This document shows positions 1-64,000 of a DNA stretch of 64,000 nucleotides, piece by piece (the first letter of the stretch is position 1; each line of letters begins with the position of its first letter). The notes under the pieces were generated by a model. The model did not search any database, was not told the origin of the DNA, and saw only the letters and a program-made list of their open reading frames with translations. The stretch is from Sphaerotilus microaerophilus (GTDB lineage: Bacteria > Pseudomonadota > Gammaproteobacteria > Burkholderiales > Burkholderiaceae_C), in assembly GCF_023734135.1 (NCBI RefSeq), contig NZ_AP025730.1, positions 992,001 to 1,056,000 of the forward strand, written 5' to 3'. A program made the translations under genes and the position numbers.

Positions 1-784
1 AGCTGTGCAGGCTCACGCCCTCGGCGCGCATGTGGCGCCCGCGCAGCAGGCGCGGCAGCAGGGTGAGGGCACGGATGCGGCCGACGTCACCAGCCAGCAG
101 CAGGTCCAGCCAGTGGTCGTTCAGCCTTGCGGTAGGCACCGCGGGGATGCCGCAGCCGTAGGTGGGGGTGTTCAGCATCGCGGCCAGCAGCGCCGGGCCG
201 TCGTGCACGGGGCGGCCATCGGCCCAGATGCGCAGCTCGCGCGGGGCGGCATGCACCAGTTCGCGCAGCGTGGCCCAGAGGTAGCGGTTGCGCCCGGCCA
301 GCCAGGCCGGGGCGGACAGCGAGCGGGCGGTCACGGCGGCGTCGAAGCCCACCGAGCAGCTGGAGACGAAGTAGCGCAGGTCGGCACCGACCTCGATCTG
401 GCCGAGGTCGATCGGCGCCGTGGGCGCGTGCAGGGCGTAGGCCAGGGCCTCGGGCCAGCGCAGCCCGGCCACGCCGATGGCCCGCGCCACGTCGTTGCCC
501 GAGCCGGCCGGCACCAGACCGACGCGGTGGCCGTTGCGCATCAGCGCCGGCAGCATGGCGTGCAGCGTGCCATCGCCACCGACCAGCGCCACGCGCGTGC
601 AGGGCGCCAGCACCATCAGCGTGGCCTGGGCCGCCTCGGTGTTGGGCGGCACCAGCAGGGACACGCCCGGCGCGTTGTGCGCCAGCCAGGCCTCGATGGG
701 CCGGCGCAGCGTGCGGGCACGCCCGCCGTCGGCCTGCGCATTGAGCAGGACGACGCCAGCGGGCTCGATCGCGCCGGGCAGCAT
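1..784 (-). CDS. Diacylglycerol/sphingosine kinase-family lipid kinase (YegS/DagK-like), 3' end outside window
   Basis: This is a partial gene: 261 codons are visible and the stop lies beyond the left edge. The translation carries the nucleotide-binding signature VALVGGDGTLHAML near residues 50-65 and the following GSGNDVARA motif. Both are typical of the diacylglycerol kinase catalytic domain, a relative of the NAD-kinase fold. The family phosphorylates diacylglycerol or related lipids with ATP at the inner membrane, recycling lipid headgroup turnover products; the exact substrate is not visible. The ATG at 784 lies 22 bp after the stop of the upstream dehydrogenase gene on the same strand, so the two are probably co-transcribed. 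No membrane segment is seen, as expected for this soluble family rather than the small integral DgkA type. Confidence 0.85.
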   Translation of the reverse strand, partial: MLPGAIEPAGVVLLNAQADGGRARTLRRPIEAWLAHNAPGVSLLVPPNTEAAQATLMVLAPCTRVALVGGDGTLHAMLPALMRNGHRVGLVPAGSGNDVARAIGVAGLRWPEALAYALHAPTAPIDLGQIEVGADLRYFVSSCSVGFDAAVTARSLSAPAWLAGRNRYLWATLRELVHAAPRELRIWADGRPVHDGPALLAAMLNTPTYGCGIPAVPTARLNDHWLDLLLAGDVGRIRALTLLPRLLRGRHMRAEGVSLHS

Positions 785-806
785 CGCCAGGGCCGGGCCG
801 CAGGCC

Positions 807-1655
807 TCAGTAGCTGTAGACGCCGCGGCCGGTCTTGCGGCCCAGGCGGCCGGCGGCGACCATTTCCTTCAACAGCGGGCAGGGGCGGTACTTGGAGTCG
901 CCGAACTCCTTCAGGTAGACCTCCATCACCGCCAGGCAGACGTCCAGGCCCACCATGTCGGCCAGGGCCAGCGGGCCGATCGGCTGGTTGCAGCCCAGCT
1001 TCATGCCGGCGTCGATGTCCTCGGCGCTGGCCAGGCCCTCGGCGAGCACGAAGAAGGCCTCGTTGATCATCGGCACCAGGATGCGGTTGACGACGAAACC
1101 GGGGGCGTTCCTGACCGTGATCGGGGACTTGCCCAGGCGCAGCGCCAGTTCCTTGACCGCGTCGTGGGTGGCGTCGCTGGTCTGCAGGCCGCGGATGATC
1201 TCCACCAGCGCCATCATCGGCACCGGGTTGAAGAAGTGCATGCCGATGAACCGTTCGGCGCGTTTGGTGACGGCGGCCAGCTGGGTGATCGAGATCGAGC
1301 TGGTGTTGGTGGCCACCAGCGTTTCGGGCGGCAGCGCCTCGTCGAGCAGCTGCAGGATCTTGATCTTGAGCGCGTGGTTCTCGGTGGCCGCTTCGATGAC
1401 GATGTCGGCGCCCTGGAGGTCGGCGTAGTCGGTCGAGCCCTGGATCAGCGCCATTGCCGCGGCCTTCTGCTCGGCGGTCAGCTTCTCTTTCTTGATCAGG
1501 CGGTCGAGGCTGCCGGACACGGTGGCGATGCCCTTGTTCACCGCAGCCTCGTTGATGTCCACCATCGTGACCTTCAGGCCGACGACGGCGCACGCCTGTG
1601 CGATGCCGTTGCCCATGGTGCCTGCGCCGATGATGCCCACGCTGTTGATCGTCAT
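807..1655 (-). CDS. hbd: 3-hydroxybutyryl-CoA dehydrogenase
   Basis: The 282-residue protein is the usual length for a short monofunctional 3-hydroxyacyl-CoA dehydrogenase, which interconverts (S)-3-hydroxybutyryl-CoA and acetoacetyl-CoA with NAD(P). It opens with the Rossmann motif VGIIGAGTMGNGIAQ. It continues with the family's NTSSISIT and GMHFFNPVPMMALVEII stretches, which hold the catalytic His, and ends with the C-terminal helical domain (GRKTGRGVYSY). The ATG at 1655 is chosen over an in-frame ATG at 1673 because AGGAG lies 8 nt before it and the Rossmann strand then begins at residue 5. It is cytoplasmic and serves butyrate/polyhydroxybutyrate or fatty-acid metabolism. It precedes the lipid kinase gene by 22 bp. 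Confidence 0.95.
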   Translation of the reverse strand: MTINSVGIIGAGTMGNGIAQACAVVGLKVTMVDINEAAVNKGIATVSGSLDRLIKKEKLTAEQKAAAMALIQGSTDYADLQGADIVIEAATENHALKIKILQLLDEALPPETLVATNTSSISITQLAAVTKRAERFIGMHFFNPVPMMALVEIIRGLQTSDATHDAVKELALRLGKSPITVRNAPGFVVNRILVPMINEAFFVLAEGLASAEDIDAGMKLGCNQPIGPLALADMVGLDVCLAVMEVYLKEFGDSKYRPCPLLKEMVAAGRLGRKTGRGVYSY

Positions 1656-1772
1656 GTTCGAGACTCCTGTCATTGGAAGGGGAAGATGGCGATGCGGCCC
1701 GGCCAGACCGGTGCCGCCCTGCCCTCCATTGTGCGCCGAGCCTGCTGACGTGGCTCTGCCAGGCGGGTCGGC

Positions 1773-3611
1773 TCAGGCGGCCGCGGCGATGCTGTTGCTG
1801 CGGTGCAGCATCTCCTCGATCTCGGCGGCAGCCACCGGGGGGGAGTACAGGAAACCCTGGTATTGGTCGCAGTGCTGGCGGCGCAGGAAGTCGAGCTGCT
1901 GCTCGGTCTCGATGCCTTCGGCCACCACACGCAGGCCCAGGCCATGCGCCATCGCGATGATGGCGCGGGTGATCACCGCGGCGCTGCCGGTGCCCGACGC
2001 GCACTCGGCGACGAAGCTGCGGTCGATCTTCAGCTCGTCGAGCGGGAAGCGGCGCAGGTAGCTCAACGAGGAATAGCCGGTGCCGAAGTCGTCCAGCGCC
2101 AGGTGCACGCCCAGCTGCTTGACCGCCGCCAGCGTGTCGGCCGCGCTGGAGCCGGTGTCCATGATGGCCGACTCGGTCAGCTCCAGGCAGAGCTGCGATC
2201 CGTCCACGCCGGTCTCGCGCAGGTTGTCGCGCACGGTGTCGGCCAGCCCGGGGCGGCGCAGCTGATAGCTGGAGACGTTCACCGCCACCGGCAGTGGCGG
2301 CAGGCCCAGGCGGCGCCAGGCGGCCATCTGGCGGATCGCCTCGCGCAGCACCCAGGCCCCCAGGGGCACGATCAGGCCGGTCTCCTCGGCCACCTCGATG
2401 AAGGCGGCCGGGCCGAGCCGCCCGCGCAGCGGGTGCTGCCAGCGCACCAGGGCCTCGGCGCCGCAGAGGCGGCCGTGGGCGATGTCCACCTTGGGCTGGT
2501 AGAGCAGCTGGAGTTCGCCGCGCTCCAGGGCGTGGTGCAGCTCGCGCTCCACCGCCAGCCGGCTGGTGAAGCGCCCGTGCAGCGCCTGCGAGTAGAAGCG
2601 CACCGGGTTGGCCGCCGGCGAGGCGTCGGCCTGGCCGTGGCGCATCGCCAGGATGGCGCGCTCCAGCACCGTGTCCTTGTCCAGCCCGTCGCCGGGAAAG
2701 ACGGCGATGCCCACCCGGCATGAAAGGAATACCTCGTGGCCCGCCACCTGCAGCGGTGCGCGCATGGCCTCGGCGATGCGCTGGGCCACCACGCTGGCGT
2801 GGTCGGGGCGGACGATCTGGGGCAGCAGGACGGTGAACTCGTCGCTATCGCCACGCGCCACCTGGGCGGATGGGTCGGACTCGGCCCGCTGCGCGTCGGC
2901 GCTGTCGCCGAGGGCCTCGTGGCTGACCAGGTCGGTGTCGCGCACGCAGGTGCTCAGCCGCAGGCCGACCTCGCGCAGCAGCTCGTCACCCAGCGTGATG
3001 CCCAGTGCGTCGATGACGGGCTTGAAGCGGTCCAGGCCCACCTGCAGCACCGCGCCGGTGTGGCCGTGGCGGCGGCTGGCCCGGATGGCCTCGTCGAGGC
3101 GGCGCAGCGACCACTCCCGGTTGGGCAGCCCGGTCGAGCCGTCGGTGAAGGCCAGCTGGTCGTGCCGGTCCTTGAGCCGCAGCACGTTGCGCAGGCGCAG
3201 CGCGAACTCGGCGGGCTCCAGCGGCTTGGGCAGCACGTCGGCCGCCTGCAGCTGCAGCGCGCGCAGGCGGTCGGCCGGCAGGTCCTCGGCCTGGGTGGCG
3301 ATCACCGGCACCTGGCGCAGCAGGCGGTCCGCCTGCATGGCGGCCAGCAGCGCCAGGGCGGCGGGCGAATGGGGGGTCAGCTCCAGCAGCACCAGGTCCG
3401 GGCGCTCGTTGCGCAGCGCGGTCAGCACGATTTCTGCGCTACGGCCTTCGTTCACATCCAGTGCCGTGACCTGGCCGTAACCGAGCGAATGCAGCAGCTC
3501 CACCAGCTCGGCGGCTGCCAGCGGCTCGTCGTCGGCTACGACGATGCGGCTGCCAGGACGGTGGCCGGTCGATGCGGCTTGGCCGGCGCAGGGGACGGAG
3601 GGCGGGGTCAT
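1773..3611 (-). CDS. REC-GGDEF-EAL protein with degenerate REC and GGDEF, likely c-di-GMP phosphodiesterase
   Basis: This is the last gene of the signalling operon that starts with the TonB receptor. Residues about 20-140 form a receiver-like domain that keeps the acidic pocket (VVADDE) and the lysine (LPKPLEP). At the phospho-acceptor position, however, it reads DLVLLELTP, with Glu where Asp is expected. The GGDEF domain (about 150-340) reads RGDSDEF near residue 253, so both glycines of the signature are replaced and cyclase activity is unlikely. The EAL domain (about 365-610) looks intact: EAL at 386, NVSS, ELTES, DDFGTGYSSL, KIDRSFV and AEGIET are all present. I infer a c-di-GMP phosphodiesterase, perhaps allosterically regulated by its GGDEF domain. 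The start is uncertain: ATG 3611 is used, and GTG 3629 is in frame. Neither has a good Shine-Dalgarno sequence. It follows the preceding gene by about 33 bp. Confidence 0.9.
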   Translation of the reverse strand: MTPPSVPCAGQAASTGHRPGSRIVVADDEPLAAAELVELLHSLGYGQVTALDVNEGRSAEIVLTALRNERPDLVLLELTPHSPAALALLAAMQADRLLRQVPVIATQAEDLPADRLRALQLQAADVLPKPLEPAEFALRLRNVLRLKDRHDQLAFTDGSTGLPNREWSLRRLDEAIRASRRHGHTGAVLQVGLDRFKPVIDALGITLGDELLREVGLRLSTCVRDTDLVSHEALGDSADAQRAESDPSAQVARGDSDEFTVLLPQIVRPDHASVVAQRIAEAMRAPLQVAGHEVFLSCRVGIAVFPGDGLDKDTVLERAILAMRHGQADASPAANPVRFYSQALHGRFTSRLAVERELHHALERGELQLLYQPKVDIAHGRLCGAEALVRWQHPLRGRLGPAAFIEVAEETGLIVPLGAWVLREAIRQMAAWRRLGLPPLPVAVNVSSYQLRRPGLADTVRDNLRETGVDGSQLCLELTESAIMDTGSSAADTLAAVKQLGVHLALDDFGTGYSSLSYLRRFPLDELKIDRSFVAECASGTGSAAVITRAIIAMAHGLGLRVVAEGIETEQQLDFLRRQHCDQYQGFLYSPPVAAAEIEEMLHRSNSIAAAA

Positions 3612-3644
3612 GTTGGGGGCGACGGTCACGGGGCGAAGGCGGCG

Positions 3645-5798
3645 TCAGACGACAGCGATCTGGTCGTGCACGGCCACTGCGTTCCAATGGGGAAGGCGTC
3701 GCCGCATGGTGGCGGTCACCTCGCTGGCAAGCAGGCGCTGCCCGATGTAGCGGCCCTGCAGCGTGACGCAGCCGAGGGCGCGCAGGGTGCGGGCCTGTTC
3801 GATGGTTTGCAGGCCGTCGGCGCGCAGGGGCAGTCCAAGGGTGCGGGCCATCGCGACGACGGCCTGGACGATGGCGCGGGCCGTGCCATCCGCCACGGCG
3901 GTGCGTGCCAGTGCCGGGTCCAGCGCCAGTGCGCTGATCGGCAGCTCGCGCAGCCGGGCGATGGACAGGCCACCGGAGCCGAAGCCGGTCAGCGTGACCG
4001 GGCAGCCCAGCTCGTGCAGCGCCTGTAGCGTGGCCAGCGCCGAGTCGCCCGCGGCGGCAAGGTGGCCTTCGCTGATCTCGAATTCGAGCGCCGGGGGCGG
4101 CAGGCCGGTGTTCGCCAGCGTCTCCCGGGTGGCGCTGGCCAGCGCCGCGGTCTTCAGTTGTGACGGCGTCAGCGGGATTGCCAGGCCAGCGGCCGGGGTG
4201 CCCGCTTGCCGCCAGGCCTGCAGATCGTCACAGGCCTGGCGCAGCACCCAGGCACCGATCGGACCCATCAGGCCCTTGTCCTCGGCAATGGCCAGGGAGC
4301 TCGCCGGCTCGGCCTGGCCATGCACCGGGTGGTTCCAGCACAGCTGCACCCGGACCGCGTCCATGACCGCGTCGGCCGCCTGGATGCGCGGCTGGTAGCG
4401 CAGCTCGAACTCGCGGCGTTCGAGCGAATGGCGTAGCGAGGCTTCGATGTCGAGCCGATGCAGCAGGTCGTCGGTGAGTTCGGAGCGGTAGAACTGGACG
4501 TTGTCGCGGCCGGATTTCTTGGCGTGGTACATCGCCGCGTCGGCGTGCTTGAGCAGGGCGGCCGGGTCGCCGGCATCGTCCGGGCACACCGCAATGCCGA
4601 TGCTGGTGCTCAGGCTCAGTTCGCGGCCCGCCACGGTGAAGGGCAGGCGCATCTCTGCCTGGATGCGCTGCGCCACGGCGAGGGCGTCCTCGGTGCGCGA
4701 TAGGTCCAGGATCATCGCGGTGAACTCATCACCGCCCAGCCGGGCGAGCTCGATCGCTGTGTCGCTGGCGCCGGGCTCGGCGCGTCGCGTCACCCAGTCG
4801 GACGGCCGCACGCTCGCGCGCATGCGCTCTGCGGCAGCCCGCAGGATCTCGTCGCCAGCGTCGTGCCCGAGCGTGTCGTTGATGCCCTTGAAGCCATCCA
4901 GATCCATGAACAGTACCGCGAGCTTGCTGCCGCTGCGTGCCGAGCGCGCGACCTCGCGGCCCAGACCTTCCAGGAAGGCGCGGCGGTTGGGCAGGCCCGT
5001 CAGGCTGTCAAAGTAGGCGAGGCTGGTCACATGGGCCTCGGCCTGCTTGCGCTCGGTGATGTCGCGCGCCAGCGCGACGAAGCGCGTCGGCTGACCAGGC
5101 TCGACGGCCCTGCGTGCCACCGACAGCTCAAACCAGTGCGGCCCGGTGGGCAGATCCAGCTCGTACTGCCGTCCCGTGGAGCTGCCATCCTGGTCGGCCG
5201 ACTGCAGCGCCTGCAGGCAGACCTCGGCCGCCTTGGGGGGCAGGATCTCGGTCACCAGCTTGCCGATGAACGCCTGTGCCGGCGCAGCAAGGAGGTCGCG
5301 GCGCGGAGAATGGTGGTCGTGAATGCGGCCGTCCAGGTCGACCTCGAACAGCAGGTCGGGGATGGCCGCCAGGATCGCGGCATGGCGGGCTTCGGCCCGG
5401 TGCAGCGCCCGCGACGTTTCATGGGCGCGCCAGAGGTAGCGCACGCGGTGGCCCAGCAGGGCCCAGTTGATCGGTTTGGCGATGAAGTCGGTGGCGCCCG
5501 AGTGATAGGCCTGCTCGACCGACTCGACATCGTCCATGCCGGTGACCATCACGATGGGCAGGTGCTCGCCGGCTTGGGCGCGCAGGACGGCGCAGATGTC
5601 GAAACCGCTCAGGCCTGGCATGTCCACGTCGAGCATGACCATGTCGCAGGGCGCCTCGGCAAAACGACGCAGCGCTTCCTCGCCATCGGCGGCCAGGTGC
5701 ACTTCGAAGCCGGCCTTGCGCAGGGCCGCACGCATCAGCAGGCGGGCGGTGGACTCGTCGTCGACCACCAGCACGCGGGTCGGGGTGTCATCGCTCAT
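3645..5798 (-). CDS. REC-PAS-GGDEF-EAL response regulator, intact cyclase with degenerate EAL
   Basis: The 717-residue protein begins with an intact receiver (VLVVDDE, phospho-acceptor D57 in VMLDVDMPG, Lys in IAKPIN). A PAS domain follows at about 135-255, then a GGDEF domain with canonical ARLGGDEF at about 355-359, so diguanylate cyclase activity is expected. A RPSD possible I-site precedes it but is separated from GGDEF by an unusually long insert. The C-terminal EAL domain (about 455-705) has lost nearly every catalytic residue: EAL is replaced by VQL, DDFGTG by TGFGSG, the catalytic Lys by Ala, and AEGIET by ADGLQT. It is therefore probably a binding or structural domain. Its ATG overlaps the stop of the hybrid kinase gene (ATGA), making it the likely phosphorylation target of that kinase. 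Confidence 0.92.
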
Positions 5799-8677
5799 GG
5801 GATCTGTTCCAGGATCTGCTGCAGGGCGTCGGCGGCGCGGATGTGTTCCCGGCGGGTCTGCTCGATCGATGCGCGGGCGTCGCCCATGCGGTTCTCGCGG
5901 CCGCAGCGCTCCAGTTCGCGCCAGCAGGCCGACAGGGCCTGCGCACCGACGTTGGCCGAGCTCGACTTGAGCGCGTGCGCGGCGCGGGCTAGCGCCGCGG
6001 CGTCACCGCTGGCCAGGGCGCCGTCGACCTGTGCCAGGCCCAGGCCTGCGTCGTGCAGCCAGGTGCCCAACAGCTCCCGCACCAGGGCATCGGTTCCGCT
6101 GTCGTCGAGCTCGCGCAGCGTGGCGAGCGCGGCTGGGTGGATCGCCGGGTCGCCCTCGTCCGCCGGGTCCGGGATGTCGTCCCGTGGTTGCGGAGGGGCT
6201 GGCGGCGCGGCTGGAGCTGTCTCAGCCTGGGGCGCCGCAGCCGACGGGGGTTCGGTTGGCGAAGGTGCCGCGCGCTGCAGCCAGGGCGCCATCACGGTGC
6301 GCAGCTCGCGCAGCGTGTAGGGCTTGGCGAGGAAGGCGTCCATCCCCGCGTCAAGGCACTTCTGCTCGTCGCTCGGCATGGCGTTGGCCGTCAGGGCCAC
6401 CACGGGCAGCGCGGCGAGCACCGCGTCGGGCAAGCTGCGGATCGCGGCGGTGGCTTCGTAGCCGTCCATCACCGGCATCTGGCAGTCCATCAGGACCAGG
6501 TCAATGCCCTGGCCGGCCTCTTGCTGCTGCAGCATCTCCAGCGCCCTGGCACCGTGCTCGGCCGAGAGCGTCTCCAGGCCGAGCTTGCGCAGCATGGCCT
6601 GGGCCAGGGTGCGGTTCACGGCGTTGTCCTCCACCAGCAGTACCCGGCCGCGCAGCGGTGGTGTCCTCGCCTTGGACGTGCCGCCGGCGGGCAGCGAGGC
6701 ATCGGGCAGGGCCGAAGGTGGCTGAGCGGCCGTGCCCGCCAGGACGGAGGTGACGGCGCGCAGCAGGTCGGCGCGCCGCACCGGTTTGTTCAGGAAGCGC
6801 CGGATGCCGCTGCGCTCGCGCGAGCGCGGGTCCGTGCTGGCGAAGGTGGAGCTGAGCATCAGCATCGGCAGCTCCCGCAGGGCCGCCTGGGCGTGGATGC
6901 GCCGGGCGAGTTGCAGGCCGTCCATGTGCGGCATGTGCATGTCCAGGATCGCCGCCTGGAAGGGGGCGCCGTTGCGCTGGGCGCTGTCCAGCAGGCGCAG
7001 GGCCTCGGTGCCGTCCGCGGCACAGGTCACCGCCATCCGCCAGGCCTGCAGCTGGCTGAGCAGGATCTCGCGGTTGGTGTGGTTGTCGTCCACCACCAGC
7101 ACGCGCAGGCCGGCCAGTGCTGCATCCGGCAGGGCCCGTGGCAGCGCCTGCGTGGCGCGCGGCAGGTCAAGCTCGATGATGAAGTGGGCACCCCGGCCGG
7201 GCTGGCTCTCGACGCGAATGTGCCCGCCCATCAGGCCGATCAGGCGACGGCAGATCGCCAGCCCCAGGCCGGTGCCACCGAATCGCCGCGTGGTGCTGCC
7301 ATCCACCTGGGCGAAGTGCTCGAAGATGCGCTCGTGCATCTGCGCCGCGATGCCGATGCCGGTGTCGCGCACCGACAGGCGCAGTCGGCAGCGTCGCTCG
7401 TCGCAGCCCAGGCGGTCGATGCCTACCACCACCTCGCCGTGGTCGGTGAACTTGATGGCGTTGCCGATCAGATTGGCCAGTACCTGGCGCAGGCGGAAGG
7501 GGTCGCCGCGCAGCGCCATGGGCTGGGCTGCGGCGCCCGGGCCGGCTCCCAGGGCAGGCAGCAGCCGGGCAGCCAGCTCCAGGCCCTTGTCCTCGGCCGG
7601 GCGGGCAAACATGGCCAGTGCCTCCTCGATCACGTCGGCGAGGTCGAAGTCCTCCTCCTCCAGCACCATCCGGCCGGACTCGATCTTGGAGAAGTCCAGG
7701 ATGTCGTTGAGCACGCTCAGCAGGTGCCGGCCCGAGGTCTGCACCGCCTCGGCCCATTCGCGCTGCTGCGGCTGCAGGTCGCTGTCGATGAGCAGCTCGT
7801 TCATGCCCAGCACACCGTTCATCGGGGTGCGGATCTCGTGGCTCATGGTGGCCAGGAACTCGCTCTTGGCCTGGCTGGCCGCTTCGGCGGCTTCCTTGGC
7901 GACCTGGAGCTGGGCAGTGCGGCGTACCACCTCCATCTCCAGCTGGTCGCGCTGAGCCGCCAACGCGGTGTCGCGCTCGCGGATCTGCGCCAGCATGGCG
8001 GCCAGCGTATTCAGCTCGGTGATCGGGCCGGTCTCGCGGGCGCTCAGGGCGTAGTTGCCGTCGCTGGACACCCGCTCCATCAGGCCGGTGAGCTCCGCCA
8101 GCGGTTGCAGCACCGCTGGGTGGATGCGCTTGAGCAGCCGCTCGCTGGTGCCCAGCGCCAGCAGCACTGCGGCCAGCGTGGAAGCGAGTTGCAGCGCCGT
8201 GATGCGGTACAGCCCGCCCAGGTCGATGCCGATGAGCAGGTGGCCGGGCGCGCGCCCCTGCTTCAGCGGCACGCTCTGGCGCAGCCAGACGTGGCGCGCC
8301 TCCACGCTGGTGGGCTGGCGCAGCGAGTCCTCCTGCGGTGGCGATTCATGCTCGCTGTGCCGGTAGGACGCGAACAGACGGCCCGCGGGGGTGTATAGCG
8401 CCGCCATGTGCAGGTCGGAGGCATGCTGCAGCGAGCCCAGCACGTCACTGGCCGACGTGGGGTCCTCGAACATCAGCGACGCGGCGACGTTGTCGGCCAG
8501 CACCGCGGCCTGGGCGCGGCTGCTGTCGATCAGGCCAAGAACCCCGAGCACGAAGTTGCTGACCACGATCAGTGTCGCGACGATGCCCACCGCTGTGCCC
8601 AGGGCCTTGCGGTTGACGCGGTTGAGCCGGTCGCCCAGCGGCAGTGCGGGGGTGCCCAGCGGCGGTGTGGCCGTCAT
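5795..8677 (-). CDS. Hybrid sensor histidine kinase, HisKA-HATPase-REC-REC-Hpt (BarA-like)
   Basis: This 960-residue membrane kinase has a first transmembrane helix near residues 30-50 and a periplasmic CHASE8-like sensor region ([13 protein letters not shown] onward). A second helix at about 155-175 is followed by a HAMP linker and a short coiled coil. The kinase core has the H-box [11 protein letters not shown] with His280 and the N, G1 (RDTGIGI) and G2 (GGTGLGLAI) boxes. Two receivers follow, with phospho-acceptors D579 (ILDMHMP) and D731 (LMDCQMP). A C-terminal Hpt domain carries His901 (AAHALKSSS). All phosphorelay residues are intact. Its start overlaps the yfiR-like stop (ATGA) and its stop overlaps the next response regulator start, so sensor, periplasmic partner and output are translationally coupled. 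The signal sensed is unknown; the operon's TonB receptor and YfiR protein suggest an envelope or outer-membrane cue. Confidence 0.95.
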
Positions 8678-9228
8678 GGCAGCACTTCCGTGGCCAGGCG
8701 CAGCAGGCGCGCGCTCAGCGTGAGCCGCGCCGCGCGCGCGGCGCCCTGGTGGGCCTCGAAGCTCACCTTGCCGCCGGCCAGGTTCATGTTCAGCATCACG
8801 CCGTGGCGCAGCGCTCCCGGTGTGTCGGCCACGGTGAGCATCGGCTGGCCGCGGGCCGCGTCGAGGGCGCGGATGGCCTGGGTCGTGCCGGGGGCCGTGA
8901 CGAAGACGATCTGGCAGCCGGTCCAGGCTTCGCCCTGGGCGCGACGGGAGACGGCCAGGCTGCGCTGCCCGACCGGCCGGCCCTGCAGGCCGTCGATCTC
9001 GCGGCCAAAGGGGTCTGCGCCGGCCAGGCACAGCTGCAGGGTGTTGCCGACCTCGGTGGGCCACTCGGTGTACAGCGCGAAGTTGTAGAGGAAGGCGGCC
9101 TTGAGGCGGTACTCCGGCACCTCCTGGGCCAACGCGTTGGCCCCCGCCAGCAGGACGGTGACGGCCGCGAGGATCCGAAGGACGCGGGGCGATCCGCCGC
9201 CCGGTTTCTGCCTGGCGTGGAGGGTCAT
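8674..9228 (-). CDS. YfiR/DUF4154-family periplasmic protein
   Basis: The 184-residue protein has an N-terminal signal peptide (hydrophobic stretch [18 protein letters not shown]). It then carries the family hallmark [18 protein letters not shown] and conserved cysteine-containing segments (LQLCLAG, GCQIVFV). YfiR of Pseudomonas is a periplasmic repressor of the diguanylate cyclase YfiN. Here no YfiN is adjacent, but the next gene is a CHASE8-like membrane kinase feeding a diguanylate cyclase, so I infer that this protein gates the kinase's periplasmic domain. The ATG at 9228 is preferred over longer in-frame starts because GGAGG lies 7 nt upstream and the signal peptide then sits at the N-terminus. 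The start overlaps the stop of the 78-aa gene and the stop overlaps the kinase start. Confidence 0.88.
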
Positions 9229-9461
9229 CGCGGCACCTCCTGGCGTGCCGGCATGGGGGCCGCCGAGCGTGTGCCTGGCTGCGACCCGGGCGAGACCTGC
9301 GCCTGCAGCAGCCGTTCCAGCGGCCAGCTCAGCAGCTCGTTGAGGGTGCAGGGGTGAGGGTGGGGGTAGGCGCCGATGGGCAGCAGCAGGCCCAGGCCCA
9401 GCGCCAGGGCGCCAAGGCAGCACGGGTGTCGGCGTTGCGCCTGATCGGTGGTGGGGGGCAT
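9225..9461 (-). CDS. Small 78-aa exported peptide with a TonB-receptor-like SLEQL box
   Basis: No database family is recognised. The gene sits 8 bp after the TonB receptor stop and overlaps the yfiR-like start by 4 bp, so operon packing supports it being real. The product has a basic N-terminus, a hydrophobic stretch ([17 protein letters not shown]) that could be a signal peptide, and then [20 protein letters not shown]. That last segment resembles the box just after the signal peptide of the neighbouring receptor (LTAMSLEQLVNIQVVGAS): in both, L-x-x-[MW]-x-LE-x-L-x-x-x-QV is shared. It may be a stand-alone copy of that receptor N-terminal element, or a diverged remnant of it. It could also be a coupling leader for yfiR translation. 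Confidence 0.6.
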
Positions 9462-9469
9462 CGGCGGTC

Positions 9470-11506
9470 TCAGAAGCGGGTGCTCAGTTCGATGCGCAGG
9501 CTGCGACCGTCCTGCGCGAGGGCGTTCTGCCAGCTGGTGTCGGCACCGGGGTGCTGGTAGCGCCTGTCCAGCGCGTTGCGCAGGGTGAAGGTCACGTCGG
9601 TGGCGGGCAGCAGCGAGCGCGCCAGCAGGTTCAGGTCGATGACGCTGTGGCCGCCCAGGCGGGTGCCGTCCAGGCTCTGGCGGGCACCGTCGTGGCGCCA
9701 GCCCAGGCCGGCGTGCAGGCCCCAGGCGGGCAGCGGCACGCTGGCGTTGAGCTTGCCCAGCAGTCGCGGCGAGTTCACCAGGCGGCTGCCGCCGGTCTGG
9801 TACGCGCCCTGGTACGCCAGGCTGCCGCGCAGGCGGGCGCCGCCTGTCCAGGTGCGGTCGGCCGACAGTTCCAGCCCCTGCGCACGCACGCGCGGCCCCG
9901 ACTGGTACTGCGTCACACCGCTGGTGGGGTCGATGGTGCCCAGCGTCACGAGGTTGCTCATCTCCCAGTGGTAAAGCGAGGCGCGCAGGCCCAAGTCACT
10001 GCCGGCGCGGTGGTCGGCCACCAGCTCCGTGGTCACAATGCTCTCGCCCTTCAGGCCGGGGTTGCCGACCTGTGCGAAGCCGTCGTCGTAGTCGCGCTCG
10101 TAGGCATTGGGGGCGCGGTGCGCGCGGCCGTACAGCGCCTTCAGCGTGGTCGCGGGGTCGGCCTGCCAGATCAGCGCCGCGCGTGGGTTGCGGTGGCTGC
10201 CGGTGCTGTTGTTGCGGTCCAGCCGCAGGCCCAGGGTGGCGGTGAGCGTGTCGCCCAGGCGCCATTCGTCCTGGGCGTACAGCCCGACACGGAAACCCTC
10301 GCGGCGGATCACGATGTCGTTGGCCGGATCGGTGAGGTCCTGGATGTGCTGCTCCTGCCGCCGGTTGGCCTGGCCCTCCCAGCCCAGCATCAGCTTGTGG
10401 CCGGCCCAGGCCTGCGAGACCAGGCGCAGCTCGGCGCCGTGCCAGCGGCTGCTGGCGGGAAAGGTGAACCAGCCGCCGTCGTAGCTCAGCCGGCTGTCGT
10501 AGCCTTCGCGGCCGTGGAACAACCGGGCGGAGCACTGCCAGCGGTCGTCGTCCCAGCGGCCGTCGTACTGCAGTTGGGTGAGCGAGTAGCGGTCGCCCTG
10601 GTACTGGCCGCGCACCAGCGGGTCGGACCGGTAGGCGCCGGTGGGGTCGTCCTTGCGGCGGCGGCCCTCGGCGTGCTCAAGCGACCAGCTGCCGCGGCCG
10701 ATGCGCGCGAACCACTCGCGGTCGCGCTCGCCGTCCTGCCCCGTGGCCTCGCCCTGCGCGCCGGACTCGCCGTAGCTGAGCGTGTGGTTCTCGCCGCGCC
10801 CGCGTAGGCCCGAAGCCGACAGCAGCACGTCCCAGCCGCTGTCGAGCTGCCGGCCCCAGCTCAGCCGCGCCTCACTGCTGCGCTGCCGGCCCTGCCGGGC
10901 CAGCGACGCTTCGGCACCGCCCAGGTCGGCGCCGTCGCGGGTGATCACGTTGACCACGCCGAACATGGCGTTCTGCCCGTACACCGCCCCGCCCGGGCCG
11001 GGCATGAACTCGATGCGCTCGATCAGCGCCAGGTCGATCGGGAAGTGACGCCCGAACGGGCCCGAGTCGTAGGTCGGGTCGTTGACGCGGTTGCCGTTGA
11101 GGGTCAGCAGCACGCGGGTGTTGTAGTCCCCGGGGATGCCGAAGCCGCGCGTGCCCAGGTAGAGGTACTGGCGGTCGTAGGTGGCATAGATGCCCGGCAG
11201 GCTGGCCAACGCCTCATCCAGCGTGCGCCAGCCGTGGGCCTGGATCTCGGCCTGGGTGATCACGCTCACCGCCGCAGGCACCTCGTTCTGCTTCTGCTCG
11301 TACTTGGAGGCGCCGACGACCTGGATGTTGACCAGCTGTTCCAGGCTCATCGCGGTGAGGTCGCCCTCACCGGGCCGTGTGACCGCGTGGGCCGCCTGGG
11401 TTGCCATCTGGCTGCCCAGCGTGGCCAGGCAGGCCAGCAGGCAGCGCGCAACGGGGTGGCGCAGCGGGGCAGCGGGGCAGCGGGGCGTCGGGCGCGGATC
11501 GTTCAT
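9470..11506 (-). CDS. TonB-dependent outer-membrane receptor
   Basis: The product is about 678 residues. An N-terminal signal region (VARCLLACLATLGSQ) and the conserved box MSLEQLVNIQVVGASKYEQ are followed by the plug domain (VSVITQAEIQAHGWRTLDEAL, RGFGIPGD, VNDPTY, IERIEFMPGPGGAVYGQNAMFGVVNVIT). A long beta-barrel ends in aromatic SLRIELSTRF, a typical outer-membrane C-terminus. Receptors of this type take up metal chelates, cobalamin or glycans. The ligand cannot be read, and no TonB, ExbBD or ABC uptake genes are adjacent. Being first in a c-di-GMP signalling operon, it may act as a sensor-transporter. GTG at 11530 is an alternative start; neither has a clear ribosome binding site. It is transcribed divergently from the giant-protein operon. 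Confidence 0.93.
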   Translation of the reverse strand: MNDPRPTPRCPAAPLRHPVARCLLACLATLGSQMATQAAHAVTRPGEGDLTAMSLEQLVNIQVVGASKYEQKQNEVPAAVSVITQAEIQAHGWRTLDEALASLPGIYATYDRQYLYLGTRGFGIPGDYNTRVLLTLNGNRVNDPTYDSGPFGRHFPIDLALIERIEFMPGPGGAVYGQNAMFGVVNVITRDGADLGGAEASLARQGRQRSSEARLSWGRQLDSGWDVLLSASGLRGRGENHTLSYGESGAQGEATGQDGERDREWFARIGRGSWSLEHAEGRRRKDDPTGAYRSDPLVRGQYQGDRYSLTQLQYDGRWDDDRWQCSARLFHGREGYDSRLSYDGGWFTFPASSRWHGAELRLVSQAWAGHKLMLGWEGQANRRQEQHIQDLTDPANDIVIRREGFRVGLYAQDEWRLGDTLTATLGLRLDRNNSTGSHRNPRAALIWQADPATTLKALYGRAHRAPNAYERDYDDGFAQVGNPGLKGESIVTTELVADHRAGSDLGLRASLYHWEMSNLVTLGTIDPTSGVTQYQSGPRVRAQGLELSADRTWTGGARLRGSLAYQGAYQTGGSRLVNSPRLLGKLNASVPLPAWGLHAGLGWRHDGARQSLDGTRLGGHSVIDLNLLARSLLPATDVTFTLRNALDRRYQHPGADTSWQNALAQDGRSLRIELSTRF

Positions 11507-11952
11507 GGCAAGGAGGTCAAGGTGGGGCACGCTGCGCTCGTGCGGCGTCGCCGGCCGTGGGCGGCCAGACGCGTCACGAAGGTAGTTCGCATCACCCGGC
11601 AGCAGCGCCCCGATGAAGGGGCCTTGGCGCCGGTATTTCGGGTTGTCGGCTGGGCGCTGGCCAGCTTGACCGGCCAGGCAGGGGTGGGCGCCGTGTGGGT
11701 TGGGCCCGTGTTGCAGCCGTCACGCCCGCAGTCGCGCCGCCGGCACCGGCGGTGCAGTCCGCCGGTCGGCGGCCGATATGGCTGTGTGGCGCTGCGTGGC
11801 GATATGCACCGTGATTCGCCGCGTCTTCCGGCCCTGTCGGTGTCGGGGCGTGGCTACGCTGGTGTCTGTTTGCCCGTGCGCCAAGGGTCCCGTCGACAGT
11901 CCTCTGCCCGACGGGATCGGGTCGTCCGCGCCCTGTTCCTTCTCCCCAAGCC
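11507..11952. promoter_or_regulatory. Divergent intergenic region between receptor operon and giant-protein export operon
   Basis: These 446 bp separate two oppositely transcribed operons and must hold both promoters. I see no convincing sigma70 hexamer pair, no T-tract terminator and no long palindrome. Open frames that cross it are GC-rich shadow frames without homology. The first gene on the plus strand lacks a Shine-Dalgarno-like sequence before ATG 11953 (the preceding bases are pyrimidine-rich). Confidence 0.45.
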
Positions 11953-13839
11953 ATGTCCATCCAGCCCTCCTCGTCGGCCACCGATGCCCAGCCAGCACCA
12001 GCACGCCTGTTGCAGCCGGGCCTGCAGCGCTGGCTCCAGCAGCACTGCCAGAGCGGCAGCGAGGTGTGCGCCGGGGTCGTCGTGCTGGCCGGTGGCGAGG
12101 CGCAGTCGCTCCAGCCGGCTGCCGAGTGGCCCGCGGGTGGGGCGCTGACGCCGCCGCTGCTGAACGCGGCACGCGCGGCCGTGCAGCGTGGCCGACCGGT
12201 GGTGGTGGTGCCGACGGTGCGGCTGGTGGGCGCGAGCCACAACCGCGTGCTGGCGCTGCCGATCAAGGCGACCGCCCCGGGGGGCTCGGGAGTGGGCACG
12301 GAAAAGGGCGCGGAAAATGGCGCTGGTGCCGACCGACCGCCGCTGGGGGCCGTGGCCCTGGCGGTGCGTGTCGAAGACCCGACGGCGGTGGAGCGGCTGC
12401 TGCGTGAGCTGGGCCAGGCCTGCACCGAGCTGCGCCTGGGCGCGCCGCTGGACTTGGCCGTGCCCGACTCGGCCAATGCCGCCACGGAGCGGCTGCTGCA
12501 CTACCAGGCCCTGCTGCTGGGTGGCACCGACCTGGCCGAGGGGGCGCTGGCCTTCACCACCGAGCTGGCCGCCCGCCTGGGGGCCGAGCGCGTCAGCCTG
12601 GCGGCTCAGCGCCGATCCGGCATGGAGTTGGTGGCGGTGTCGCACAGTGCGGAGTTCCGCCCCGAGCTGGCGCTGGTGCAACAGATCATCCAGGTGATGC
12701 AGGAGTGTGCCGACCAGGGCGAGCGGGTCGCGTATCCAGCGCTGAGCACCGAGGTGCCGCGCATCATCCTGGCGCATGCGCGCCTGCACCAGCAGGCCGG
12801 CCATGGCCTGGTCAGTGTGCCGCTGGCGCATGGTGGGCGCATCGTGGGGGCGCTGCTGGTCGAATGGGCGGGCGGGGCCGTGCCGGTGGGGCCGCAGGTG
12901 CGGGCCTGCGAGCGGCTGGCCGCGGCCATCGCACCGCTGGTGTGGCTGCGCCGCCGAGCCGACCGCCCCTGGCGTGACCGCCTGATGCTGGCGCTGGACC
13001 GCCTGCCCAGCCGCCTGCGCCAGCGCAACGATCCCCTGCCCAAGCTGATCGCCGCCGCCTGTGCGGCCGCGGTCGCGGGCGTCACCTTCATCCCCGTGCA
13101 CTACCGTGTGGGGGCACCGGCGCACCTGGAGGGCGCAGTGCAGCGCGTGGTGGCGGCACCCTTTGACGGCTTTCTGCACCGCAGCACGGTGCGCCCGGGC
13201 GACACGGTGAAGGCCGGCGACGTGGTGGCCGAGCTGGCCGACCAGGACCTGAAGCTCGAAGCCCGCAAGTGGGAGAGTGCCCTGGCGCAGCACGAGAACG
13301 GCGTGGCCGCTGCGCTGGCGCGCGACGACCGGGCGCAGTTCGTCATCAGCCGCGGCAAGGCCGACGAGGCGCGTGCCCAGCTGGAGCTGGCGCGCCAGCA
13401 CCTGGAGCGCACCAGGCTGGTCGCCCCGATCGACGGCGTGGTCATCCAGGGTGATCTCAGCCAGTCGCTGGGCGCGCCGGTGCAGCGTGGCGACGCGCTG
13501 CTGACGCTGTCCCCGGTCGGGCAGCACCGCCTGGTCATCGAGGTGGATGAGCGCGACATCGCCGCGGTGCGGCCGGGTCAGACCGGCCGGCTGGCACTGT
13601 CTTCCCTGCCCACCGACACGCTGGCGCTGGTGGTGGAGCGCGTCACGCCGGTGGCGACGGTGCGCGAAGGGCGCAATGCCTTCGAGGTCGAGGCGCGCCT
13701 GGGCGAGGGGGCGGCGACGCTGCGCCCCGGCTTGCAGGGCGTGGCCAAGATCGACGCCGGCTCGCACTCGCTGGCCTGGATCGCCACCCACCGCCTCATC
13801 GACTGGGCCCGCCTGGCCAGTTGGTCCTGGCTGCCCTGA
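11953..13839 (+). CDS. GAF domain-HlyD-type adaptor membrane protein
   Basis: The 628-residue protein has no N-terminal signal. Residues about 180-335 look like a GAF-type sensory domain in the cytoplasm (ATERLLHYQALLLG, RVSLAAQRR, VSVPLAHGGRIVGALLVEW). One hydrophobic segment (KLIAAACAAAVAGVTFIPVHY) lies at about 362-382. The remainder is a membrane-fusion/HlyD architecture: barrel-sandwich halves (GDTVKAGDVVAELADQDLKL and VAPIDGVVIQGDLSQSLGAPV) flank a short helical hairpin, with a beta-barrel after it. The topology is therefore cytosolic sensor, one transmembrane helix, periplasmic adaptor, which is unusual for this family. It is the first gene of the export operon, 31 bp before the M50 fusion gene. 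I infer that it couples a cytoplasmic signal to assembly of the export conduit. Confidence 0.88.
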   Translation: MSIQPSSSATDAQPAPARLLQPGLQRWLQQHCQSGSEVCAGVVVLAGGEAQSLQPAAEWPAGGALTPPLLNAARAAVQRGRPVVVVPTVRLVGASHNRVLALPIKATAPGGSGVGTEKGAENGAGADRPPLGAVALAVRVEDPTAVERLLRELGQACTELRLGAPLDLAVPDSANAATERLLHYQALLLGGTDLAEGALAFTTELAARLGAERVSLAAQRRSGMELVAVSHSAEFRPELALVQQIIQVMQECADQGERVAYPALSTEVPRIILAHARLHQQAGHGLVSVPLAHGGRIVGALLVEWAGGAVPVGPQVRACERLAAAIAPLVWLRRRADRPWRDRLMLALDRLPSRLRQRNDPLPKLIAAACAAAVAGVTFIPVHYRVGAPAHLEGAVQRVVAAPFDGFLHRSTVRPGDTVKAGDVVAELADQDLKLEARKWESALAQHENGVAAALARDDRAQFVISRGKADEARAQLELARQHLERTRLVAPIDGVVIQGDLSQSLGAPVQRGDALLTLSPVGQHRLVIEVDERDIAAVRPGQTGRLALSSLPTDTLALVVERVTPVATVREGRNAFEVEARLGEGAATLRPGLQGVAKIDAGSHSLAWIATHRLIDWARLASWSWLP

Positions 13840-13870
13840 GCGGGGCGCACCCAGCCCGCTGACTCTCGCC

Positions 13871-16060
13871 ATGACCGCCACCCTCTACAGCGCCCAGTGG
13901 TACCGCATCGCCCGGTTGCGCCCACGCCTGCGTGCGCAGGTGCGTGTGCAACGCCAGCACTGGCGGGGCGAGCGCTGGTACCTGCTGTCCGACTACGCCA
14001 CCGGCCGGCAGCACCGGCTCAGCGACGCGGCCTACCAGTTCATCGGCCGCTGCGATGGCCAGCGCACGGTGCAGGACGTCTGGAACACCCTGCTCGAAGG
14101 CCGGCCCGACGATGCGCCGACCCAGGACGAGGTGCTCGCGCTGCTGGGCGAGCTCGACGAGCTGGAGCTGCTGCAGTCCGAACGTGCCGGCAATGCCGCG
14201 GCGCTGCGCCAGCGGCGTGACGAGCGCCGCGCCAAGCGCCGCCGCAGCCTGCTCAACCCGCTGTCGTTCCGGCTGCCGCTGGCCGACCCGTCGGCCTGGC
14301 TGCCGCGGCTGGACCCGCTGGCGCAGCGCCTGTTCAGCCCCGCGGCCGGCTGGCTGCTCGGCCTGGGGCTGCTGCTGGCGCTGCTGGTCATGCTCACGGA
14401 GTGGCCGGCGCTGCAGGCCCATGCCCGCCAACGCCTGGGCAGCCCGGGCTTCCTGTTCCTGCTCTGGATCCTCTACCCGCTGCTCAAGACGGTGCATGAG
14501 CTCGGCCATGCCCTGGCGGTGCGGCGCTGGGGCGGCGAGGTGCATGAGATCGGCCTCGGGCTGATCCTGCTCACCCCAGCGCCCTACGTGGACGCCTCGG
14601 CCGCGGCGGCGTTCACGCAGCGCCACCAGCGCGCCCTGGTGAGTGCCGCGGGCATCCTGGTCGAGCTGGCGCTGGCGGCGCTGGCGCTGGGCGCGTGGAC
14701 CCTGACCCAGCCGGGCCGGGTGCACGACGCCGCGCTGGCGGTGATGCTGATCGGCGTCACCTCCACGCTGCTGTTCAACGGCAACCCGCTGCTGCGCTTC
14801 GACGGCTACCACCTGATGGGCGACCTGTTCGACCTGGCGAACCTGGGTGCGCGCAGCAACGCCTGGTGGAGCCGCCGGCTCGGCGCGCGGCTGCTCGGCG
14901 TGGCCGGGCCGCTGCCGCCGCATGCGGCCAGTGAGCGCAAGTGGCTGATCGCCTACGCACCGCTGGCGCTGGCCTGGCGGGTCGGTCTGACGCTGGCCTT
15001 GATCGGCTGGCTGGGGGCGACCTGGGTCGGCTTCGCCCTGCTGGGCCTGGCCTATGCGGCCATGGCGCTGCTGTGGCAGCCGCTGCGGGGCTGGTCCCGC
15101 CAGGCGCTGCAGGCCGCCGCGCCGGGGGCCGAGCTGGCCCGCGTGCGCCTGCGCCTGGGCCTGATCGGGGTGGGCAGCCTGCTGGCGCTGTGCGTCGTGC
15201 CGCTGCCGCAGCACACACTGGCGCCCGGCGTGGTCTGGCTGCCCGAGCAGGCGCAGCTGCGCAGCGAGGTGGAGGGCTTCATCGCCGAGCTGCCGGTGGC
15301 CGACGGCGCCAGCGTACGCCCGGGCGACGTGCTGCTGCGCCTGTCCAACCCCGAGCTGCAGGCCGCGCGCGACCAACTGGCCGCGCGGCTCGACGGCCTG
15401 CAGGCCGAGCACTACCAGCAACTGCTGCGCGACCCCGGCGCGGCGCAGAACCTGCAGCTCGACCTGGAGCGCAGCCGTGCCGAGCTGGCCCGGGCCGACG
15501 AGCGCCTGGCGCGCCTGACCCTGCGTGCCCAGGTGGCCGGGCGGCTGGTGCTGCCGCGCCAGGCGGACCAGAGCGGCCGCTGGCTGCGCCAGGGCACGAC
15601 GCTGGGCTACGTGCTGGCGCCCGACGCCCTGCGCGTGCGTGCGGCCGTGCCCGAACAGGATGCCCACCTGGTGCGCCAGCAGTTCCAGATGACGCAGGCT
15701 GCGCAGGCCGTGCAGGTCCGCCTGGCCGATGGCGGTGGCGAGGTGCTGGACGCGCGGCTGAGTTCCGCGGTGCCGGCGGCCACCCGCCAGTTGCCCAGCG
15801 CAGCGCTGGGCGAACCCGGCGGCGGCCCCATCGCCGTGGAGCCGGCGGCCAAGCCGGGCCAGGACCCGACGAAAGGTGTGCAGGCCACGCAGGCGCTGCA
15901 GCCGGTGTTCCTCTTCGACCTCGCCGTGCCGGGCCTGGCGGTGGAGCGCGTGGGCACGCGTGCCTGGGTGCGCTTCGAGCACGGCAGCGCGCCGCTGGCC
16001 TGGCAGCTCTACCGGCGGGCGTCGCAGCTGTTCCTGCAGCACGTCTCGCCGGCCACCTGA
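13871..16060 (+). CDS. PqqD-like / M50 metalloprotease / barrel-sandwich (HlyD) fusion membrane protein
   Basis: This 729-residue protein has three parts. Residues about 30-110 resemble a PqqD-type RiPP-recognition element (YLLSDYATGRQHRLSDAAYQ, CDGQRTVQDVW). A multi-helix membrane region then carries the site-2-protease zinc motif HELGH at 209-213 (KTVHELGHALAVRRWGGEV) and, after further helices, the conserved NPLLRFDGYHLMGDLFDLANL. That segment supplies the third metal ligand, the Asp of FDGYH. The C-terminal part (about 460-729) is a periplasmic barrel-sandwich/HlyD domain (ELPVADGASVRPGDVLLRL, LRAQVAGRLVLPRQADQSG). S2P proteases cleave substrates at or within the membrane. PqqD domains bind leader peptides in RiPP pathways. 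I infer recognition and processing or hand-over of the giant protein's N-terminus. It lies 18 bp before the SecA-like gene. Confidence 0.9.
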   Translation: MTATLYSAQWYRIARLRPRLRAQVRVQRQHWRGERWYLLSDYATGRQHRLSDAAYQFIGRCDGQRTVQDVWNTLLEGRPDDAPTQDEVLALLGELDELELLQSERAGNAAALRQRRDERRAKRRRSLLNPLSFRLPLADPSAWLPRLDPLAQRLFSPAAGWLLGLGLLLALLVMLTEWPALQAHARQRLGSPGFLFLLWILYPLLKTVHELGHALAVRRWGGEVHEIGLGLILLTPAPYVDASAAAAFTQRHQRALVSAAGILVELALAALALGAWTLTQPGRVHDAALAVMLIGVTSTLLFNGNPLLRFDGYHLMGDLFDLANLGARSNAWWSRRLGARLLGVAGPLPPHAASERKWLIAYAPLALAWRVGLTLALIGWLGATWVGFALLGLAYAAMALLWQPLRGWSRQALQAAAPGAELARVRLRLGLIGVGSLLALCVVPLPQHTLAPGVVWLPEQAQLRSEVEGFIAELPVADGASVRPGDVLLRLSNPELQAARDQLAARLDGLQAEHYQQLLRDPGAAQNLQLDLERSRAELARADERLARLTLRAQVAGRLVLPRQADQSGRWLRQGTTLGYVLAPDALRVRAAVPEQDAHLVRQQFQMTQAAQAVQVRLADGGGEVLDARLSSAVPAATRQLPSAALGEPGGGPIAVEPAAKPGQDPTKGVQATQALQPVFLFDLAVPGLAVERVGTRAWVRFEHGSAPLAWQLYRRASQLFLQHVSPAT

Positions 16061-16078
16061 ACGGGCTGGCTGATCACC

Positions 16079-18121
16079 ATGGCCCGCACCGCCACCCTGC
16101 CTGCCCCCGGCCTCGTCTGGGGCCCTCACCCGGAACGCCGCACGGGCCCGCGCGAGCTGGGCGAGCGCGTCCAGGCCGGCTGGACCGCAGCGCTGGACCG
16201 CCTGGGCGCCTGGCGCCGGCACGACGACGCGGCCTTCCTCGCCCGGGTGCATGCCGCGGCCCCCACCGCCACGCTGGACGAGGCGGCGCTGCAGGCCCTG
16301 CGCGCCTGCCTGTCGCGGGAACGCACCCACGAACCCGCCTCCGCGCGCGCCCGCGAGGCGGCCCACGCAGGCTTCTCCACCGCCAGCCTGGCGCTGGGGC
16401 TGGCCACCGCGTCGGCGGCCGCACGGCAGACCCTGGGACACCGCCCCTACGACACCCAGCTGATCGCTGCCCGGGCGGTGCTGGCCGGGCGCCTGGCCGA
16501 GATGGCCACCGGTGAGGGCAAGACCCTCACCGTGGCGCTGGCCGCCGCCGTCGCGGCGCTGGCCGGCCTGCCGGTGCATGTGGTGACGGCCAACGACTAC
16601 CTGGTGGCGCGCGACGCCGAGCGCCTGCGCCCGCTCTACGCCGCCCTGGGCCTGACGGTCGGCACCGTGGTGCAGGCCGACGAGCGTCCCGCGCGCGCCG
16701 CGGCCTACCGGTGCCAGGTCACCTACGTCACCGCCAAGGAGCTGGTGTTCGACTACCTGCGGGATGGGCAATCCGGCGGGCAAACCGCTGGGCAGGTTGC
16801 CGTGCAGGCCGCTGGCGAGGAGCTGCCGGGCGAGCGCGTGCTGCGCGGCCTGTGCATGGCCATCGTCGATGAGGCCGATGCCATCCTGCTCGACGAGGCG
16901 CGCGTGCCGCTGATCCTCTCCCAGCCGGTGGACATGGCCGACGCCGAGCGCCACGCCCGGCAGGCGCTGCGCTTTGCCCGCGCGCTGGAGGTGGGGACCC
17001 ACTGCGAGCTCGATGCGGCCACGCTGAGCGCCCGGCTCACCGAGCGCGGACGCGACCGGCTGGCACGCGCCACCGCGTCCGCGGACAGCGGCGAGCGCAG
17101 CGAATACGCCGACCTCAGCCCGGCCTGGCGCAACCGCCTGCACCGCGAGCACGCGGTGTGCACCGCGCTGGCCGCGCTGCACCTGTACCAGCGCGAGCGC
17201 CACTACATCGTGCGCGACGACACGGTGCAGCTCATCGACGAGACCACCGGCCGCATCGCCGAAGGGCGTGCCTGGGCCAACGGCCTGCAGCAGCTGGTCG
17301 AGATCAAGGAGGGCTGCGCGCCCAGCCCGGCCTTCGCCACCGTGGCGCAGATCACGTACCAGCGCTTCTTCCCGCGCTACTTCCGGCTCGGCGGGCTGTC
17401 CGGCACCTTGAGCGATGCGCGGGCCGAGCTGCTGGCGAGCTACGGCCTGTCGGTGCGACCGGTGCCGCTGCGCCGGCCCAGCCGGCGGCGCGTGGCGCCG
17501 ACGCGGCTCTTCCCTGATCACCCCAGCCTCTGGGTGGCGGTGGCGCGCCGGGTGCTGATGCTGCACCGGCGCGGCCGCCCGGTGCTGGTGGCCACCGACT
17601 CCGTGGCCGAGGCCCAGGCCCTGGCCGATCACCTGCATCGCGCGGGCCTGCCGCACGTGGTGCTGCACGCCCGCTGCGACGCCCAGGAGGCCGAGGTGGT
17701 GGCGCGCGCCGGCCAGCGCGGCGCCATCACCGTGACCACCAACATGGCCGGGCGCGGTACCGACATCGCGCTGGGCGAGGGCGTCGAGGCGCTTGGCGGC
17801 CTGCACGTCCTGAGCTGCCAGCTCAACGCGTCGCGCCGCATCGACCGCCAGCTCGCCGGCCGTGCCGCCCGCCAGGGCGACCCCGGCTCGGTGGAAACCT
17901 GGCTGTCGCTGGACAGCGCGCTGCTCGCACGCAGCCTGCCCGCCTCCTGGCGCCCCTGGCTGGCCGCGCGCTGCCGGCGCCTGCCGCAGCCGCTGCTGCG
18001 CGCGCTGCTGCGCTGGCCGCAGCACATGGAAGAACAGCGCCAGCGCATGCAGCGCGAGCGCCTGATCCGCCACGACGAACAGATGGAACGCCGGCTCGCC
18101 TTCGCGGGCCGCAGTGAGTGA
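16079..18121 (+). CDS. SecA-like translocase ATPase lacking the C-terminal helical domains
   Basis: The 680-residue protein has the SecA motor. Walker A is MATGEGKT (142-149). The DEAD box lies in IVDEADAILLDEARVPLIL (about 264), and a preprotein-crosslinking region includes YIVRDDTVQLIDETTGR. The second nucleotide-binding fold shows NMAGRGTDIALGEGV and RIDRQLAGRAARQGDPGS. Housekeeping SecA is roughly 900 residues. This protein ends soon after NBD2, so most of the helical scaffold and wing, the linker and the zinc-binding tail are missing. The N-terminus is also unlike that of SecA. It is therefore an accessory, specialised ATPase rather than the essential SecA. Position between the M50 fusion and a periplasmic adaptor (0 bp before the next ATG) argues that it powers or loads export of the downstream giant protein. 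Confidence 0.9.
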   Translation: MARTATLPAPGLVWGPHPERRTGPRELGERVQAGWTAALDRLGAWRRHDDAAFLARVHAAAPTATLDEAALQALRACLSRERTHEPASARAREAAHAGFSTASLALGLATASAAARQTLGHRPYDTQLIAARAVLAGRLAEMATGEGKTLTVALAAAVAALAGLPVHVVTANDYLVARDAERLRPLYAALGLTVGTVVQADERPARAAAYRCQVTYVTAKELVFDYLRDGQSGGQTAGQVAVQAAGEELPGERVLRGLCMAIVDEADAILLDEARVPLILSQPVDMADAERHARQALRFARALEVGTHCELDAATLSARLTERGRDRLARATASADSGERSEYADLSPAWRNRLHREHAVCTALAALHLYQRERHYIVRDDTVQLIDETTGRIAEGRAWANGLQQLVEIKEGCAPSPAFATVAQITYQRFFPRYFRLGGLSGTLSDARAELLASYGLSVRPVPLRRPSRRRVAPTRLFPDHPSLWVAVARRVLMLHRRGRPVLVATDSVAEAQALADHLHRAGLPHVVLHARCDAQEAEVVARAGQRGAITVTTNMAGRGTDIALGEGVEALGGLHVLSCQLNASRRIDRQLAGRAARQGDPGSVETWLSLDSALLARSLPASWRPWLAARCRRLPQPLLRALLRWPQHMEEQRQRMQRERLIRHDEQMERRLAFAGRSE

Positions 18122-19012
18122 ATGAGCCTGACCATGAAGACACCGACCCCGTTGTTCCACCCCTCTGTCTGGCGCGGCCTGTGCGTCCTGGCCGCCTGCC
18201 TCGCCGGGCCGGCTGGCGTGTTGGCCGCACCGCTCACCGGCTGCCTGATCGAGCCCGAGCGCAGCGCCGACGTCGGCAGCCCGGTGGCCGGGGTGATCGA
18301 GCGCATCGAGGTCGAGCGCGGCCAGCGCGTGCGCAAGGGCCAGGTGCTGGCGGTGCTGCGCGCCGAGGTGGAGCGCGCCTCGCTCGACGTGGCCAAGTCG
18401 CGCGCCGATTCCAACGCCGACCTGGAGGCCGCCGCTGCCAACGCTGCCTTCAACCGCGACCGCCTGGTGCGGGCCGAAGACCTGTTCCGCCAGAGCTTCA
18501 TCTCCCAGCAGGCGCTGGACCAGGCCCGCACCGAGGCCCGCCTGGCTGACCAGAAGCTCAAGCAGGCCCGCGAGCAGCGTGCCATCTCGCGCCAGGAGCG
18601 CGACGTGGCCGAGGCCCAGCTCTCGCAGCGCGTCATCCGCAGCCCGATGGACGGCGTGGTGGCCGAGCGCCATGCCGCTGCAGGCGAGCGCGCCGACGAC
18701 AAGCCGCTGCTGCGCATCGCCCGCATCGACCCGCTGCGCGTGCAGCTCGTCGTGCCCACCAGCCTGTACGGCCAGGTGCGCGTGGGCGGCAAGGTCGGCG
18801 TCTCGCCGGAGCTGCCCGGCGCCGCCCGGCTGATCGCCCGCGTGACGATGGTGGACAAGGTCATCGACCCGGCCAGCAACACCTTCCGCGTCCAGCTGGA
18901 ACTGCCCAACCCCGATCTGGCGCTGCCCGCCGGCCTGCGCTGCAAGGCCGAGATCGACGCGGCGGCGGTGGCTGCCGCCGAACCGGCGCCAGGCGCCACG
19001 CGCCACCGCTGA
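18122..19012 (+). CDS. Periplasmic adaptor subunit (HlyD/RND membrane-fusion type)
   Basis: The 296-residue protein has an N-terminal signal peptide (LCVLAACLAGPAGVLAAPL). An N-terminal barrel-sandwich half (GSPVAGVIERIEVERGQRVRKG) is followed by a long alpha-helical hairpin rich in Ala, Arg and Gln (about 85-160). The second half (VIRSPMDGVVAERHAAAGER) and a beta-barrel (PLRVQLVVPTSLYGQVRVG) complete the fold. Such adaptors bridge an inner-membrane motor and an outer-membrane channel. It starts one base after the SecA-like stop; an ATG at 18134 is a plausible alternative and would give a tighter signal peptide. It is the third barrel-sandwich protein in this operon, but the window has no ABC or RND pump and no TolC-like channel to match, so its partners are inferred to be the M50 and SecA-like proteins. 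Confidence 0.9.
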   Translation: MSLTMKTPTPLFHPSVWRGLCVLAACLAGPAGVLAAPLTGCLIEPERSADVGSPVAGVIERIEVERGQRVRKGQVLAVLRAEVERASLDVAKSRADSNADLEAAAANAAFNRDRLVRAEDLFRQSFISQQALDQARTEARLADQKLKQAREQRAISRQERDVAEAQLSQRVIRSPMDGVVAERHAAAGERADDKPLLRIARIDPLRVQLVVPTSLYGQVRVGGKVGVSPELPGAARLIARVTMVDKVIDPASNTFRVQLELPNPDLALPAGLRCKAEIDAAAVAAAEPAPGATRHR

Positions 19013-19030
19013 CCCGGCTCCTGAGCCGGG
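19013..19030 (+). other. Hairpin between adaptor gene and giant gene
   Basis: CCCGGCT and AGCCGGG form a 7-bp stem with a 4-nt loop directly after the adaptor stop. No T-tract follows, so it is not a standard intrinsic terminator. It could be an mRNA-processing or partial attenuation element ahead of the 11.4-kb giant gene, whose ATG is 111 bp downstream and has no obvious Shine-Dalgarno sequence. Confidence 0.4.
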
Positions 19031-19141
19031 GGATGGCGATGCGCCGATCTCCTTGGTTCGCACCCGGCTGATCCGCCGATCGGCCGGGCAGCGCCTGCTC
19101 AGACTCGGACGACTGCCCGCCGTCTGCCCTGCCCGCTTGCC

Positions 19142-22100
19142 ATGACCCGCCGCCGCCGCCCGCCCGTCCGTCCCCGCCTGCACGTCGAGGAGTTGGAGCC
19201 TCGGGTGCTCTACTCGGCCGATGCGGCGCTGCTGCTCGACCCCACGCTGGGTGGCCTGGCCGAAGTGCGCGTGATCGCCCCGCCGCCTGCGCCCGCCCCG
19301 GCTGCTGCGGTGCAGACCCTGGCTACGCCGGCCATGCTGGATGAGGCGGCGCAGCGGCGCGAGCTGGTGGTGGTGGATGCCCGTGTGGCCGATCCCTACG
19401 CCGTGCTGGACGCCCTGGCCAGGCAGCGCGGCGGTGCGGCCAGCTACGACCTGGTCGTGCTCGATGCCGACGGCGACCGGCAGGCGCAGCTCACCGAACT
19501 GCTCGGGCACGAGCAGGGCCTGGCGGCGGTGCATCTTGTCGGGCCCGCGCAGGACGCGGCGCCTACGCAGCGCAGCCTGGGGGAGGTGGCCGCTCTGGCC
19601 GCCCTGGCCGACGGCGCCGAACTGATCGGCTGGCAGGCCGGGCCGGGTGGCGAGCTGCTCCGCCTTGCCGATCCCGCCGTGCAGCCGCTGCGCAGCGAGA
19701 TCGTCTTCATCGACGCGCGCGTGGCCGACATCGCCCCGCTGCTCGACGAGCTGGTGGCCGACCGCAGTGACGACGTCGTCTTCGAGGTCATCCGCATCGA
19801 TGCCAGCCGTGACGGCCTGGCGCAGGTCAGCGCCGCGCTGGCCGGGCGCAGCGGCATCGATGCGCTGCACCTGATCTCGCACGGCGCGAGCGGGCAGCTG
19901 CTGTTCGGCAGCGGCGTGGTCGACACGGCCACGCTGGCCACGCGGGCGGGCGAGCTGGGCGGCTGGGCCGGCGCACTGAGCGCGGACGCGGACCTGCTGC
20001 TCTACGGCTGCGAGGTGGGCGCGGGCGAGGCCGGCGTGCAGTTCACGCAGGCGCTGGCGGATGCCACCGGGGCCGACGTGGCGGCCAGCGACGACCGCAC
20101 CGGCGCCGCCGCGCAGGGCGGCGACTGGCAGCTCGAAACCCGCCGCGGCCGCCTCCAGGCGACCGTGCTGCAGGCCGGCACCTGGGGCGGCAGCCTGGGC
20201 CTGACCGCCCAGGGCGGCGAAACCCTGGTCAACACCACCACCAGCGGCGGCCAGACCGAGAACTGGTCGGCCAAGACCGTGGCGATGGATGCCAGCGGCA
20301 ACTACGTCGTGGTGTGGATGGACGGCTCGGGCGTGGACGGCAGCGGCATCGGCATCTATGCCCAGCGCTACAGCGCCGCCGGCGTGGCGCAGGGCAGCCA
20401 GTTCCAGGTCAACACCTACACCGCGGACAACCAGCGCAACCCGCAGGTGGCGATGGCCGGCAACGGCAGCTTCGTCGTGGTGTGGGAGAGCAACGGCCAG
20501 GACGGCAGCAGCTACGGCGTCTTCGCCCAGCGCTACAGCGCCAGCGGGGTGGCGCAGGGTGGCGAGTTCAGGGTGAATTCCACGACTGCGCTGGACCAGA
20601 CGGAAGCGGCGGTGGCGATGGACGCCACCGGCAACTTCGTCGTCACCTGGCAGTCGTGGAGCCAGGATGCCGTCAACTCGGCGGGCATCTACGCCCAGCG
20701 CTACAACAGCAGCGGCGTGGCGCAGGGCGGCGAGTTCCGCGTCAACACCTACACCACCGACGATCAGAGCGAGCCGAGCATCGCGATGGACGCGGCGGGC
20801 AATTTCGTGATCGTCTGGGCGAGTTGGGCTCAGGACGGTAGCGACGAAGGCATCTACGCCCAGCGCTATGACAGCGGCGGCGTGGCGCAGGGCGGCGCGT
20901 TCAAGGTCAACACCTACACCACCGGCTACCAGGGCCTGCCGGTGGTGGCGATGGACGGCAACGGCTTCGTCGTGGTGTGGGAAAGCTACGCCCAGGATGG
21001 CAGTGTCTCGGGTGTCTTTGGTCAGCGCTACAACCCCAGCGGTGTGGCGCAGGGCAGCGAATTCCAGATCAACACCACCACGACCAACAACCAGCAGAAT
21101 CCGGTGGTGGCGATGACCACCGGCGGCGGCTTCGTCGTCACTTGGCAGAGCATGGCGCAGGACGGCAGCTTCGACGGCGTCTACGCCCGCCAGTACGACG
21201 GCAGCGGCACGGCGCTCAGCGCCGAGACGCGCGTCAACACCACCACCACGGACTACCAGGACGTACCCAGTGTGGCGGCCGATGCCAACGGCCACCTTGT
21301 GGTCGCCTGGCACGGCAATGGCGTTGGCGACAGCGACGGCGTGTTCGCGCAGCGCTACCTCTATGCCGTGGCGCCGGTGCTCACCCTCGGCGGCTACAGC
21401 GGCACCTACGTCGAGAACGCTGGCGTCATCTTTGACGCCAGCGCCACGGTCACCGATGCCGACACCACCGTCTTCAGCGGTGGCCAGCTGCTCTACCAGA
21501 TCACGGCCAACGGCAGCAGCAGCGACGAGCTGGGCATCCGCAACCAGGGCAGCAGCGCTGGCCTGATCGGGCTGTCGGGCAGCAACGTGACCTATGGCGG
21601 CACCGTCATCGGCAGTTACACCGGCTCAGCCGGTGCGGGCAGCTTCGGCAACGGCAGCACAGCGTTGACCGTGACGTTCAACGGCAGCGCCAGCGTGGCG
21701 GCGGTGCAGGCGCTGGTGCGCAACATCACCTACCGCAACACCAGCGACAACCCCGGCACAGCCACCCGCACGATCAACCTGACCGTCTCCGACGGCACCG
21801 GCATGACCAGCACGCCGGCCGTCGTGACGATGGCGGTGACGGCGGTGAACGACGCGCCGGTGATCACCAGCAACGGCGGCGGCGCGACCGCGGCCGTCGG
21901 CGTGGCGGAGAACAGCACGACGGTCGCCGTCGTCTCGGCCACCGATGCGGAGGGCGCGGCCCTCACCTACAGCATCCTGGGCGGTGCCGATGCCGCCAAG
22001 TTCAGCATCGATGCCGGCAGCGGCGTGCTGAGTTTCGTGAGTGCACCCGACTACGAAAACCCGACCGACGGCGGTGCTGACAACGTCTATGACGTGACCG

Positions 22101-25100
22101 TGCAGGTCAGCGACGGCAGCGCCACCGATACGCAAGCGCTGGCGGTCACCGTCACGAACGTGGACGAGCAGATCGGCGCGGGCGCCAGTTCGTCGGCGAC
22201 CACCACCGGGGCCACCTCCCTGACTTGGTTCCATACCACCTCGGCCAGCAGCCACGACATCCTGATCGTCACCGTGTCGGTCCGGCAGGATGTGCCGGTG
22301 ACCTCGGTCACCTATGGCGGCACCGCGCTAACCCAGGTGGGCAGCCGGGTCGACCCGAGCGGCAAGGTGCGTGCGGAGATGTGGTACCTGCTGGCGCCGC
22401 CAACCGGCACCGCCAACGTGGTCGTGACCCTGAGCGGCAGCGCCAACGCCACGGCCGGCGCCACCACTTTCTACAACGTCAGCCAGACCACTCCCTTCGG
22501 CAGCGTGACCACCGGTTCCGGCTCCGGCGATCCGTCGTTGACGCTGGCCTCGGCGGTGGGCGAACTGGTCGTCGACGCGGTGGCCGATCGCGATGTCGAC
22601 AGCCAGGTGGTGGGCGCTGGGCAGACCCTGCTGTGGACTGGCAAGGCCGGCACTGGTGCAAACGACTCCTGGGCCGGCTCCAGCACCGAGGCCGGCGCCG
22701 CTTCGGTCACGATGTCCTGGACGACCAACGGAGGCGGGGCCGGCGAGTGGGCAGCCGTGGCGCTGTCCCTCAAGCCGTTCGTCAACAATGCCCCGGTCGT
22801 CGCCACGACCGGCAGCGTCCTGGCCTACACCGAGAACGGCGCGACCACGGCCGTGGACAGCGCTCTCACGGTGGGTGATGCGGACGGTGACACGCTCGTC
22901 GGCGCGACGGTGAGCATCAGTGCGAACTACGCCAGCGGGCAGGACACGCTGGCCTTCAGCACGCAGAACGGCATCACCGGCAGCTGGAATGCGGGCACGG
23001 GCGTGCTGACGCTGAGCGGCAGCGCGACGGTGGCGCAGTACCAGGCGGCGCTGCGCAGCATCACCTACGCCAACACGTCGGACAACCCGAGCACGGCCAC
23101 ACGCACGGTGAGCTTCACGGTCAGCGACGGCACCAGCAGCAACACCGCCACGCGCAACATCACGGTGACGGCGACCAACGACCTGCCCGTGGCCGCCGCC
23201 GATGCAGGATCCGGCAACGAGGACGTGGCCATCAACGGCAACGTGCTGGCCAACGACACCGATGCCGACGGGGGGGCGCTGACGGCCACCCTCGTGTCCG
23301 GCTCCAGCAACGGCAGCCTGACACTGAACGCCGACGGCAGCTACAGCTACACGCCCAATGCCAACTGGAACGGCAGCGACAGCTTTCAGTACCTGGTCAG
23401 CGACGGCTCCGGGCTCGTCCACTATTGGGCGTTGGAAGGCAATGGCAACGACGTTGTCGGTGGTGCCCATGGCACCGTCACCGGAACCACCGCTGTGACC
23501 GGTGACGCCGGTTCCGCGATGCAGTTCGACGAGATCGATGACGTCGTCGTCGTGCCCGACTTCACCTACACCAACGCCTTCACGGTCTCGTTCAGCTTCC
23601 GGCTCGACGACATCTCGGGCAGCACCTACCAGTACCTCTACTCTCATGGCGACTACACGGCCGTCAACAGCCTGAACATCCTCGTCGGCGAAAGCGGTGC
23701 CGGGGTGGGCAACGCCGGGGTCATGCGCGCCGTGATGCGCGACTCGAACGACGGTGCGGGTTCGGGCGTGCTCACCGTGGATGTCAACTCGCTCGTGGGA
23801 GACGGGCAGTGGCACGAGTTCACGCTGGTGGTGGCGGCCGGAGGCACGTCGAAGATCTACCTGGACGGGACCCTGTGCGCAAGCGATTCACGCGGCGGCG
23901 ACGCCTTCGACCCGACCGGCAGCCTGTACTTGGGTGGCCGGCAGGACGGCGACCCGAGCAGGCTTTACGGCAACGCACTCGACAGCGTCAAGATCTACAA
24001 CCGTGACCTGAGCAGCCAGGAAGTGGCGCAGCTCGCGTCGACGACGCAACAGGGCAGCGTCACCTTGACCGTCACGTCGGTGAACGACGCCCCGGTGATC
24101 TCCGCTGTCGAAGGCAGCGCGCTGGCCTATAGCGAGAACGCCGCTGCCACCGCCGTCACTGCCACGCTGACGCTGACGGACATCGACAGCACCAACCTCT
24201 CCGGCGCGACCGTCCAGATCACGGGCAACTACGCCTCCGGCCAGGACGTGCTGGCGTTCACCAACCAGAACGGCATTACCGGCAGCTGGAACGCCGGTAC
24301 CGGTGTGCTCACGCTCAGCGGCAGCGCTACGGTAGCGAACTACCAGGCGGCGCTGCGCAGCATCACCTACGCCAACGGCTCGGACAACCCGAGCACTGCG
24401 ACGCGCACGGTGAGTTTCTCGGTCAACGACGGTATGGTTGACAGCAACACTGCCACGCGCAACGTGTCGGTGGCTGCGGTCAACGACAGCCCCACGGTCG
24501 GCGGCGCCATGCTGGCCGCGACCACCGAGGACGCGGCCAACCCGCCGGGCGACACCATCGCCAACCTGTTCTCCGGCTCCTTTGCCGACGTGGATGCGGG
24601 CGCCTCCCTGGGCGGCATCCTCGTCACGCACAACCCGCTGAACGCGTCCCAGGGCGCCTGGCAGTACTCGACCGATGCGGGCGGCAACTGGCACGACATC
24701 GACGCCATCGCCTATCCGCAGTCGCTGGCGCTCGATGCCGCGACGCGCGTGCGCTTCCTGCCGGCGGCGGATTTCAACGGCTTTCCAGACAGCCTGTCGG
24801 TGCGGGCACTGGACGACAGCTACGCGGGCGCCTACACCAGCGGCGCGACGCGCGTCACGGCCGATGCCACCAGCCCCGGCGGCAGTTCTGCGATCAGTGC
24901 CAGCCTGGAGTCCCTCTCCACGTCCGTGGTGGCGGTCAACGACGCACCGTTGATCAGCTTCGTCAGCGGTAGCACGGTCCTTGCCGAGAACGCCGGGGCG
25001 CTGATCGTCGCACCCGCCGCCACCGTGGCCGATGTCGATGGGACCGCCCTCACCGGTGGGCAGTTGCATGTCTACTTCGCCGAGAACGGCCAGGCGGAGG

Positions 25101-28100
25101 ACCGCATCGCCATCCGCAACCAGGGCAGTGGGGCGGGCCAGATCGGCGTGTCCGGCACCGACGTGAGCTACGAAGGCGTGGTGATCGGCAACTGGACCGG
25201 GGGCACGGACGGACTGACGCCGCTGGTGGTCACGTTCAACTCCAGCGCCACCACCGTGGCCGTCCAGGCGCTGGCGCGCAACGTCACTTACGAGAACGTG
25301 TCCGAGAGCCCGTCCACGGCGGTGCGCACGATGGCCGGCTACCTGACCGACGGGGCCGGCGGCAGCAGCAACATCGTGTCGGGCACGTTGTCGATCACGC
25401 CGGTCAACGACGCGCCCACCCTGAGCAGCAGCTCCGCACTGCCGTCCGTCAGCGAGGACGACGTCACCAACAGCGGCTTCCTCGTCTCCTTTCTGGCCGA
25501 CGGTGCGAACGACGCCGATGCCGGTGCCTTGAAGGGCCTGGCCGTGACCAGCGTGGATGACAGCCACGGCACCTGGCAGTACACGCTGGACGGCACGACC
25601 TGGCAGGACATCGGCGCGGTCTCCCAGACCAACGCCCGCCTGCTGCCCTCCGACACCGTGGCGCGCATCCGCTTCGTGCCCGCGGCCGACTGGAACGGCG
25701 TGACCGGCCCGTTCGCCTACCAGGCCTGGGACCAGACCAGCGGCGTCGCGGGGGGCCTGGGCGATGCCAGCGTGTACGGCGGCAGCACGGCGTTCAGCTT
25801 CGGCGCCTCCAGTTCATCGCTGAGCGTCATGGCGGTCAATGACGCACCGGTCAACGCCCTACCGGGCACCCAGGTCACCCCGGTCAATGTGCCGCTGACC
25901 TTGTCGGTGGCGAACGGCAACGCGATCAGCATCGGCGACGCGGATGCCGCCAACGCGGCGCTGTCGGTGACCCTGTCGGCGACCCACGGCACGCTGACAC
26001 TGGCCGGCATGGCGGGGCTGGGCTTCACGACCGGCGACGGGACGGCCGACGCCAGCATGACCTTCACGGGCACGGCCGCGGCCATCAACGCGGCCTTGGA
26101 CGGGCTGGTGTTCACCCCGGCCGCCGGCTACCAGGGCAGCGCCGTGCTGAGCCTGGCCACCAACGACCTCGGCAACACCGGTAGCGGCGGGGCGCTTGCT
26201 GACAGTGACAGCCTCAACATCGCCGTCGGTGGCGCACGTTTCCAGGAAGGGGCGGACGGCTACGGCGGTACCCAGGACACCTGGGTGAGCACCAGTTCAC
26301 CGGGCACGGACCACGGCGCGCAGACCACCGTCGTGGCCGACGACAACAGCCTCCGCGATGCGGCGCTGCTGCGCTTTGACAACCTGTTCGGCACGGGGGC
26401 TGGCCAGATTCCCGCCGGCGCCATCATTCAGTCGGTGAGCCTGTCGGTCTACGTGACCAATGCCGATGCGCTCGACTTCGTGGCCCTGCACCGCATGTTG
26501 CAGCCCTGGACGGAGGCGTCCACTTTCGACTCGCTCATCAGCGGGGTGAGCACCGGCGGCGCCGAGGCCGGCTCCGCGTTGCTGACTTTCAGCGCCGGCT
26601 CGACCGGCTGGAACCACCTCAGCAGCGCCCAGCTCACCGCCACGGTCCAGGCCTGGGCCAACGGGGAGGCCAACCATGGCTGGGCCTTCATCTCGGACAA
26701 CGCCGACCTGTGGACCTTTGCCTCGTCGGAGAACGGCACCGTCAGCCAGCGGCCCTACCTGTCGGTGAGCTACGTCCTGCCGCAGGCGCCCGTCGTGGCT
26801 GTCTCCGGCACGGCGACCAGCTACACGGAGAACTCGGCCCCGGTGGCGGTCGACCCGGCGCTGACTGTCAGCGATGCCGACAGCACCCATCTCGCTGGCG
26901 CAACGGTGCGGATCAGCGCTAACCACCAGGCCGGCGAAGACGTGCTCGCCTTCACCAGCCAGTTCGGCATCACCGGCAGCTGGGACGCCAACGCCGGGAT
27001 CCTGACCCTGAGCGGCCAAGCCACCGTGGCGCAGTACCAGCAGGCGTTGCGCTCGGTCACCTACGCCAACACCAGCGAGGCGCCCACCGCCGACGCCCGC
27101 ACGCTGGCCTTCAGTGTCACGGACGTGTACTCCGGTCTCGGCAGCGCCCTGGTCAGTCGCAGCCTGAACGTCCTGCCGGTCAACGACGCGCCCACCGGTG
27201 GCGTCACGATCGACGACGTCACGCCGACGCAGGGCCAGACACTGACCGCGACGAACACCTTGGCCGACGCCGACGGAATCGGTCCGATCAGCTACCAGTG
27301 GCAGCGCAACGGCGTGGCCATCGGCGGCGCGACGGGCAGCAGCTACACCACCAGCCAGGCCGACGTGGGCGCCGTGCTCAGCGTGGTGGCCAGCTACACC
27401 GACGCGCTGGGTGCCAGCGAGAGCGTGGCCAGTGCCGATACGAGCGCAGTCGCGAACGTCAACGACGCGCCCACCGGCAGCGTCACGATCGACGACCTCA
27501 CGCCGACGCAGGGCCAGACACTGACCGCGACGAACACCCTGGCCGATGCCGACGGACTCGGTCCGATCAGCTACCAATGGCAGCGCAACGGCGTGGCCAT
27601 CGGCGGCGCGACGGGCAGCAGCTACTCCACGTCGCAAGCCGACGTAGGCGCCGTGCTCAGCGTGGTGGCCAGCTACACCGACGCGCTGGGATCTGCTGAG
27701 AGCGTGGCGAGTGCTGACACGAGCGCAGTCGCGAACGTCAACGACGCGCCCACCGGCGGCGTCACGATCGACGACCTCACGCCGACGCAGGGCCAGACCC
27801 TGACCGCGACGAACACCCTGGCCGACGCCGACGGACTCGGTCCGATCAACTACCAATGGCAGCGCAACGGCGTGGCCATCGGCGGCGCGACGGGCAGCAG
27901 CTACACCACGTCGCAGGCTGACGTGGGCGCCGTGCTCAGCGTGGTGGCCAGCTACACCGACGCGCTGGGTGCCAGCGAGAGCGTGGCGAGTGCGGGCACT
28001 GCGGCGGTGACCAACGTCAACGACGCGCCCACCGGCGGCGTCACGATCGACGACAGCACACCGATCCAGGGCCAGACGCTCACAGTGTCGAACACCCTGG

Positions 28101-30583
28101 CCGACGCCGACGGACTCGGTCCGATCAGCTACCAATGGCAGCGCAACGGCGTGGCCATCGGCGGCGCGACGGGCAGCAGCTACACCACCAGCCAGGCCGA
28201 CGTGGGCGCCGTGCTCAGCGTGGTGGCCAGCTACACCGACGCGCTGGGATCTGCCGAGAGCGTGGCGAGTGCCGATACGAGCGCAGTCGCGAACGTCAAC
28301 GATGCGCCCACCGGCAGTGTCACGATCGACGACAGCACACCGATCCAGGGCCAGACGCTCACGGTGTCGAACACCCTGGCCGACGCCGACGGACTCGGTC
28401 CGATCAGCTACCAGTGGCAGCGCAACGGCGTGGCCATCGGCGGCGCGACGGGCAGCAGCTACACCACCAGCCAGGCCGACGTGGGCGCCGTGCTCAGCGT
28501 GGTGGCCAGCTACACCGACGCGCTGGGTGCCAGCGAGAGCGTGGCCAGTGCCGATACGAGCGCAGTCGCGAACGTCAACGACGCGCCCACCGGCAGCGTC
28601 ACGATCGACGACCTCACGCCGACGCAGGGCCAGACGCTCACGGTGTCGAACACCCTGGCCGACGCCGACGGACTCGGTCCGATCAGCTACCAATGGCAGC
28701 GCAACGGCGTGGCCATCGGCGGCGCGACGGGCAGCAGCTACACCACCAGCCAGGCCGACGTGGGCGCCGTGCTCAGCGTGGTGGCCAGCTACACCGACGC
28801 GCTGGGATCTGCCGAGAGCGTGGCCAGTGCCGACACGAGCGCAGTCGCGAACGTCAACGACGCGCCCACCGGCAGTGTCACGATCGACGACAGCACACCG
28901 ACGCAGGGCCAGACCCTGACCGCGACGAACACCCTGGCCGACGCCGACGGACTGGGCACGATCAACTACCAGTGGCAGCGCAACGGCGTGGCCATTGGCG
29001 GGGCGACAGGCAGCAGCTACACCACCAGCCAGGCTGACGTGGGCGCCGTGCTCAGCGTGGTGGCCAGCTACACCGATGCGCTGGGCGCCAGCGAGAGCGT
29101 GGCGAGTGCGGGCACTGCGGCGGTGACCAACGTCAACGACGCACCCACGGCGGTCGATGGGGTGGTCGAGTTGGTCGAAGACCAGGGTCACACCTTTTCT
29201 GCCGCCGACTTCGGCTTTGCGGATGTGGACTCGGCCGATGCCCTGGGGGCCGTGCGCATCGAGGGGCTGCCCGGCGTTGGGAGCCTGACCCTGGACGGTG
29301 TGGCCGTGGTGGCGGGGCAGGAGATCGGCTCCGATCGCCTGGAGCACCTGATCTACAAGCCGCCTGCGGATGCCTTTGGGGCTGCGCTGGCCGTGTTGCA
29401 GGTGCGCGTGGCCGATGTCGCGGGTGTCTGGGCAGCGGACAGCCAGCAGGTGGTGCTGGATGTCCAGGCCGTGAACGACGCGCCGCGTCTGGAGCGCGTC
29501 GAGCTGACGTTGACGGATGGGGCGTCGCTGCTGCTCTCCGATGCGCAGCTGCTGGCCACCGATGTGGACTCGCCTTCCACGGAGGTGGTGTACCGGGTGA
29601 CTTCGATGTCCCATGGGCACTTCGAGGCGGTGGACCAGCCGGGTGTGGCGATCGATCAGTTCACGCAGGCCGATGTGTCCGGCCATCGGGTGCGCTTCGT
29701 GGCCCTGAGTTCCAGCAACCTGCCCAGTTTCGTGCTGGCGGTGGGCGACGGTGCCGGCACGCAGCAGCCGGTGAGCGTGCGGGTGTCGCACGAGACCACG
29801 GCGTTGCTGGCGATGCCCGGTGACGAGTCTGGCTCTGCTGGGGCGACGCCGGATGCGCCGGACGATCCTTCGCAGCCTGCGGGACCTGCGTTGCCGCCGG
29901 GGCCCCCGGCGCCGATGGGGACCGCTACCGTCAAGTCGATCGGCTCTGCACGCGATGGCGAGCGCGGCGGTGGGGAGGCGATGCAGGCGGCCGTGTTGCA
30001 GGCGGTGGTCGAGGGTGCCAGCACTGCGGAGGATGCGGCGCAGCACGCGAGCCGACAGGTGGCGGCAACGACCGCAGCGGTGCATCGCACGCCCCTGGTG
30101 GTGGACCTGCCGTCGTCTGAGCGGGAGCAGCAGGCCGCGCAGCGCCTGGCGCGGCTGGAGTTGTTGTTCGAGGCCGGTTGGGAGCTGGATCTTGGCCAGG
30201 ACAACCCGGACCAGGTGGTGGAGACGCTTGCGCTGGTGGAACCGCGCCGCGCCGGCCGCAGCAGTGAATCCAGCGGGCTGGCCGATGAGGGCGATGCGCC
30301 GTCGCAGGAGTTGACGCTGGCCACCGACGCTGCGCAGGCGGCGGGTGCCGTGCTGACGGCCGGGAGCGTCTGGTGGGCGCTGCGCGCGGGTGGGCTGGTG
30401 ACGAGCCTGCTTGGTTCGCTGCCGACCTGGCGCCATGTGGACCTGCTGGCGGTGCTGCCGGACGACGATGGGGCTGAAGGTTGGAACCGGGATGCCGATG
30501 ACGAGGCAGAGCGCGACGAGATGGCCTTCGACCGGTTGCTGTCGGGCGCCTCTGACGACGCGATGGAGAACGATCCGCGATGA
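19142..30583 (+). CDS. Giant LEPR-x-L / DUF4347 / multi-repeat cell-surface protein (3813 aa)
   Basis: The N-terminus is Arg-rich with no hydrophobic signal peptide. It carries the LEPRVLYSADA motif (18-28) known from very long bacterial exoproteins. A DUF4347 domain spans 184-325 (LHLISHGASGQLLFG, LLLYGCEVGAG), preceded by a partial degenerate copy at about 70-150. Seven propeller-like repeats follow (378-742), then several cadherin-like/Ca-binding beta domains. A LamG-like jelly roll lies at about 1424-1635, a DNRLRE-type domain at about 2364-2550, and seven near-identical 93-residue Ig-like repeats at 2681-3331. The tail has two more beta domains, the last CSPG-like, and a hydrophobic segment (SVWWALRAGGLVTSLLGSL, about 3741-3759) that could anchor it. 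The role is inferred: an adhesin, sheath or matrix protein exported by the products of the four upstream genes. The downstream cyclase start overlaps its stop (ATGA). Confidence 0.92.
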   Translation: MTRRRRPPVRPRLHVEELEPRVLYSADAALLLDPTLGGLAEVRVIAPPPAPAPAAAVQTLATPAMLDEAAQRRELVVVDARVADPYAVLDALARQRGGAASYDLVVLDADGDRQAQLTELLGHEQGLAAVHLVGPAQDAAPTQRSLGEVAALAALADGAELIGWQAGPGGELLRLADPAVQPLRSEIVFIDARVADIAPLLDELVADRSDDVVFEVIRIDASRDGLAQVSAALAGRSGIDALHLISHGASGQLLFGSGVVDTATLATRAGELGGWAGALSADADLLLYGCEVGAGEAGVQFTQALADATGADVAASDDRTGAAAQGGDWQLETRRGRLQATVLQAGTWGGSLGLTAQGGETLVNTTTSGGQTENWSAKTVAMDASGNYVVVWMDGSGVDGSGIGIYAQRYSAAGVAQGSQFQVNTYTADNQRNPQVAMAGNGSFVVVWESNGQDGSSYGVFAQRYSASGVAQGGEFRVNSTTALDQTEAAVAMDATGNFVVTWQSWSQDAVNSAGIYAQRYNSSGVAQGGEFRVNTYTTDDQSEPSIAMDAAGNFVIVWASWAQDGSDEGIYAQRYDSGGVAQGGAFKVNTYTTGYQGLPVVAMDGNGFVVVWESYAQDGSVSGVFGQRYNPSGVAQGSEFQINTTTTNNQQNPVVAMTTGGGFVVTWQSMAQDGSFDGVYARQYDGSGTALSAETRVNTTTTDYQDVPSVAADANGHLVVAWHGNGVGDSDGVFAQRYLYAVAPVLTLGGYSGTYVENAGVIFDASATVTDADTTVFSGGQLLYQITANGSSSDELGIRNQGSSAGLIGLSGSNVTYGGTVIGSYTGSAGAGSFGNGSTALTVTFNGSASVAAVQALVRNITYRNTSDNPGTATRTINLTVSDGTGMTSTPAVVTMAVTAVNDAPVITSNGGGATAAVGVAENSTTVAVVSATDAEGAALTYSILGGADAAKFSIDAGSGVLSFVSAPDYENPTDGGADNVYDVTVQVSDGSATDTQALAVTVTNVDEQIGAGASSSATTTGATSLTWFHTTSASSHDILIVTVSVRQDVPVTSVTYGGTALTQVGSRVDPSGKVRAEMWYLLAPPTGTANVVVTLSGSANATAGATTFYNVSQTTPFGSVTTGSGSGDPSLTLASAVGELVVDAVADRDVDSQVVGAGQTLLWTGKAGTGANDSWAGSSTEAGAASVTMSWTTNGGGAGEWAAVALSLKPFVNNAPVVATTGSVLAYTENGATTAVDSALTVGDADGDTLVGATVSISANYASGQDTLAFSTQNGITGSWNAGTGVLTLSGSATVAQYQAALRSITYANTSDNPSTATRTVSFTVSDGTSSNTATRNITVTATNDLPVAAADAGSGNEDVAINGNVLANDTDADGGALTATLVSGSSNGSLTLNADGSYSYTPNANWNGSDSFQYLVSDGSGLVHYWALEGNGNDVVGGAHGTVTGTTAVTGDAGSAMQFDEIDDVVVVPDFTYTNAFTVSFSFRLDDISGSTYQYLYSHGDYTAVNSLNILVGESGAGVGNAGVMRAVMRDSNDGAGSGVLTVDVNSLVGDGQWHEFTLVVAAGGTSKIYLDGTLCASDSRGGDAFDPTGSLYLGGRQDGDPSRLYGNALDSVKIYNRDLSSQEVAQLASTTQQGSVTLTVTSVNDAPVISAVEGSALAYSENAAATAVTATLTLTDIDSTNLSGATVQITGNYASGQDVLAFTNQNGITGSWNAGTGVLTLSGSATVANYQAALRSITYANGSDNPSTATRTVSFSVNDGMVDSNTATRNVSVAAVNDSPTVGGAMLAATTEDAANPPGDTIANLFSGSFADVDAGASLGGILVTHNPLNASQGAWQYSTDAGGNWHDIDAIAYPQSLALDAATRVRFLPAADFNGFPDSLSVRALDDSYAGAYTSGATRVTADATSPGGSSAISASLESLSTSVVAVNDAPLISFVSGSTVLAENAGALIVAPAATVADVDGTALTGGQLHVYFAENGQAEDRIAIRNQGSGAGQIGVSGTDVSYEGVVIGNWTGGTDGLTPLVVTFNSSATTVAVQALARNVTYENVSESPSTAVRTMAGYLTDGAGGSSNIVSGTLSITPVNDAPTLSSSSALPSVSEDDVTNSGFLVSFLADGANDADAGALKGLAVTSVDDSHGTWQYTLDGTTWQDIGAVSQTNARLLPSDTVARIRFVPAADWNGVTGPFAYQAWDQTSGVAGGLGDASVYGGSTAFSFGASSSSLSVMAVNDAPVNALPGTQVTPVNVPLTLSVANGNAISIGDADAANAALSVTLSATHGTLTLAGMAGLGFTTGDGTADASMTFTGTAAAINAALDGLVFTPAAGYQGSAVLSLATNDLGNTGSGGALADSDSLNIAVGGARFQEGADGYGGTQDTWVSTSSPGTDHGAQTTVVADDNSLRDAALLRFDNLFGTGAGQIPAGAIIQSVSLSVYVTNADALDFVALHRMLQPWTEASTFDSLISGVSTGGAEAGSALLTFSAGSTGWNHLSSAQLTATVQAWANGEANHGWAFISDNADLWTFASSENGTVSQRPYLSVSYVLPQAPVVAVSGTATSYTENSAPVAVDPALTVSDADSTHLAGATVRISANHQAGEDVLAFTSQFGITGSWDANAGILTLSGQATVAQYQQALRSVTYANTSEAPTADARTLAFSVTDVYSGLGSALVSRSLNVLPVNDAPTGGVTIDDVTPTQGQTLTATNTLADADGIGPISYQWQRNGVAIGGATGSSYTTSQADVGAVLSVVASYTDALGASESVASADTSAVANVNDAPTGSVTIDDLTPTQGQTLTATNTLADADGLGPISYQWQRNGVAIGGATGSSYSTSQADVGAVLSVVASYTDALGSAESVASADTSAVANVNDAPTGGVTIDDLTPTQGQTLTATNTLADADGLGPINYQWQRNGVAIGGATGSSYTTSQADVGAVLSVVASYTDALGASESVASAGTAAVTNVNDAPTGGVTIDDSTPIQGQTLTVSNTLADADGLGPISYQWQRNGVAIGGATGSSYTTSQADVGAVLSVVASYTDALGSAESVASADTSAVANVNDAPTGSVTIDDSTPIQGQTLTVSNTLADADGLGPISYQWQRNGVAIGGATGSSYTTSQADVGAVLSVVASYTDALGASESVASADTSAVANVNDAPTGSVTIDDLTPTQGQTLTVSNTLADADGLGPISYQWQRNGVAIGGATGSSYTTSQADVGAVLSVVASYTDALGSAESVASADTSAVANVNDAPTGSVTIDDSTPTQGQTLTATNTLADADGLGTINYQWQRNGVAIGGATGSSYTTSQADVGAVLSVVASYTDALGASESVASAGTAAVTNVNDAPTAVDGVVELVEDQGHTFSAADFGFADVDSADALGAVRIEGLPGVGSLTLDGVAVVAGQEIGSDRLEHLIYKPPADAFGAALAVLQVRVADVAGVWAADSQQVVLDVQAVNDAPRLERVELTLTDGASLLLSDAQLLATDVDSPSTEVVYRVTSMSHGHFEAVDQPGVAIDQFTQADVSGHRVRFVALSSSNLPSFVLAVGDGAGTQQPVSVRVSHETTALLAMPGDESGSAGATPDAPDDPSQPAGPALPPGPPAPMGTATVKSIGSARDGERGGGEAMQAAVLQAVVEGASTAEDAAQHASRQVAATTAAVHRTPLVVDLPSSEREQQAAQRLARLELLFEAGWELDLGQDNPDQVVETLALVEPRRAGRSSESSGLADEGDAPSQELTLATDAAQAAGAVLTAGSVWWALRAGGLVTSLLGSLPTWRHVDLLAVLPDDDGAEGWNRDADDEAERDEMAFDRLLSGASDDAMENDPR
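20275..21365 (+). repeat. Seven tandem about 50-residue propeller-like repeats in the giant protein
   Basis: Seven consecutive copies follow the pattern VAMDxxGNFVVxWxSxxQDG-x-GxxAQRYxxxGVAQGxEFxVNT. The seventh lacks the final strand (AADANGHLVVAWHGNG then DGVFAQRY). Exactly seven blades suggests a closed beta-propeller, though this is inference from repeat count and strand pattern. The copies are clearly diverged from each other, unlike the later 279-bp repeats. Confidence 0.75.
27182..29134 (+). repeat. Seven perfect-length 279-bp tandem repeats encoding Ig-like domains
   Basis: The repeats begin at 27182 and continue every 279 bp without indels, ending where the next NDAPT motif starts at 29135. 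Each encodes NDAPTGxVTIDDxTPxQGQ, a conserved YQWQRNGVAIGGATGSSY core, and YTDALGxxESVASA. Differences are confined to a few switch positions: TPTQ/TPIQ, TATNT/TVSNT, GASE/GSAE, and ADTSAVANV/AGTAAVTNV. These are shuffled between copies, the signature of recent unequal crossover or gene conversion. Confidence 0.97.
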
Positions 30584-32133
30584 GCTCCCTGCCTGCCCGG
30601 CCCGCCGGGCGACTGTGGCCCCGCTGGGGCATGCGACCGGTCACGCGCATCAGCCTCGGGCTGACGGCGCTGCTGATCTCGCTGCTGCTGGTGGCGGACC
30701 TGGTGCTGGGCGTGGTGCCCGGCCATGGCCAGTATGAGCGCATGCTGCGCAAGCGCGTGGCCGAGAACCTCGCGGTACAGCTGACCAGCCTGCTGCAGTC
30801 GGGGGACCATGCCGCGCTGGGCAAGACCATCCAGCAGGTGCTGGCGCGCAATGCGGAGGTGCGTTCGATCAGCGTGCACCGCCACGATGGCGCCCTGGTG
30901 ATGCAGCGAGGCGAGCTGCCGTCACTGGCCGAGCGCTCGCAGCAACAGGCCTCCGACCTGAACCACCTGCGCGTGCCCATCCTGGCGGGCCGCCAGTTGT
31001 GGGGCGAGGTGGAGATGACCTTCGTGCCGCTGGCCTCAGGCGGCCTGCGCCAGTGGCTGGCACAGCCGGGAGTGCAACTGCTGGTCGTGCTCGGTCTGGG
31101 GGGCTTCCTGCTCAGCCACGCCTACCTGAGCCGGGCGATGCAGTACCTGAATCCGTCCGCGACGATCCCGGACCGCGTGCGCCGCGCCTATGACAACCTC
31201 ACCGAGGGCCTGCTGATCCTCGACCAGCAGGCCCGCATCGTGCTGGCCAATGCGGCCTTCCGGCGCATGCATCCGGCGGCCCAGGTGGATCTGAACGGCC
31301 AGCCGATCCAGTCCCTGCGCTGGCTGCTGAACGGGCGCGACGAGGGGCAGCCAGAGGTGCCGCCCTGGGAGCGAACGCTCCACAGCGCCGAGAACGTGAC
31401 CGACGAGGTGCTGAGGCTGCCGCGCCCGGGCGAGCCGGACCTGCACCTGCTGGTGACCAGCGCGCCGGTCGTGGACGACCGGGGCAAGGTGCGCGGCTGC
31501 ATGGTCAGCTTCAACGACGAGACGGCGCTGCACCGCAGCCATGCCGATCTGCGCCAGGCGTTGGCCGAGGTGGAGCACGCCAAGGCCGAGGTGGATGCCA
31601 AGAACCAGGAGCTGCAGCGCCTGGCGTCGCGCGACCCGATGACCGGCTGCTACAACCGGCGCGCTTTCTTCGAGGCGGCCGAGGTGGCCTTCGAGGCGGC
31701 CCGGGCGGCCCACAGCGGGTTGTGCTGCATCATGAGCGACATCGACCACTTCAAGTCATTCAACGACACCTACGGCCATGCCGTGGGTGACCAGGTGATC
31801 CAGGTGGTGGCGCGTGCGCTGACGGGGGGCATCCGGCCGACCGACATCCTGTGCCGCTACGGCGGCGAGGAGTTCTGCATCGTGCTGCCGGGCAGCACCC
31901 CGGCCGTGGCCGCCGAGGTGGCCGAGCGTCTGCGTGCCGAGATCGAGTCGCATGCGCAGAGTGCGATCCGCGGCACGCAGGTGCGCCGGATCACCTCCAG
32001 CTTCGGCGTGGCCAGCTTGCTCACGGGTGCCAAGACGCTGAAGGAGCTGATCGACCACGCCGACCAGGCGCTGTATCGCTCCAAGGAATCCGGGCGCAAT
32101 CGCGTCACCGTCCACGAGCGCGAGTTGGCGTGA
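30580..32133 (+). CDS. Membrane PAS-GGDEF diguanylate cyclase coupled to the giant gene
   Basis: The 517-residue protein has two transmembrane helices (about 25-45 and 165-185) enclosing a periplasmic domain of about 120 residues. A PAS-like domain (about 205-330) and a coiled coil (ALAEVEHAKAEVDAKNQEL) precede the GGDEF domain. The active site is GGEEF at 428-432 and the inhibitory site RPTD (419-422) is at canonical spacing. It should therefore synthesise c-di-GMP and be product-inhibited. Its ATG lies inside the giant gene's last codons (ATGA overlap), so its translation depends on complete translation of that 11.4-kb frame. I infer that it reports on, or locally licenses, production of the surface protein. 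Confidence 0.93.
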   Translation: MSSLPARPAGRLWPRWGMRPVTRISLGLTALLISLLLVADLVLGVVPGHGQYERMLRKRVAENLAVQLTSLLQSGDHAALGKTIQQVLARNAEVRSISVHRHDGALVMQRGELPSLAERSQQQASDLNHLRVPILAGRQLWGEVEMTFVPLASGGLRQWLAQPGVQLLVVLGLGGFLLSHAYLSRAMQYLNPSATIPDRVRRAYDNLTEGLLILDQQARIVLANAAFRRMHPAAQVDLNGQPIQSLRWLLNGRDEGQPEVPPWERTLHSAENVTDEVLRLPRPGEPDLHLLVTSAPVVDDRGKVRGCMVSFNDETALHRSHADLRQALAEVEHAKAEVDAKNQELQRLASRDPMTGCYNRRAFFEAAEVAFEAARAAHSGLCCIMSDIDHFKSFNDTYGHAVGDQVIQVVARALTGGIRPTDILCRYGGEEFCIVLPGSTPAVAAEVAERLRAEIESHAQSAIRGTQVRRITSSFGVASLLTGAKTLKELIDHADQALYRSKESGRNRVTVHERELA

Positions 32134-32157
32134 ATCGCTGAGGGCGTTTGGGGGCCA

Positions 32158-32178
32158 GCCGCCGGTCAGACCGGTGGC
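32158..32178. terminator. Possible shared hairpin between convergent genes
   Basis: A 9-bp stem (one G-T pair) with a CAG loop spans the stop of the minus-strand kinase and lies about 25 bp after the cyclase stop. There is no T-tract on either side, so termination activity is doubtful. Confidence 0.25.
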
Positions 32179-34298
32179 GCCGGGGTGGCACCACGCCCAG
32201 GCGGCGCACCCGCCGCGGGCAGCGTGAAACGGAAGACGCTGCCATGCGGGAGGCGCGGCAAGGCGTGCCCGGGCTCATCGGCCGGCGGATGGGCCACCCA
32301 GGCCTGGCTGCTGAACTCCAGCGCGCCGCCATGCTGCTCGATCACCGTGCGGCACATGGCCAGGCCCATGCCCATCCCCTCGGGCTTGGTGGTGAAGAAG
32401 GGGGTGAAGAGCTGCTCGCCCACCGCGGCCGGGATGCCCAGGCCGTGGTCGGCCACGCGCCACTCCACCCAGCGCTCGCTGACGGGGTGGACGTGGATCT
32501 CCAGCAGCCGGTCGGCCGGGGCGATCCGTTCGTCCTCCATCGCCTGGATGCCGTTGCGTGCCAGGTTCAGCAGCACCTGTTCGACCATCGTGCGGTCGCA
32601 GGTCACCCGCGGCACCGGGGTGTCCAGGGCGATCTCGACGCGGCTGTGGCTGCGCCGCGCGGCCAGGCGGATCAGCGGCAGCACCGCCTCGATCAGCTCG
32701 TCGGCGCGCACCGTCTCGCGCAGCCGTTCGCGGCGGCGCACGAACTGGTGCACGCTGCGGATCACCCGGCCGGCGCGCTCGGCCTGTTCGGCGATGCGCT
32801 GGGTGGCCTGGCGCACCATGAGCTGGGTGGGCAGGTCGGCCGCGGGGTCGGCATCGTTCTCGGGCAGCAGGTTGAGCGAGCCGGTGGCGTAGCTCGCGAT
32901 GGCCGCCAGCGGCTGGTTCAGCTCGTGGCTGAGCAGGGTGGTCATCTCGCCCATCGTCGCCAGGCGGGAGGCGGCCTGCAGCTTCTCCTGCTGCTGGCGT
33001 GACAGCTCCTCGATGCGGCGCTGCGGCCCCAGGTCGAGCACCGAGCTCATCCAGCCGGCGTGCTGGCCGCGCCCGTCCACCAGCGGCGCCTCGAAGATCA
33101 GCACCGGGAAGCGCTCGCCACCGCGGCGCATGAAGACCGTCTCGTGGCCCTCGCGCGGCGGGCTGGCGCCCGCGAGCCGTTCGGCCTGCCGGCGGGCGTA
33201 CTCGGGAGCCATCTCCGGCGGCCAGTACGGTGGCGTGGTGGCGGCCAGCAACTCCTCGGCGCTGTAGCCCACCATCTGGCAGAACGCGGCGTTCACGTGG
33301 GTGATGCGCCCGTTCAGGTCGCGCGCGCGCAGGCCGGTGACCAGCGAGTCCTCCATCGCCTTGCGCACCGCCAGCGCGTCGGCCAGGCTCTGCTCGGCGG
33401 TGGCGCGGCGGCGCACGTCGTAGCCCAGCAGCGTCACCACGCCGGCCAGCGCGACGCCCAGCGCAATGACCAGCGCGGCCGAGAGGTTGGGGATCCAGCG
33501 CGGCGCCTGCGCCACGCTGTCCAGCCGCAGCGGCAGCAGCAGGCCGGACAGGTCGATCAGCCGCTCGGCGGTATAGACCCCGGCGCCGCGCCGGATGCCG
33601 GCGCGCGCCAGCCGGGTGCCGTCGGCCTCGACCAGCAGCACCTCGTGCTCGCGCAGGGTGGCGGCCGGTACGGCCTGTTCGAGCAACTCGCGCAGCACGA
33701 TGGTGCCGATCATCGCGCCCCGGGCCCGGCCATCGGCCAGGCTGGGCAGGCACAGGTCCACCACCTCCATGCCCAGGCCGCCGGTGGTGGGGACGAAATA
33801 GGTGCGCGAGAAGGCCGGCGTCGAGTAGCGCTGGGCGGTGGCACAGGCGGTCTGTGCGTCCACGCTCATGTCCTGGCGCGGGATGGTGCCGAACTGCCCG
33901 GGGTGGGAGGGTGAGACGACCGTGCTGTGCAGCCCGAAGGCCTCGTCGCGCAGCTCGATGCGCATCAGCTCGCGGTACTGCCGCATCACGGGCGTGGCAG
34001 CGGCCGTCCAGGCCGGGCTGCCCGGCTCCAGCCAGAGGAGCTGTTGCAGCGCCTGCATCTGGTCGGTCAGGCGTTGACGCACGTCGGCAGCGGCCACCGC
34101 GGCGGCGGCGTCGGTGGACTCCTGCACCCGCACGTGTTCGAGCTGCCAGGTCAGCCAGAGCAGGGCGCCCTGCGCGGCTACGAGCAGGGCTACGAGGGCC
34201 GACCACAGCAGCAGCCGGCGTCGGCGCCGCGCGGACGGGGAGGGCAGTGCGGCGCTGGCGTCGGGTCCGGTGGGTGGCAGTGATGCCGGTGCGCTCAT
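32166..34298 (-). CDS. PAS-containing sensor histidine kinase (DctS-like)
   Basis: The 710-residue membrane kinase has one transmembrane helix at about 35-55, a large periplasmic sensor (about 60-280) and a second helix at about 285-305. A PAS domain (NGRITHVNAAFCQMVGYSAEEL) is followed by a HisKA/HATPase core with SHELNQPLAAI (His458), NLARNGIQAM, DHGLGIP, FFTTKPEGMGMGLAM. The H-box and layout match the DctS/FixL-like family, where DctS senses C4-dicarboxylates. It faces maeB, a malate-consuming enzyme, on the opposite strand, which fits a dicarboxylate signal. No response-regulator gene is adjacent, so its partner must be encoded elsewhere. ATG 34298 is chosen over a longer frame because the transmembrane helix then follows a short basic N-terminus. 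Confidence 0.9.
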   Translation of the reverse strand: MSAPASLPPTGPDASAALPSPSARRRRRLLLWSALVALLVAAQGALLWLTWQLEHVRVQESTDAAAAVAAADVRQRLTDQMQALQQLLWLEPGSPAWTAAATPVMRQYRELMRIELRDEAFGLHSTVVSPSHPGQFGTIPRQDMSVDAQTACATAQRYSTPAFSRTYFVPTTGGLGMEVVDLCLPSLADGRARGAMIGTIVLRELLEQAVPAATLREHEVLLVEADGTRLARAGIRRGAGVYTAERLIDLSGLLLPLRLDSVAQAPRWIPNLSAALVIALGVALAGVVTLLGYDVRRRATAEQSLADALAVRKAMEDSLVTGLRARDLNGRITHVNAAFCQMVGYSAEELLAATTPPYWPPEMAPEYARRQAERLAGASPPREGHETVFMRRGGERFPVLIFEAPLVDGRGQHAGWMSSVLDLGPQRRIEELSRQQQEKLQAASRLATMGEMTTLLSHELNQPLAAIASYATGSLNLLPENDADPAADLPTQLMVRQATQRIAEQAERAGRVIRSVHQFVRRRERLRETVRADELIEAVLPLIRLAARRSHSRVEIALDTPVPRVTCDRTMVEQVLLNLARNGIQAMEDERIAPADRLLEIHVHPVSERWVEWRVADHGLGIPAAVGEQLFTPFFTTKPEGMGMGLAMCRTVIEQHGGALEFSSQAWVAHPPADEPGHALPRLPHGSVFRFTLPAAGAPPGRGATPAPPV

Positions 34299-34605
34299 GG
34301 GCACAGTATCCGCGCGCCCCGAGGTGGCGGGTCGTACGCGTTCGTACGCATCGCCGCACCGTGCCCCGCAATGAGGCATGGCGCAACGTCATGTCCTCTC
34401 CGCATGAGGCCATGCGGCATCGGGTGGATCCACAGTGGCGCGCGGGCAGCTGGCTTCCTAGAATCCGCGTCCCCCATGCGACAGGTTGGCCTGCGCGCGC
34501 TTGCAGGCGCGGCAACACAGGCTGGCCCGGTCGTGAATCCAGGCGGAACTCCGCCGCCTGCCCCCGCCTTCCCCGGGCCCCTCCAAGCTTCCTTCCGCTG
34601 CTGCC
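34299..34605 (+). promoter_or_regulatory. Divergent promoter region of maeB and sensor kinase; TAGAAT -10-like box
   Basis: The region is 307 bp. A TAGAAT hexamer at 34459-34464 matches the sigma70 -10 consensus at five of six positions and lies about 140 bp before the maeB ATG. No good -35 hexamer is present at 17 bp spacing. No coding signal was seen in the region. Confidence 0.35.
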
Positions 34606-36900
34606 ATGACCACTGAACAGGACAAGCGTGCCGAACTGCGCCGCGCCGCGCTCGAATACCACGAGCTGCCCACGCCCGGCAAGATCGAGGTGGTCGCCAC
34701 CAAGCAGCTGGTCAACCAGCGCGACCTGGCGCTGGCCTACTCGCCCGGCGTGGCGGCGGCCTGCGAGGAGATCGTCGACGACCCGGCCAATGCCTTCCGC
34801 TACACCTCGCGCGGCAACCTGGTCGCCGTGGTGACCAACGGCACCGCGGTGCTCGGCCTGGGCGACATCGGCCCGCTGGCGGCCAAGCCGGTGATGGAAG
34901 GCAAGGGGGTTCTGTTCAAGAAGTTCGCTGGCATCGACGTCTTCGACCTGGAGATCAACGAGCGCAACCTCGACAAGCTGGTGGACATCATCGCCGCGCT
35001 GGAGCCCACCTTCGGCGGCGTGAACCTGGAGGACATCAAGGCGCCGGACTGCTTCTACGTCGAGCGCCAGCTGCGCGAGCGCATGAAGATCCCTGTCTTC
35101 CACGACGACCAGCACGGCACCGCGATCGTGGTCGGTGCGGCCCTGCTGAACGCGCTGAAGGTGGTTGACAAGCGCATCGACCAGGTCAAGCTGGTCACCT
35201 CCGGCGCCGGGGCTGCGGCGCTGGCCTGCCTGCAGCTGCTGGTGAAGCTGGGCGTGCCGCGCCAGAACATCTTCGTGACCGACCTGGCCGGCGTGGTCTA
35301 CACGGGCCGTGTCGAGCTGATGGATCCGGACAAGGCCGAGTTTGCCCAGCCCACCGAGATGCGCACGCTGCGCGAGGCGATCGCCGGCGCCGATGTCTTC
35401 CTGGGCCTGTCGGCCGGCGGGGTGCTGAAGGCGGACATGGTGGCTTCGATGGCGCCCAGCCCGATCATCTTCGCACTGGCCAACCCGACGCCGGAAATCA
35501 TGCCCGAGGAGGTCAAGGCGGTGCGTGACGACGCCATCATGGCCACCGGCCGCACCGACTACCCGAACCAGGTCAACAACGTCCTGTGCTTCCCGTACAT
35601 CTTCCGCGGCGCACTGGACTGCGGGGCGACCACCATCACCGACGAGATGGAGATCGCCGCAGTGCACGCCATCGCCGAGCTGGCCCAGGTGGAGCAGAGC
35701 GACGTGGTGGCGGCCGCCTACCGCGGCCAGAACCTGAGCTTCGGCCCGGAGTACCTGATCCCCAAGCCCTTCGATCCGCGCCTGATGATCCAGATCGCCC
35801 CGGCGGTGGCCGAGGCGGCCGTGGCCTCCGGGGTGGCGGTGCGGCCGGTCACCGACATGGAGGCCTACCGGGAGAAGCTGCGCGCCTTCGTCTACGCCTC
35901 CGGCTCGATGATGAAGAACGTCTACGCGGTGGCCAAGCGCGCCAAGGCGCGCCGCATCGCCTATGCCGAGGGCGAGGACCGGCGCGTGCTGCGCGCCGTG
36001 CAGGTCGTGGTCGACGAGGGCCTGGCCCTGCCGGTGCTGCTGGGTCGGCGCAGCATCATCGAGCAGCGCATCGAGAAACTCGGCCTGCGCCTGGAGATCG
36101 GCCGCGACATCGACGTCATCAGCATCGAGGACGATCCGCGCTACCGCGAGTTCTGGCCGCTGTACCACCGCAAGATGGAGCGCAAGGGCGTCACCGAGCA
36201 GCTCGCCAAGATCGAGATGCGCCGCCGCATGACGCTGGTGGCGTCGATGCTGCTGGAGCATGGCCACGTCGACGGCATGATCTGCGGCACCTGGAGCTCC
36301 ACCGCCTATCACCTGCAGTACATCGACCAGGTGATCGGCCGCCGCACGGGCGTCAGCACCTACGCCTGCATGAATGGCCTGGTGCTGCCGGGGCGGCAGG
36401 TGTTCCTGGTCGATACGCATGTCAACTACGACCCGAGCGCCGAGCAGCTCTGCGAGATCACGCTGCTCGCCGCCGAGGAAATGCTGCGCTTTGGCATCCA
36501 GCCCAAGGTGGCGCTGCTGTCGCACTCGAACTTCGGCTCCAGCAGCCAGCCGTCGGCGGTGAAGATGCGCGATGCCCTGGCGCTGCTGCAGCTGCAGGCG
36601 CCCTGGCTGGAAGTGGACGGCGAAATGCACGGCGATGCCGCGCTGGACCCGGCCTACCGTGCCGAGTTGATGCCGCGCTGCGGGCTGCAGGGCGAGGCCA
36701 ACCTGCTGGTGCTGCCCAACATCGACGCAGCCAACATCAGCTACAACCTGCTGAAGACCGCGGCCGGCGGTGGCATCGCGATCGGCCCGATCCTGCTGGG
36801 TGCGGCCAAGCCGGTGCATGTGCTGACCCCCTCGGCCACCGTGCGCCGGGTGGTCAACATGACCGCACTGACCGTGGCGGATGCGAACGCCGTTCGATGA
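34606..36900 (+). CDS. maeB: NADP-dependent malic enzyme with C-terminal phosphotransacetylase-like domain
   Basis: The 764-residue protein is the full length of the two-domain MaeB family. The first about 430 residues are the malic enzyme: [12 protein letters not shown], the catalytic region [17 protein letters not shown], the metal/substrate site [10 protein letters not shown], and the nucleotide-binding [15 protein letters not shown]. The second half resembles phosphotransacetylase ([32 protein letters not shown]). In this family the second half is usually a regulatory domain. The enzyme decarboxylates malate to pyruvate with reduction of NADP, feeding NADPH and gluconeogenesis during growth on organic acids. 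It is monocistronic: a terminator hairpin follows at 36910. Confidence 0.97.
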
Positions 36901-36909
36901 AGTGAGTGG

Positions 36910-36938
36910 GTGCAAACATTCCCGTGTTTGCACTTTCT
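36910..36938 (+). terminator. Intrinsic terminator of maeB
   Basis: GTGCAAACA and TGTTTGCAC form a perfect 9-bp stem around the loop TTCCCG, followed by TTTCT. It begins 10 bp after the maeB stop. Confidence 0.8.
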
Positions 36939-37123
36939 GCTCCTGGATGCGGATGCCCAGGGGCCTGTTTCGGGCCCAAAACAGGGTGCAACGCGAAATT
37001 CACGGCAGTGAGTACATGCTGACTTGCTGCTGAAGACCTGTCTTGTCGCCTGAATTTGCAGCAGAGCCTTGAGATCCGGAGGCTGTTTCGGTACCATTTC
37101 GCCTTCGGCATACAGGAAAACCC

Positions 37124-37567
37124 GTGGCGTCTGTGCAGCGGTCGGGCAGTTACAAGCAATTTTTGGCCCGGATCTGGGGCGCGTTGGTGGGTGCGCTGTT
37201 CGTGTGGGCGGTGCTCGCGGGCTCGGGCGGCTGGCTGGCAACGGCCCAGGCGCGTCAGGCGGCGCAGTCTTCCAGTGACATCGTGGCCCTGGCGACGCTG
37301 CCAGAGCAGGCTCAACAGACCTACCGGCTCATCCTGTCGGGTGGGCCATTCCCTTACCCGAGAAAGGACGGCTCGGTGTTCGGGAACCGGGAGCGGCAGT
37401 TGCCTCGGCACCCCCGCGGCTACTACTTGGAATATACCGTCCCGACACCAGGTTCTCGTGACCGGGGCGCGCGGCGCATCGTGTGTGGCGGGAACTCGCG
37501 GACCGCACCGGAAGTCTGTTACTACACACAGGACCACTACGCGAGCTTCCGCCGTATCGTGCAGTGA
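37124..37567 (+). CDS. Secreted guanyl-specific ribonuclease (RNase N1/Sa, barnase superfamily)
   Basis: This is a 147-residue protein starting at GTG 37124, with AGGA 7 nt upstream. A hydrophobic N-terminal segment (ALVGALFVWAVLAG) and an Ala-rich ATAQA site suggest export. The mature part has the microbial RNase signature: GGPFPYPRKDGSVFGNRE, then the catalytic Glu (GYYLEYTVPTPG), Arg (GARRIVCGG) and His (YYTQDHYASFRRI), plus two cysteines able to form a disulfide. Such enzymes cleave single-stranded RNA 3' of guanosine. The next gene encodes a barstar-type inhibitor, which protects the producer before export. The pair could serve nutrient scavenging or competition between bacteria; the sequence does not decide. 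Confidence 0.92.
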   Translation: MASVQRSGSYKQFLARIWGALVGALFVWAVLAGSGGWLATAQARQAAQSSSDIVALATLPEQAQQTYRLILSGGPFPYPRKDGSVFGNRERQLPRHPRGYYLEYTVPTPGSRDRGARRIVCGGNSRTAPEVCYYTQDHYASFRRIVQ

Positions 37568-37605
37568 GATCGAAGAGGATCGAGAGAGACCCGCTAGGGA
37601 CCATC

Positions 37606-38001
37606 ATGATTTTGCAGACCGTGCGTCCGAACATCGTACAAGCGATCCGCGCTTTCCGCGTGGATGAGCTGATGTCGGCAGCCCAGGACATGGGCTATCA
37701 CTTTTTATACGCCAATCTTTCGAAGGCGCAGACCAAGCCGGAGGTGCTGGAGGGGATCGCCCAGGCCTTCCTGTTCCCGAGCCACTTCGGCAAGAACATG
37801 GATGCGCTGTACGACTGCCTGACCGACATGGTCAACAAGTCGGGGGCCCAGCAGGGCTTCATCGTCGTGCTGGAGCAGTTGCCGGACAACCCTCGCTTTG
37901 ACCGCGAGGTGCGCGAGCAGTTGTTGGATGTCTTTCGAGACGCCGCGGACTTCTGGGGGGAACGCAAGATACCCTTCAGATGCTTCTATTCTTTTCAGTA
38001 G
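37606..38001 (+). CDS. Barstar-family ribonuclease inhibitor
   Basis: The 131-residue cytoplasmic protein shows the barstar core: FLYANLSKAQTKPEVLEGI, then AFLFPSHFGKNMDALYDCLTDM, and IVVLEQLPD toward the end. Barstar binds the active site of its cognate RNase with very high affinity. It starts 39 bp after the RNase stop on the same strand, so RNase and inhibitor are co-expressed. ATG 37606 is used because the conserved core lies at normal distance from it; longer in-frame starts overlap the RNase gene. Barstar homologues are often about 90 residues, so the roughly 30-residue N-terminal extension (MILQTVRPNIVQAIRAFRVD) is a distinguishing feature. Confidence 0.92.
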   Translation: MILQTVRPNIVQAIRAFRVDELMSAAQDMGYHFLYANLSKAQTKPEVLEGIAQAFLFPSHFGKNMDALYDCLTDMVNKSGAQQGFIVVLEQLPDNPRFDREVREQLLDVFRDAADFWGERKIPFRCFYSFQ

Positions 38002-38201
38002 CCCGCTCCCAGGAACAAGGCCCAGGGGAGCGGGCGGATGGGGCCCAAGTCGAGCAGCAGCCGGTCAAGCCGCCGCCGAAGCCGAGCAAGAACGCAGCGC
38101 CGACCTTCGCGCCGCACATGCCGGTGATGAGCAGCGCGTTCGACACCGCGGCACTGGCTGCCGCAGCCTGATCGACGGATCCAGATCGAAGAGATCCACG
38201 G

Positions 38202-38222
38202 GGCGGCTCCTGCCGAGCCGCC
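38202..38222 (+). terminator. Hairpin upstream of the main barstar terminator
   Basis: GGCGGCTC and GAGCCGCC form an 8-bp stem with a CTGCC loop. It sits just before the stronger hairpin at 38227, giving tandem structures. It has no T-tract of its own. Confidence 0.4.
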
Positions 38223-38226
38223 ACCT

Positions 38227-38260
38227 CACGAAGCCCGCCGCGTGCGGGCTTCGTGCTTTT
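38227..38260 (+). terminator. Strong intrinsic terminator of the RNase-barstar operon
   Basis: A 12-bp perfect stem (CACGAAGCCCGC pairing with GCGGGCTTCGTG) around a CGCGT loop is followed by CTTTTC. The T-tract is on the plus strand only, and the structure abuts the stop of the convergent rsmA gene. Confidence 0.88.
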
Positions 38261-39027
38261 CAGGGCTGACCCAGGCCCTGCACCAGGGCGATGTAGTCGG
38301 CCACCGGCACCTCCTCGGCGCGGCGCTGCAGGTCGAAGGCCGGGGCGTCCACGCGGGCCTCCAGCCAGCGGCCCAGGCTGTGGCGCAGCAGCTTGCGGCG
38401 CTGCGAGAAGGCCACGGCCACCGCCTCTTCGAGCAACTTCGTGTCCAGCTTGGGCGGGGTGAGCAGTGGCAGCATGCGCACGATGGCCGAGTCGACCTGC
38501 GGTGGCGGATCGAAGGCCTCGGGTGGCACGTCGAGCAGGTCCTCGATGTCGTAGCGCCACTGCAGCATCACCGACAGCCGGCCGTAGTCCTTGCTGCAGG
38601 GCTGGGCGGCCATGCGGCGCACGACCTCCTTCTGCAGCATGAAGTGCTGGTCCTCGACCGCCCCCACGTGCTGCAGCAGGTGGAAGAGAATCGGGCTGGA
38701 GATGTTGTAGGGCAGGTTGCCGATCACGCGCAGCTTGCGCCCGCGCTCGGCCGCGAGCGCGGTGAAGTCCACCGTGAGCACGTCGGCCTCCACCACCTGC
38801 AGCTCGCTGCGCTTGCGCAGGCGGGTGGCCAGGTCGCGATCGAGTTCGATCACGGTGAGCTGGCGGCAGCGGGCCACCACCGGGTTGGTGAGCGCTCCCA
38901 GGCCCGGGCCGATCTCGACCAGCGGCTCGCCCGGCTGCGGGTCGATGCAGCGGACGATGTCGTCGATGACACCGGAGTCGGTCAGGAAGTGCTGGCCGAA
39001 GCGTTTGCGCGGTTGATGGGCTTTCAC
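38260..39027 (-). CDS. rsmA: 16S rRNA dimethyladenosine transferase
   Basis: This is a 255-residue SAM-dependent methyltransferase. It shows the N-terminal [18 protein letters not shown] signature, the SAM-binding [13 protein letters not shown], the catalytic [15 protein letters not shown], and [14 protein letters not shown] of the KsgA/RsmA family. The enzyme dimethylates the two adjacent adenines in the 3' terminal hairpin of 16S rRNA during 30S maturation. It lies downstream of surA and lptD on the same strand, the common lptD-surA-ksgA order. pdxA, which usually sits between surA and ksgA, is missing here; the 54-bp gap leaves no room for it. Confidence 0.97.
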
Positions 39028-39081
39028 GTCGGCAGGGCGCCTCGGGTTCGTGGGGTCGACAAAAGGGGGGGCAGCGGGTAT

Positions 39082-40476
39082 TCAGGGGCCAGGCGGGTCG
39101 CGCAGCTCGACGTAGGCGCGGGCGCGGATCTCGCGGGCCCACTCGTTGTAGGCCTCCTCGTACTTGGACTCGCGCAGGGCGCTGCGGGCGGCCTCGCGCT
39201 GCTGGCGCACGTCAAGGTCCACGCTGCGGCGCTCCAGCAACTGGATCAGGTGCACGCCGAAGCGCGACACCACCGGCTCGGACACCGCGCCGGCGGGCAG
39301 CGCGGTCAGCACCTGCTCGAACTCCGGCACGAACTGGCCCGGTCCGGCCCAGCCGAGGTCACCGCCGGAGGCGGCACTGCCATCCTCGGAATGCTGCTTG
39401 GCCAGGTCCTCGAAGCGGGCGCGCCGCGCCTCGACCTGGCGCTTGAAGTCCTGCAGCCTGGTGATGGCCGCCTGCTGTGTCAGCTGCGGGCCGGGGCGCA
39501 GCAGGATGTGCCGGGCGTGCTGCTGCACCACCGACAGGTTGGCCTCCTTGCGCTCGATCAGCTTGAGCACATGGAAGCCAGCGCCGGAGCGCAGCACCTG
39601 CGGCGCGACCTCGCCCGGGCGCAGCGGGGACACGGCATCGACGAACAGGTCCGGCAGCCGGTCGGAGCGGCGCAGGCCGAGCTCGCCGCCCTTGTCCTTG
39701 CTGCCTTCGGAGGCCTCGCGCACCAGTGCGGCAAAGTCCTCGCCCGCCTTCAGGCGTTGCAACAGCTGAACCGCGCGCAAGCGGCGCTCGGCGGTCTCGG
39801 CGATGCTGGCGTTCTCGGGCAGCGTGATGAGGATCTGCGCCACGTTGAGCTCGGTGGACAGCCCGGCCTTGAGGCGCTGCTCGTTCAGCCAGTTCTCGAT
39901 GTCGGTGTCGGTGATGCGGATGCGGGCCTGCACGTCGCGCTCGCGCACCCGATCGAGCAGCATCTGGTCGCGCAGGTTGTCGCGAAAGCGCTGGTAGTCG
40001 ATGCCCTCGCCGCGCAGGCGCTCACGCAGCTGGGCCAGGTTGAGCTGGTTCTGTGCGGCCACGGCGCCCACCGCGCGGTCGAGTTCGACGTCCTCGATGC
40101 GCGACACCGTCTCGCGCGCATGGCTGAGCTGGGCGCGGTCGTCGATCAGCTGGTCGAGCATGCTGCGCAGCAGTTCGTCGCGCGTCGGTGCGCGTGTGCC
40201 GCTGCGGGCAGCCTCGCGCTCCACCTGGGCCACGCGCTGCAGCACCTCGCTGTTGGTGACCAGCTCGCGGTTGACCACGGCCACGATGTGGTCACCCGCG
40301 CGCCGGGGTGAGGCGGCTTCCGCTGCGCGGATGGCGGCTGCGGTCTGGGCCGTGGCAGGGGTGGCCGCGAGCTGCAGGCCGGCGCCGAGCAGCGCAAGTG
40401 CCGCGGCAACGGCGAGCCTGGGCGCGCGGGGGCGGCGGCTCGGGGCGGAGGGCGGCAGGTCGGTCATGGTGGGCAT
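39082..40476 (-). CDS. surA: Periplasmic peptidyl-prolyl isomerase and outer-membrane protein chaperone
   Basis: The 464-residue protein has a signal peptide (LAVAAALALLGAGLQLAATPATAQ). An N-terminal SurA domain begins DHIVAVVNRELVTNSEVLQRV, and two parvulin modules follow. These are recognisable by ELNVAQILITLPENAS...SKDKGGELGLRRSDRLP and by QQHARHILLRPGP...ASGGDLGWAGPGQFVPEFE. A C-terminal helix closes the chaperone body. SurA escorts beta-barrel proteins, LptD among them, to the BAM complex, so its position directly after lptD matches function. The stop is 54 bp before rsmA; the start lies 61 bp after the lptD stop. A second in-frame ATG three codons in is equally possible. Confidence 0.96.
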   Translation of the reverse strand: MPTMTDLPPSAPSRRPRAPRLAVAAALALLGAGLQLAATPATAQTAAAIRAAEAASPRRAGDHIVAVVNRELVTNSEVLQRVAQVEREAARSGTRAPTRDELLRSMLDQLIDDRAQLSHARETVSRIEDVELDRAVGAVAAQNQLNLAQLRERLRGEGIDYQRFRDNLRDQMLLDRVRERDVQARIRITDTDIENWLNEQRLKAGLSTELNVAQILITLPENASIAETAERRLRAVQLLQRLKAGEDFAALVREASEGSKDKGGELGLRRSDRLPDLFVDAVSPLRPGEVAPQVLRSGAGFHVLKLIERKEANLSVVQQHARHILLRPGPQLTQQAAITRLQDFKRQVEARRARFEDLAKQHSEDGSAASGGDLGWAGPGQFVPEFEQVLTALPAGAVSEPVVSRFGVHLIQLLERRSVDLDVRQQREAARSALRESKYEEAYNEWAREIRARAYVELRDPPGP

Positions 40477-40537
40477 GCGCAGGAAGGGGCTCTGCTAGGG
40501 GCTGGGCGAAGGGAGCGGCGTTCGGCTCGGCAGTCGG

Positions 40538-43090
40538 TCACGGTTCGGCGCTGCCGCCATCGCCCACGGAGGTCGAAGAGGAACCAGAGGCACTGCCACG
40601 CTCACGCAGCAACCTGTAACCCGGGATATTGTCCTTCAACGCCGAGAGCGGGTTGCTGCCCAGGGCCAGCCGGGACAGGCCGACCAGCTCCAGCTGCAGC
40701 ATCAGCCGGCTGGTGGCGGCACTGGCGCCGGTGGAGCGCCGTTCGGCCACCACGCGGCCGATCCAGCAGCCGGCGTCGTACTCGAAGCCGGCCAGCGCCC
40801 CGCTGACGCGCCGCTCGCGCTTGCTGTAGTCGATGCGGCCGACGGTGTAGAGCGTGCCTTCGCAGCTGCCGCCACTGCCGCCACTGCCGCTGCTGCCGCT
40901 GCTGCCGCCCGCCGCGCGTAGCGCCGTGTTGGCCTGGGCCGCCGCGCCGGCGGGCAGGGACAGCGGTGCCCCGCGCCCCAGCACCGGCCACTGCCAGCCC
41001 AGCGCGTACTGCTCGCTCGCATCGCGCTGGAAGGAGTAGCTCGCATGCACCGTGCGAAAGGGGCCTGGCGAGTAGGTCACCGTGCCGGTGGAGCGGGTGA
41101 CGCGGCTGATCTCGGGGTTGTACTGGACCGTGGAGCCGAGCGACCAGCGCGCGATGGCGCTGGTCGAGCCCAGCAGCAGCACGTCCGAGAAGCGCTGCGT
41201 CAGCGGCACGCCGTCGCCGGTGATGCGCTGGTCGCGCAGCAGGTAGCGCTGCGCCAGACCCAGGCGACCCAGCTCGACGCCGGAGCCGGCATCGATGAAG
41301 CGTGTCGTGAGCCCGGCGGTGACGCCCTGCGTGTCGGCCACCCGGTCGACACCCGAGAACGCCGCGTCGTGGAACACCGTGGTGGCGTTGAAATCCAGTG
41401 CGGCGCTGTCGAAGTTGGGCAGCGCCGACTGCTCACGCCAGGGTGTCTGCACGTACAGCAGGCGCGGCTCCAGGGTCTGGGTGAGGGCGCGCCCGAACAG
41501 CGTCAGCGGGCGGTCGAAGGTCCAGCTGCTGTCCAGGCTGACGGTCGGGATGAAGCGGGAGGCCCGTCGGCGGCCGTCGCTGAGCGCCTGGTCCATGTCG
41601 TAGGCGGCCGCGTTGAAGCGCAGCCGCGGCGTGAGCTGCCAGCCGCCGTCACCCAGGTGCCAGGCCAGCGTGCCGAGCAGGTGGGCGCGGCTGCCCTTGG
41701 TCAGGGTCGGGTCCTCGTGCTCGAAGCGGTTCGCCTCGGCCTGCAGCGACCACTCCAGCTCGCTGCCCAGCCCGGCCCAGCGGGCGCCAACCTGTGGCAT
41801 GCGCCGGTACGGGGCGGTGATCGTGCCGCTGCTGTCGCTGCTTTGCAGCACCTGCCAGGTCTGGGCCGAGGCGTACAGCCACTGGTCGACCGGGCCGATC
41901 ACGCCCAGGCGCAGGCTGCGGCGCTGCTGTGCCCGGGCCTGCGAGCCGAGCAGGCGCGGCGTCAGGTTGGAGGCGCCACGCAGGCCGTCGTTCCAGTAGG
42001 CATCGTCGGAGACGCGCAGCAGGTGGCCATCGATGTCCACGTCGCTGCCCAGCTGACCGCGGTGATCCCAGCGCGCGGCCCAGCGGTCCCGCCCCGCCAG
42101 CTGGTCCTGCGGCAGCCAGGCCAGCGCGGTCTCGCCGCTCAGGCGCGGCTGCAGGTAGCGGAACTCGCTGTCCAGGCCCGCGCCGCGCTTGAGCGAGATC
42201 GTCGGCGTGAGCGTGGCGTCGTAGTTCGGGGCGATGTTCCAGTAGTACGGCACCGCCACCACCAGGCCGTTGGTGGTCGAAAGGTCGATGCTCGGCGGCA
42301 GCCAGCCGGACTTGCGGTCTTCGGTGACCGGGAAACTCAGCACCGGCAGGGCGAGGATGGGCACGTCCTGGAAGCGCAGCACCGCCCCTTCGGCAAGGCC
42401 TTCGTTGGTGTTGAAGTCCAGCCGGATGCGCCGGGCCGTCAGCACCCAGGGCGGCGTCTCGTCGTCGCCGACCTTGCAGCTGCTGTAGCTGGAGCCGCTC
42501 ACCTCCAGGCGATTGGGGCCGAGGAAGTCGATGCGCTCGGCACGGCCCCCGGCGTCGGTGAGGGCGAAGTGGTAGCGAGGCTTCAGCACGTGGCCGGTGA
42601 CTCGCTCGGTGTCGATGTCCAGCTCGGCACCGGCAAAGCGGTCCTCGCCGCGCAGCAGCTGCACGTCGCCCCGGGCGCGCAGGCGGTCGTTGGCGAGGCC
42701 GTACTCCAGCTCGTCGGCCTGCAGGGCCATCTCGCCGCGTTGCAGCTGCACCCGTCCGGTGGCGCGCAGCTGGCTGCCGATGGAGCCCTCCAGGCGGTCG
42801 GCTTCGAAGCTCAGCAGCGTGGCGTCGGCCGCGCTGCGCGGGGCCAGCCGCAGCCCCTCGGCGGGGGCACGCCAGTTGGCCGGGCGGCAGCTCAGGGGCG
42901 GCTGGCGCCTGGCTGCCGCCTTGCTGGCGGCGGCCACCGTGGCCGCATCGGTGGCAGGGTCTGTGGCCAGGTTCGTGGCCGCGAACGCGGGGCCTGCCAG
43001 CGCGACCAGCAGTGCGCTGACCAGCGGGCGCACGGCCAGGTGGACGGGTGGGCAGGTCGGGCGGGCGAGGGGACGGCGGGCGGCAGGCAA
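40538..43090 (-). CDS. lptD: LPS-assembly outer-membrane protein LptD
   Basis: The 850-residue protein has a signal region (VSALLVALAGPAFAATN) and an N-terminal OstA/LptA-like beta-taco (LLSFEADRLEGSIGSQLRAT, GEMALQADELEYGLANDRL). A large beta-barrel follows. With LptE it inserts lipopolysaccharide into the outer leaflet. Four key-position cysteines are present (LSCRPAN, YSSCKVGDD, GGSCEGTLY, DAGCWIGR), compatible with the inter-domain disulfides known for LptD. Just before the third cysteine there is a low-complexity Gly/Ser run (GGSSGSSGSGGSGGS, about 40863-40907). It is the first gene of the lptD-surA-rsmA group and is divergent from amgK, the usual Burkholderiales arrangement. Confidence 0.96.
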   Translation of the reverse strand: MPAARRPLARPTCPPVHLAVRPLVSALLVALAGPAFAATNLATDPATDAATVAAASKAAARRQPPLSCRPANWRAPAEGLRLAPRSAADATLLSFEADRLEGSIGSQLRATGRVQLQRGEMALQADELEYGLANDRLRARGDVQLLRGEDRFAGAELDIDTERVTGHVLKPRYHFALTDAGGRAERIDFLGPNRLEVSGSSYSSCKVGDDETPPWVLTARRIRLDFNTNEGLAEGAVLRFQDVPILALPVLSFPVTEDRKSGWLPPSIDLSTTNGLVVAVPYYWNIAPNYDATLTPTISLKRGAGLDSEFRYLQPRLSGETALAWLPQDQLAGRDRWAARWDHRGQLGSDVDIDGHLLRVSDDAYWNDGLRGASNLTPRLLGSQARAQQRRSLRLGVIGPVDQWLYASAQTWQVLQSSDSSGTITAPYRRMPQVGARWAGLGSELEWSLQAEANRFEHEDPTLTKGSRAHLLGTLAWHLGDGGWQLTPRLRFNAAAYDMDQALSDGRRRASRFIPTVSLDSSWTFDRPLTLFGRALTQTLEPRLLYVQTPWREQSALPNFDSAALDFNATTVFHDAAFSGVDRVADTQGVTAGLTTRFIDAGSGVELGRLGLAQRYLLRDQRITGDGVPLTQRFSDVLLLGSTSAIARWSLGSTVQYNPEISRVTRSTGTVTYSPGPFRTVHASYSFQRDASEQYALGWQWPVLGRGAPLSLPAGAAAQANTALRAAGGSSGSSGSGGSGGSCEGTLYTVGRIDYSKRERRVSGALAGFEYDAGCWIGRVVAERRSTGASAATSRLMLQLELVGLSRLALGSNPLSALKDNIPGYRLLRERGSASGSSSTSVGDGGSAEP

Positions 43091-43176
43091 GGTCGGGTCG
43101 GCAATGGCGGACGGCTCGCGGTACCCCGCTCGCTAGAATCGATCGATTATTTCACGCGGGCCTGCCGCCGATCACC
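43091..43176 (+). promoter_or_regulatory. lptD/amgK divergent promoter region
   Basis: The 86 bp between the divergent starts hold a TAGAAT box at 43134-43139 (five of six to the -10 consensus), pointing toward amgK and about 40 bp before its start. No clear -35 hexamer is visible. Confidence 0.35.
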
Positions 43177-44319
43177 TTGAATCCCGCTGCCGACTCCGTT
43201 TCTCCCGCCGCCCCGACCTCCCCTGCTCCGTCGAGCGAGGTGACCTGGACCGACCCCGCCCGCCACGCCGCCTTCGACGCCTGGCTGGCCGGTGTCGCCG
43301 CCCAGCAGGGGCTCGACCCCGCCACGCTGCGGCCGGCCAGTGCGGATGCGAGCTTTCGCCGCTACCTGCGCCTGGATGCGCGTGAGGCGGGCCAGCCCAG
43401 CCGCATCGTGATGGACGCGCCGCCCAGCCACGAGGACTGCCGCCCCTTCGTGCAGGTGGCCGGCCTGCTCGGTGGCGCCGGCCTGGCGGCGCCGCAAGTG
43501 CTGGCCTGGGACGAGGCGCAGGGCTTCATGCTGCTGTCCGACCTGGGCGATCGCACCTACCTGGCCGAGCTGCAGTCGCTCGACCTGTCCGGCGGGGCGG
43601 GCCTGCGGCGCGCCGACGGGCTCTACCGGGACGCCATCGACACGCTGGTGAGGCTGCAGCGCATCGACGCCACGGCGGCCGTGCCGGCCTACGACCGCGC
43701 GCTGATGCAGCGCGAGCTGGACCTCTTCCCCGAGTGGTACGTGGCTCGCCACCGCGGCGCCACGCTGACGGACCGGGAGCGTGAGCAGCTGGCGCGCTGC
43801 TTCGACCTCATCCTGAAGACCTGCCTGGCCCAGCCGGCCGTGCTGGTGCACCGCGACTACCACAGCCGCAACCTGATGCTGCCGCTGGGTGGCCCGGGTG
43901 AACTGGCCGAGGGCAGCGGCCCGGGCATCCTCGACTTCCAGGACGCGGTGGCCGGCCCGGCCAGCTACGACCTGGTCTCGCTGCTGCGCGACGCCTACAT
44001 CGAGTGGGACGAGGCCATCCAGATCGACTGGGCCGCGCGCTACTGGGAGCGCGCCCGCAAAGCCGGCGTGCCGGTGGCGGATGACTTTGGCAGCTTCTGG
44101 CGTGACTACGAGTGGATGGGCCTGCAGCGCCACCTGAAGGTTCTGGGCATCTTCGCGCGCCTGTCCCACCGCGACGGCAAGGACGGCTACCTGAAGGACC
44201 TGCCGCTGGTCTGGCGCTACGCCCACCACGTGGCGATGCGCTACTCCGTGCTCACGCCGCTGGCACGCCTGCTGGAGCGGCTGGAAGACGTCCGCGCCCG
44301 CGACGGCTACACCTTCTGA
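43177..44319 (+). CDS. amgK: N-acetylmuramate/N-acetylglucosamine anomeric kinase-like phosphotransferase
   Basis: This is an aminoglycoside-phosphotransferase-fold kinase of about 380 residues. It shows SADASFRRYLRL near the N-terminus, VMDAPPSHEDC, the catalytic loop VLVHRDYHSRNLML, and the metal-binding GILDFQDAVAGPASYDLVSLL. AmgK phosphorylates the anomeric hydroxyl of MurNAc/GlcNAc in cell-wall recycling, and its divergence from lptD is the typical context. The uridylyltransferase murU usually follows amgK, but here a BenE-type transporter does. The start is uncertain: TTG 43177 is used because no ATG lies near the conserved N-terminus, and GTG 43240 would drop a Pro/Ala/Ser-rich leader. 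An in-frame ATG at 43048 would overlap lptD. Confidence 0.85.
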   Translation: MNPAADSVSPAAPTSPAPSSEVTWTDPARHAAFDAWLAGVAAQQGLDPATLRPASADASFRRYLRLDAREAGQPSRIVMDAPPSHEDCRPFVQVAGLLGGAGLAAPQVLAWDEAQGFMLLSDLGDRTYLAELQSLDLSGGAGLRRADGLYRDAIDTLVRLQRIDATAAVPAYDRALMQRELDLFPEWYVARHRGATLTDREREQLARCFDLILKTCLAQPAVLVHRDYHSRNLMLPLGGPGELAEGSGPGILDFQDAVAGPASYDLVSLLRDAYIEWDEAIQIDWAARYWERARKAGVPVADDFGSFWRDYEWMGLQRHLKVLGIFARLSHRDGKDGYLKDLPLVWRYAHHVAMRYSVLTPLARLLERLEDVRARDGYTF

Positions 44320-44336
44320 CCGGCCGCGGCCCCGCC

Positions 44337-45518
44337 ATGCCCAGCGCACTGCGCCGTTTCGGGCGCGACCTCGCGCTGTCGTCGGTGGTGGCCGGCTTCG
44401 TCGCCGTGCTGGTGGGCTATACCAGCTCGGTGGTGATCATCTTCCAGGCCGCCCAGGGCCTGGGCGCCTCCGCCGAGCAGCTCACCTCCTGGATGTGGGC
44501 GCTGGGCATCGGCATGGGCCTGAGCAGTGCCGGCCTGAGCCTGTGGTATCGCGAGCCGGTGCTGACCGCCTGGTCCACGCCCGGTGCGGCGCTGCTGGTC
44601 ACGGCCGGTGCCGGGGTCAGCCTGGCCGAAGGCATCGGCGCCTTCATCGTCTGCGCCGGGCTGATCACCCTGGCCGGTGCCACCCGGGCCTTCGAGCGCG
44701 TGATGGACCGCATCCCCCAGCCGCTGGCGGCCGCGCTGCTGGCCGGCGTGCTGGCGCGCTTCGCGCTGGATGCCTTTGCGGCGCTGCGCAGCGACTTTGC
44801 TCTGGTCGGCAGCATGCTGCTGGTCTACCTGCTCGGCCGGCGCTTCTGGCCGCGTTACGCGGTGCCGGCGGTGCTGGTCGCCGGGCTGCTGCTCGCGGCG
44901 TTGCTGGGCCAGCTGCACCTGGAGGCCGTGCAGCTGCGCTGGGCCCAGCCGGTGTGGACGACGCCCGAGTTCAGCGCGCGCGCCCTGGTCGGCGTGGCGC
45001 TGCCGCTGTTCGTGGTGACGATGGCCTCCCAGAACCTGCCAGGCGTGGCGGCGCAGCGCGCGGCCGGCTACGCGATCCCCGTCTCGCCGGTGATCACCGC
45101 CACCGGCGTGGTCAACCTCCTGCTTGCGCCCTTCGGCGGCTATGCCTACAACCTGGCGGCCATCACCGCGGCGATCTGCATGGGCCGCGAGGCGCATGAG
45201 GACCCGGCACGGCGCTACACCGCCAGCGTGATGGCCGGGCTGTTCTACCTGGCGATGGGGCTGGCCGGCGGCGCGGTGGTGGGGCTGATCGCCGCCTTCC
45301 CGAAGGCGCTGGTGCTGGCGGTGGCCGGGCTGGCGCTGCTGGGCAGCATCGGCGGCGCACTGGCCACGGCGCTGGAGACGCCGAAGTGGCGCGAGCCGGC
45401 GCTGATCACCTTCCTGGTCACGCTCAGCGGCGTCAGCCTGCTGGGTATCGGCGCGGCCTTCTGGGGCGTGGTGGCCGGCGCGCTGGCGGTGGCTGTGCAA
45501 CACTGGCGCGCCCGCTGA
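44337..45518 (+). CDS. BenE-family benzoate/H+ symporter-like membrane transporter
   Basis: The 393-residue protein consists almost entirely of hydrophobic helices (about 10-12). It carries the family's early SSVVAGFVAVLVGYTSSVVIIFQAA, a YREPVLTAWSTPGAALL segment, and a later MASQNLPGVAAQRAAGY with NLAAITAAICMGREAHEDP. These match BenE, described as a proton-coupled benzoate transporter of the inner membrane. No aromatic degradation gene is nearby, so the real substrate may differ. It begins 17 bp after amgK and is followed 40 bp later by gshB, suggesting a read-through unit rather than a metabolic pathway. Confidence 0.88.
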   Translation: MPSALRRFGRDLALSSVVAGFVAVLVGYTSSVVIIFQAAQGLGASAEQLTSWMWALGIGMGLSSAGLSLWYREPVLTAWSTPGAALLVTAGAGVSLAEGIGAFIVCAGLITLAGATRAFERVMDRIPQPLAAALLAGVLARFALDAFAALRSDFALVGSMLLVYLLGRRFWPRYAVPAVLVAGLLLAALLGQLHLEAVQLRWAQPVWTTPEFSARALVGVALPLFVVTMASQNLPGVAAQRAAGYAIPVSPVITATGVVNLLLAPFGGYAYNLAAITAAICMGREAHEDPARRYTASVMAGLFYLAMGLAGGAVVGLIAAFPKALVLAVAGLALLGSIGGALATALETPKWREPALITFLVTLSGVSLLGIGAAFWGVVAGALAVAVQHWRAR

Positions 45519-45558
45519 CCCGGGCGTGCCGGAGCCCCTGCGATTCACGGAACCCCTC

Positions 45559-46509
45559 ATGGACCTGCTCTTCGTTGCCGACCCGATCGAGACCTTCAAG
45601 ACCTACAAGGACAGCACCTTCGCGATGATGCGTGAGGCCGCGCGGCGCGGTCATCGCCTGCACGTGTGCGAGCCGACCGACCTGGTCTGGGTGCGCGGCA
45701 GCCGGGTGGTGGCTCGCAACGCGCGCACGCTGATCCTGACTGGCAGAGAGCAGGCCGACTGGTACGAGGTGGTCGCCACGCAGGAGCTGGCGCTGGCCGA
45801 TGTCGACGCGGTGCTGATGCGCAAGGACCCTCCCTTCGACAGCGAGTACGTCTACGCCACCCACCTGCTGCAGCAGGCCGAGCGCGAGGGTGCGCGGGTC
45901 TTCAACCGCCCGCAGGCGCTGCGTGACCACCCGGAGAAGCTGGCGATCCTGGAGTTTCCGCAGTTCATCGCCCCGACCCTGGTCGCGCGCGAGGCGGCAG
46001 CGATCCGCGCCTTCCATGCCGAGCAGGGCGACATCATCCTCAAGCCGCTGGACGGCATGGGTGGCATGGGCATCTTCCGCGTCGGGCCGGACGGGCTGAA
46101 CCTCGGTTCGATCATCGAGACGCTCAACCAGGGCGGCGCCACCACGGTGATGGTGCAGCGCTACCTGGGCGAGATCGTCCAGGGCGACAAGCGCATCCTG
46201 CTGATCGGCGGCGTGCCGGTGCCCTACTGCCTGGCGCGCATCCCGCAGGGTAGCGAGATCCGCGGCAACCTGGCCGCCGGTGGCAAGGGTGTGGCGCAAC
46301 CGCTGTCGGACAGCGACCGGGCGATTGCCGAGGCGCTCGGCCCGATCCTGGCCGCGCGTGGGCTTCTGCTGGTGGGGCTGGATGTGATCGGCAACTGCCT
46401 GACCGAGATCAACGTCACCAGTCCGACCTGCTTCCAGGAAATCACCGACCAGACGGGTTGCGACGTGGCGGCGCTGTTCATCGATGCCCTCGAAGCCGCC
46501 CTGGCCTGA
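45559..46509 (+). CDS. gshB: Glutathione synthetase
   Basis: The 316-residue protein has the usual length for prokaryotic GshB, an ATP-grasp enzyme joining gamma-glutamylcysteine and glycine. Diagnostic segments are FVADPIETFKTYKDSTFAMM at the start, VLMRKDPPFDSEYVYATHLL, the ATP-grasp core ILKPLDGMGGMGIFRV, and the metal/ATP site GLDVIGNCLTEINVTSPT. ATG 45559 is chosen because the conserved MDLLFVADP begins there and an ACGGA element precedes it; the in-frame GTG at 45526 gives an 11-residue extension. gshA is not in the window. Confidence 0.97.
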   Translation: MDLLFVADPIETFKTYKDSTFAMMREAARRGHRLHVCEPTDLVWVRGSRVVARNARTLILTGREQADWYEVVATQELALADVDAVLMRKDPPFDSEYVYATHLLQQAEREGARVFNRPQALRDHPEKLAILEFPQFIAPTLVAREAAAIRAFHAEQGDIILKPLDGMGGMGIFRVGPDGLNLGSIIETLNQGGATTVMVQRYLGEIVQGDKRILLIGGVPVPYCLARIPQGSEIRGNLAAGGKGVAQPLSDSDRAIAEALGPILAARGLLLVGLDVIGNCLTEINVTSPTCFQEITDQTGCDVAALFIDALEAALA

Positions 46510-46522
46510 GGGGCGGCAGGCC

Positions 46523-46837
46523 GTGCGGGCGCCTCCCCGGCGGTGTCTGTTGGCCGTGGCCTGCGCATTGGCGCTGGCTGGCTGCGTGTTCGTGCCCCGC
46601 ACCGTGCAGGTCTACGACGAGGACTGCCAGATCACCAGCCGCCAGATGGTGCTGGACGTGCAGCAGATCGGCACCCTCGGCCACTGCGTCAACGAGGGCT
46701 GCGCTGGCGCGCTGGTGGCGCTCGGCGCGGTGGCGTCGGTGTCAGCGGTGATCTCCGGCTCGGTGGTGATCGTCGGCAACGTCGTGTACTGGTTCGAGAA
46801 ACGCAGCCTGTGCCGGGAAGCGCCGCGGCCGCGCTGA
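46523..46837 (+). CDS. Small hypothetical lipoprotein
   Basis: The family is not recognised. The product, about 104 residues from GTG 46523 (GAGGGG about 9 nt upstream), has a lipoprotein signal: basic residues, a hydrophobic stretch, and the lipobox ALAGC with Cys at about 21. Two further Cys-containing segments (DEDCQITSRQ, GHCVNEGCAGALV) and a central hydrophobic stretch (VALGAVASVSAVISGSVVIV) follow. An in-frame ATG at 46484 would overlap gshB. It begins 13 bp after gshB and is probably co-transcribed. The hydrophobic stretch could insert in a membrane or form an oligomer; no function is assigned. Confidence 0.7.
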   Translation: MRAPPRRCLLAVACALALAGCVFVPRTVQVYDEDCQITSRQMVLDVQQIGTLGHCVNEGCAGALVALGAVASVSAVISGSVVIVGNVVYWFEKRSLCREAPRPR

Positions 46838-46858
46838 GGGCCGGGAGTGCGCAGCAAC

Positions 46859-46904
46859 AGAGCCAAAGAGAGCCAACGAGAGCCAAAGAGAGCCAGAAAG
46901 AGCC
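46859..46904. repeat. 10-bp microrepeat AGAGCCAAAG, about 4.6 copies
   Basis: Four consecutive 10-mers (AGAGCCAAAG, AGAGCCAACG, AGAGCCAAAG, AGAGCCAGAA) and a partial fifth fill most of the gap between two convergent genes. It is purine-rich against a GC-rich background and has no coding or hairpin potential that I can see. Confidence 0.85.
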
Positions 46905-46924
46905 GCCTGCGCGGCCGCGCTTGT

Positions 46925-48448
46925 TCAGCGCAGCGGTGCCTCCTCCACCAGCCGCAGCCGTGGTGCTGCCCCGGCCGCCGCAGCCGCGTGGGCCTGGCGC
47001 TTGCGCTGGTACATCTGCTCGTCGGCGTGGGCCAGCAGGCTGGCGGGGTCGGCGGCGTGGTCCGGGTAGATCGCCATGCCCACCGAGCAGCCGATGCGCA
47101 GGCAGCAGCTGCCGACGTTGAGTGGCAGCGCGATCGCCTTGGAGAGCTTGCCCAGGATGCGCTCCAGGCTGGCGTCCTCCGGGGCGTTGGGGATCAGCGC
47201 GGCGAACTCGTCGCCACCGAGCCGGGCGACCATGTCGTCGCTGCGAAGGCAGCGCCGCATGCGCTGGGCCGCCGCCTTCAGCGCGGTGTCGCCCACCGCG
47301 TGGCCGTGCTCGTCGTTGATCTGCTTGAAGTGGTTCAGGTCGAGGAACAGGATGGCCACGCGCTGCCCGAGCCGCTGCGCCTCGGCGATGGCCGCATGCA
47401 CCCGCTCGGCGAAGCGCTCGCGGTTGACCAGGCCGGTCAGCGCGTCGTGGTTGGCGCGGTATTCGTTGCGACGGGCGTGCTCGCGGAACTCGGTGACATC
47501 GGTCACCGTGCCGATGAAGCCCGCCGGCAGCCGGTGCGCATCCAGGATCGGACCGGCCTCGATGCGCAGCCAGGTCTCGGCACCGCTCGCGCCCAGGCAG
47601 AGCTCGTCGGCAAAGCGCACCTGGGCGCTGCTGGCCGCGTTCCAGCGCGGGCCCAGGCGGGCGACGTCGTCGCCCGGCAGCATGTTCAGCCAGTGGCGGC
47701 CCAGCTGGGCGAGCGCATCGACGTGGAGCATCTGCGCGCAGCGCTCGTTGCAGTAGCTGAGCTGGCCCTGTGCGTCGGTCTCGAACAGCCCCACCGACGC
47801 CTGGCGGGCCAGCTCGCGAAAGCGCAGCGATTGCCGGGCGAGCTCCTGCTGCACCTCGGTGGCGCGCTGTAGTTCGATGCGCAGCTGGCGGGCCTGGTCC
47901 TTGAGGAGGCGTTCGCGCCGGGCGATCTCGCTCATGTCGCGGATCTGCAGCACGCACTGCAGTGCGCCATTGCCCTGGCGGGCACCCTCGGGCGAGCCCT
48001 GCGGCGGCAGCGTCGCGATCACGTCCACCGCGTGGCGCATGCGCTCGTCGCCGGCATCGCCCGGGCGGAACAGCGGCAGCGGCACCGGGTGGAAGGCGTG
48101 CGACAGCCGCAGCGAGTGGCCGAACTCCAGGCACTCGCGCACCGCGAACAGCAGGCGCGGGTCGATGCTGCCGCCCCAGACGTCGGCCAGGCGGCGCCCG
48201 ACCGGCTCCGGCACGCTGCGCATGCGCTCGCGCACCCAGCGGTTGGCCATGACGATGCGGGCGTCCCGGTCGAGCACCAGCAGGCCGAAGTCGATGGTGT
48301 CGAGCAGGTGATGCATGGGCCAGGGCGGCGCCGCGGGCGCCTTCGTGGGCGGGGGAACGGCCGCGATCACGGTCGCAGCCACGGGAGCGGTTGCAGAGGC
48401 AGTCACAGAGGCGGTCACGTGTGAGGACGCCGGGCGGACGGGGCTCAT
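46925..48448 (-). CDS. PAS-PAS-GGDEF diguanylate cyclase
   Basis: The 507-residue cytoplasmic protein has no transmembrane helix. A Ala/Pro/Thr/Val-rich N-terminus precedes a first PAS (HHLLDTIDFGLLVLDRDARIV). A linker helix, a second PAS (ASVGLFETDAQGQLSYCNERC) and a GGDEF domain follow. The signature is RLGGDEF at about 410-414, with the inhibitory site RSDD at canonical spacing before it, so active and product-inhibited cyclase activity is expected. Its ATG overlaps the stop of the CheC-like gene (ATGA). With that gene and the upstream REC gene it forms a three-gene operon, suggesting that the phosphorylation state of the receiver influences c-di-GMP production. Confidence 0.92.
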   Translation of the reverse strand: MSPVRPASSHVTASVTASATAPVAATVIAAVPPPTKAPAAPPWPMHHLLDTIDFGLLVLDRDARIVMANRWVRERMRSVPEPVGRRLADVWGGSIDPRLLFAVRECLEFGHSLRLSHAFHPVPLPLFRPGDAGDERMRHAVDVIATLPPQGSPEGARQGNGALQCVLQIRDMSEIARRERLLKDQARQLRIELQRATEVQQELARQSLRFRELARQASVGLFETDAQGQLSYCNERCAQMLHVDALAQLGRHWLNMLPGDDVARLGPRWNAASSAQVRFADELCLGASGAETWLRIEAGPILDAHRLPAGFIGTVTDVTEFREHARRNEYRANHDALTGLVNRERFAERVHAAIAEAQRLGQRVAILFLDLNHFKQINDEHGHAVGDTALKAAAQRMRRCLRSDDMVARLGGDEFAALIPNAPEDASLERILGKLSKAIALPLNVGSCCLRIGCSVGMAIYPDHAADPASLLAHADEQMYQRKRQAHAAAAAGAAPRLRLVEEAPLR

Positions 48449-49083
48449 GCCGGTGTGGGGTCGAGTTCGAAGAAGTGCCGGATGCGTTCGATGCCGGTTT
48501 CCAGCGCCGACAGCTCCATCAGGAACAGCACGTAGCCGCTGATCTGCTGGGCCAGCATGTTCATGCCGATGCGCGCCATCAGCACCATCTCGTTGCCGGG
48601 GTGGCTGGCGAACAGCTCCTGCGGCTCGGCCGAGCGTACGCCCGGCAGGGTGCCGATCATCTCCGCGTCGAAGATGTGCGCCAGGCTGTTCATGCAGCTG
48701 TTGATGATGATGTTGCCCACCTCGGCCAGGGCGTCCTGCTCCAGCTCGCTGATCTGCTCGGCCGCGGGCGAGCAGTCGCCCAGCATGCGGCGCACGATCT
48801 CCAGGCTGCCGTGCTCGGGAAACAGCAGCACGGCTTCGGTGGACAGGCCGCCCTGCTGGCGGTCGAAGCGCTGCGCGATGCTGCACAGCTTGGTCGTGGC
48901 GCCCTGGCGCGGCAGGCCCTGCAGTTGGCGCACCAGCTCGGCACGCGGCAGCAGCTCGACCACCGGTACCGTCATCTGGATCTCCTCGTGCACGATGTCG
49001 GCAAAGGAGGCCGCTGCCTCGCCCAGCGCGAGGTTGAACGCCTCGGCCAGGGCATCGCGGCTGTCGTCGTCGAGCTCGATCAC
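48445..49083 (-). CDS. CheC-like phosphatase-family protein
   Basis: The 212-residue protein starts at GTG 49083, overlapping the REC stop by 4 bp (GTGA). It has two CheC-type active-site helices: DALAEAFNLALGEAA (Glu14, Asn17) and DALAEVGNIIINSCMNSL (Glu121, Asn124). Both keep the E-x-x-N pair that CheC/CheX/FliY phosphatases use to dephosphorylate CheY-P. The rest fits the CheC fold, including a hydrophobic middle (EAVLLFPEHGSLEIV). No chemotaxis genes are adjacent. I infer that it dephosphorylates the receiver encoded immediately upstream. An upstream extension of the open frame to 49395 is the shadow of the REC gene. Confidence 0.88.
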   Translation of the reverse strand: MIELDDDSRDALAEAFNLALGEAAASFADIVHEEIQMTVPVVELLPRAELVRQLQGLPRQGATTKLCSIAQRFDRQQGGLSTEAVLLFPEHGSLEIVRRMLGDCSPAAEQISELEQDALAEVGNIIINSCMNSLAHIFDAEMIGTLPGVRSAEPQELFASHPGNEMVLMARIGMNMLAQQISGYVLFLMELSALETGIERIRHFFELDPTPA

Positions 49084-49478
49084 GGGCACACCTCGACCGC
49101 CGTGCGGGGCGCATCGAGCAGGGCCAGGATGGCGTCGATCACCTCGCCCTTGATCGGCTTGCGAAACAGCGCCACGCCGAGGGCCTCGGCCCTGGCCAGG
49201 GTGGCTGCCTGCACGTTGGCGGTGAGCAGGACGATGCGGGTGTCGGGCTGCTCGGAGAGGATGGACGCCGCGGCCTCGATGCCGCTGATGCCGGGCATGT
49301 TGACGTCCATGATGACCAGCGTCGGCGCATGCACGCGCGCCTGGGCGATGGCCTCGGGGCCGTCGCCCGCCTCGACCAGCCGGGCGGCGGGGCAACGGTT
49401 GCGGATCAGGCCGCAGGCGATGTTGCGTGAGATCTTGCTGTCATCGACCACCAGGATGGTGGCGTGCGGGTCACTCAT
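49080..49478 (-). CDS. Single-domain response regulator (CheY-like)
   Basis: The 132-residue stand-alone receiver has the acidic pair in ILVVDDSKISRNIA, phospho-acceptor Asp58 in VIMDVNMPGISG, Thr in VLLTANVQAA, and Lys in LFRKPIKGEV. All catalytic residues are present. There is no output domain, so it must act by protein contact. Its gene heads the operon with a CheC-like phosphatase and a PAS-GGDEF cyclase. The start is supported by GGAGA 8 nt before the ATG. The cognate kinase is not in the operon. Confidence 0.93.
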   Translation of the reverse strand: MSDPHATILVVDDSKISRNIACGLIRNRCPAARLVEAGDGPEAIAQARVHAPTLVIMDVNMPGISGIEAAASILSEQPDTRIVLLTANVQAATLARAEALGVALFRKPIKGEVIDAILALLDAPRTAVEVCP

Positions 49479-49543
49479 GAGGGTCTCCGGTTGGACTGCC
49501 GAGCAGTATCCAGAGACCTTTGGCGATTGATTTTTCCAAATTG

Positions 49544-49560
49544 AGGCCGCTTTGCGGCCT
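49544..49560 (-). terminator. Hairpin after the outer-membrane protein gene
   Basis: AGGCCGC and GCGGCCT form a 7-bp stem with a 3-nt loop, 20 bp past the minus-strand stop at 49581. On the minus strand CAATTTGG follows, a weak T-rich tract. It would separate this gene from the REC operon downstream. Confidence 0.5.
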
Positions 49561-49580
49561 TCCTCGGGCGACCCGGCGGA

Positions 49581-50141
49581 TCAGAAGTTCACGCCGACCT
49601 TGGCACCCCAGGTCAGCGGGTCGAGCCGCTCGCCACCGCGCCGGTTGGTGAAGTGGTAGCGAACGTCGAGGCCGGTGTAGAGCGGGCCGGCGCGGAAGTT
49701 CGCCCCCGCGGCGGCACCCAGGCCGGTGTAGGTGCGGTCGCCCGCGGCGCTGTCGAACTGGAACACCCCCAGGCTCGGGCCCACGCCCATCGACAGGCCG
49801 GGCGCACCCTGCACCGGTGCGGTGTAGCGCGGCGACAGTTCCCAGTTGGTGCCCTGCACGCCGCCCTTGTTGGAGCGCGAGAAGTTCACGTGGGTGCGGA
49901 TGCGCTTGTCGGGCGACTGGATCAGGCCGCAATTCATGTTGAGGTCGAGGCCCCAGGCATTCGTGTTGGCGCCCTGGTCGGGCATCACGCGGTTGCCGGT
50001 GAAGGCGATGCTGACTTCCGGCTTGAAGTTCGGGTCCTTGAGGGCGGGCATCAGCGTCCAGCCGGAGGACTGGGCCTGGGCGGCAGAAGCAGCGAGGGCA
50101 GCGAGCGCGATCAGAGAAAGGCGGAGGATCTGTTTGGCCAT
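49581..50141 (-). CDS. Putative outer-membrane beta-barrel protein
   Basis: The 186-residue protein has a clean signal peptide (LRLSLIALAALAASAAQAQ) and no recognised family. The mature part has amphipathic strands (PEVSIAFTGNRVM, GLDLNMNCG, TYTGLGAAAGANFRAGPLYTGLDVRYHF) and ends in aromatic Phe (WGAKVGVNF), as outer-membrane barrels do. A small 6-8 stranded barrel is plausible, resembling exported hypothetical proteins of Burkholderiales. ATG 50141 is chosen because the signal peptide then starts at the N-terminus; a longer frame to 50252 adds a Pro-rich leader. A CRP-like palindrome lies about 105 bp upstream and a hairpin follows the gene. Confidence 0.75.
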   Translation of the reverse strand: MAKQILRLSLIALAALAASAAQAQSSGWTLMPALKDPNFKPEVSIAFTGNRVMPDQGANTNAWGLDLNMNCGLIQSPDKRIRTHVNFSRSNKGGVQGTNWELSPRYTAPVQGAPGLSMGVGPSLGVFQFDSAAGDRTYTGLGAAAGANFRAGPLYTGLDVRYHFTNRRGGERLDPLTWGAKVGVNF

Positions 50142-50241
50142 GGTCAATGCAGGTTCTGGACGGGGTCGGAGCGTCGCCGCCCCACACGGTGGGTGGGGCG
50201 GCGACACGGGAGCGTGGACTCTAGGGAAGTCGGCGATGAAG

Positions 50242-50265
50242 CACTGTGACAAGAATCACACAGTG
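50242..50265. promoter_or_regulatory. CRP/FNR-type palindrome upstream of the outer-membrane protein gene
   Basis: TGTGA-CAAGAA-TCACA at 50245-50260 matches the CRP consensus half-sites exactly with the right 6-bp spacer. It is embedded in a second dyad, CACTGTG/CACAGTG. It sits about 105-125 bp before the ATG of the minus-strand barrel gene. Confidence 0.6.
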
Positions 50266-50357
50266 GCTGGACCGCAACGCGGCGCCGTGGTTCCGCCGCG
50301 CTGGTCAGCGCATGTAACCACTGTGCTGCGCCGTCGCCCCTGGCGGCTGGCCGGGCC

Positions 50358-50399
50358 GCTCATCGCTCATCGCTCGCCCCTCGCCCCTCGCCCCTCGCC
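50358..50399. repeat. 7-bp tandem repeat (six units)
   Basis: Two GCTCATC units are followed by GCTCGCC and three CCTCGCC units, ending 2 bp before the stop codon of the truncated esterase gene. This is a simple-sequence tract of the kind that forms by slippage. Confidence 0.85.
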
Positions 50400-50401
50400 C
50401 A

Positions 50402-50884
50402 TTACTTGGCGTCCACCAGCGCGGAGATGTCCAGCAGCGTCAGCACGCTGTCGTCGGGCTTGCCGATCTGGCGGCCCGAGGAGTAGGGGAAGTTGTTGTC
50501 GTTGACCACCACGATGTGGCGGGCATCCACCACCGCCAGGCCCTCGGGGCCGAGGTGCGGCAGCACGAAGGTCTCCTCGTTCGGCCCCACCTTGGCCAGG
50601 CGCTTCGGGTTGGCGATCTTCGTGAGGTCGATGTAGGCCACCTTCTTCACGAAGCCGTCGGCGTCGAGCTGGCTAAGGTCGATTTTGTAGATGCGCTTGA
50701 ACTTCGCCGGACGGGTGAAACAGTCCGTACGCGGCGCCTCGGGGCAGCCGGGGCCGGCGCCTTCGGTGGCGTCGTCTCGCTCGATCACCAGGCCGGTCGA
50801 GGCATCCAGCAGCTGGAAGTCGGCGGCGACGTTGCCGGCGGCCTCGAAGCGGTACTTCCACTGCGTGCCGCGGCTACCTGCTGC
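50402..50884 (-). pseudogene. 3' fragment of an esterase-like phytase-family gene
   Basis: About 160 codons remain, open up to an in-frame TGA at 50885-50887. The residues resemble the C-terminal part of the esterase-like phytase family: WKYRFEAAGNVAADFQLLD, IERDD, KRIYKIDL, and HLGPEGLAVVDARHIVVVND before LLDISALVDAK. Full-length members are several hundred residues with a signal peptide; here everything before GTQWKYRF is missing. An ATG at 50788 could start a 128-residue product, but it would lack most of the fold. The homologous sequence stops at about 50872, exactly where the phoD fragment on the other strand begins. I therefore call it a deletion remnant. These exported enzymes release phosphate from organic esters. 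Confidence 0.8.
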
Positions 50885-51021
50885 TCACCGCAACGGCCAC
50901 CGAGTGCCGCGCCGACTGGGTCTACGTGGACAGCGTGACCCGCCGCAGCTACACCGCCCTGACGGACCAGGCCCTGCGGGTGCGGCCGGGGGCCGCCGGG
51001 CGGCGCGTCGTGGCGGTCTGA
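50869..51021 (+). pseudogene. 3' fragment of a PhoD-type alkaline phosphatase/phosphodiesterase gene
   Basis: Fifty codons read RGYLLLTATATECRADWVYV, then DSVTRRSYTALTDQ and a tail ending GRRVVAV and a stop. This matches the closing strand region of PhoD-like phosphatases, where a RGYxxxTxTxxxCRADW pattern precedes the C-terminus. Nothing upstream in the same frame looks like PhoD; the residues before it are the antisense of the phytase-family fragment. The catalytic N-terminal and central parts are absent, so it is not functional. Confidence 0.75.
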
Positions 51022-51301
51022 GCCGCCTGCAGCAGCCCGTCGCGCCGCCCGCGATGGGCTCTGGAGGCCTCCTGCCGGCCTCGCCGACGCGCCTGTGCGG
51101 TCCTGACCTGCCGCGCCAGCCTGGGCGTCGTGGGCTGCGCACTGCCACGTGAGGGCCAGCGCATGGCCTGCCCGTCGTGGCCGCGGGCCGGGCCTGCAGC
51201 GCGATCATGGGCGCGGGTAGGATGCCGGTGTCCCTGTGGCGTCCCATGCCTCATGGTGGCCCCGCGGCCAGGAACCTCGCGGGATTGATCCCTGATCATC
51301 C

Positions 51302-52441
51302 ATGATGAATCCGGTCCCTGCATGGAACATATCCGGGGATGACTCAACGATGCCCCTCAGCCTGTCGCTCTATCTGGACCTGGTGCGGTTCATTGCCGCG
51401 GCTGCGGTATTTCTGGATCATCTGTCGAGCAGTCCATTCACCCACGACCGCCGTTGGTACGGCGCCAACGCCTTTGGTGATGCGGCGGTCACGATCTTCT
51501 TCGTGCTGTCTGGATACGTGATCGCGTATGTCAGCTGCGAGCGAGAGAAACTGCCCCGCCAATACATCTCGGCCCGGGTCAGCCGGCTGTACTCCGTGGT
51601 GGCCGTGGCGCTGCCGCTGACATGGATGCTGGACGCCTGGGGTGCGAGCATCAATGCACCCTTCTATGCGATCAAGACCGTGTTGTGGAAGCCGCCCAGC
51701 GTCGAAGCGTATCTCGCATCGGTTTTCTTCGTCAACGAATTCCAGGTTTTCCAGTTCGGCGGCATTGCCCCGGGTTCAAACGGTCCCTATTGGTCGCTGA
51801 GTTTCGAGGCGGTCTACTACGCGGTCGCGGGCCTGGTGCTCTTCCTGCGGCCTGCCATCGGATTGCCGCTGGCTGCGGCGCTGCTGTTGCTCGGCGGTCG
51901 CACGATCGTTGCGTTGTTCCCCGTCTGGCTCCTGGGTTTTGCCGTCTACAGGATGCGCCCGCGGTTCAAGATCCCTGTCCCGCTGTCGGCGCTGTTGTTT
52001 CTCCTGACCGCAGTGGTTCTCGTGCTCAGCCCCAAGATCGTCGACGCCTTTCCCGAGGATAATTTCGGCTTCCGGTTCCCCTGGGGGCGGGGACCCTTCA
52101 ACAGGAATCTGCTGGCCGACTATTTCGTCGGGATCTTCTTTTCGCTGCACCTGTTCCTTGCCCAGGCGCTGTTCTCACGAAAGAAGACTTCCATCCCCTT
52201 TGCTGGGGTGATTCGCTGGGTCGGATCGCTCACATTCCCCCTGTATCTCATCCACTATCCCGTGCTGTGCTTTGTTTGCGCAGTCAGTCCGTGGCACCCA
52301 GGCAGCGCACGTCACGCGGCGGTTGCTGCGATGTCGGTCCTTGCGGCGGTGGTCCTGCTGACACCGTTGTGCAACCGGTTGCGTGACGCCATTCGTTTGC
52401 GCTTGGGCACTTCCATTCGATCCAGCGCCTGGAGCGGATGA
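51302..52441 (+). CDS. Acyltransferase 3 family (OafA/YrhL-like) membrane protein
   Basis: The 379-residue polytopic membrane protein shows the acyltransferase-3 hallmarks: YLDLVRFIAAAAVFLDHLSS with its catalytic-type His, VTIFFVLSGYVIAYV, a basic YISARVSRLY, NGPYWSLSFEAVYY, and the late SLTFPLYLIHYPVLCFV. The family O-acylates surface sugars such as LPS, capsule or exopolysaccharide. No glycosyltransferase genes adjoin it. Base composition appears somewhat less GC-rich than its neighbours, with more AT-ending codons, which hints at acquisition, though this was judged by eye. The start is uncertain between ATG 51302 and ATG 51350, where the conserved LSLSLYLDLVRF follows directly. Confidence 0.88.
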   Translation: MMNPVPAWNISGDDSTMPLSLSLYLDLVRFIAAAAVFLDHLSSSPFTHDRRWYGANAFGDAAVTIFFVLSGYVIAYVSCEREKLPRQYISARVSRLYSVVAVALPLTWMLDAWGASINAPFYAIKTVLWKPPSVEAYLASVFFVNEFQVFQFGGIAPGSNGPYWSLSFEAVYYAVAGLVLFLRPAIGLPLAAALLLLGGRTIVALFPVWLLGFAVYRMRPRFKIPVPLSALLFLLTAVVLVLSPKIVDAFPEDNFGFRFPWGRGPFNRNLLADYFVGIFFSLHLFLAQALFSRKKTSIPFAGVIRWVGSLTFPLYLIHYPVLCFVCAVSPWHPGSARHAAVAAMSVLAAVVLLTPLCNRLRDAIRLRLGTSIRSSAWSG

Positions 52442-52582
52442 GGGTGCGGGCGGCGCAAGGTGGCCAGTGCGGGCCGCTCGTTGAGATGCGTGGTCGCTCT
52501 TGGTGGAGCCCGCCCGTCCCTGGCTTGGCCTGGCCGGCCGGCGGCCTGTGCGAGGATGGCGGCCCCGCTGCCGCTTCGTTCC

Positions 52583-53371
52583 ATGCTCATCGACCCTTCC
52601 GCCTGGCCTCTCCTCCTTGCTGCCGCCTTCGGCGCCGGCGTGCTCAATGCCATCGCGGGAGGAGGCAGCTTTCTGACCTTCCCGGCGCTGGTGTTCACCG
52701 GCGTGCCGCCGATTGCCGCCAACGCCACCAGCGCGGTGGCGGTCAGCCCGGGCTACCTGGGCAGCACGCTGGGCTTTCGGGCGGAACTGGCGGCGCTGCC
52801 GCGCCGACTGCTGGTGGTCGAGGGGCTGATCTGCGCGGTGGGTGGGGTGGCCGGTGCGCTGCTGCTGCTGGTCACGCCGGCCAAGGTTTTCTCGGCCATC
52901 GTCCCGTGGCTGCTGCTGTTCGCCACCGCGGTGTTCGCGCTCGGGCCGCGGCTGCTGGCCGTGCTGCGCCTGCGTGCCGGCCGCGCGACCGGCGCCGGTG
53001 ATGCTGCCAGTGGCGGCGCGCACCCGTTGCTGCGCAACGGCGGGCTCCTCCTGGTGGCGGTCTATGGCGGCTACTTCAACGGCGGGCTCGGCATTCTGCT
53101 GATGGCGCTGTACGCGCTGGCTGGCGAGGCGCACATCCACACGGCCAACGCGCTGAAGAACCTCAACTCGCTGGTGTTGTCGCTGCTGAGCGTCGCGGCC
53201 TTCGCCTGGGCGGGGGCGGTGCACTGGCCGCAGGCGCTGGTGATGGCCGCCGCAGCCACCGGCGGCGGCTTTGTCGGCGCACGCATTGCCCGGCGCCTGC
53301 CCGCAGCGGCGGTGCGGGCCATTGTGATCGGCACCGGCCTGGTGATGGCTGCGGTGTTCTTCAGCCGCTGA
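52583..53371 (+). CDS. TauE/SafE-family sulfite exporter-like permease
   Basis: This 262-residue inner-membrane protein has about eight hydrophobic helices. It carries the family's two internal repeats: an N-terminal GAGVLNAIAGGGSFLTFPAL and PPIAANATSAVAVSPGYLGS, mirrored later by GGYFNGGLGILLMALYAL and TANALKNLNSLVLS. Members export sulfite, sulfoacetate or other small anions; the substrate here is unknown and no sulfur genes adjoin it. ATG 52583 is preferred because the first helix then follows closely; ATG 52556 is in frame. It is separated from the acyltransferase by about 140 bp. Confidence 0.9.
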   Translation: MLIDPSAWPLLLAAAFGAGVLNAIAGGGSFLTFPALVFTGVPPIAANATSAVAVSPGYLGSTLGFRAELAALPRRLLVVEGLICAVGGVAGALLLLVTPAKVFSAIVPWLLLFATAVFALGPRLLAVLRLRAGRATGAGDAASGGAHPLLRNGGLLLVAVYGGYFNGGLGILLMALYALAGEAHIHTANALKNLNSLVLSLLSVAAFAWAGAVHWPQALVMAAAATGGGFVGARIARRLPAAAVRAIVIGTGLVMAAVFFSR

Positions 53372-53380
53372 GTTTCCCGT

Positions 53381-53406
53381 CCCGGGTTCCGCGCCCCGGG
53401 TTTCGA
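53381..53406 (+). terminator. Weak GC hairpin after the TauE-like gene
   Basis: Two CCCGGG hexamers (53381-53386 and 53395-53400) pair across an 8-nt loop and are followed by TTTCGA. The T-tract is short and a third CCCGGG lies just beyond. Confidence 0.3.
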
Positions 53407-53590
53407 CCCCCGGGCCACCGGGGCCAGGCCGGGTGCGCCACCTGCGCGTGACGGAAGCCCGCCCGCTGGCCCTGGGCTGCGCCGCCATCCCCTGAACACG
53501 CGGGGCGCGATTGCCTGCCCGCTTCCCACAATCCCGGTCGTTCCCACGGGCACTTGCCCGGACGGGTGCACATACCAACAGGGAGGACGA

Positions 53591-54679
53591 ATGCGCAGCG
53601 GGTGGGGGCGATGGTCGCGGGTGGCGGGGCGCTGGACGCGCCGCCGGGGCGTGTACCGGCCGATGCAACGGGTGGCGGTGCCGGTGGTCATCCTGGCGAC
53701 GGGCCTGCTGCTCGGTGTCGAGGCGAGCGCAGCCCGCGGTGGGTGGGAGCCGATGCCGTTGCCGCCGACCTCAACCCCTGCACCGCTGACGGAGCGCGGC
53801 GATGCGGCCAGCCCCTGGGCGGGTGTCTACGCGGTGGCACCCGATCTGGCGAGTTGCCGCCCCGGCCGTCTGGCGCCGACCGAGCAGGCCCGCGCGCTGG
53901 CGCTGCTGAACGACATCCGCCGCCTGCACGGCTTGGGCCCGGTGGACTGGGATGCCACGCAGGAGGAGCCCGTGATGCGCGCCGCGCTGCTGTTCGCGGC
54001 CAACGGCCAGCTCTCGCACACGCCGTCGGCGCACTGGCGCTGCCTCTCGGCGGCCGGGGCGCAGGGTGCGGCCAGCAGCAACATCCACCTCTGGGTGGGC
54101 AGCGCGGGCAGCCTGCCGCGCAGGAGCGAAGACGTGGTGATCGGCTTCCTCACCGACATCGGCAATCGCGTGAGCGGCAACATCGGCCACCGGCGCTGGA
54201 TGCTCGACCCCTTCCTGAAGCGCGTGGCCTTCGGCCGGGTGGGAGCCCGAGCCGGGGCGATGCTGCACGACGGTGCGGCGTTGAGCGTGGTGGACGTGGC
54301 CGGCGGCTTGAACGATGCGGGTGGCCTGGGCGGCTCGGCCCGGGCGGACCACTGGGCCTGGCCGCAGGGGGTGTATCCGGCCAGGTACTTCCACCCGGAG
54401 GCCTTCCTGTCCTTTTCCGCCATCGTCGACCTGACCGAGCGGGCGGCGAATGCCGCGGTGGACTACCGCGGCGCCAGCGTCAGCGTGCGCCGGGCCGACG
54501 GCCGCCCGCTGGTGGTGAGCCAGCTGAGCTTCGACCACCACGGCTACGGGCTGCCCAACAGCCTGCAGTTCAAGGCCGCCGGCATCGAGCCCGACATCGA
54601 GCACGAGGTGCTGATCCAGGGCGTGCGCGCGGCCGGGGTGCCGCGCGACTACCGCTACCGGTTCCGCATCGTGCCGTGA
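53591..54679 (+). CDS. Secreted CAP/SCP-like domain protein
   Basis: The 362-residue protein starts at an ATG preceded by GGAGG. An Arg-rich N-terminus leads to a signal-type hydrophobic segment (VAVPVVILATGLLLGVEASA). The central region looks like a divergent CAP/SCP domain: ARALALLNDIRRLHGLGPVDWD, AALLFAANGQLSHTPSAHWRC, then SSNIHLW and GNIGHRRWMLDPFLKRVAFGR. These match the CAP family's helix, His and GHRRWML-like motifs. The C-terminal 120 residues form a beta-rich tail (ASVSVRRADGRPLVVSQLSF). Bacterial CAP proteins are secreted with poorly known roles. It is convergent with the indolepyruvate oxidoreductase gene, with 7 bp between stops. Confidence 0.8.
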   Translation: MRSGWGRWSRVAGRWTRRRGVYRPMQRVAVPVVILATGLLLGVEASAARGGWEPMPLPPTSTPAPLTERGDAASPWAGVYAVAPDLASCRPGRLAPTEQARALALLNDIRRLHGLGPVDWDATQEEPVMRAALLFAANGQLSHTPSAHWRCLSAAGAQGAASSNIHLWVGSAGSLPRRSEDVVIGFLTDIGNRVSGNIGHRRWMLDPFLKRVAFGRVGARAGAMLHDGAALSVVDVAGGLNDAGGLGGSARADHWAWPQGVYPARYFHPEAFLSFSAIVDLTERAANAAVDYRGASVSVRRADGRPLVVSQLSFDHHGYGLPNSLQFKAAGIEPDIEHEVLIQGVRAAGVPRDYRYRFRIVP

Positions 54680-54686
54680 AGCGGGC

Positions 54687-57600
54687 TCAGGTGCGTGCCG
54701 GCCGGCGGCTGGCCGCAGTGCCTCGCCAGGCCGCCATCAGGCTGTCCCAGCGCGGCCGCACCGCGGCGAGGTGGCGTTCCTTGACGTGCCCGTATCCGCG
54801 GATCTCCTCCGGCAGGCGGGCGATTTCCGCCGCCTGGGCCAGGCGCTCGGCGCTCAGGCCGGTGAGCAGTTCCTCGATCGTGGCGCGGTACTCGGCGATC
54901 AGCGCCCGCTCGGTGCGGCGCTCCGTGGTGCCGCCGAAGGGGTCGAAGGCGCTGCCGCGCAGCCCCTTCAGCTTTGCCAGCCAGGGCAGGGCGCGGTTCA
55001 GCCAGGGGCCCCAGCGGCGCTTGACGAGGTGGCCGTCGCCGTCCCGGGCGGCGAACTTCGGCGGTGCGAGGTGGTGCACGATCTTGAACTCGCCCTCGAA
55101 CATCTCGGCGATGCGCTGCAGGAAGGCCGGGTCGCTGTGCAGCCGGGCCACCTCGTACTCGTCCTTGTAGGCCATCAGCTTGAAGAGGTAGCGCGCCACT
55201 GCCTCGCTGAGCCTGAGCTGCGCGGGCGCCGCACCTGAGCCCGCTGCCAGCACGCGCTGCTCGGCCTCGCGCACCTTCTGGACGAAGGCGGCGTACTCGG
55301 CGGCGTAGGCGGCGTTCTGGTAGCCGGTCAGGAATTCGACGCGGCGGCGCAGCAACTCGTCCAGCGAGGGGCGCCTGACGATCTGGATCACCTGCTGCGC
55401 GCTGAACAGCGACTGCACGCCCGCCAGGTCATGGGCGCAGCGGCGGCCCCATTCGAAGGCGGTGCGGTTGCCATCGACCTGTACGCCGTTGAGCTCCATG
55501 GCGCGCAGCAGCGCGGCCCGGCTCAGCGGGACCTGGCCGCGCTGCCAGGCGTAGCCCAACATCAGCGGGTTGGTGAAGATGGCGTCGCCCAGCAGCTGCA
55601 GCGCTACCTGCTCGGCGTCGAAGCTGCCGAGCTTGTCGGCCCCCACCGCCTGGAGCAGCGCGGCCTCGCAGCGCTCGCCGGGGAACTGCCAGTCCGGGTT
55701 GCCGACGAAGGCCGCGGTGGGGGTGCGGTGCGAGTTCATCGCCACGAAGGTGCGGCCGAGGTGGGTGACCTGCAGCGTGCTGGCGCCGGCGGCGACGATG
55801 GCGTCGCAGGCGATCACCAGGTCGGCCTTGGCGGTGTCCACCTTGGTGCTGTGGATGGCGTCGGGCCGGTTGGCGATCTGCACATGGCTCCAGGTGGCGC
55901 CGCCCTTCTGGGCCAGGCCGGCGCTGTCCTGCGTGACCACGCCCTTGCCCTCCAGGTGCGCGGCCATGCCCAGCAGCTGGCCGATGGTGATCACGCCGGT
56001 GCCGCCGACGCCGGCCACCACGATGCCCCAGGGCTGCTCGGCCACCGGCAGCACCGGTTCCGGCAGCGCGGGCAGCGCAGAGGGGTCGGCCTTCTGCTCC
56101 TTCTTCGGCTTCCTGAGCTGCCCGCCCTCGACGGTGATAAAGCTCGGGCAGAAGCCCTTCACGCAGGAGAAGTCCTTGTTGCAGCTGCTCTGGTTGATGC
56201 GGCGCTTGCGGCCGAACTCGGTTTCCACCGGCTCGACGCTCAGGCAGTTGCTCTGCACACTGCAGTCGCCGCAGCCCTCGCAGACCGCCTCGTTGATGAC
56301 GGTGCGCACGGCTGGGTCGACCATCTTGCCGCGCTTGCGGCGGCGGCGCTTCTCGGTGGCGCAGGTCTGGTCGTAGATCAGGATGGTGCAGCCGGGCTGC
56401 TCGCGCAGCTCGCGCTGCACCGTGTCCAGCTCATCGCGGTGGCGCACCGTGACACCCGGGGCCAGCCCGACGGCGCCGTCGTACTTGGCCGGCTCGTCGG
56501 TGACGACGACGATCTTCCTGGCGCCCTCGGCCTCCAGCTCGCGGGTCATCTGCGGCACGGTGAGGATGCCGTCCACCGGCTGGCCGCCGGTCATTGCCAC
56601 CGCGTCGTTGTAGAGGATCTTGTAGGTGATGTTCACCCCGGAGGCGATGCTCTGGCGCACCGCCAGCGCGCCGGAGTGGTAGTAGGTGCCGTCGCCCAGG
56701 TTGGCGAACATGTGTGGGCGCTTCGTGAACGGGGCCTGGCCGACCCAGGGCACGCCCTCGCCGCCCATCTGGGTGAAGCCCACCGTGCTGCGGCCCATCC
56801 ACACGCTCATGAAGTGGCAGCCGATGCCGGCCATCGCCAGCGACCCCTCCGGCACCCGGGTGCTGGTGTTGTGCGGGCAGCCGCTGCAGAACCATGGCTT
56901 GCGCTCCAGTTCGCCGCTGGTGGTACTCCAGCTGCCGCCGCCCTTCAGGTCGCGCCCGGCCAGCACCGCCAGGCCCTGGTCCATGCGCGCGGCCACGTCG
57001 GGCGGCACGCCCAGCTTCTTCAGCCGCTTGGCCAGCGCCTGGGCGATCAGCGCGGGCGTCAGGTCGGCGGTGGCGCGCAGCAGGGTGTTGGCGCTGGGGT
57101 TGGGCTGGCTCCACTCGCCGCCGGTGAAATCGCCGTCCGGCTCGTCGAACTTGCCCAGCACGTTGGGCCGCACATCCGGGCGCCAGTTGTACAGCTCCTC
57201 CTTGAGCTGGTACTCGATGACCTGGCGCTTCTCCTCCACCACCAGGATCTCGCTGAGCCCCTCGGCAAACTCGCGCGTGGTGGCGGCCTCCAGCGGCCAG
57301 ACCACGCCGACCTTGTGCACGCGGATGCCGAGCGCCCGGCAGGTGTCGTCGTCCAGCCCCAGGTCGACCAGCGCCTGGCGGGTGTCGTTGTAGGCCTTGC
57401 CGCTGGCGATGATGCCGAAGCGGTCGTTCGGTCCGCTGATGACATTGCGGTTGAGCCGGTTGGCGCGCACATAGGCCAGCGCGGCGTACCACTTGAAGTC
57501 CATCAGCCGGGCCTCCTGCGGCAGCGCCGCGTCTGGCCAGCGGATGTGCACGCCGCCCGGTGGCATCTCGAAGTCCTCGGGCAGCAGGATCTTGACCCGG

Positions 57601-58283
57601 TCCGGGTCCACCTCCACGCTGGCGGCCGACTCGACCACCTCCTGGATGGTCTTCATGCCGGTCCACACGCCGGCGAAGCGGCTCATCGCGAAGGCGTGCA
57701 GGCCCAGGTCGAGGATCTCCTGCACGCTGCTGGGGAAGAACACCGGCAGTCCGCAGGCCTTGAAGATGTGGTCGCTCTGGTGCGCCGCGGTGCTGCTCTT
57801 GGCCACGTGGTCGTCGCCGGCCACCGCGATCACCCCGCCGTGCGGCGCGGTGCCGGCCATGTTGGCGTGCTTGAACACGTCCGAGCAGCGGTCCACCCCC
57901 GGGCCCTTGCCGTACCAGATGCCGAAGACGCCGTCGTACTTCTTGTTCGCGGGGTCGAACTCGATCTGCTGCGTGCCCCAGACCGCGGTGGCCGCCAGCT
58001 CCTCGTTGACGCCCGGCTGGAAGACGACGTGGTTGGCTGCCAGATGCTTCTTGGCCGCCCATAGCGCCTGGTCGTAGCCGCCCAGCGGGCTGCCGCGGTA
58101 CCCGCTGACGAAGCCGGCGGTGTTCAGCCCGACCTGCGCATCGCGCTGGCGCTGAAGCATTGGCAGGCGCACGAGGGCCTGCACGCCGCTCATGAAGGCG
58201 CGGCCCTGGCCGAGGGCGTACTTGTCGTCCAGCGTGACGGCTTCGAGCGCGCGGCGCACGGCTTCGGGGAGGGGGGCGTTCAT
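54687..58283 (-). CDS. Fused indolepyruvate ferredoxin oxidoreductase (IorA-IorB type)
   Basis: The 1198-residue protein has the full length of the fused aerobic-type enzyme. It shows GYRGSPLGGYDQALWAAKKH at the N-terminus and a TPP-binding region with FCSGCPHNTST and GGEGVPWVGQAPF. A ferredoxin-like Fe-S cluster stretch (VCEGCGDCSVQSNCLSVEP, then CNKDFSCVKGFCPSF) follows. The C-terminal IorB/gamma-like domain reads VAGVGGTGVITIGQLLGM and DSAGLAQKGGATWSH. It oxidatively decarboxylates arylpyruvates from aromatic amino acids to acyl-CoA. ATG 58283 has AGGA upstream; earlier starts give an unrelated leader. The Lrp-type regulator is divergent from it, 200 bp away, and probably controls it. Confidence 0.95.
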   Translation of the reverse strand: MNAPLPEAVRRALEAVTLDDKYALGQGRAFMSGVQALVRLPMLQRQRDAQVGLNTAGFVSGYRGSPLGGYDQALWAAKKHLAANHVVFQPGVNEELAATAVWGTQQIEFDPANKKYDGVFGIWYGKGPGVDRCSDVFKHANMAGTAPHGGVIAVAGDDHVAKSSTAAHQSDHIFKACGLPVFFPSSVQEILDLGLHAFAMSRFAGVWTGMKTIQEVVESAASVEVDPDRVKILLPEDFEMPPGGVHIRWPDAALPQEARLMDFKWYAALAYVRANRLNRNVISGPNDRFGIIASGKAYNDTRQALVDLGLDDDTCRALGIRVHKVGVVWPLEAATTREFAEGLSEILVVEEKRQVIEYQLKEELYNWRPDVRPNVLGKFDEPDGDFTGGEWSQPNPSANTLLRATADLTPALIAQALAKRLKKLGVPPDVAARMDQGLAVLAGRDLKGGGSWSTTSGELERKPWFCSGCPHNTSTRVPEGSLAMAGIGCHFMSVWMGRSTVGFTQMGGEGVPWVGQAPFTKRPHMFANLGDGTYYHSGALAVRQSIASGVNITYKILYNDAVAMTGGQPVDGILTVPQMTRELEAEGARKIVVVTDEPAKYDGAVGLAPGVTVRHRDELDTVQRELREQPGCTILIYDQTCATEKRRRRKRGKMVDPAVRTVINEAVCEGCGDCSVQSNCLSVEPVETEFGRKRRINQSSCNKDFSCVKGFCPSFITVEGGQLRKPKKEQKADPSALPALPEPVLPVAEQPWGIVVAGVGGTGVITIGQLLGMAAHLEGKGVVTQDSAGLAQKGGATWSHVQIANRPDAIHSTKVDTAKADLVIACDAIVAAGASTLQVTHLGRTFVAMNSHRTPTAAFVGNPDWQFPGERCEAALLQAVGADKLGSFDAEQVALQLLGDAIFTNPLMLGYAWQRGQVPLSRAALLRAMELNGVQVDGNRTAFEWGRRCAHDLAGVQSLFSAQQVIQIVRRPSLDELLRRRVEFLTGYQNAAYAAEYAAFVQKVREAEQRVLAAGSGAAPAQLRLSEAVARYLFKLMAYKDEYEVARLHSDPAFLQRIAEMFEGEFKIVHHLAPPKFAARDGDGHLVKRRWGPWLNRALPWLAKLKGLRGSAFDPFGGTTERRTERALIAEYRATIEELLTGLSAERLAQAAEIARLPEEIRGYGHVKERHLAAVRPRWDSLMAAWRGTAASRRPART

Positions 58284-58483
58284 GGCGGTGTTCCTGCAGT
58301 CCGGCCCGGGCCTCGTGAGCGGTGGACCAGGGGTGGGTGATGGCTGCAGTGTAGGCACCACACGCCAACAGGTGTTTTCCATGTTTGCCGTAGACAGGAT
58401 ACTTGCAGCAATTCGGGAAAGGAAAAGCGATGCCAAGCGAAACAAGATTGCCAAAAATACCCGTATCAGGGAAAACCAGGGGG
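58284..58483. promoter_or_regulatory. Divergent region between iorAB-like gene and Lrp-type regulator
   Basis: These 200 bp become distinctly AT-richer near the regulator (58370-58480), typical of a promoter/operator in this GC-rich genome. GATACT at 58398-58403 could be a -10 box toward the regulator. AAGGA followed by ATG 58430 suggests an alternative, longer regulator start in the same frame. No clear Lrp operator palindrome was found by eye. Confidence 0.4.
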
Positions 58484-58990
58484 ATGGATGACGACCCCGC
58501 CGAGGCCCATGGCGCCGCGCTGGATCGCTACGACATCGCCATCCTGGGCGCCCTGCAGCGTGATGCGCGGCTGTCCAATGCCGAGCTGGCGTCGCGCATC
58601 GGGCTGTCGGCGGCGCCCACCTGGCGGCGTGTCAAGTGGCTGGAGGAGCAGGGCTACATCACCGGCTACCGGGCCGAGATCAACCGTCGCAAGATCGGCC
58701 TGGGCGTGCTGGCCTTCGTGCGGGTGGATGCCGATCGCAACAACGCCGAGGCCACCCAGGCGCTGGAGGCGGCCATCCGCGCGATGCCCGAGGTGGTGGC
58801 CTGCCACTACATCAGCGGCGCAGGCACCTTCGAGCTGCAGGTGGTGGCCACCGACCTGGACGCCTACTCCCGCTGGGCGATGGAGGTGCTCTTCCGACTG
58901 CCCAACGTCAAGGACGTACACACCAGCTTCTCGCTGGGCGAGGTCAAGGCCGGTGCGGCCTGGCCGTTGAGCCACGTGCGCGGCCGGTAG
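58484..58990 (+). CDS. Lrp/AsnC-family transcriptional regulator
   Basis: The 168-residue regulator has an N-terminal winged helix-turn-helix (LDRYDIAILGALQRDARLSN, SRIGLSAAPTWRRVKWLEEQG). A C-terminal RAM ligand-sensing domain follows (VLAFVRVDADRNN, VVACHYISGAGTFELQVVA, FSLGEVKAG). Lrp/AsnC proteins bind amino acids and act as feast/famine regulators. Divergence from the indolepyruvate oxidoreductase suggests that it controls aromatic amino-acid catabolism, possibly sensing an aromatic amino or keto acid. ATG 58484 is used because the preceding bases look non-coding; ATG 58430 (with AAGGA) would add an 18-residue basic leader. Confidence 0.93.
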   Translation: MDDDPAEAHGAALDRYDIAILGALQRDARLSNAELASRIGLSAAPTWRRVKWLEEQGYITGYRAEINRRKIGLGVLAFVRVDADRNNAEATQALEAAIRAMPEVVACHYISGAGTFELQVVATDLDAYSRWAMEVLFRLPNVKDVHTSFSLGEVKAGAAWPLSHVRGR

Positions 58991-59126
58991 CCGACCCGCG
59001 GTGGGCGGGCGTCGCGCAAAACCACCCCCACTTTGCGTGAATGGACCGCCGTGCTGGCTCATTCGCGGGGGGTGGTTCGTATCCCATTGTGTCGGCGCGT
59101 TGCAGGTCCTTACACTGTGACGGATC

Positions 59127-60233
59127 GTGCAATCCATCACACACATCTGGGCCGGCTGGCTGTTGGGGCCGGATCGCCAGCAACGCCTTCGCGTTGCCCA
59201 CAGCCTGCTCGCGTTGGGGGTCTATGGCCTCTTCGCCGTCTGCCAGGGCCTGGCCGTGGCGCTGGGGATCATGCCAAGAGCCTCGCTGACCTGGATGGGC
59301 TTCTATCTCGGCGGGGCACTGCTCTTCGTGGCCCTGGTGCGCAGTGGCGCCAGCCACCGGCTGGCACGCGACCCGTCGTTGACGCTGCCGCAGACGCTCT
59401 TCGGCCTCGTGGCGGCCAGCGGGGCCTATGCCCTGGCCGGGCCGCTGCGGGGCGCGGTGATTGCCATCAGCATGCTGGTGGTGCTGTTCGGCGCCTCCAA
59501 GCTCACGCCGCGCGAGGGCTGGGGCACCGCGCTGTTCGGCGTGCTCTCACTGGCCGGGGTGATGGCCTGGCTGGCCTGGTCCGATCCGGGCCGCCACGAC
59601 CCGCGCGAGGAGGGCGTGCTCTTCATGCTGTCGCTGGTCACCGCCGCCGCGATGGGGGTGCTGGTGGCGCGTCTGGCACGGCTGCGTCAGCGCCTGATGC
59701 TGCAGCGCAGCGAACTGGCCGAGGCGCTGGAGCGCATCCGCCTGCTCGCCACGCGCGACGAGCTCACTGGACTGCCCAACCGCCGGGCGATGGCCGATGC
59801 GCTGCAGTCCGCCATCACCCGCCAGGCACGCCTGAGCGAGCCGGTGGCACTGGTGATGATCGACCTGGATCACTTCAAGGCCATCAACGACGGCCATGGC
59901 CACCGCGCCGGGGACGTGGTGCTGCGCGGCTTTGCGGAGCGCGCGATGTCCACGCTGCGGGCGATCGACGTGCTGGGGCGCTGGGGGGGCGAGGAGTTCC
60001 TGCTGCTGCTGCCCGATACCACGTTGGAGCAGGCGCTGGCCTGTGTGGAACGGCTGCGCGAGCAACTGCACACCAGCCCCTTCGACGAGGTGGCCGACGG
60101 TCTCGCCGTGCGTTTCTCTGCGGGCGTGACGGCCTGCCAGGGGGCGACCGACGTGGATGCCGCGATCGAGCGGGCCGACCGGGCGCTCTACCGTGCCAAG
60201 AATGGCGGGCGCAGCCGCACGGAGACGGCCTGA
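59127..60233 (+). CDS. Membrane diguanylate cyclase (multi-TM + GGDEF), copy 1
   Basis: The 368-residue protein starts at GTG 59127. About six hydrophobic helices fill residues 20-200 (SLLALGVYGLFAVCQGLAVAL, WMGFYLGGALLFVALV, AVIAISMLVVLFGA), a MASE-like sensory module. A coiled linker (LMLQRSELAEALERIRLLA) leads to the GGDEF domain with [23 protein letters not shown] and RWGGEEF (GGEEF at 287-291). The inhibitory site RAID sits at the canonical spacing upstream, so it should be product-inhibited. It is the upstream member of a tandem pair with the gene at 60335; the two share helix spacing and the linker motif ALERIR. Confidence 0.92.
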   Translation: MQSITHIWAGWLLGPDRQQRLRVAHSLLALGVYGLFAVCQGLAVALGIMPRASLTWMGFYLGGALLFVALVRSGASHRLARDPSLTLPQTLFGLVAASGAYALAGPLRGAVIAISMLVVLFGASKLTPREGWGTALFGVLSLAGVMAWLAWSDPGRHDPREEGVLFMLSLVTAAAMGVLVARLARLRQRLMLQRSELAEALERIRLLATRDELTGLPNRRAMADALQSAITRQARLSEPVALVMIDLDHFKAINDGHGHRAGDVVLRGFAERAMSTLRAIDVLGRWGGEEFLLLLPDTTLEQALACVERLREQLHTSPFDEVADGLAVRFSAGVTACQGATDVDAAIERADRALYRAKNGGRSRTETA

Positions 60234-60334
60234 AGGACCTGGACGACGCGCGCCGGTGGTTGCGAGCGTGATGCCCTTCACGCCGGGGCCGCCACGGGCC
60301 CTGCAGACAAGGGGTGGGCGGACGAAATCCGCCC

Positions 60335-61471
60335 ATGTCCCCTCCCGCTGCCCCCCTGTCCCGCGCCGCCATGCTCCTGCTTGGCCCGCCCGGTCGCCAG
60401 CGCGTGCGCGCCTCGCAGTGCCTGCTGGCGCTGCTGGTGTTCGTGGTCTTCGCGGGCCTGCAGGAGCTGGAGGTCATGCTCGGCCTGATCGACGCGGCCC
60501 AGTCCCACTGGCTCACTGCCTGCAACCTGGGCGGCTCGCTGCTGTTCTACGCGGTGGTGCGCAGCGGGCTGAACCTGCGCCATGAGCGCGACCCGGCGCT
60601 GACCTTTGCGCAGATCGCCTTCGCGCTGGTGTCGATCGCCTGGTCCTACGCGATCACGGGGCCGGCGCGTGGTGCGGTGCTGGCCATCATGGTGCTGATC
60701 CTGCAGTTCGGCATGTTTGCGCTGCGGCCGGGGCAGGCCCGCGCACTCGCGTGGTTCGGCTTCCTGCTGATCGCCACGGTGATGGCCTGGAAGAGCCGCA
60801 CCGACCCCGAACGCTACCCGCCGCAGGTGGAGTGCGCGCACTTCATGTTCGCCGCCATCGTGGCGGCGGCGGTGTCGGCGCTGTCGATCCGCTTCGGTCA
60901 GTTGCGTCGCCGCCTGCAGGAGCAGAAACAGGATCTCGCCGTGGCGCTGGAACGCATCCGCGAGATGGCGGCCCACGACGAGTTGACCGGCCTGCTCAAC
61001 CGCCGCTCGATGGGCGAGGCGATCCGCCGTGAGCTGGAGCGCCAGCGCCGCCAGGCCGGTGTCGGCGTGCCGGTGAACGTCTCGCTGGTGCTGGTGGACA
61101 TCGACCACTTCAAGCGCATCAACGACGGCCACGGCCACCCCATCGGCGACCTGGCGCTGCAGCATTTCAGCCAGCTCGCGCGTGAGGAACTGCGCGGCAG
61201 CACCGATGTGGTGGCGCGCTGGGGCGGCGAAGAGTTCCTGCTGATGCTGCCCGACAGCACCCCCGAGCAGGCACGTGCCTGTGTGGACCGGCTGCGCCGG
61301 CGCCTGCAGGCCGTGCCGCTGGCCGTGACCGAGCCGCCGCTGGCGATCAATTTCTCGGCCGGCGTGGCGGCCTGCCTGGCCGAGGAGGACATCGAGCAGG
61401 CGATCGAGCAGGCCGACCAGGCCATGTACCGCGCCAAGACGGACGGGCGCGGGCGCACCGAACTGGGCTGA
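60335..61471 (+). CDS. Membrane diguanylate cyclase (multi-TM + GGDEF), copy 2, I-site altered
   Basis: This 378-residue paralogue of the preceding gene has the same layout: helices at about 25-195 (LLALLVFVVFAGLQELEVML, NLGGSLLFYAVVRSG), the linker DLAVALERIREMAAHDELTGL, and an intact active site RWGGEEF at about 296-301. Where the first copy has RAID, this copy reads RGSTD. One residue is inserted, leaving Gly where the I-site Arg should be, so product inhibition may be lost. The two copies diverge clearly in sequence, indicating an old duplication. ATG 60335 is used; an in-frame ATG at 60314 adds seven residues. It is convergent with the M23 gene (12 bp apart). Confidence 0.92.
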   Translation: MSPPAAPLSRAAMLLLGPPGRQRVRASQCLLALLVFVVFAGLQELEVMLGLIDAAQSHWLTACNLGGSLLFYAVVRSGLNLRHERDPALTFAQIAFALVSIAWSYAITGPARGAVLAIMVLILQFGMFALRPGQARALAWFGFLLIATVMAWKSRTDPERYPPQVECAHFMFAAIVAAAVSALSIRFGQLRRRLQEQKQDLAVALERIREMAAHDELTGLLNRRSMGEAIRRELERQRRQAGVGVPVNVSLVLVDIDHFKRINDGHGHPIGDLALQHFSQLAREELRGSTDVVARWGGEEFLLMLPDSTPEQARACVDRLRRRLQAVPLAVTEPPLAINFSAGVAACLAEEDIEQAIEQADQAMYRAKTDGRGRTELG

Positions 61472-61483
61472 GGCGGGGCCGCC

Positions 61484-62113
61484 TCAGGGTGCCTCGGGCG
61501 TGCTGCCGGCCGACGGCGCGCCGCCGCGCCAGACCGCGTAGGGGTTGATCGCCGCACCCGGCCAGCGCAGGCCGGGCGTGCCGGGGCGGTAGATCGCGAA
61601 GTGCAGGTGCGGCGCATGGGCCGGTGCGTTGCCGCTGCTGCCGACGGCGCCGATCAGCTCGCCTCGGCGCAGCAGCTGCCCCACTGCCAGGTCGGGCGCG
61701 TAGCGGTCCAGGTGGGCGTAGTAGTAGACGTAGCGCCCGCCCGGGTCGCTCTGGTAGAGCGTGATGCCCCCGGCGCGGTTGCTGCCCATCTTCAGGATGC
61801 GGCCGTCCTCCACCGCACGCACCGGCGTGCCGCGCGGCGCCATGATGTCGATCGCCTCGTGCGCGCCAGCCGAGCGGGCGGCGCGGAAGCTGTCGCGCAG
61901 CTGCTCGGGGCGGATGCCCTCCACCGGGATCAGCAGGTCGCGCATCGCCAGCTCGGCCACGTCCGGCGGGCCGGGTCGGGCCGGGGCCGCGCTGCCCGCC
62001 GGCGGCGTGGAGGAGCAGGCGGCCAGCCAGAGCGAGGCCAGCAGCCACGCCGCCTGGCCGAGCCGGCGCCAGCCTGCCGCCCTGCCCACGTTCAACGCGG
62101 CCACAGCACCCAC
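61484..62113 (-). CDS. M23-family (LytM-type) metallopeptidase lipoprotein
   Basis: The 209-residue protein has a lipoprotein signal (AAWLLASLWLAACSS, Cys at the lipobox) and a single LytM domain. The zinc ligands are present: His and Asp in GAHEAIDIMAPRG and the HLHF of APHLHFAIY. The central GRYVYYYAHLDRYA and VGSSGNAPAHAPH match the family. M23 enzymes cut peptide cross-links in peptidoglycan. It follows mltA with a 22-bp overlap, so a glycan-cleaving and a peptide-cleaving murein enzyme are co-expressed. The start is a GTG at 62113; slightly later starts remain possible since the lipobox is about 33 residues in. Confidence 0.9.
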   Translation of the reverse strand: MGAVAALNVGRAAGWRRLGQAAWLLASLWLAACSSTPPAGSAAPARPGPPDVAELAMRDLLIPVEGIRPEQLRDSFRAARSAGAHEAIDIMAPRGTPVRAVEDGRILKMGSNRAGGITLYQSDPGGRYVYYYAHLDRYAPDLAVGQLLRRGELIGAVGSSGNAPAHAPHLHFAIYRPGTPGLRWPGAAINPYAVWRGGAPSAGSTPEAP

Positions 62114-63393
62114 AGCCGCAGCGGCTGCTTGGTGCGCCCGGCGCGGTCCTCGATGCCCTCGCCCCAGCCCCAGAACAGGTCTGCCCGCACCGCGCCGACG
62201 ATGGCGCTGCCGGTGTCCTGCGCCACCACCAGGCGCTGCATCGGGCGCGCCGGCGGCGGGTTGGGCTGCCAGGGCTGCGGCTCGGTGCTGGCCAGCCAGA
62301 CGGGGCTGCCGTAGGGGATGCTCTCGCGGTCCACGGCGATCGAGCGCCCCGGCGTCAGTGGCACGCCCTGGGCGCCCAGGGCGCCGATGGTCGGGTCAGG
62401 CAGTGGCTCCTCGCGGAAGAAGACGTAGCGCGGGTTCACCGCCAGCATCTCGCGCACGCGCTGCGGGTTGGCGCGGGCCCAGGCGCGGATCGCCGGCCAG
62501 CTGGCCTGTTCCAGCGTGAAGGCGCCCTGGTCCACCAGCCAGCGCCCCACCGACTGGTAGGGCTGGTCGTTGTGCCCGGCGTAGGCGATGCGGACCATGC
62601 GTCGCGTGCCGTTCGGCTCCGTGAACACCAGCCGGCCGGAGCCCTGGATGTGCAGCATGAGCGCCTCCATCGGGTCGGCGACCCAGGCGATCTCGCGCCC
62701 GGCCAGCGCCGCCTGGGCGGCGCCCAGGCTGTCGATCTGGGCGCGCGTGTACCAGGGGCGGCGCTGCGCCAGGTCGGCCGGCGGGGCATGCAGCGCCACG
62801 CCGAAGCGCTCGCTGCGCTGGCGGCTGGCCTCCAGCAGCGGCTCGAAGTAGCCGGTCAGCAGGCCCTCGCCCTGGCCCTGGGCGTTCTCGACCCGCCAGG
62901 GCTGCAGGCGGCTTTGCAGGAAGTCGCGGATCTGCCGTTCATCGGCTCCGCCCCCCAGGGCGATCGCGGCGCGGCAGGTCGGCGCCCAGCTCGCGGCCAC
63001 CTGGGCCGGCGGGAAGGTGGGCGGCGTGCCCTGGCTGCCGCCCTGGCCGATGCCCTGGCCGTTGGGCGCCGCCGGGCTCAGGACCCAGCGCAGCTGGCGC
63101 TCGCAGCTGCGCAGCAGGGCGGCCCAGGCGGGCGCCAGCGTGTCCTGCGACCAGCCGGGCAGCTCGGCCCAGTCGCTGCGGATCCAGCGCCCGCGCCCGG
63201 TCAGGCGCAACTGGTCGGCGCTCGGCAGCGGTGGCGCCGGGGTGGCCACGGGCGGGGTCTCGGTCGGCTCGGGCACAGGGGTGGGGCGGGGCGCCTTGCT
63301 GGCGCAGCCGGCCAGGAGCGCCAGCACCAGCAGGGCGGCCAGGAAGGGACCGGGGCCGTGCCGGGCGGCTCGGTGAAGGAAGGGAACAGGCAT
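62092..63393 (-). CDS. mltA: Membrane-bound lytic murein transglycosylase A
   Basis: The 433-residue lipoprotein has the signal FLAALLVLALLAGCASK (lipobox LLAGC). The MltA core then shows GLLTGYFEPLLEASRQRSE, MEALMLHIQGSGRLVFTEPNG, MVRIAYAGHNDQPYQSVGRW, and a C-terminal 3D domain with VAQDTGSAIVGAVRADLFWGWG. In the GAVRADLFWGWG motif an Asp serves as catalytic acid in the family. MltA cleaves the MurNAc-GlcNAc bond with formation of an anhydro-MurNAc end. ATG 63393 places the lipobox at about residue 30; an in-frame ATG at 63432 adds 13 residues. amgK, which recycles the resulting amino sugars, lies in the same window. Confidence 0.95.
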   Translation of the reverse strand: MPVPFLHRAARHGPGPFLAALLVLALLAGCASKAPRPTPVPEPTETPPVATPAPPLPSADQLRLTGRGRWIRSDWAELPGWSQDTLAPAWAALLRSCERQLRWVLSPAAPNGQGIGQGGSQGTPPTFPPAQVAASWAPTCRAAIALGGGADERQIRDFLQSRLQPWRVENAQGQGEGLLTGYFEPLLEASRQRSERFGVALHAPPADLAQRRPWYTRAQIDSLGAAQAALAGREIAWVADPMEALMLHIQGSGRLVFTEPNGTRRMVRIAYAGHNDQPYQSVGRWLVDQGAFTLEQASWPAIRAWARANPQRVREMLAVNPRYVFFREEPLPDPTIGALGAQGVPLTPGRSIAVDRESIPYGSPVWLASTEPQPWQPNPPPARPMQRLVVAQDTGSAIVGAVRADLFWGWGEGIEDRAGRTKQPLRLWVLWPR

Positions 63394-63486
63394 CGTCAGC
63401 GGTGGATCGGGCAGGGGCGGGCGGCGCAGCAATGACCGGGTGGCGGTCGCCGCGCCAGCCCCCGATCATCGCCGCAAGCACGTGCC

Positions 63487-64000
63487 CTACGCTGGCGGGG
63501 GGCGCAGGAAGCTGCCGGGTGCGCAGCGCAGGCGGGCGCGGATCGCCGCGCCGATGCGGTCGCGCTCGCGCAGCTGGATGCCCCGCGAGCGCAGCGCGAC
63601 CCGGAAGGCCAGCCAGAAGCTCACCGCCAGGTTCAGCGCGCCGATGAAGGGGATCGCCGCCAGGCTCCACCAGAAGGCCGGCTCGTGCAGCACCTGGGCG
63701 CCCAGCGTGCCCAGCGCCGCGGCGATCTGCCCGGCCGAGAGCGTCACGTGGCGCACCTCGACGGGCAGGCCGAAGAAGGCCGCCAGCGTCGGCACCAGCC
63801 CCAGCAGCAGGCCCAGCGAGACGTTGGCCGCCAGCCCGGAGATGTTGCCGCGCCACCAGGTGGACCAGCGCTGTGCCCGCGGCGCCCCCAGCAGGCGCAC
63901 GATGCCGGGGTTCCAGGCGATGGCGCTGTCCAGCCGGTGGTAGACGAACCAGTTCTCCACCCAGCCGGCGATCAGGCTGGAGGCAAACAGCAGCACGCCG
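63487..64000 (-). CDS. Gcr-like membrane protein (annotated site-specific recombinase), 5' end outside window
   Basis: Only the C-terminal 170 residues are visible. They contain FASSLIAGWVENWFVYHRLD, RGNISGLAANVSLGLLLGLV and VEVRHVTLSAGQIAAAL, followed by hydrophobic helices and a basic C-terminus. This pattern matches the large membrane proteins of Burkholderiales and Neisseria annotated as site-specific recombinase Gcr. The polytopic membrane character makes that label doubtful. It is transcribed toward mltA, with about 90 bp between the genes. Confidence 0.8.
   Translation of the reverse strand, partial: GVLLFASSLIAGWVENWFVYHRLDSAIAWNPGIVRLLGAPRAQRWSTWWRGNISGLAANVSLGLLLGLVPTLAAFFGLPVEVRHVTLSAGQIAAALGTLGAQVLHEPAFWWSLAAIPFIGALNLAVSFWLAFRVALRSRGIQLRERDRIGAAIRARLRCAPGSFLRPPPA

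Follow-up and report, generated by a model that had tools for sequence, protein, structure and literature searches.

We propose, from sequence-based evidence, that four adjacent genes of Sphaerotilus microaerophilus probably encode a trans-envelope exporter akin to type I secretion systems, in which a shortened SecA replaces the ABC transporter, and that the giant protein encoded beside them is its cargo. The cassette is likely a dedicated export machine, the parts of which recur together in two phyla beside proteins tagged with a LEPR motif, many of them giant. That the machine exports the giant, that it reads the LEPR signal and that SecA is its motor are all inferences.

The locus consists of six packed genes on the same strand at positions 11953-32133 of the window, that is, the whole 64,000-nt stretch of contig NZ_AP025730.1 that was analysed; all features of the window given below lie on the plus strand. 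Gene 1 (11953..13839; ORF and domain profiles) encodes a GAF-HlyD protein of 628 aa, gene 2 (13871..16060; profiles, motifs and alignment) a PqqD-M50-HlyD membrane protein of 729 aa, gene 3 (16079..18121; profiles and alignment to SecA) a short SecA of 680 aa, and gene 4 (18122..19012; profiles and hydropathy) an HlyD adaptor of 296 aa. They are followed by gene 5 (19142..30583; profiles), encoding the giant LEPR protein of 3813 aa that is the predicted cargo, and by gene 6 (30580..32133; profiles), encoding a PAS-GGDEF diguanylate cyclase of 517 aa. The gaps measure 31, 18, 0 and 129 bp, and the start of gene 6 overlaps the stop of the giant by 4 bp, an overlap found identically at three other loci (L014, L034 and L046). 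This packing, as described in a previous sequence-only reading, was reproduced from the ORFs, and each of its domain calls survived a profile test. The gene order in its title was wrong, however: the PqqD-M50-HlyD gene, put first there, is second, and the GAF-HlyD gene, put third, is first. No ABC exporter or outer-membrane efflux protein (OEP) domain was reported by the domain scan of the six proteins, nor in the 10 flanking ORFs scanned (four of which matched nothing and are perhaps not genes), in agreement with the claim that the cluster lacks an ABC transporter and a TolC-like channel. Neither Rfam nor tRNA searches of the window gave a match.

The short SecA retains both ATPase folds and the preprotein cross-linking domain. 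Its alignment to SecA stops in the first long scaffold helix, with no SecA_SW match; the protein therefore lacks the wing, the two-helix finger and the C-terminal tail, and the last ~300 residues of the housekeeping SecA of this genome have no counterpart in it. In an alignment of 26 short SecA sequences the ATPase motifs are conserved, and both the truncation point and the terminal LAF-G..E recur. Since the cut point and this ending recur and the genome also encodes a full-length SecA, we rejected the possibility that gene 3 is a decayed housekeeping copy. A sample of 398 genomes of the host phylum Pseudomonadota held at least 43 short SecA places in at least 35 genomes. Among the matches listed, a cassette M50 gene lay within 1.5 kb on the same strand at 35 of these 43 places; one genome (G364) has the cassette M50 gene and LEPR and a single SecA match.

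The sequence-only reading had missed a set of sister operons without a short SecA, in which OEP, HlyD, HlyD and M50 genes stand beside LEPR or LEPR-like giants (L121/L122, L123, L124 and L126; the OEP, or TolC, gene is inside the operon in L122-L124 and L126). One such operon, OEP gene included, is present in S. microaerophilus itself (C1:2362937-2381530). At two loci (L043 and L080) the M50 gene is followed directly by HlyD. Pfam reported no PqqD domain in the two SecA-less M50 proteins scanned in full, those of L122 and of the second copy in the host, and the HlyD of the second host operon has no RLS tip. As these operons adjoin giants of the same kind, the short SecA is not required for every such cargo, and the idea that it is indispensable is weakened. 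An alternative is thus that the core common to the SecA-less operons (M50, HlyD proteins and TolC) exports LEPR giants, either with the short SecA in an accessory role, for example as a cytoplasmic unfoldase or targeting ATPase, or with the housekeeping SecA as the driver. The missing two-helix finger also fits this alternative. We nevertheless regard it as unlikely: the proximity of short SecA and M50 genes and the conserved ATPase motifs suggest that the short SecA has a core job in the SecA-bearing subtype.

The gene 2 protein has six hydrophobic segments, an HELGH motif at residues 209-213 and an NPLLRFDG motif. Its residues H209, E210, H213, N305, P306 and D311 were invariant in 22 of 22 aligned sequences, and the M50 domain was found in 22 of 22 full-length proteins. 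Residues 18-101 (13922..14173) form a PqqD or RiPP-recognition-like domain. PF05402 (PqqD) matched 19 of 24 N-termini at E <= 0.01 and 17 of 22 full proteins at E <= 0.001; against its cut-off of 23.4 bits, the window protein scored 25.1 with the N-terminus alone and 21.6 in full. When a profile of the gene 2 N-terminus (A4) was searched against the PDB at E <= 10, four chains were returned, all of them PqqD or RiPP-recognition proteins: 3g2b (PqqD, E 6.2e-4), 5sxy and 5vrd (PqqC/D), and 6jx3 (TfuB1). Among the 50 matches listed in a structure search with the whole model of the M50 protein, which cover mainly residues 444-714, there was no S2P structure and no PqqD; the one match listed for the PqqD region was GdmN. 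Based on the profiles and on analogy with RiPP systems, this domain is a candidate reader of the LEPR signal. Taken with the M50 domain, it also resembles daptide and YydH/LiaK proteases, so the cassette might instead serve RiPP maturation or peptide export, with the giant as a bystander. We consider this extremely improbable: gene 2 does match NF041824 (daptide HExxH) and NF058609, with scores of 153 and 27 bits that fall far short of the respective cut-offs of 300 and 225, whereas genes 1, 2 and 4 carry HlyD parts, no RiPP tailoring enzyme was found among the six proteins, and the cassette is associated with LEPR proteins.

The giant carries a LEPR-XLL domain (NF012209) at residues 13-31 (19178..19234), which we predict from profile and hydropathy to be the export signal; its score of 21.3 bits is above the curated cut-off of 17. 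The N-terminus ahead of it is basic and has no hydrophobic core (peak 15-residue hydropathy before the motif in the window protein, -1.17), so the claim that the giant starts with a LEPR motif and no ordinary signal peptide holds. No hydrophobic signal peptide was seen in LEPR N-termini at the 29 of 34 loci that were readable (highest value 1.09, the rest <= 0.43). The giant also carries cadherin-like repeats and a DUF4347 domain (residues 187-342; 19700..20167; profile, model and alignment), in which His247-Gly248 and Cys290 are invariant in 18 of 18 aligned sequences. We read this domain, on the basis of its model, as a putative caspase-like fold with a candidate His-Gly and Cys dyad of the kind that marks clan CD cysteine peptidases; Foldseek placed unrelated two-lobed proteins on top for the N-terminus of the giant, and the caspase-like reading came from a second look. 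A moderately hydrophobic C-terminal segment (30344..30400) resembles that of relatives and is possibly an anchor. With a Kyte-Doolittle value of 1.15, compared to 1.39-1.85 in five relatives, hydropathy alone does not support a strong transmembrane anchor in the window giant.

Gene 1 has a predicted cytoplasmic GAF region, one predicted transmembrane helix (residues 365-383) and a periplasmic HlyD part. PF01590 matched the GAF region of the window protein with an E of 0.0011, under its curated cut-off, and matched 20 of 20 aligned relatives at E <= 0.01. Gene 4 has an N-terminal hydrophobic segment (residues 16-34) and an RLS tip, R117-x3-L121-x6-S128 (18470..18505), corresponding to the RLS/RLT motif of HlyD-type adaptors (PMC3391258). 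A plain R-x3-L-x6-S pattern was unsuitable for comparing the three HlyD proteins, as it matched by chance (36 of 61 gene 4, 28 of 75 gene 1 and 27 of 80 gene 2 sequences); the tip was therefore counted at aligned positions. Across 58 aligned gene 4 sequences, R was present in 58, L in 56, and R and L with S or T in 41, the serine being replaced by Ala or Pro in 17. No RLS tip was seen on reading the aligned hairpins of genes 1 and 2. Judged by sequence, gene 4 alone among the three HlyD proteins keeps the putative TolC-docking tip. The genome holds 25 OEP matches outside the window, and at two loci that also have a short SecA (L131 and L132) the OEP gene is inside the operon. Both the tip on gene 4 and the TolC gene inside sister operons had gone unnoticed in the earlier reading.

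We fetched 80 loci with the M50 protein and tallied the neighbouring genes. The short SecA was present in 74 of them (in four of the other six, the contig ends <430 bp from the M50 gene), and GAF-HlyD in 75 (the other five begin <400 bp from the M50 start); HlyD was on the same strand in 61, and the gene after HlyD had the LEPR pattern in 28. In the Pseudomonadota sample, 37 genomes have the cassette M50 gene and 32 of these encode a LEPR protein, against nine of the 361 without it (13 families; p 8e-34, ignoring phylogeny); among the matches listed, the figures were 29 of 35 genomes with a short SecA and 12 of 363 others (p 1e-28). In a second sample, of Nitrospirota, LEPR was present in six of eight cassette genomes, two having no match, and in one of 140 others (p 1.5e-8). 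Co-occurrence of the parts outside the Sphaerotilus genome, which the sequence-only reading had proposed as a check, was thus found in samples of two phyla. As for position, cassette genomes hold 42 LEPR places; 25 are on the same contig as a cassette gene, 22 of them within 16 kb of it. LEPR proteins associate with the module at both the genome and the positional level, and on the co-occurrence and these distances we rejected the giant as a bystander. There are exceptions: five of the 398 genomes have the cassette M50 gene without LEPR and nine have LEPR without the cassette, and NF012209 had no match in six of 32 cassette genomes. Upon inspection of the stretches around the LEPR gene in the nine LEPR-only genomes, an M50-HlyD gene was found in three (G114, G069 and G096). 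A lower-scoring M50 match exists somewhere in seven of the nine; G225 and G244 have none at E <= 1e-40. The same associations make it very unlikely that a distant, conventional type I ABC transporter exports the giant while the adjacent cassette serves some other function. The genome does encode OEP proteins and two LssB-type transporters that score above the curated cut-off (C1:4083936 and C1:3656521), but both transporters are outside the window and >2.5 Mb from the operon.

In the exporter that we favour, the M50 protein would use its cytoplasmic PqqD-like domain to bind the basic, non-hydrophobic LEPR N-terminus of the giant, by analogy with RiPP leaders. The short SecA, through its ATPase folds and polypeptide-clamping domain, would then feed the polypeptide either through the membrane-embedded M50 protein or alongside it, into a periplasmic conduit that may consist of the separate gene 4 HlyD together with the HlyD modules of genes 1 and 2. 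The RLS tip of gene 4 would dock a TolC-type channel whose gene lies outside the operon. Candidates for the trimming or release step are the M50 site and, within the cargo itself, the caspase-like DUF4347. Export might be coupled to a small-molecule signal (probably c-di-GMP) through the GAF domain together with the co-translated diguanylate cyclase. We give slightly less than an even chance to the stronger proposal that this is a distinct pathway, in which a RiPP-type domain reads the N-terminal LEPR motif, with a finger-less SecA then threading chains as long as ~15,000 residues via an M50 gate into an HlyD-TolC conduit. If true, RiPP leader recognition would have been re-used as protein-export signalling.

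The operon shares HlyD adaptors, an RLS tip, a giant repetitive cargo and a nearby c-di-GMP enzyme with type I secretion (HlyB-HlyD-TolC, and LapBCE-type export of giant adhesins). Unlike type I systems, it has a SecA-type ATPase and no ABC transporter, adds a membrane M50 protein, and its predicted signal is N-terminal rather than C-terminal. In accessory Sec systems (SecA2-SecY2 and SecA2-only), a second SecA serves particular, often large surface proteins, and gene 3 likewise has nucleotide-binding and preprotein cross-linking domains. However, the LEPR cargo lacks a hydrophobic signal peptide, the SecA is much shorter, without the two-helix finger or wing-scaffold, the partners are of HlyD/TolC type, and the host is Gram-negative. 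By profile, the gene 2 N-terminus is the same domain as the RiPP recognition elements (PqqD and lasso B1 proteins, e.g. TfuB1), but here it is fused to a membrane protease and HlyD module, and the putative leader sits on proteins of ~600 to 15,000 residues.

The closest match is a four-gene module published by Kamneva, Poudel and Ward in 2015 (PMC4452313), which overturns the earlier statement that no secretion type with such a set had been described. Their module joins a short "secondary SecA_DEAD" without wing-scaffold to neighbouring Peptidase_M50-HlyD, GAF-HlyD and HlyD genes, sometimes with an OEP gene; genes 1-4 fit it and comprise the same four gene types. In the main text, these authors pointed to META1p2402-2399 in Methylorubrum extorquens AM1 as such an operon, proposed a type-I-like exporter in which SecA is the ATPase and M50 forms the membrane pore, named no cargo, and called the biological role of the module completely unknown. 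That main text contains none of the terms LEPR, PqqD, giant, cadherin or DUF4347, and does not describe a cargo, a LEPR signal, a PqqD domain, an RLS tip or a SecA-less sister system. What our analysis adds to the 2015 module is a predicted cargo and a likely signal. The orphan exporter would thereby gain a cargo and a candidate signal, and the giant LEPR proteins, named previously and lacking a described export route, would gain an exporter. It also becomes testable whether protein can be translocated by a SecA that lacks the two-helix finger, and whether a domain that binds RiPP leaders can serve as a receptor for secretion.

ORF calling bore out the six genes and intergenic gaps that the sequence-only reading had placed at 11953-32133, all on one strand; their order is GAF-HlyD, PqqD-M50-HlyD, short SecA, HlyD, giant, and diguanylate cyclase. 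The giant (3813 aa) carries a LEPR-XLL domain at residues 13-31 (NF012209, 21.3 bits vs. a cut-off of 17) and, by domain scan, cadherin-like repeats and a DUF4347 domain (residues 187-342, 19700-20167). The latter looks like a putative caspase-like (clan CD) protease domain; its nearest structure among the matches listed was the T6SS protein Tce1 (9qpe_G). We noted that the C-terminal stretch 30344-30400 resembles GLSVGYVxWLxRGGVLLSSLLSSLPAWRLxDPLPIL of relatives and leads into an acidic or polar tail. Upstream of the operon, on the minus strand (3648-11530), lie a response regulator-GGDEF-EAL, a hybrid histidine kinase with Hpt, and a TonB-dependent receptor. Profile searches of the host genome (6.06 Mb, 2 contigs) returned the giant as the single NF012209 match, and two SecAs: the housekeeping copy and the short SecA.

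The sequence-only reading also knew of no described secretion type with this set of genes; however, Kamneva, Poudel and Ward 2015 (PMC4452313) already describe the module formed by the first four. Searching the main text of Kamneva et al. for LEPR, PqqD, giant, cadherin, and DUF4347 gave 0 occurrences. In the open-licence literature, the term 'Secondary SecA' occurs in that paper and in one citing it. Two open-licence papers mention 'LEPR-XLL' in passing, and no link between LEPR proteins and the module was found in that literature, preprints being outside its scope.

An M50 alignment, scanned once against the species-genome collection, matched 503 relatives; the best 80 served as loci, from beta-, gamma-, alpha-, and deltaproteobacteria, Nitrospira, and one Myxococcota bin. 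Short SecA was present in 74 of the 80; in four of the other six a contig ends <430 bp from the M50 gene. The last two, L043 and L080, have M50 then HlyD, genuinely without a short SecA between. GAF-HlyD was found in 75 loci (the remaining five start <400 bp from the M50 start), and HlyD downstream on the same strand in 61. In L031 and L045, a gene-4-like HlyD match lies on the opposite strand. The PqqD-like domain is a separate 143-aa ORF in L131 (12777-13205) and L132 (11296-11724). A small protein, ~100-150 aa in most cases, sits between an upstream giant and GAF-HlyD in L042 (7743-8075) and 17 other loci; the L042 copy is DUF3467 (PF11950), perhaps a chaperone.

The co-occurrence of M50, short SecA, and LEPR proteins that the sequence-only reading asked for was found in samples of two phyla (398 and 148 genomes). 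NF012209 matched 41 of the 398 genomes of the phylum and 0 of 14 control genomes. Cassette M50s, set apart by a score gap (351 vs. 222 bits), occurred in 37 genomes. LEPR was present in 32 of these 37, over 13 families, vs. 9 of 361 others (Fisher p 8e-34, each genome counted as an independent case). Short SecA could be told from housekeeping SecA because its match reaches position ≥654 of 663, rather than ending near 550; LEPR occurred in 29/35 short SecA genomes vs. 12/363 others (at least 35 with short SecA among the matches listed), and 35 of at least 43 short SecA places had a same-strand cassette M50 no more than 1.5 kb away. Of the 42 LEPR places in cassette genomes, 17 are on contigs that carry no cassette gene; the remaining 25 share a contig with one, 22 of them at distances of up to 16 kb and 3 at greater distances. 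Among 32 of the 80 loci, picked mostly for absence of downstream LEPR, whole-genome searches recovered LEPR in 26; in many the giant lies 5' of GAF-HlyD, a second arrangement, hence downstream-only inspection misses it. Of 148 Nitrospirota genomes, LEPR occurred in 7, the cassette in 8, and both in 6 (p 1.5e-8), the seventh LEPR genome having a lower-scoring M50 gene ~1 kb away. LEPR frames there span 597-2448 aa, therefore the predicted cargo need not be giant; outside Nitrospirota, those beside short SecA reach 15,434 aa. The longest frame found (19,427 residues, G093:C115:112865) has no cassette gene on its contig.

Short SecA residues 93-618 align to SecA structures (8ya0), a stretch that takes in both ATPase folds as well as the cross-linking domain. 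Compared with the host's own SecA, it stops within the first long scaffold helix and has no counterpart for the last ~300 residues, which include the wing and two-helix finger. GEGKT, DEAD-type, and GR..RQG motifs are conserved across the aligned sequences (n=26), which share a common end near LAF-G..E. A decayed housekeeping copy was rejected, given that this end and the truncation point recur and that the host keeps a full SecA. The best 120 of 7661 relatives (E ≤ 1e-20, including full-length SecAs) are 541-733 aa long, which argues for a family.

The RLS motif of HlyD-type adaptors docks TolC, according to PMC3391258. Gene 4 relatives (n=58) retain R in 58 and L in 56, with S (35), A (13), T (6), or P (4) third; the tip is absent from genes 1 and 2 at the aligned hairpin. 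L131 and L132 encode an OEP (a TolC-type channel) inside the operon, together with short SecA. Operons of L122, L123, L124, and L126 comprise OEP, HlyD, HlyD, and M50 in the vicinity of giants whose LEPR motif reads ALEPRILLDAA, and no short SecA was found in them. The host has its own SecA-less operon (C1:2362937-2381530; L157, L158) of OEP, HlyD, giant, HlyD, and M50. Its 4063-aa giant contains DUF4347, begins MNAPTRRRHLFAQAPRSLALEARLMFDAAA, and bears a LEPR-like motif, LEARLMFDAA, that NF012209 does not recognise. Pfam matched no PqqD domain in the M50 of this operon, and the first HlyD there has no RLS tip. The core common to both kinds is therefore M50, HlyDs, and TolC, and short SecA is the mark of one subtype. 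The sister operons support a putative role in giant export, and cut against short SecA being always needed.

Collectively, a known orphan module gains a predicted cargo and, likely, a signal and an outer-membrane partner. Accessory Sec differs in the hydrophobic signal peptide of its cargo, which the predicted cargo here lacks, and in the two-helix finger, which is missing from short SecA. Type I secretion differs in its ABC transporter, which the module lacks; the module is predicted to work in the manner of type I secretion, with a different motor.
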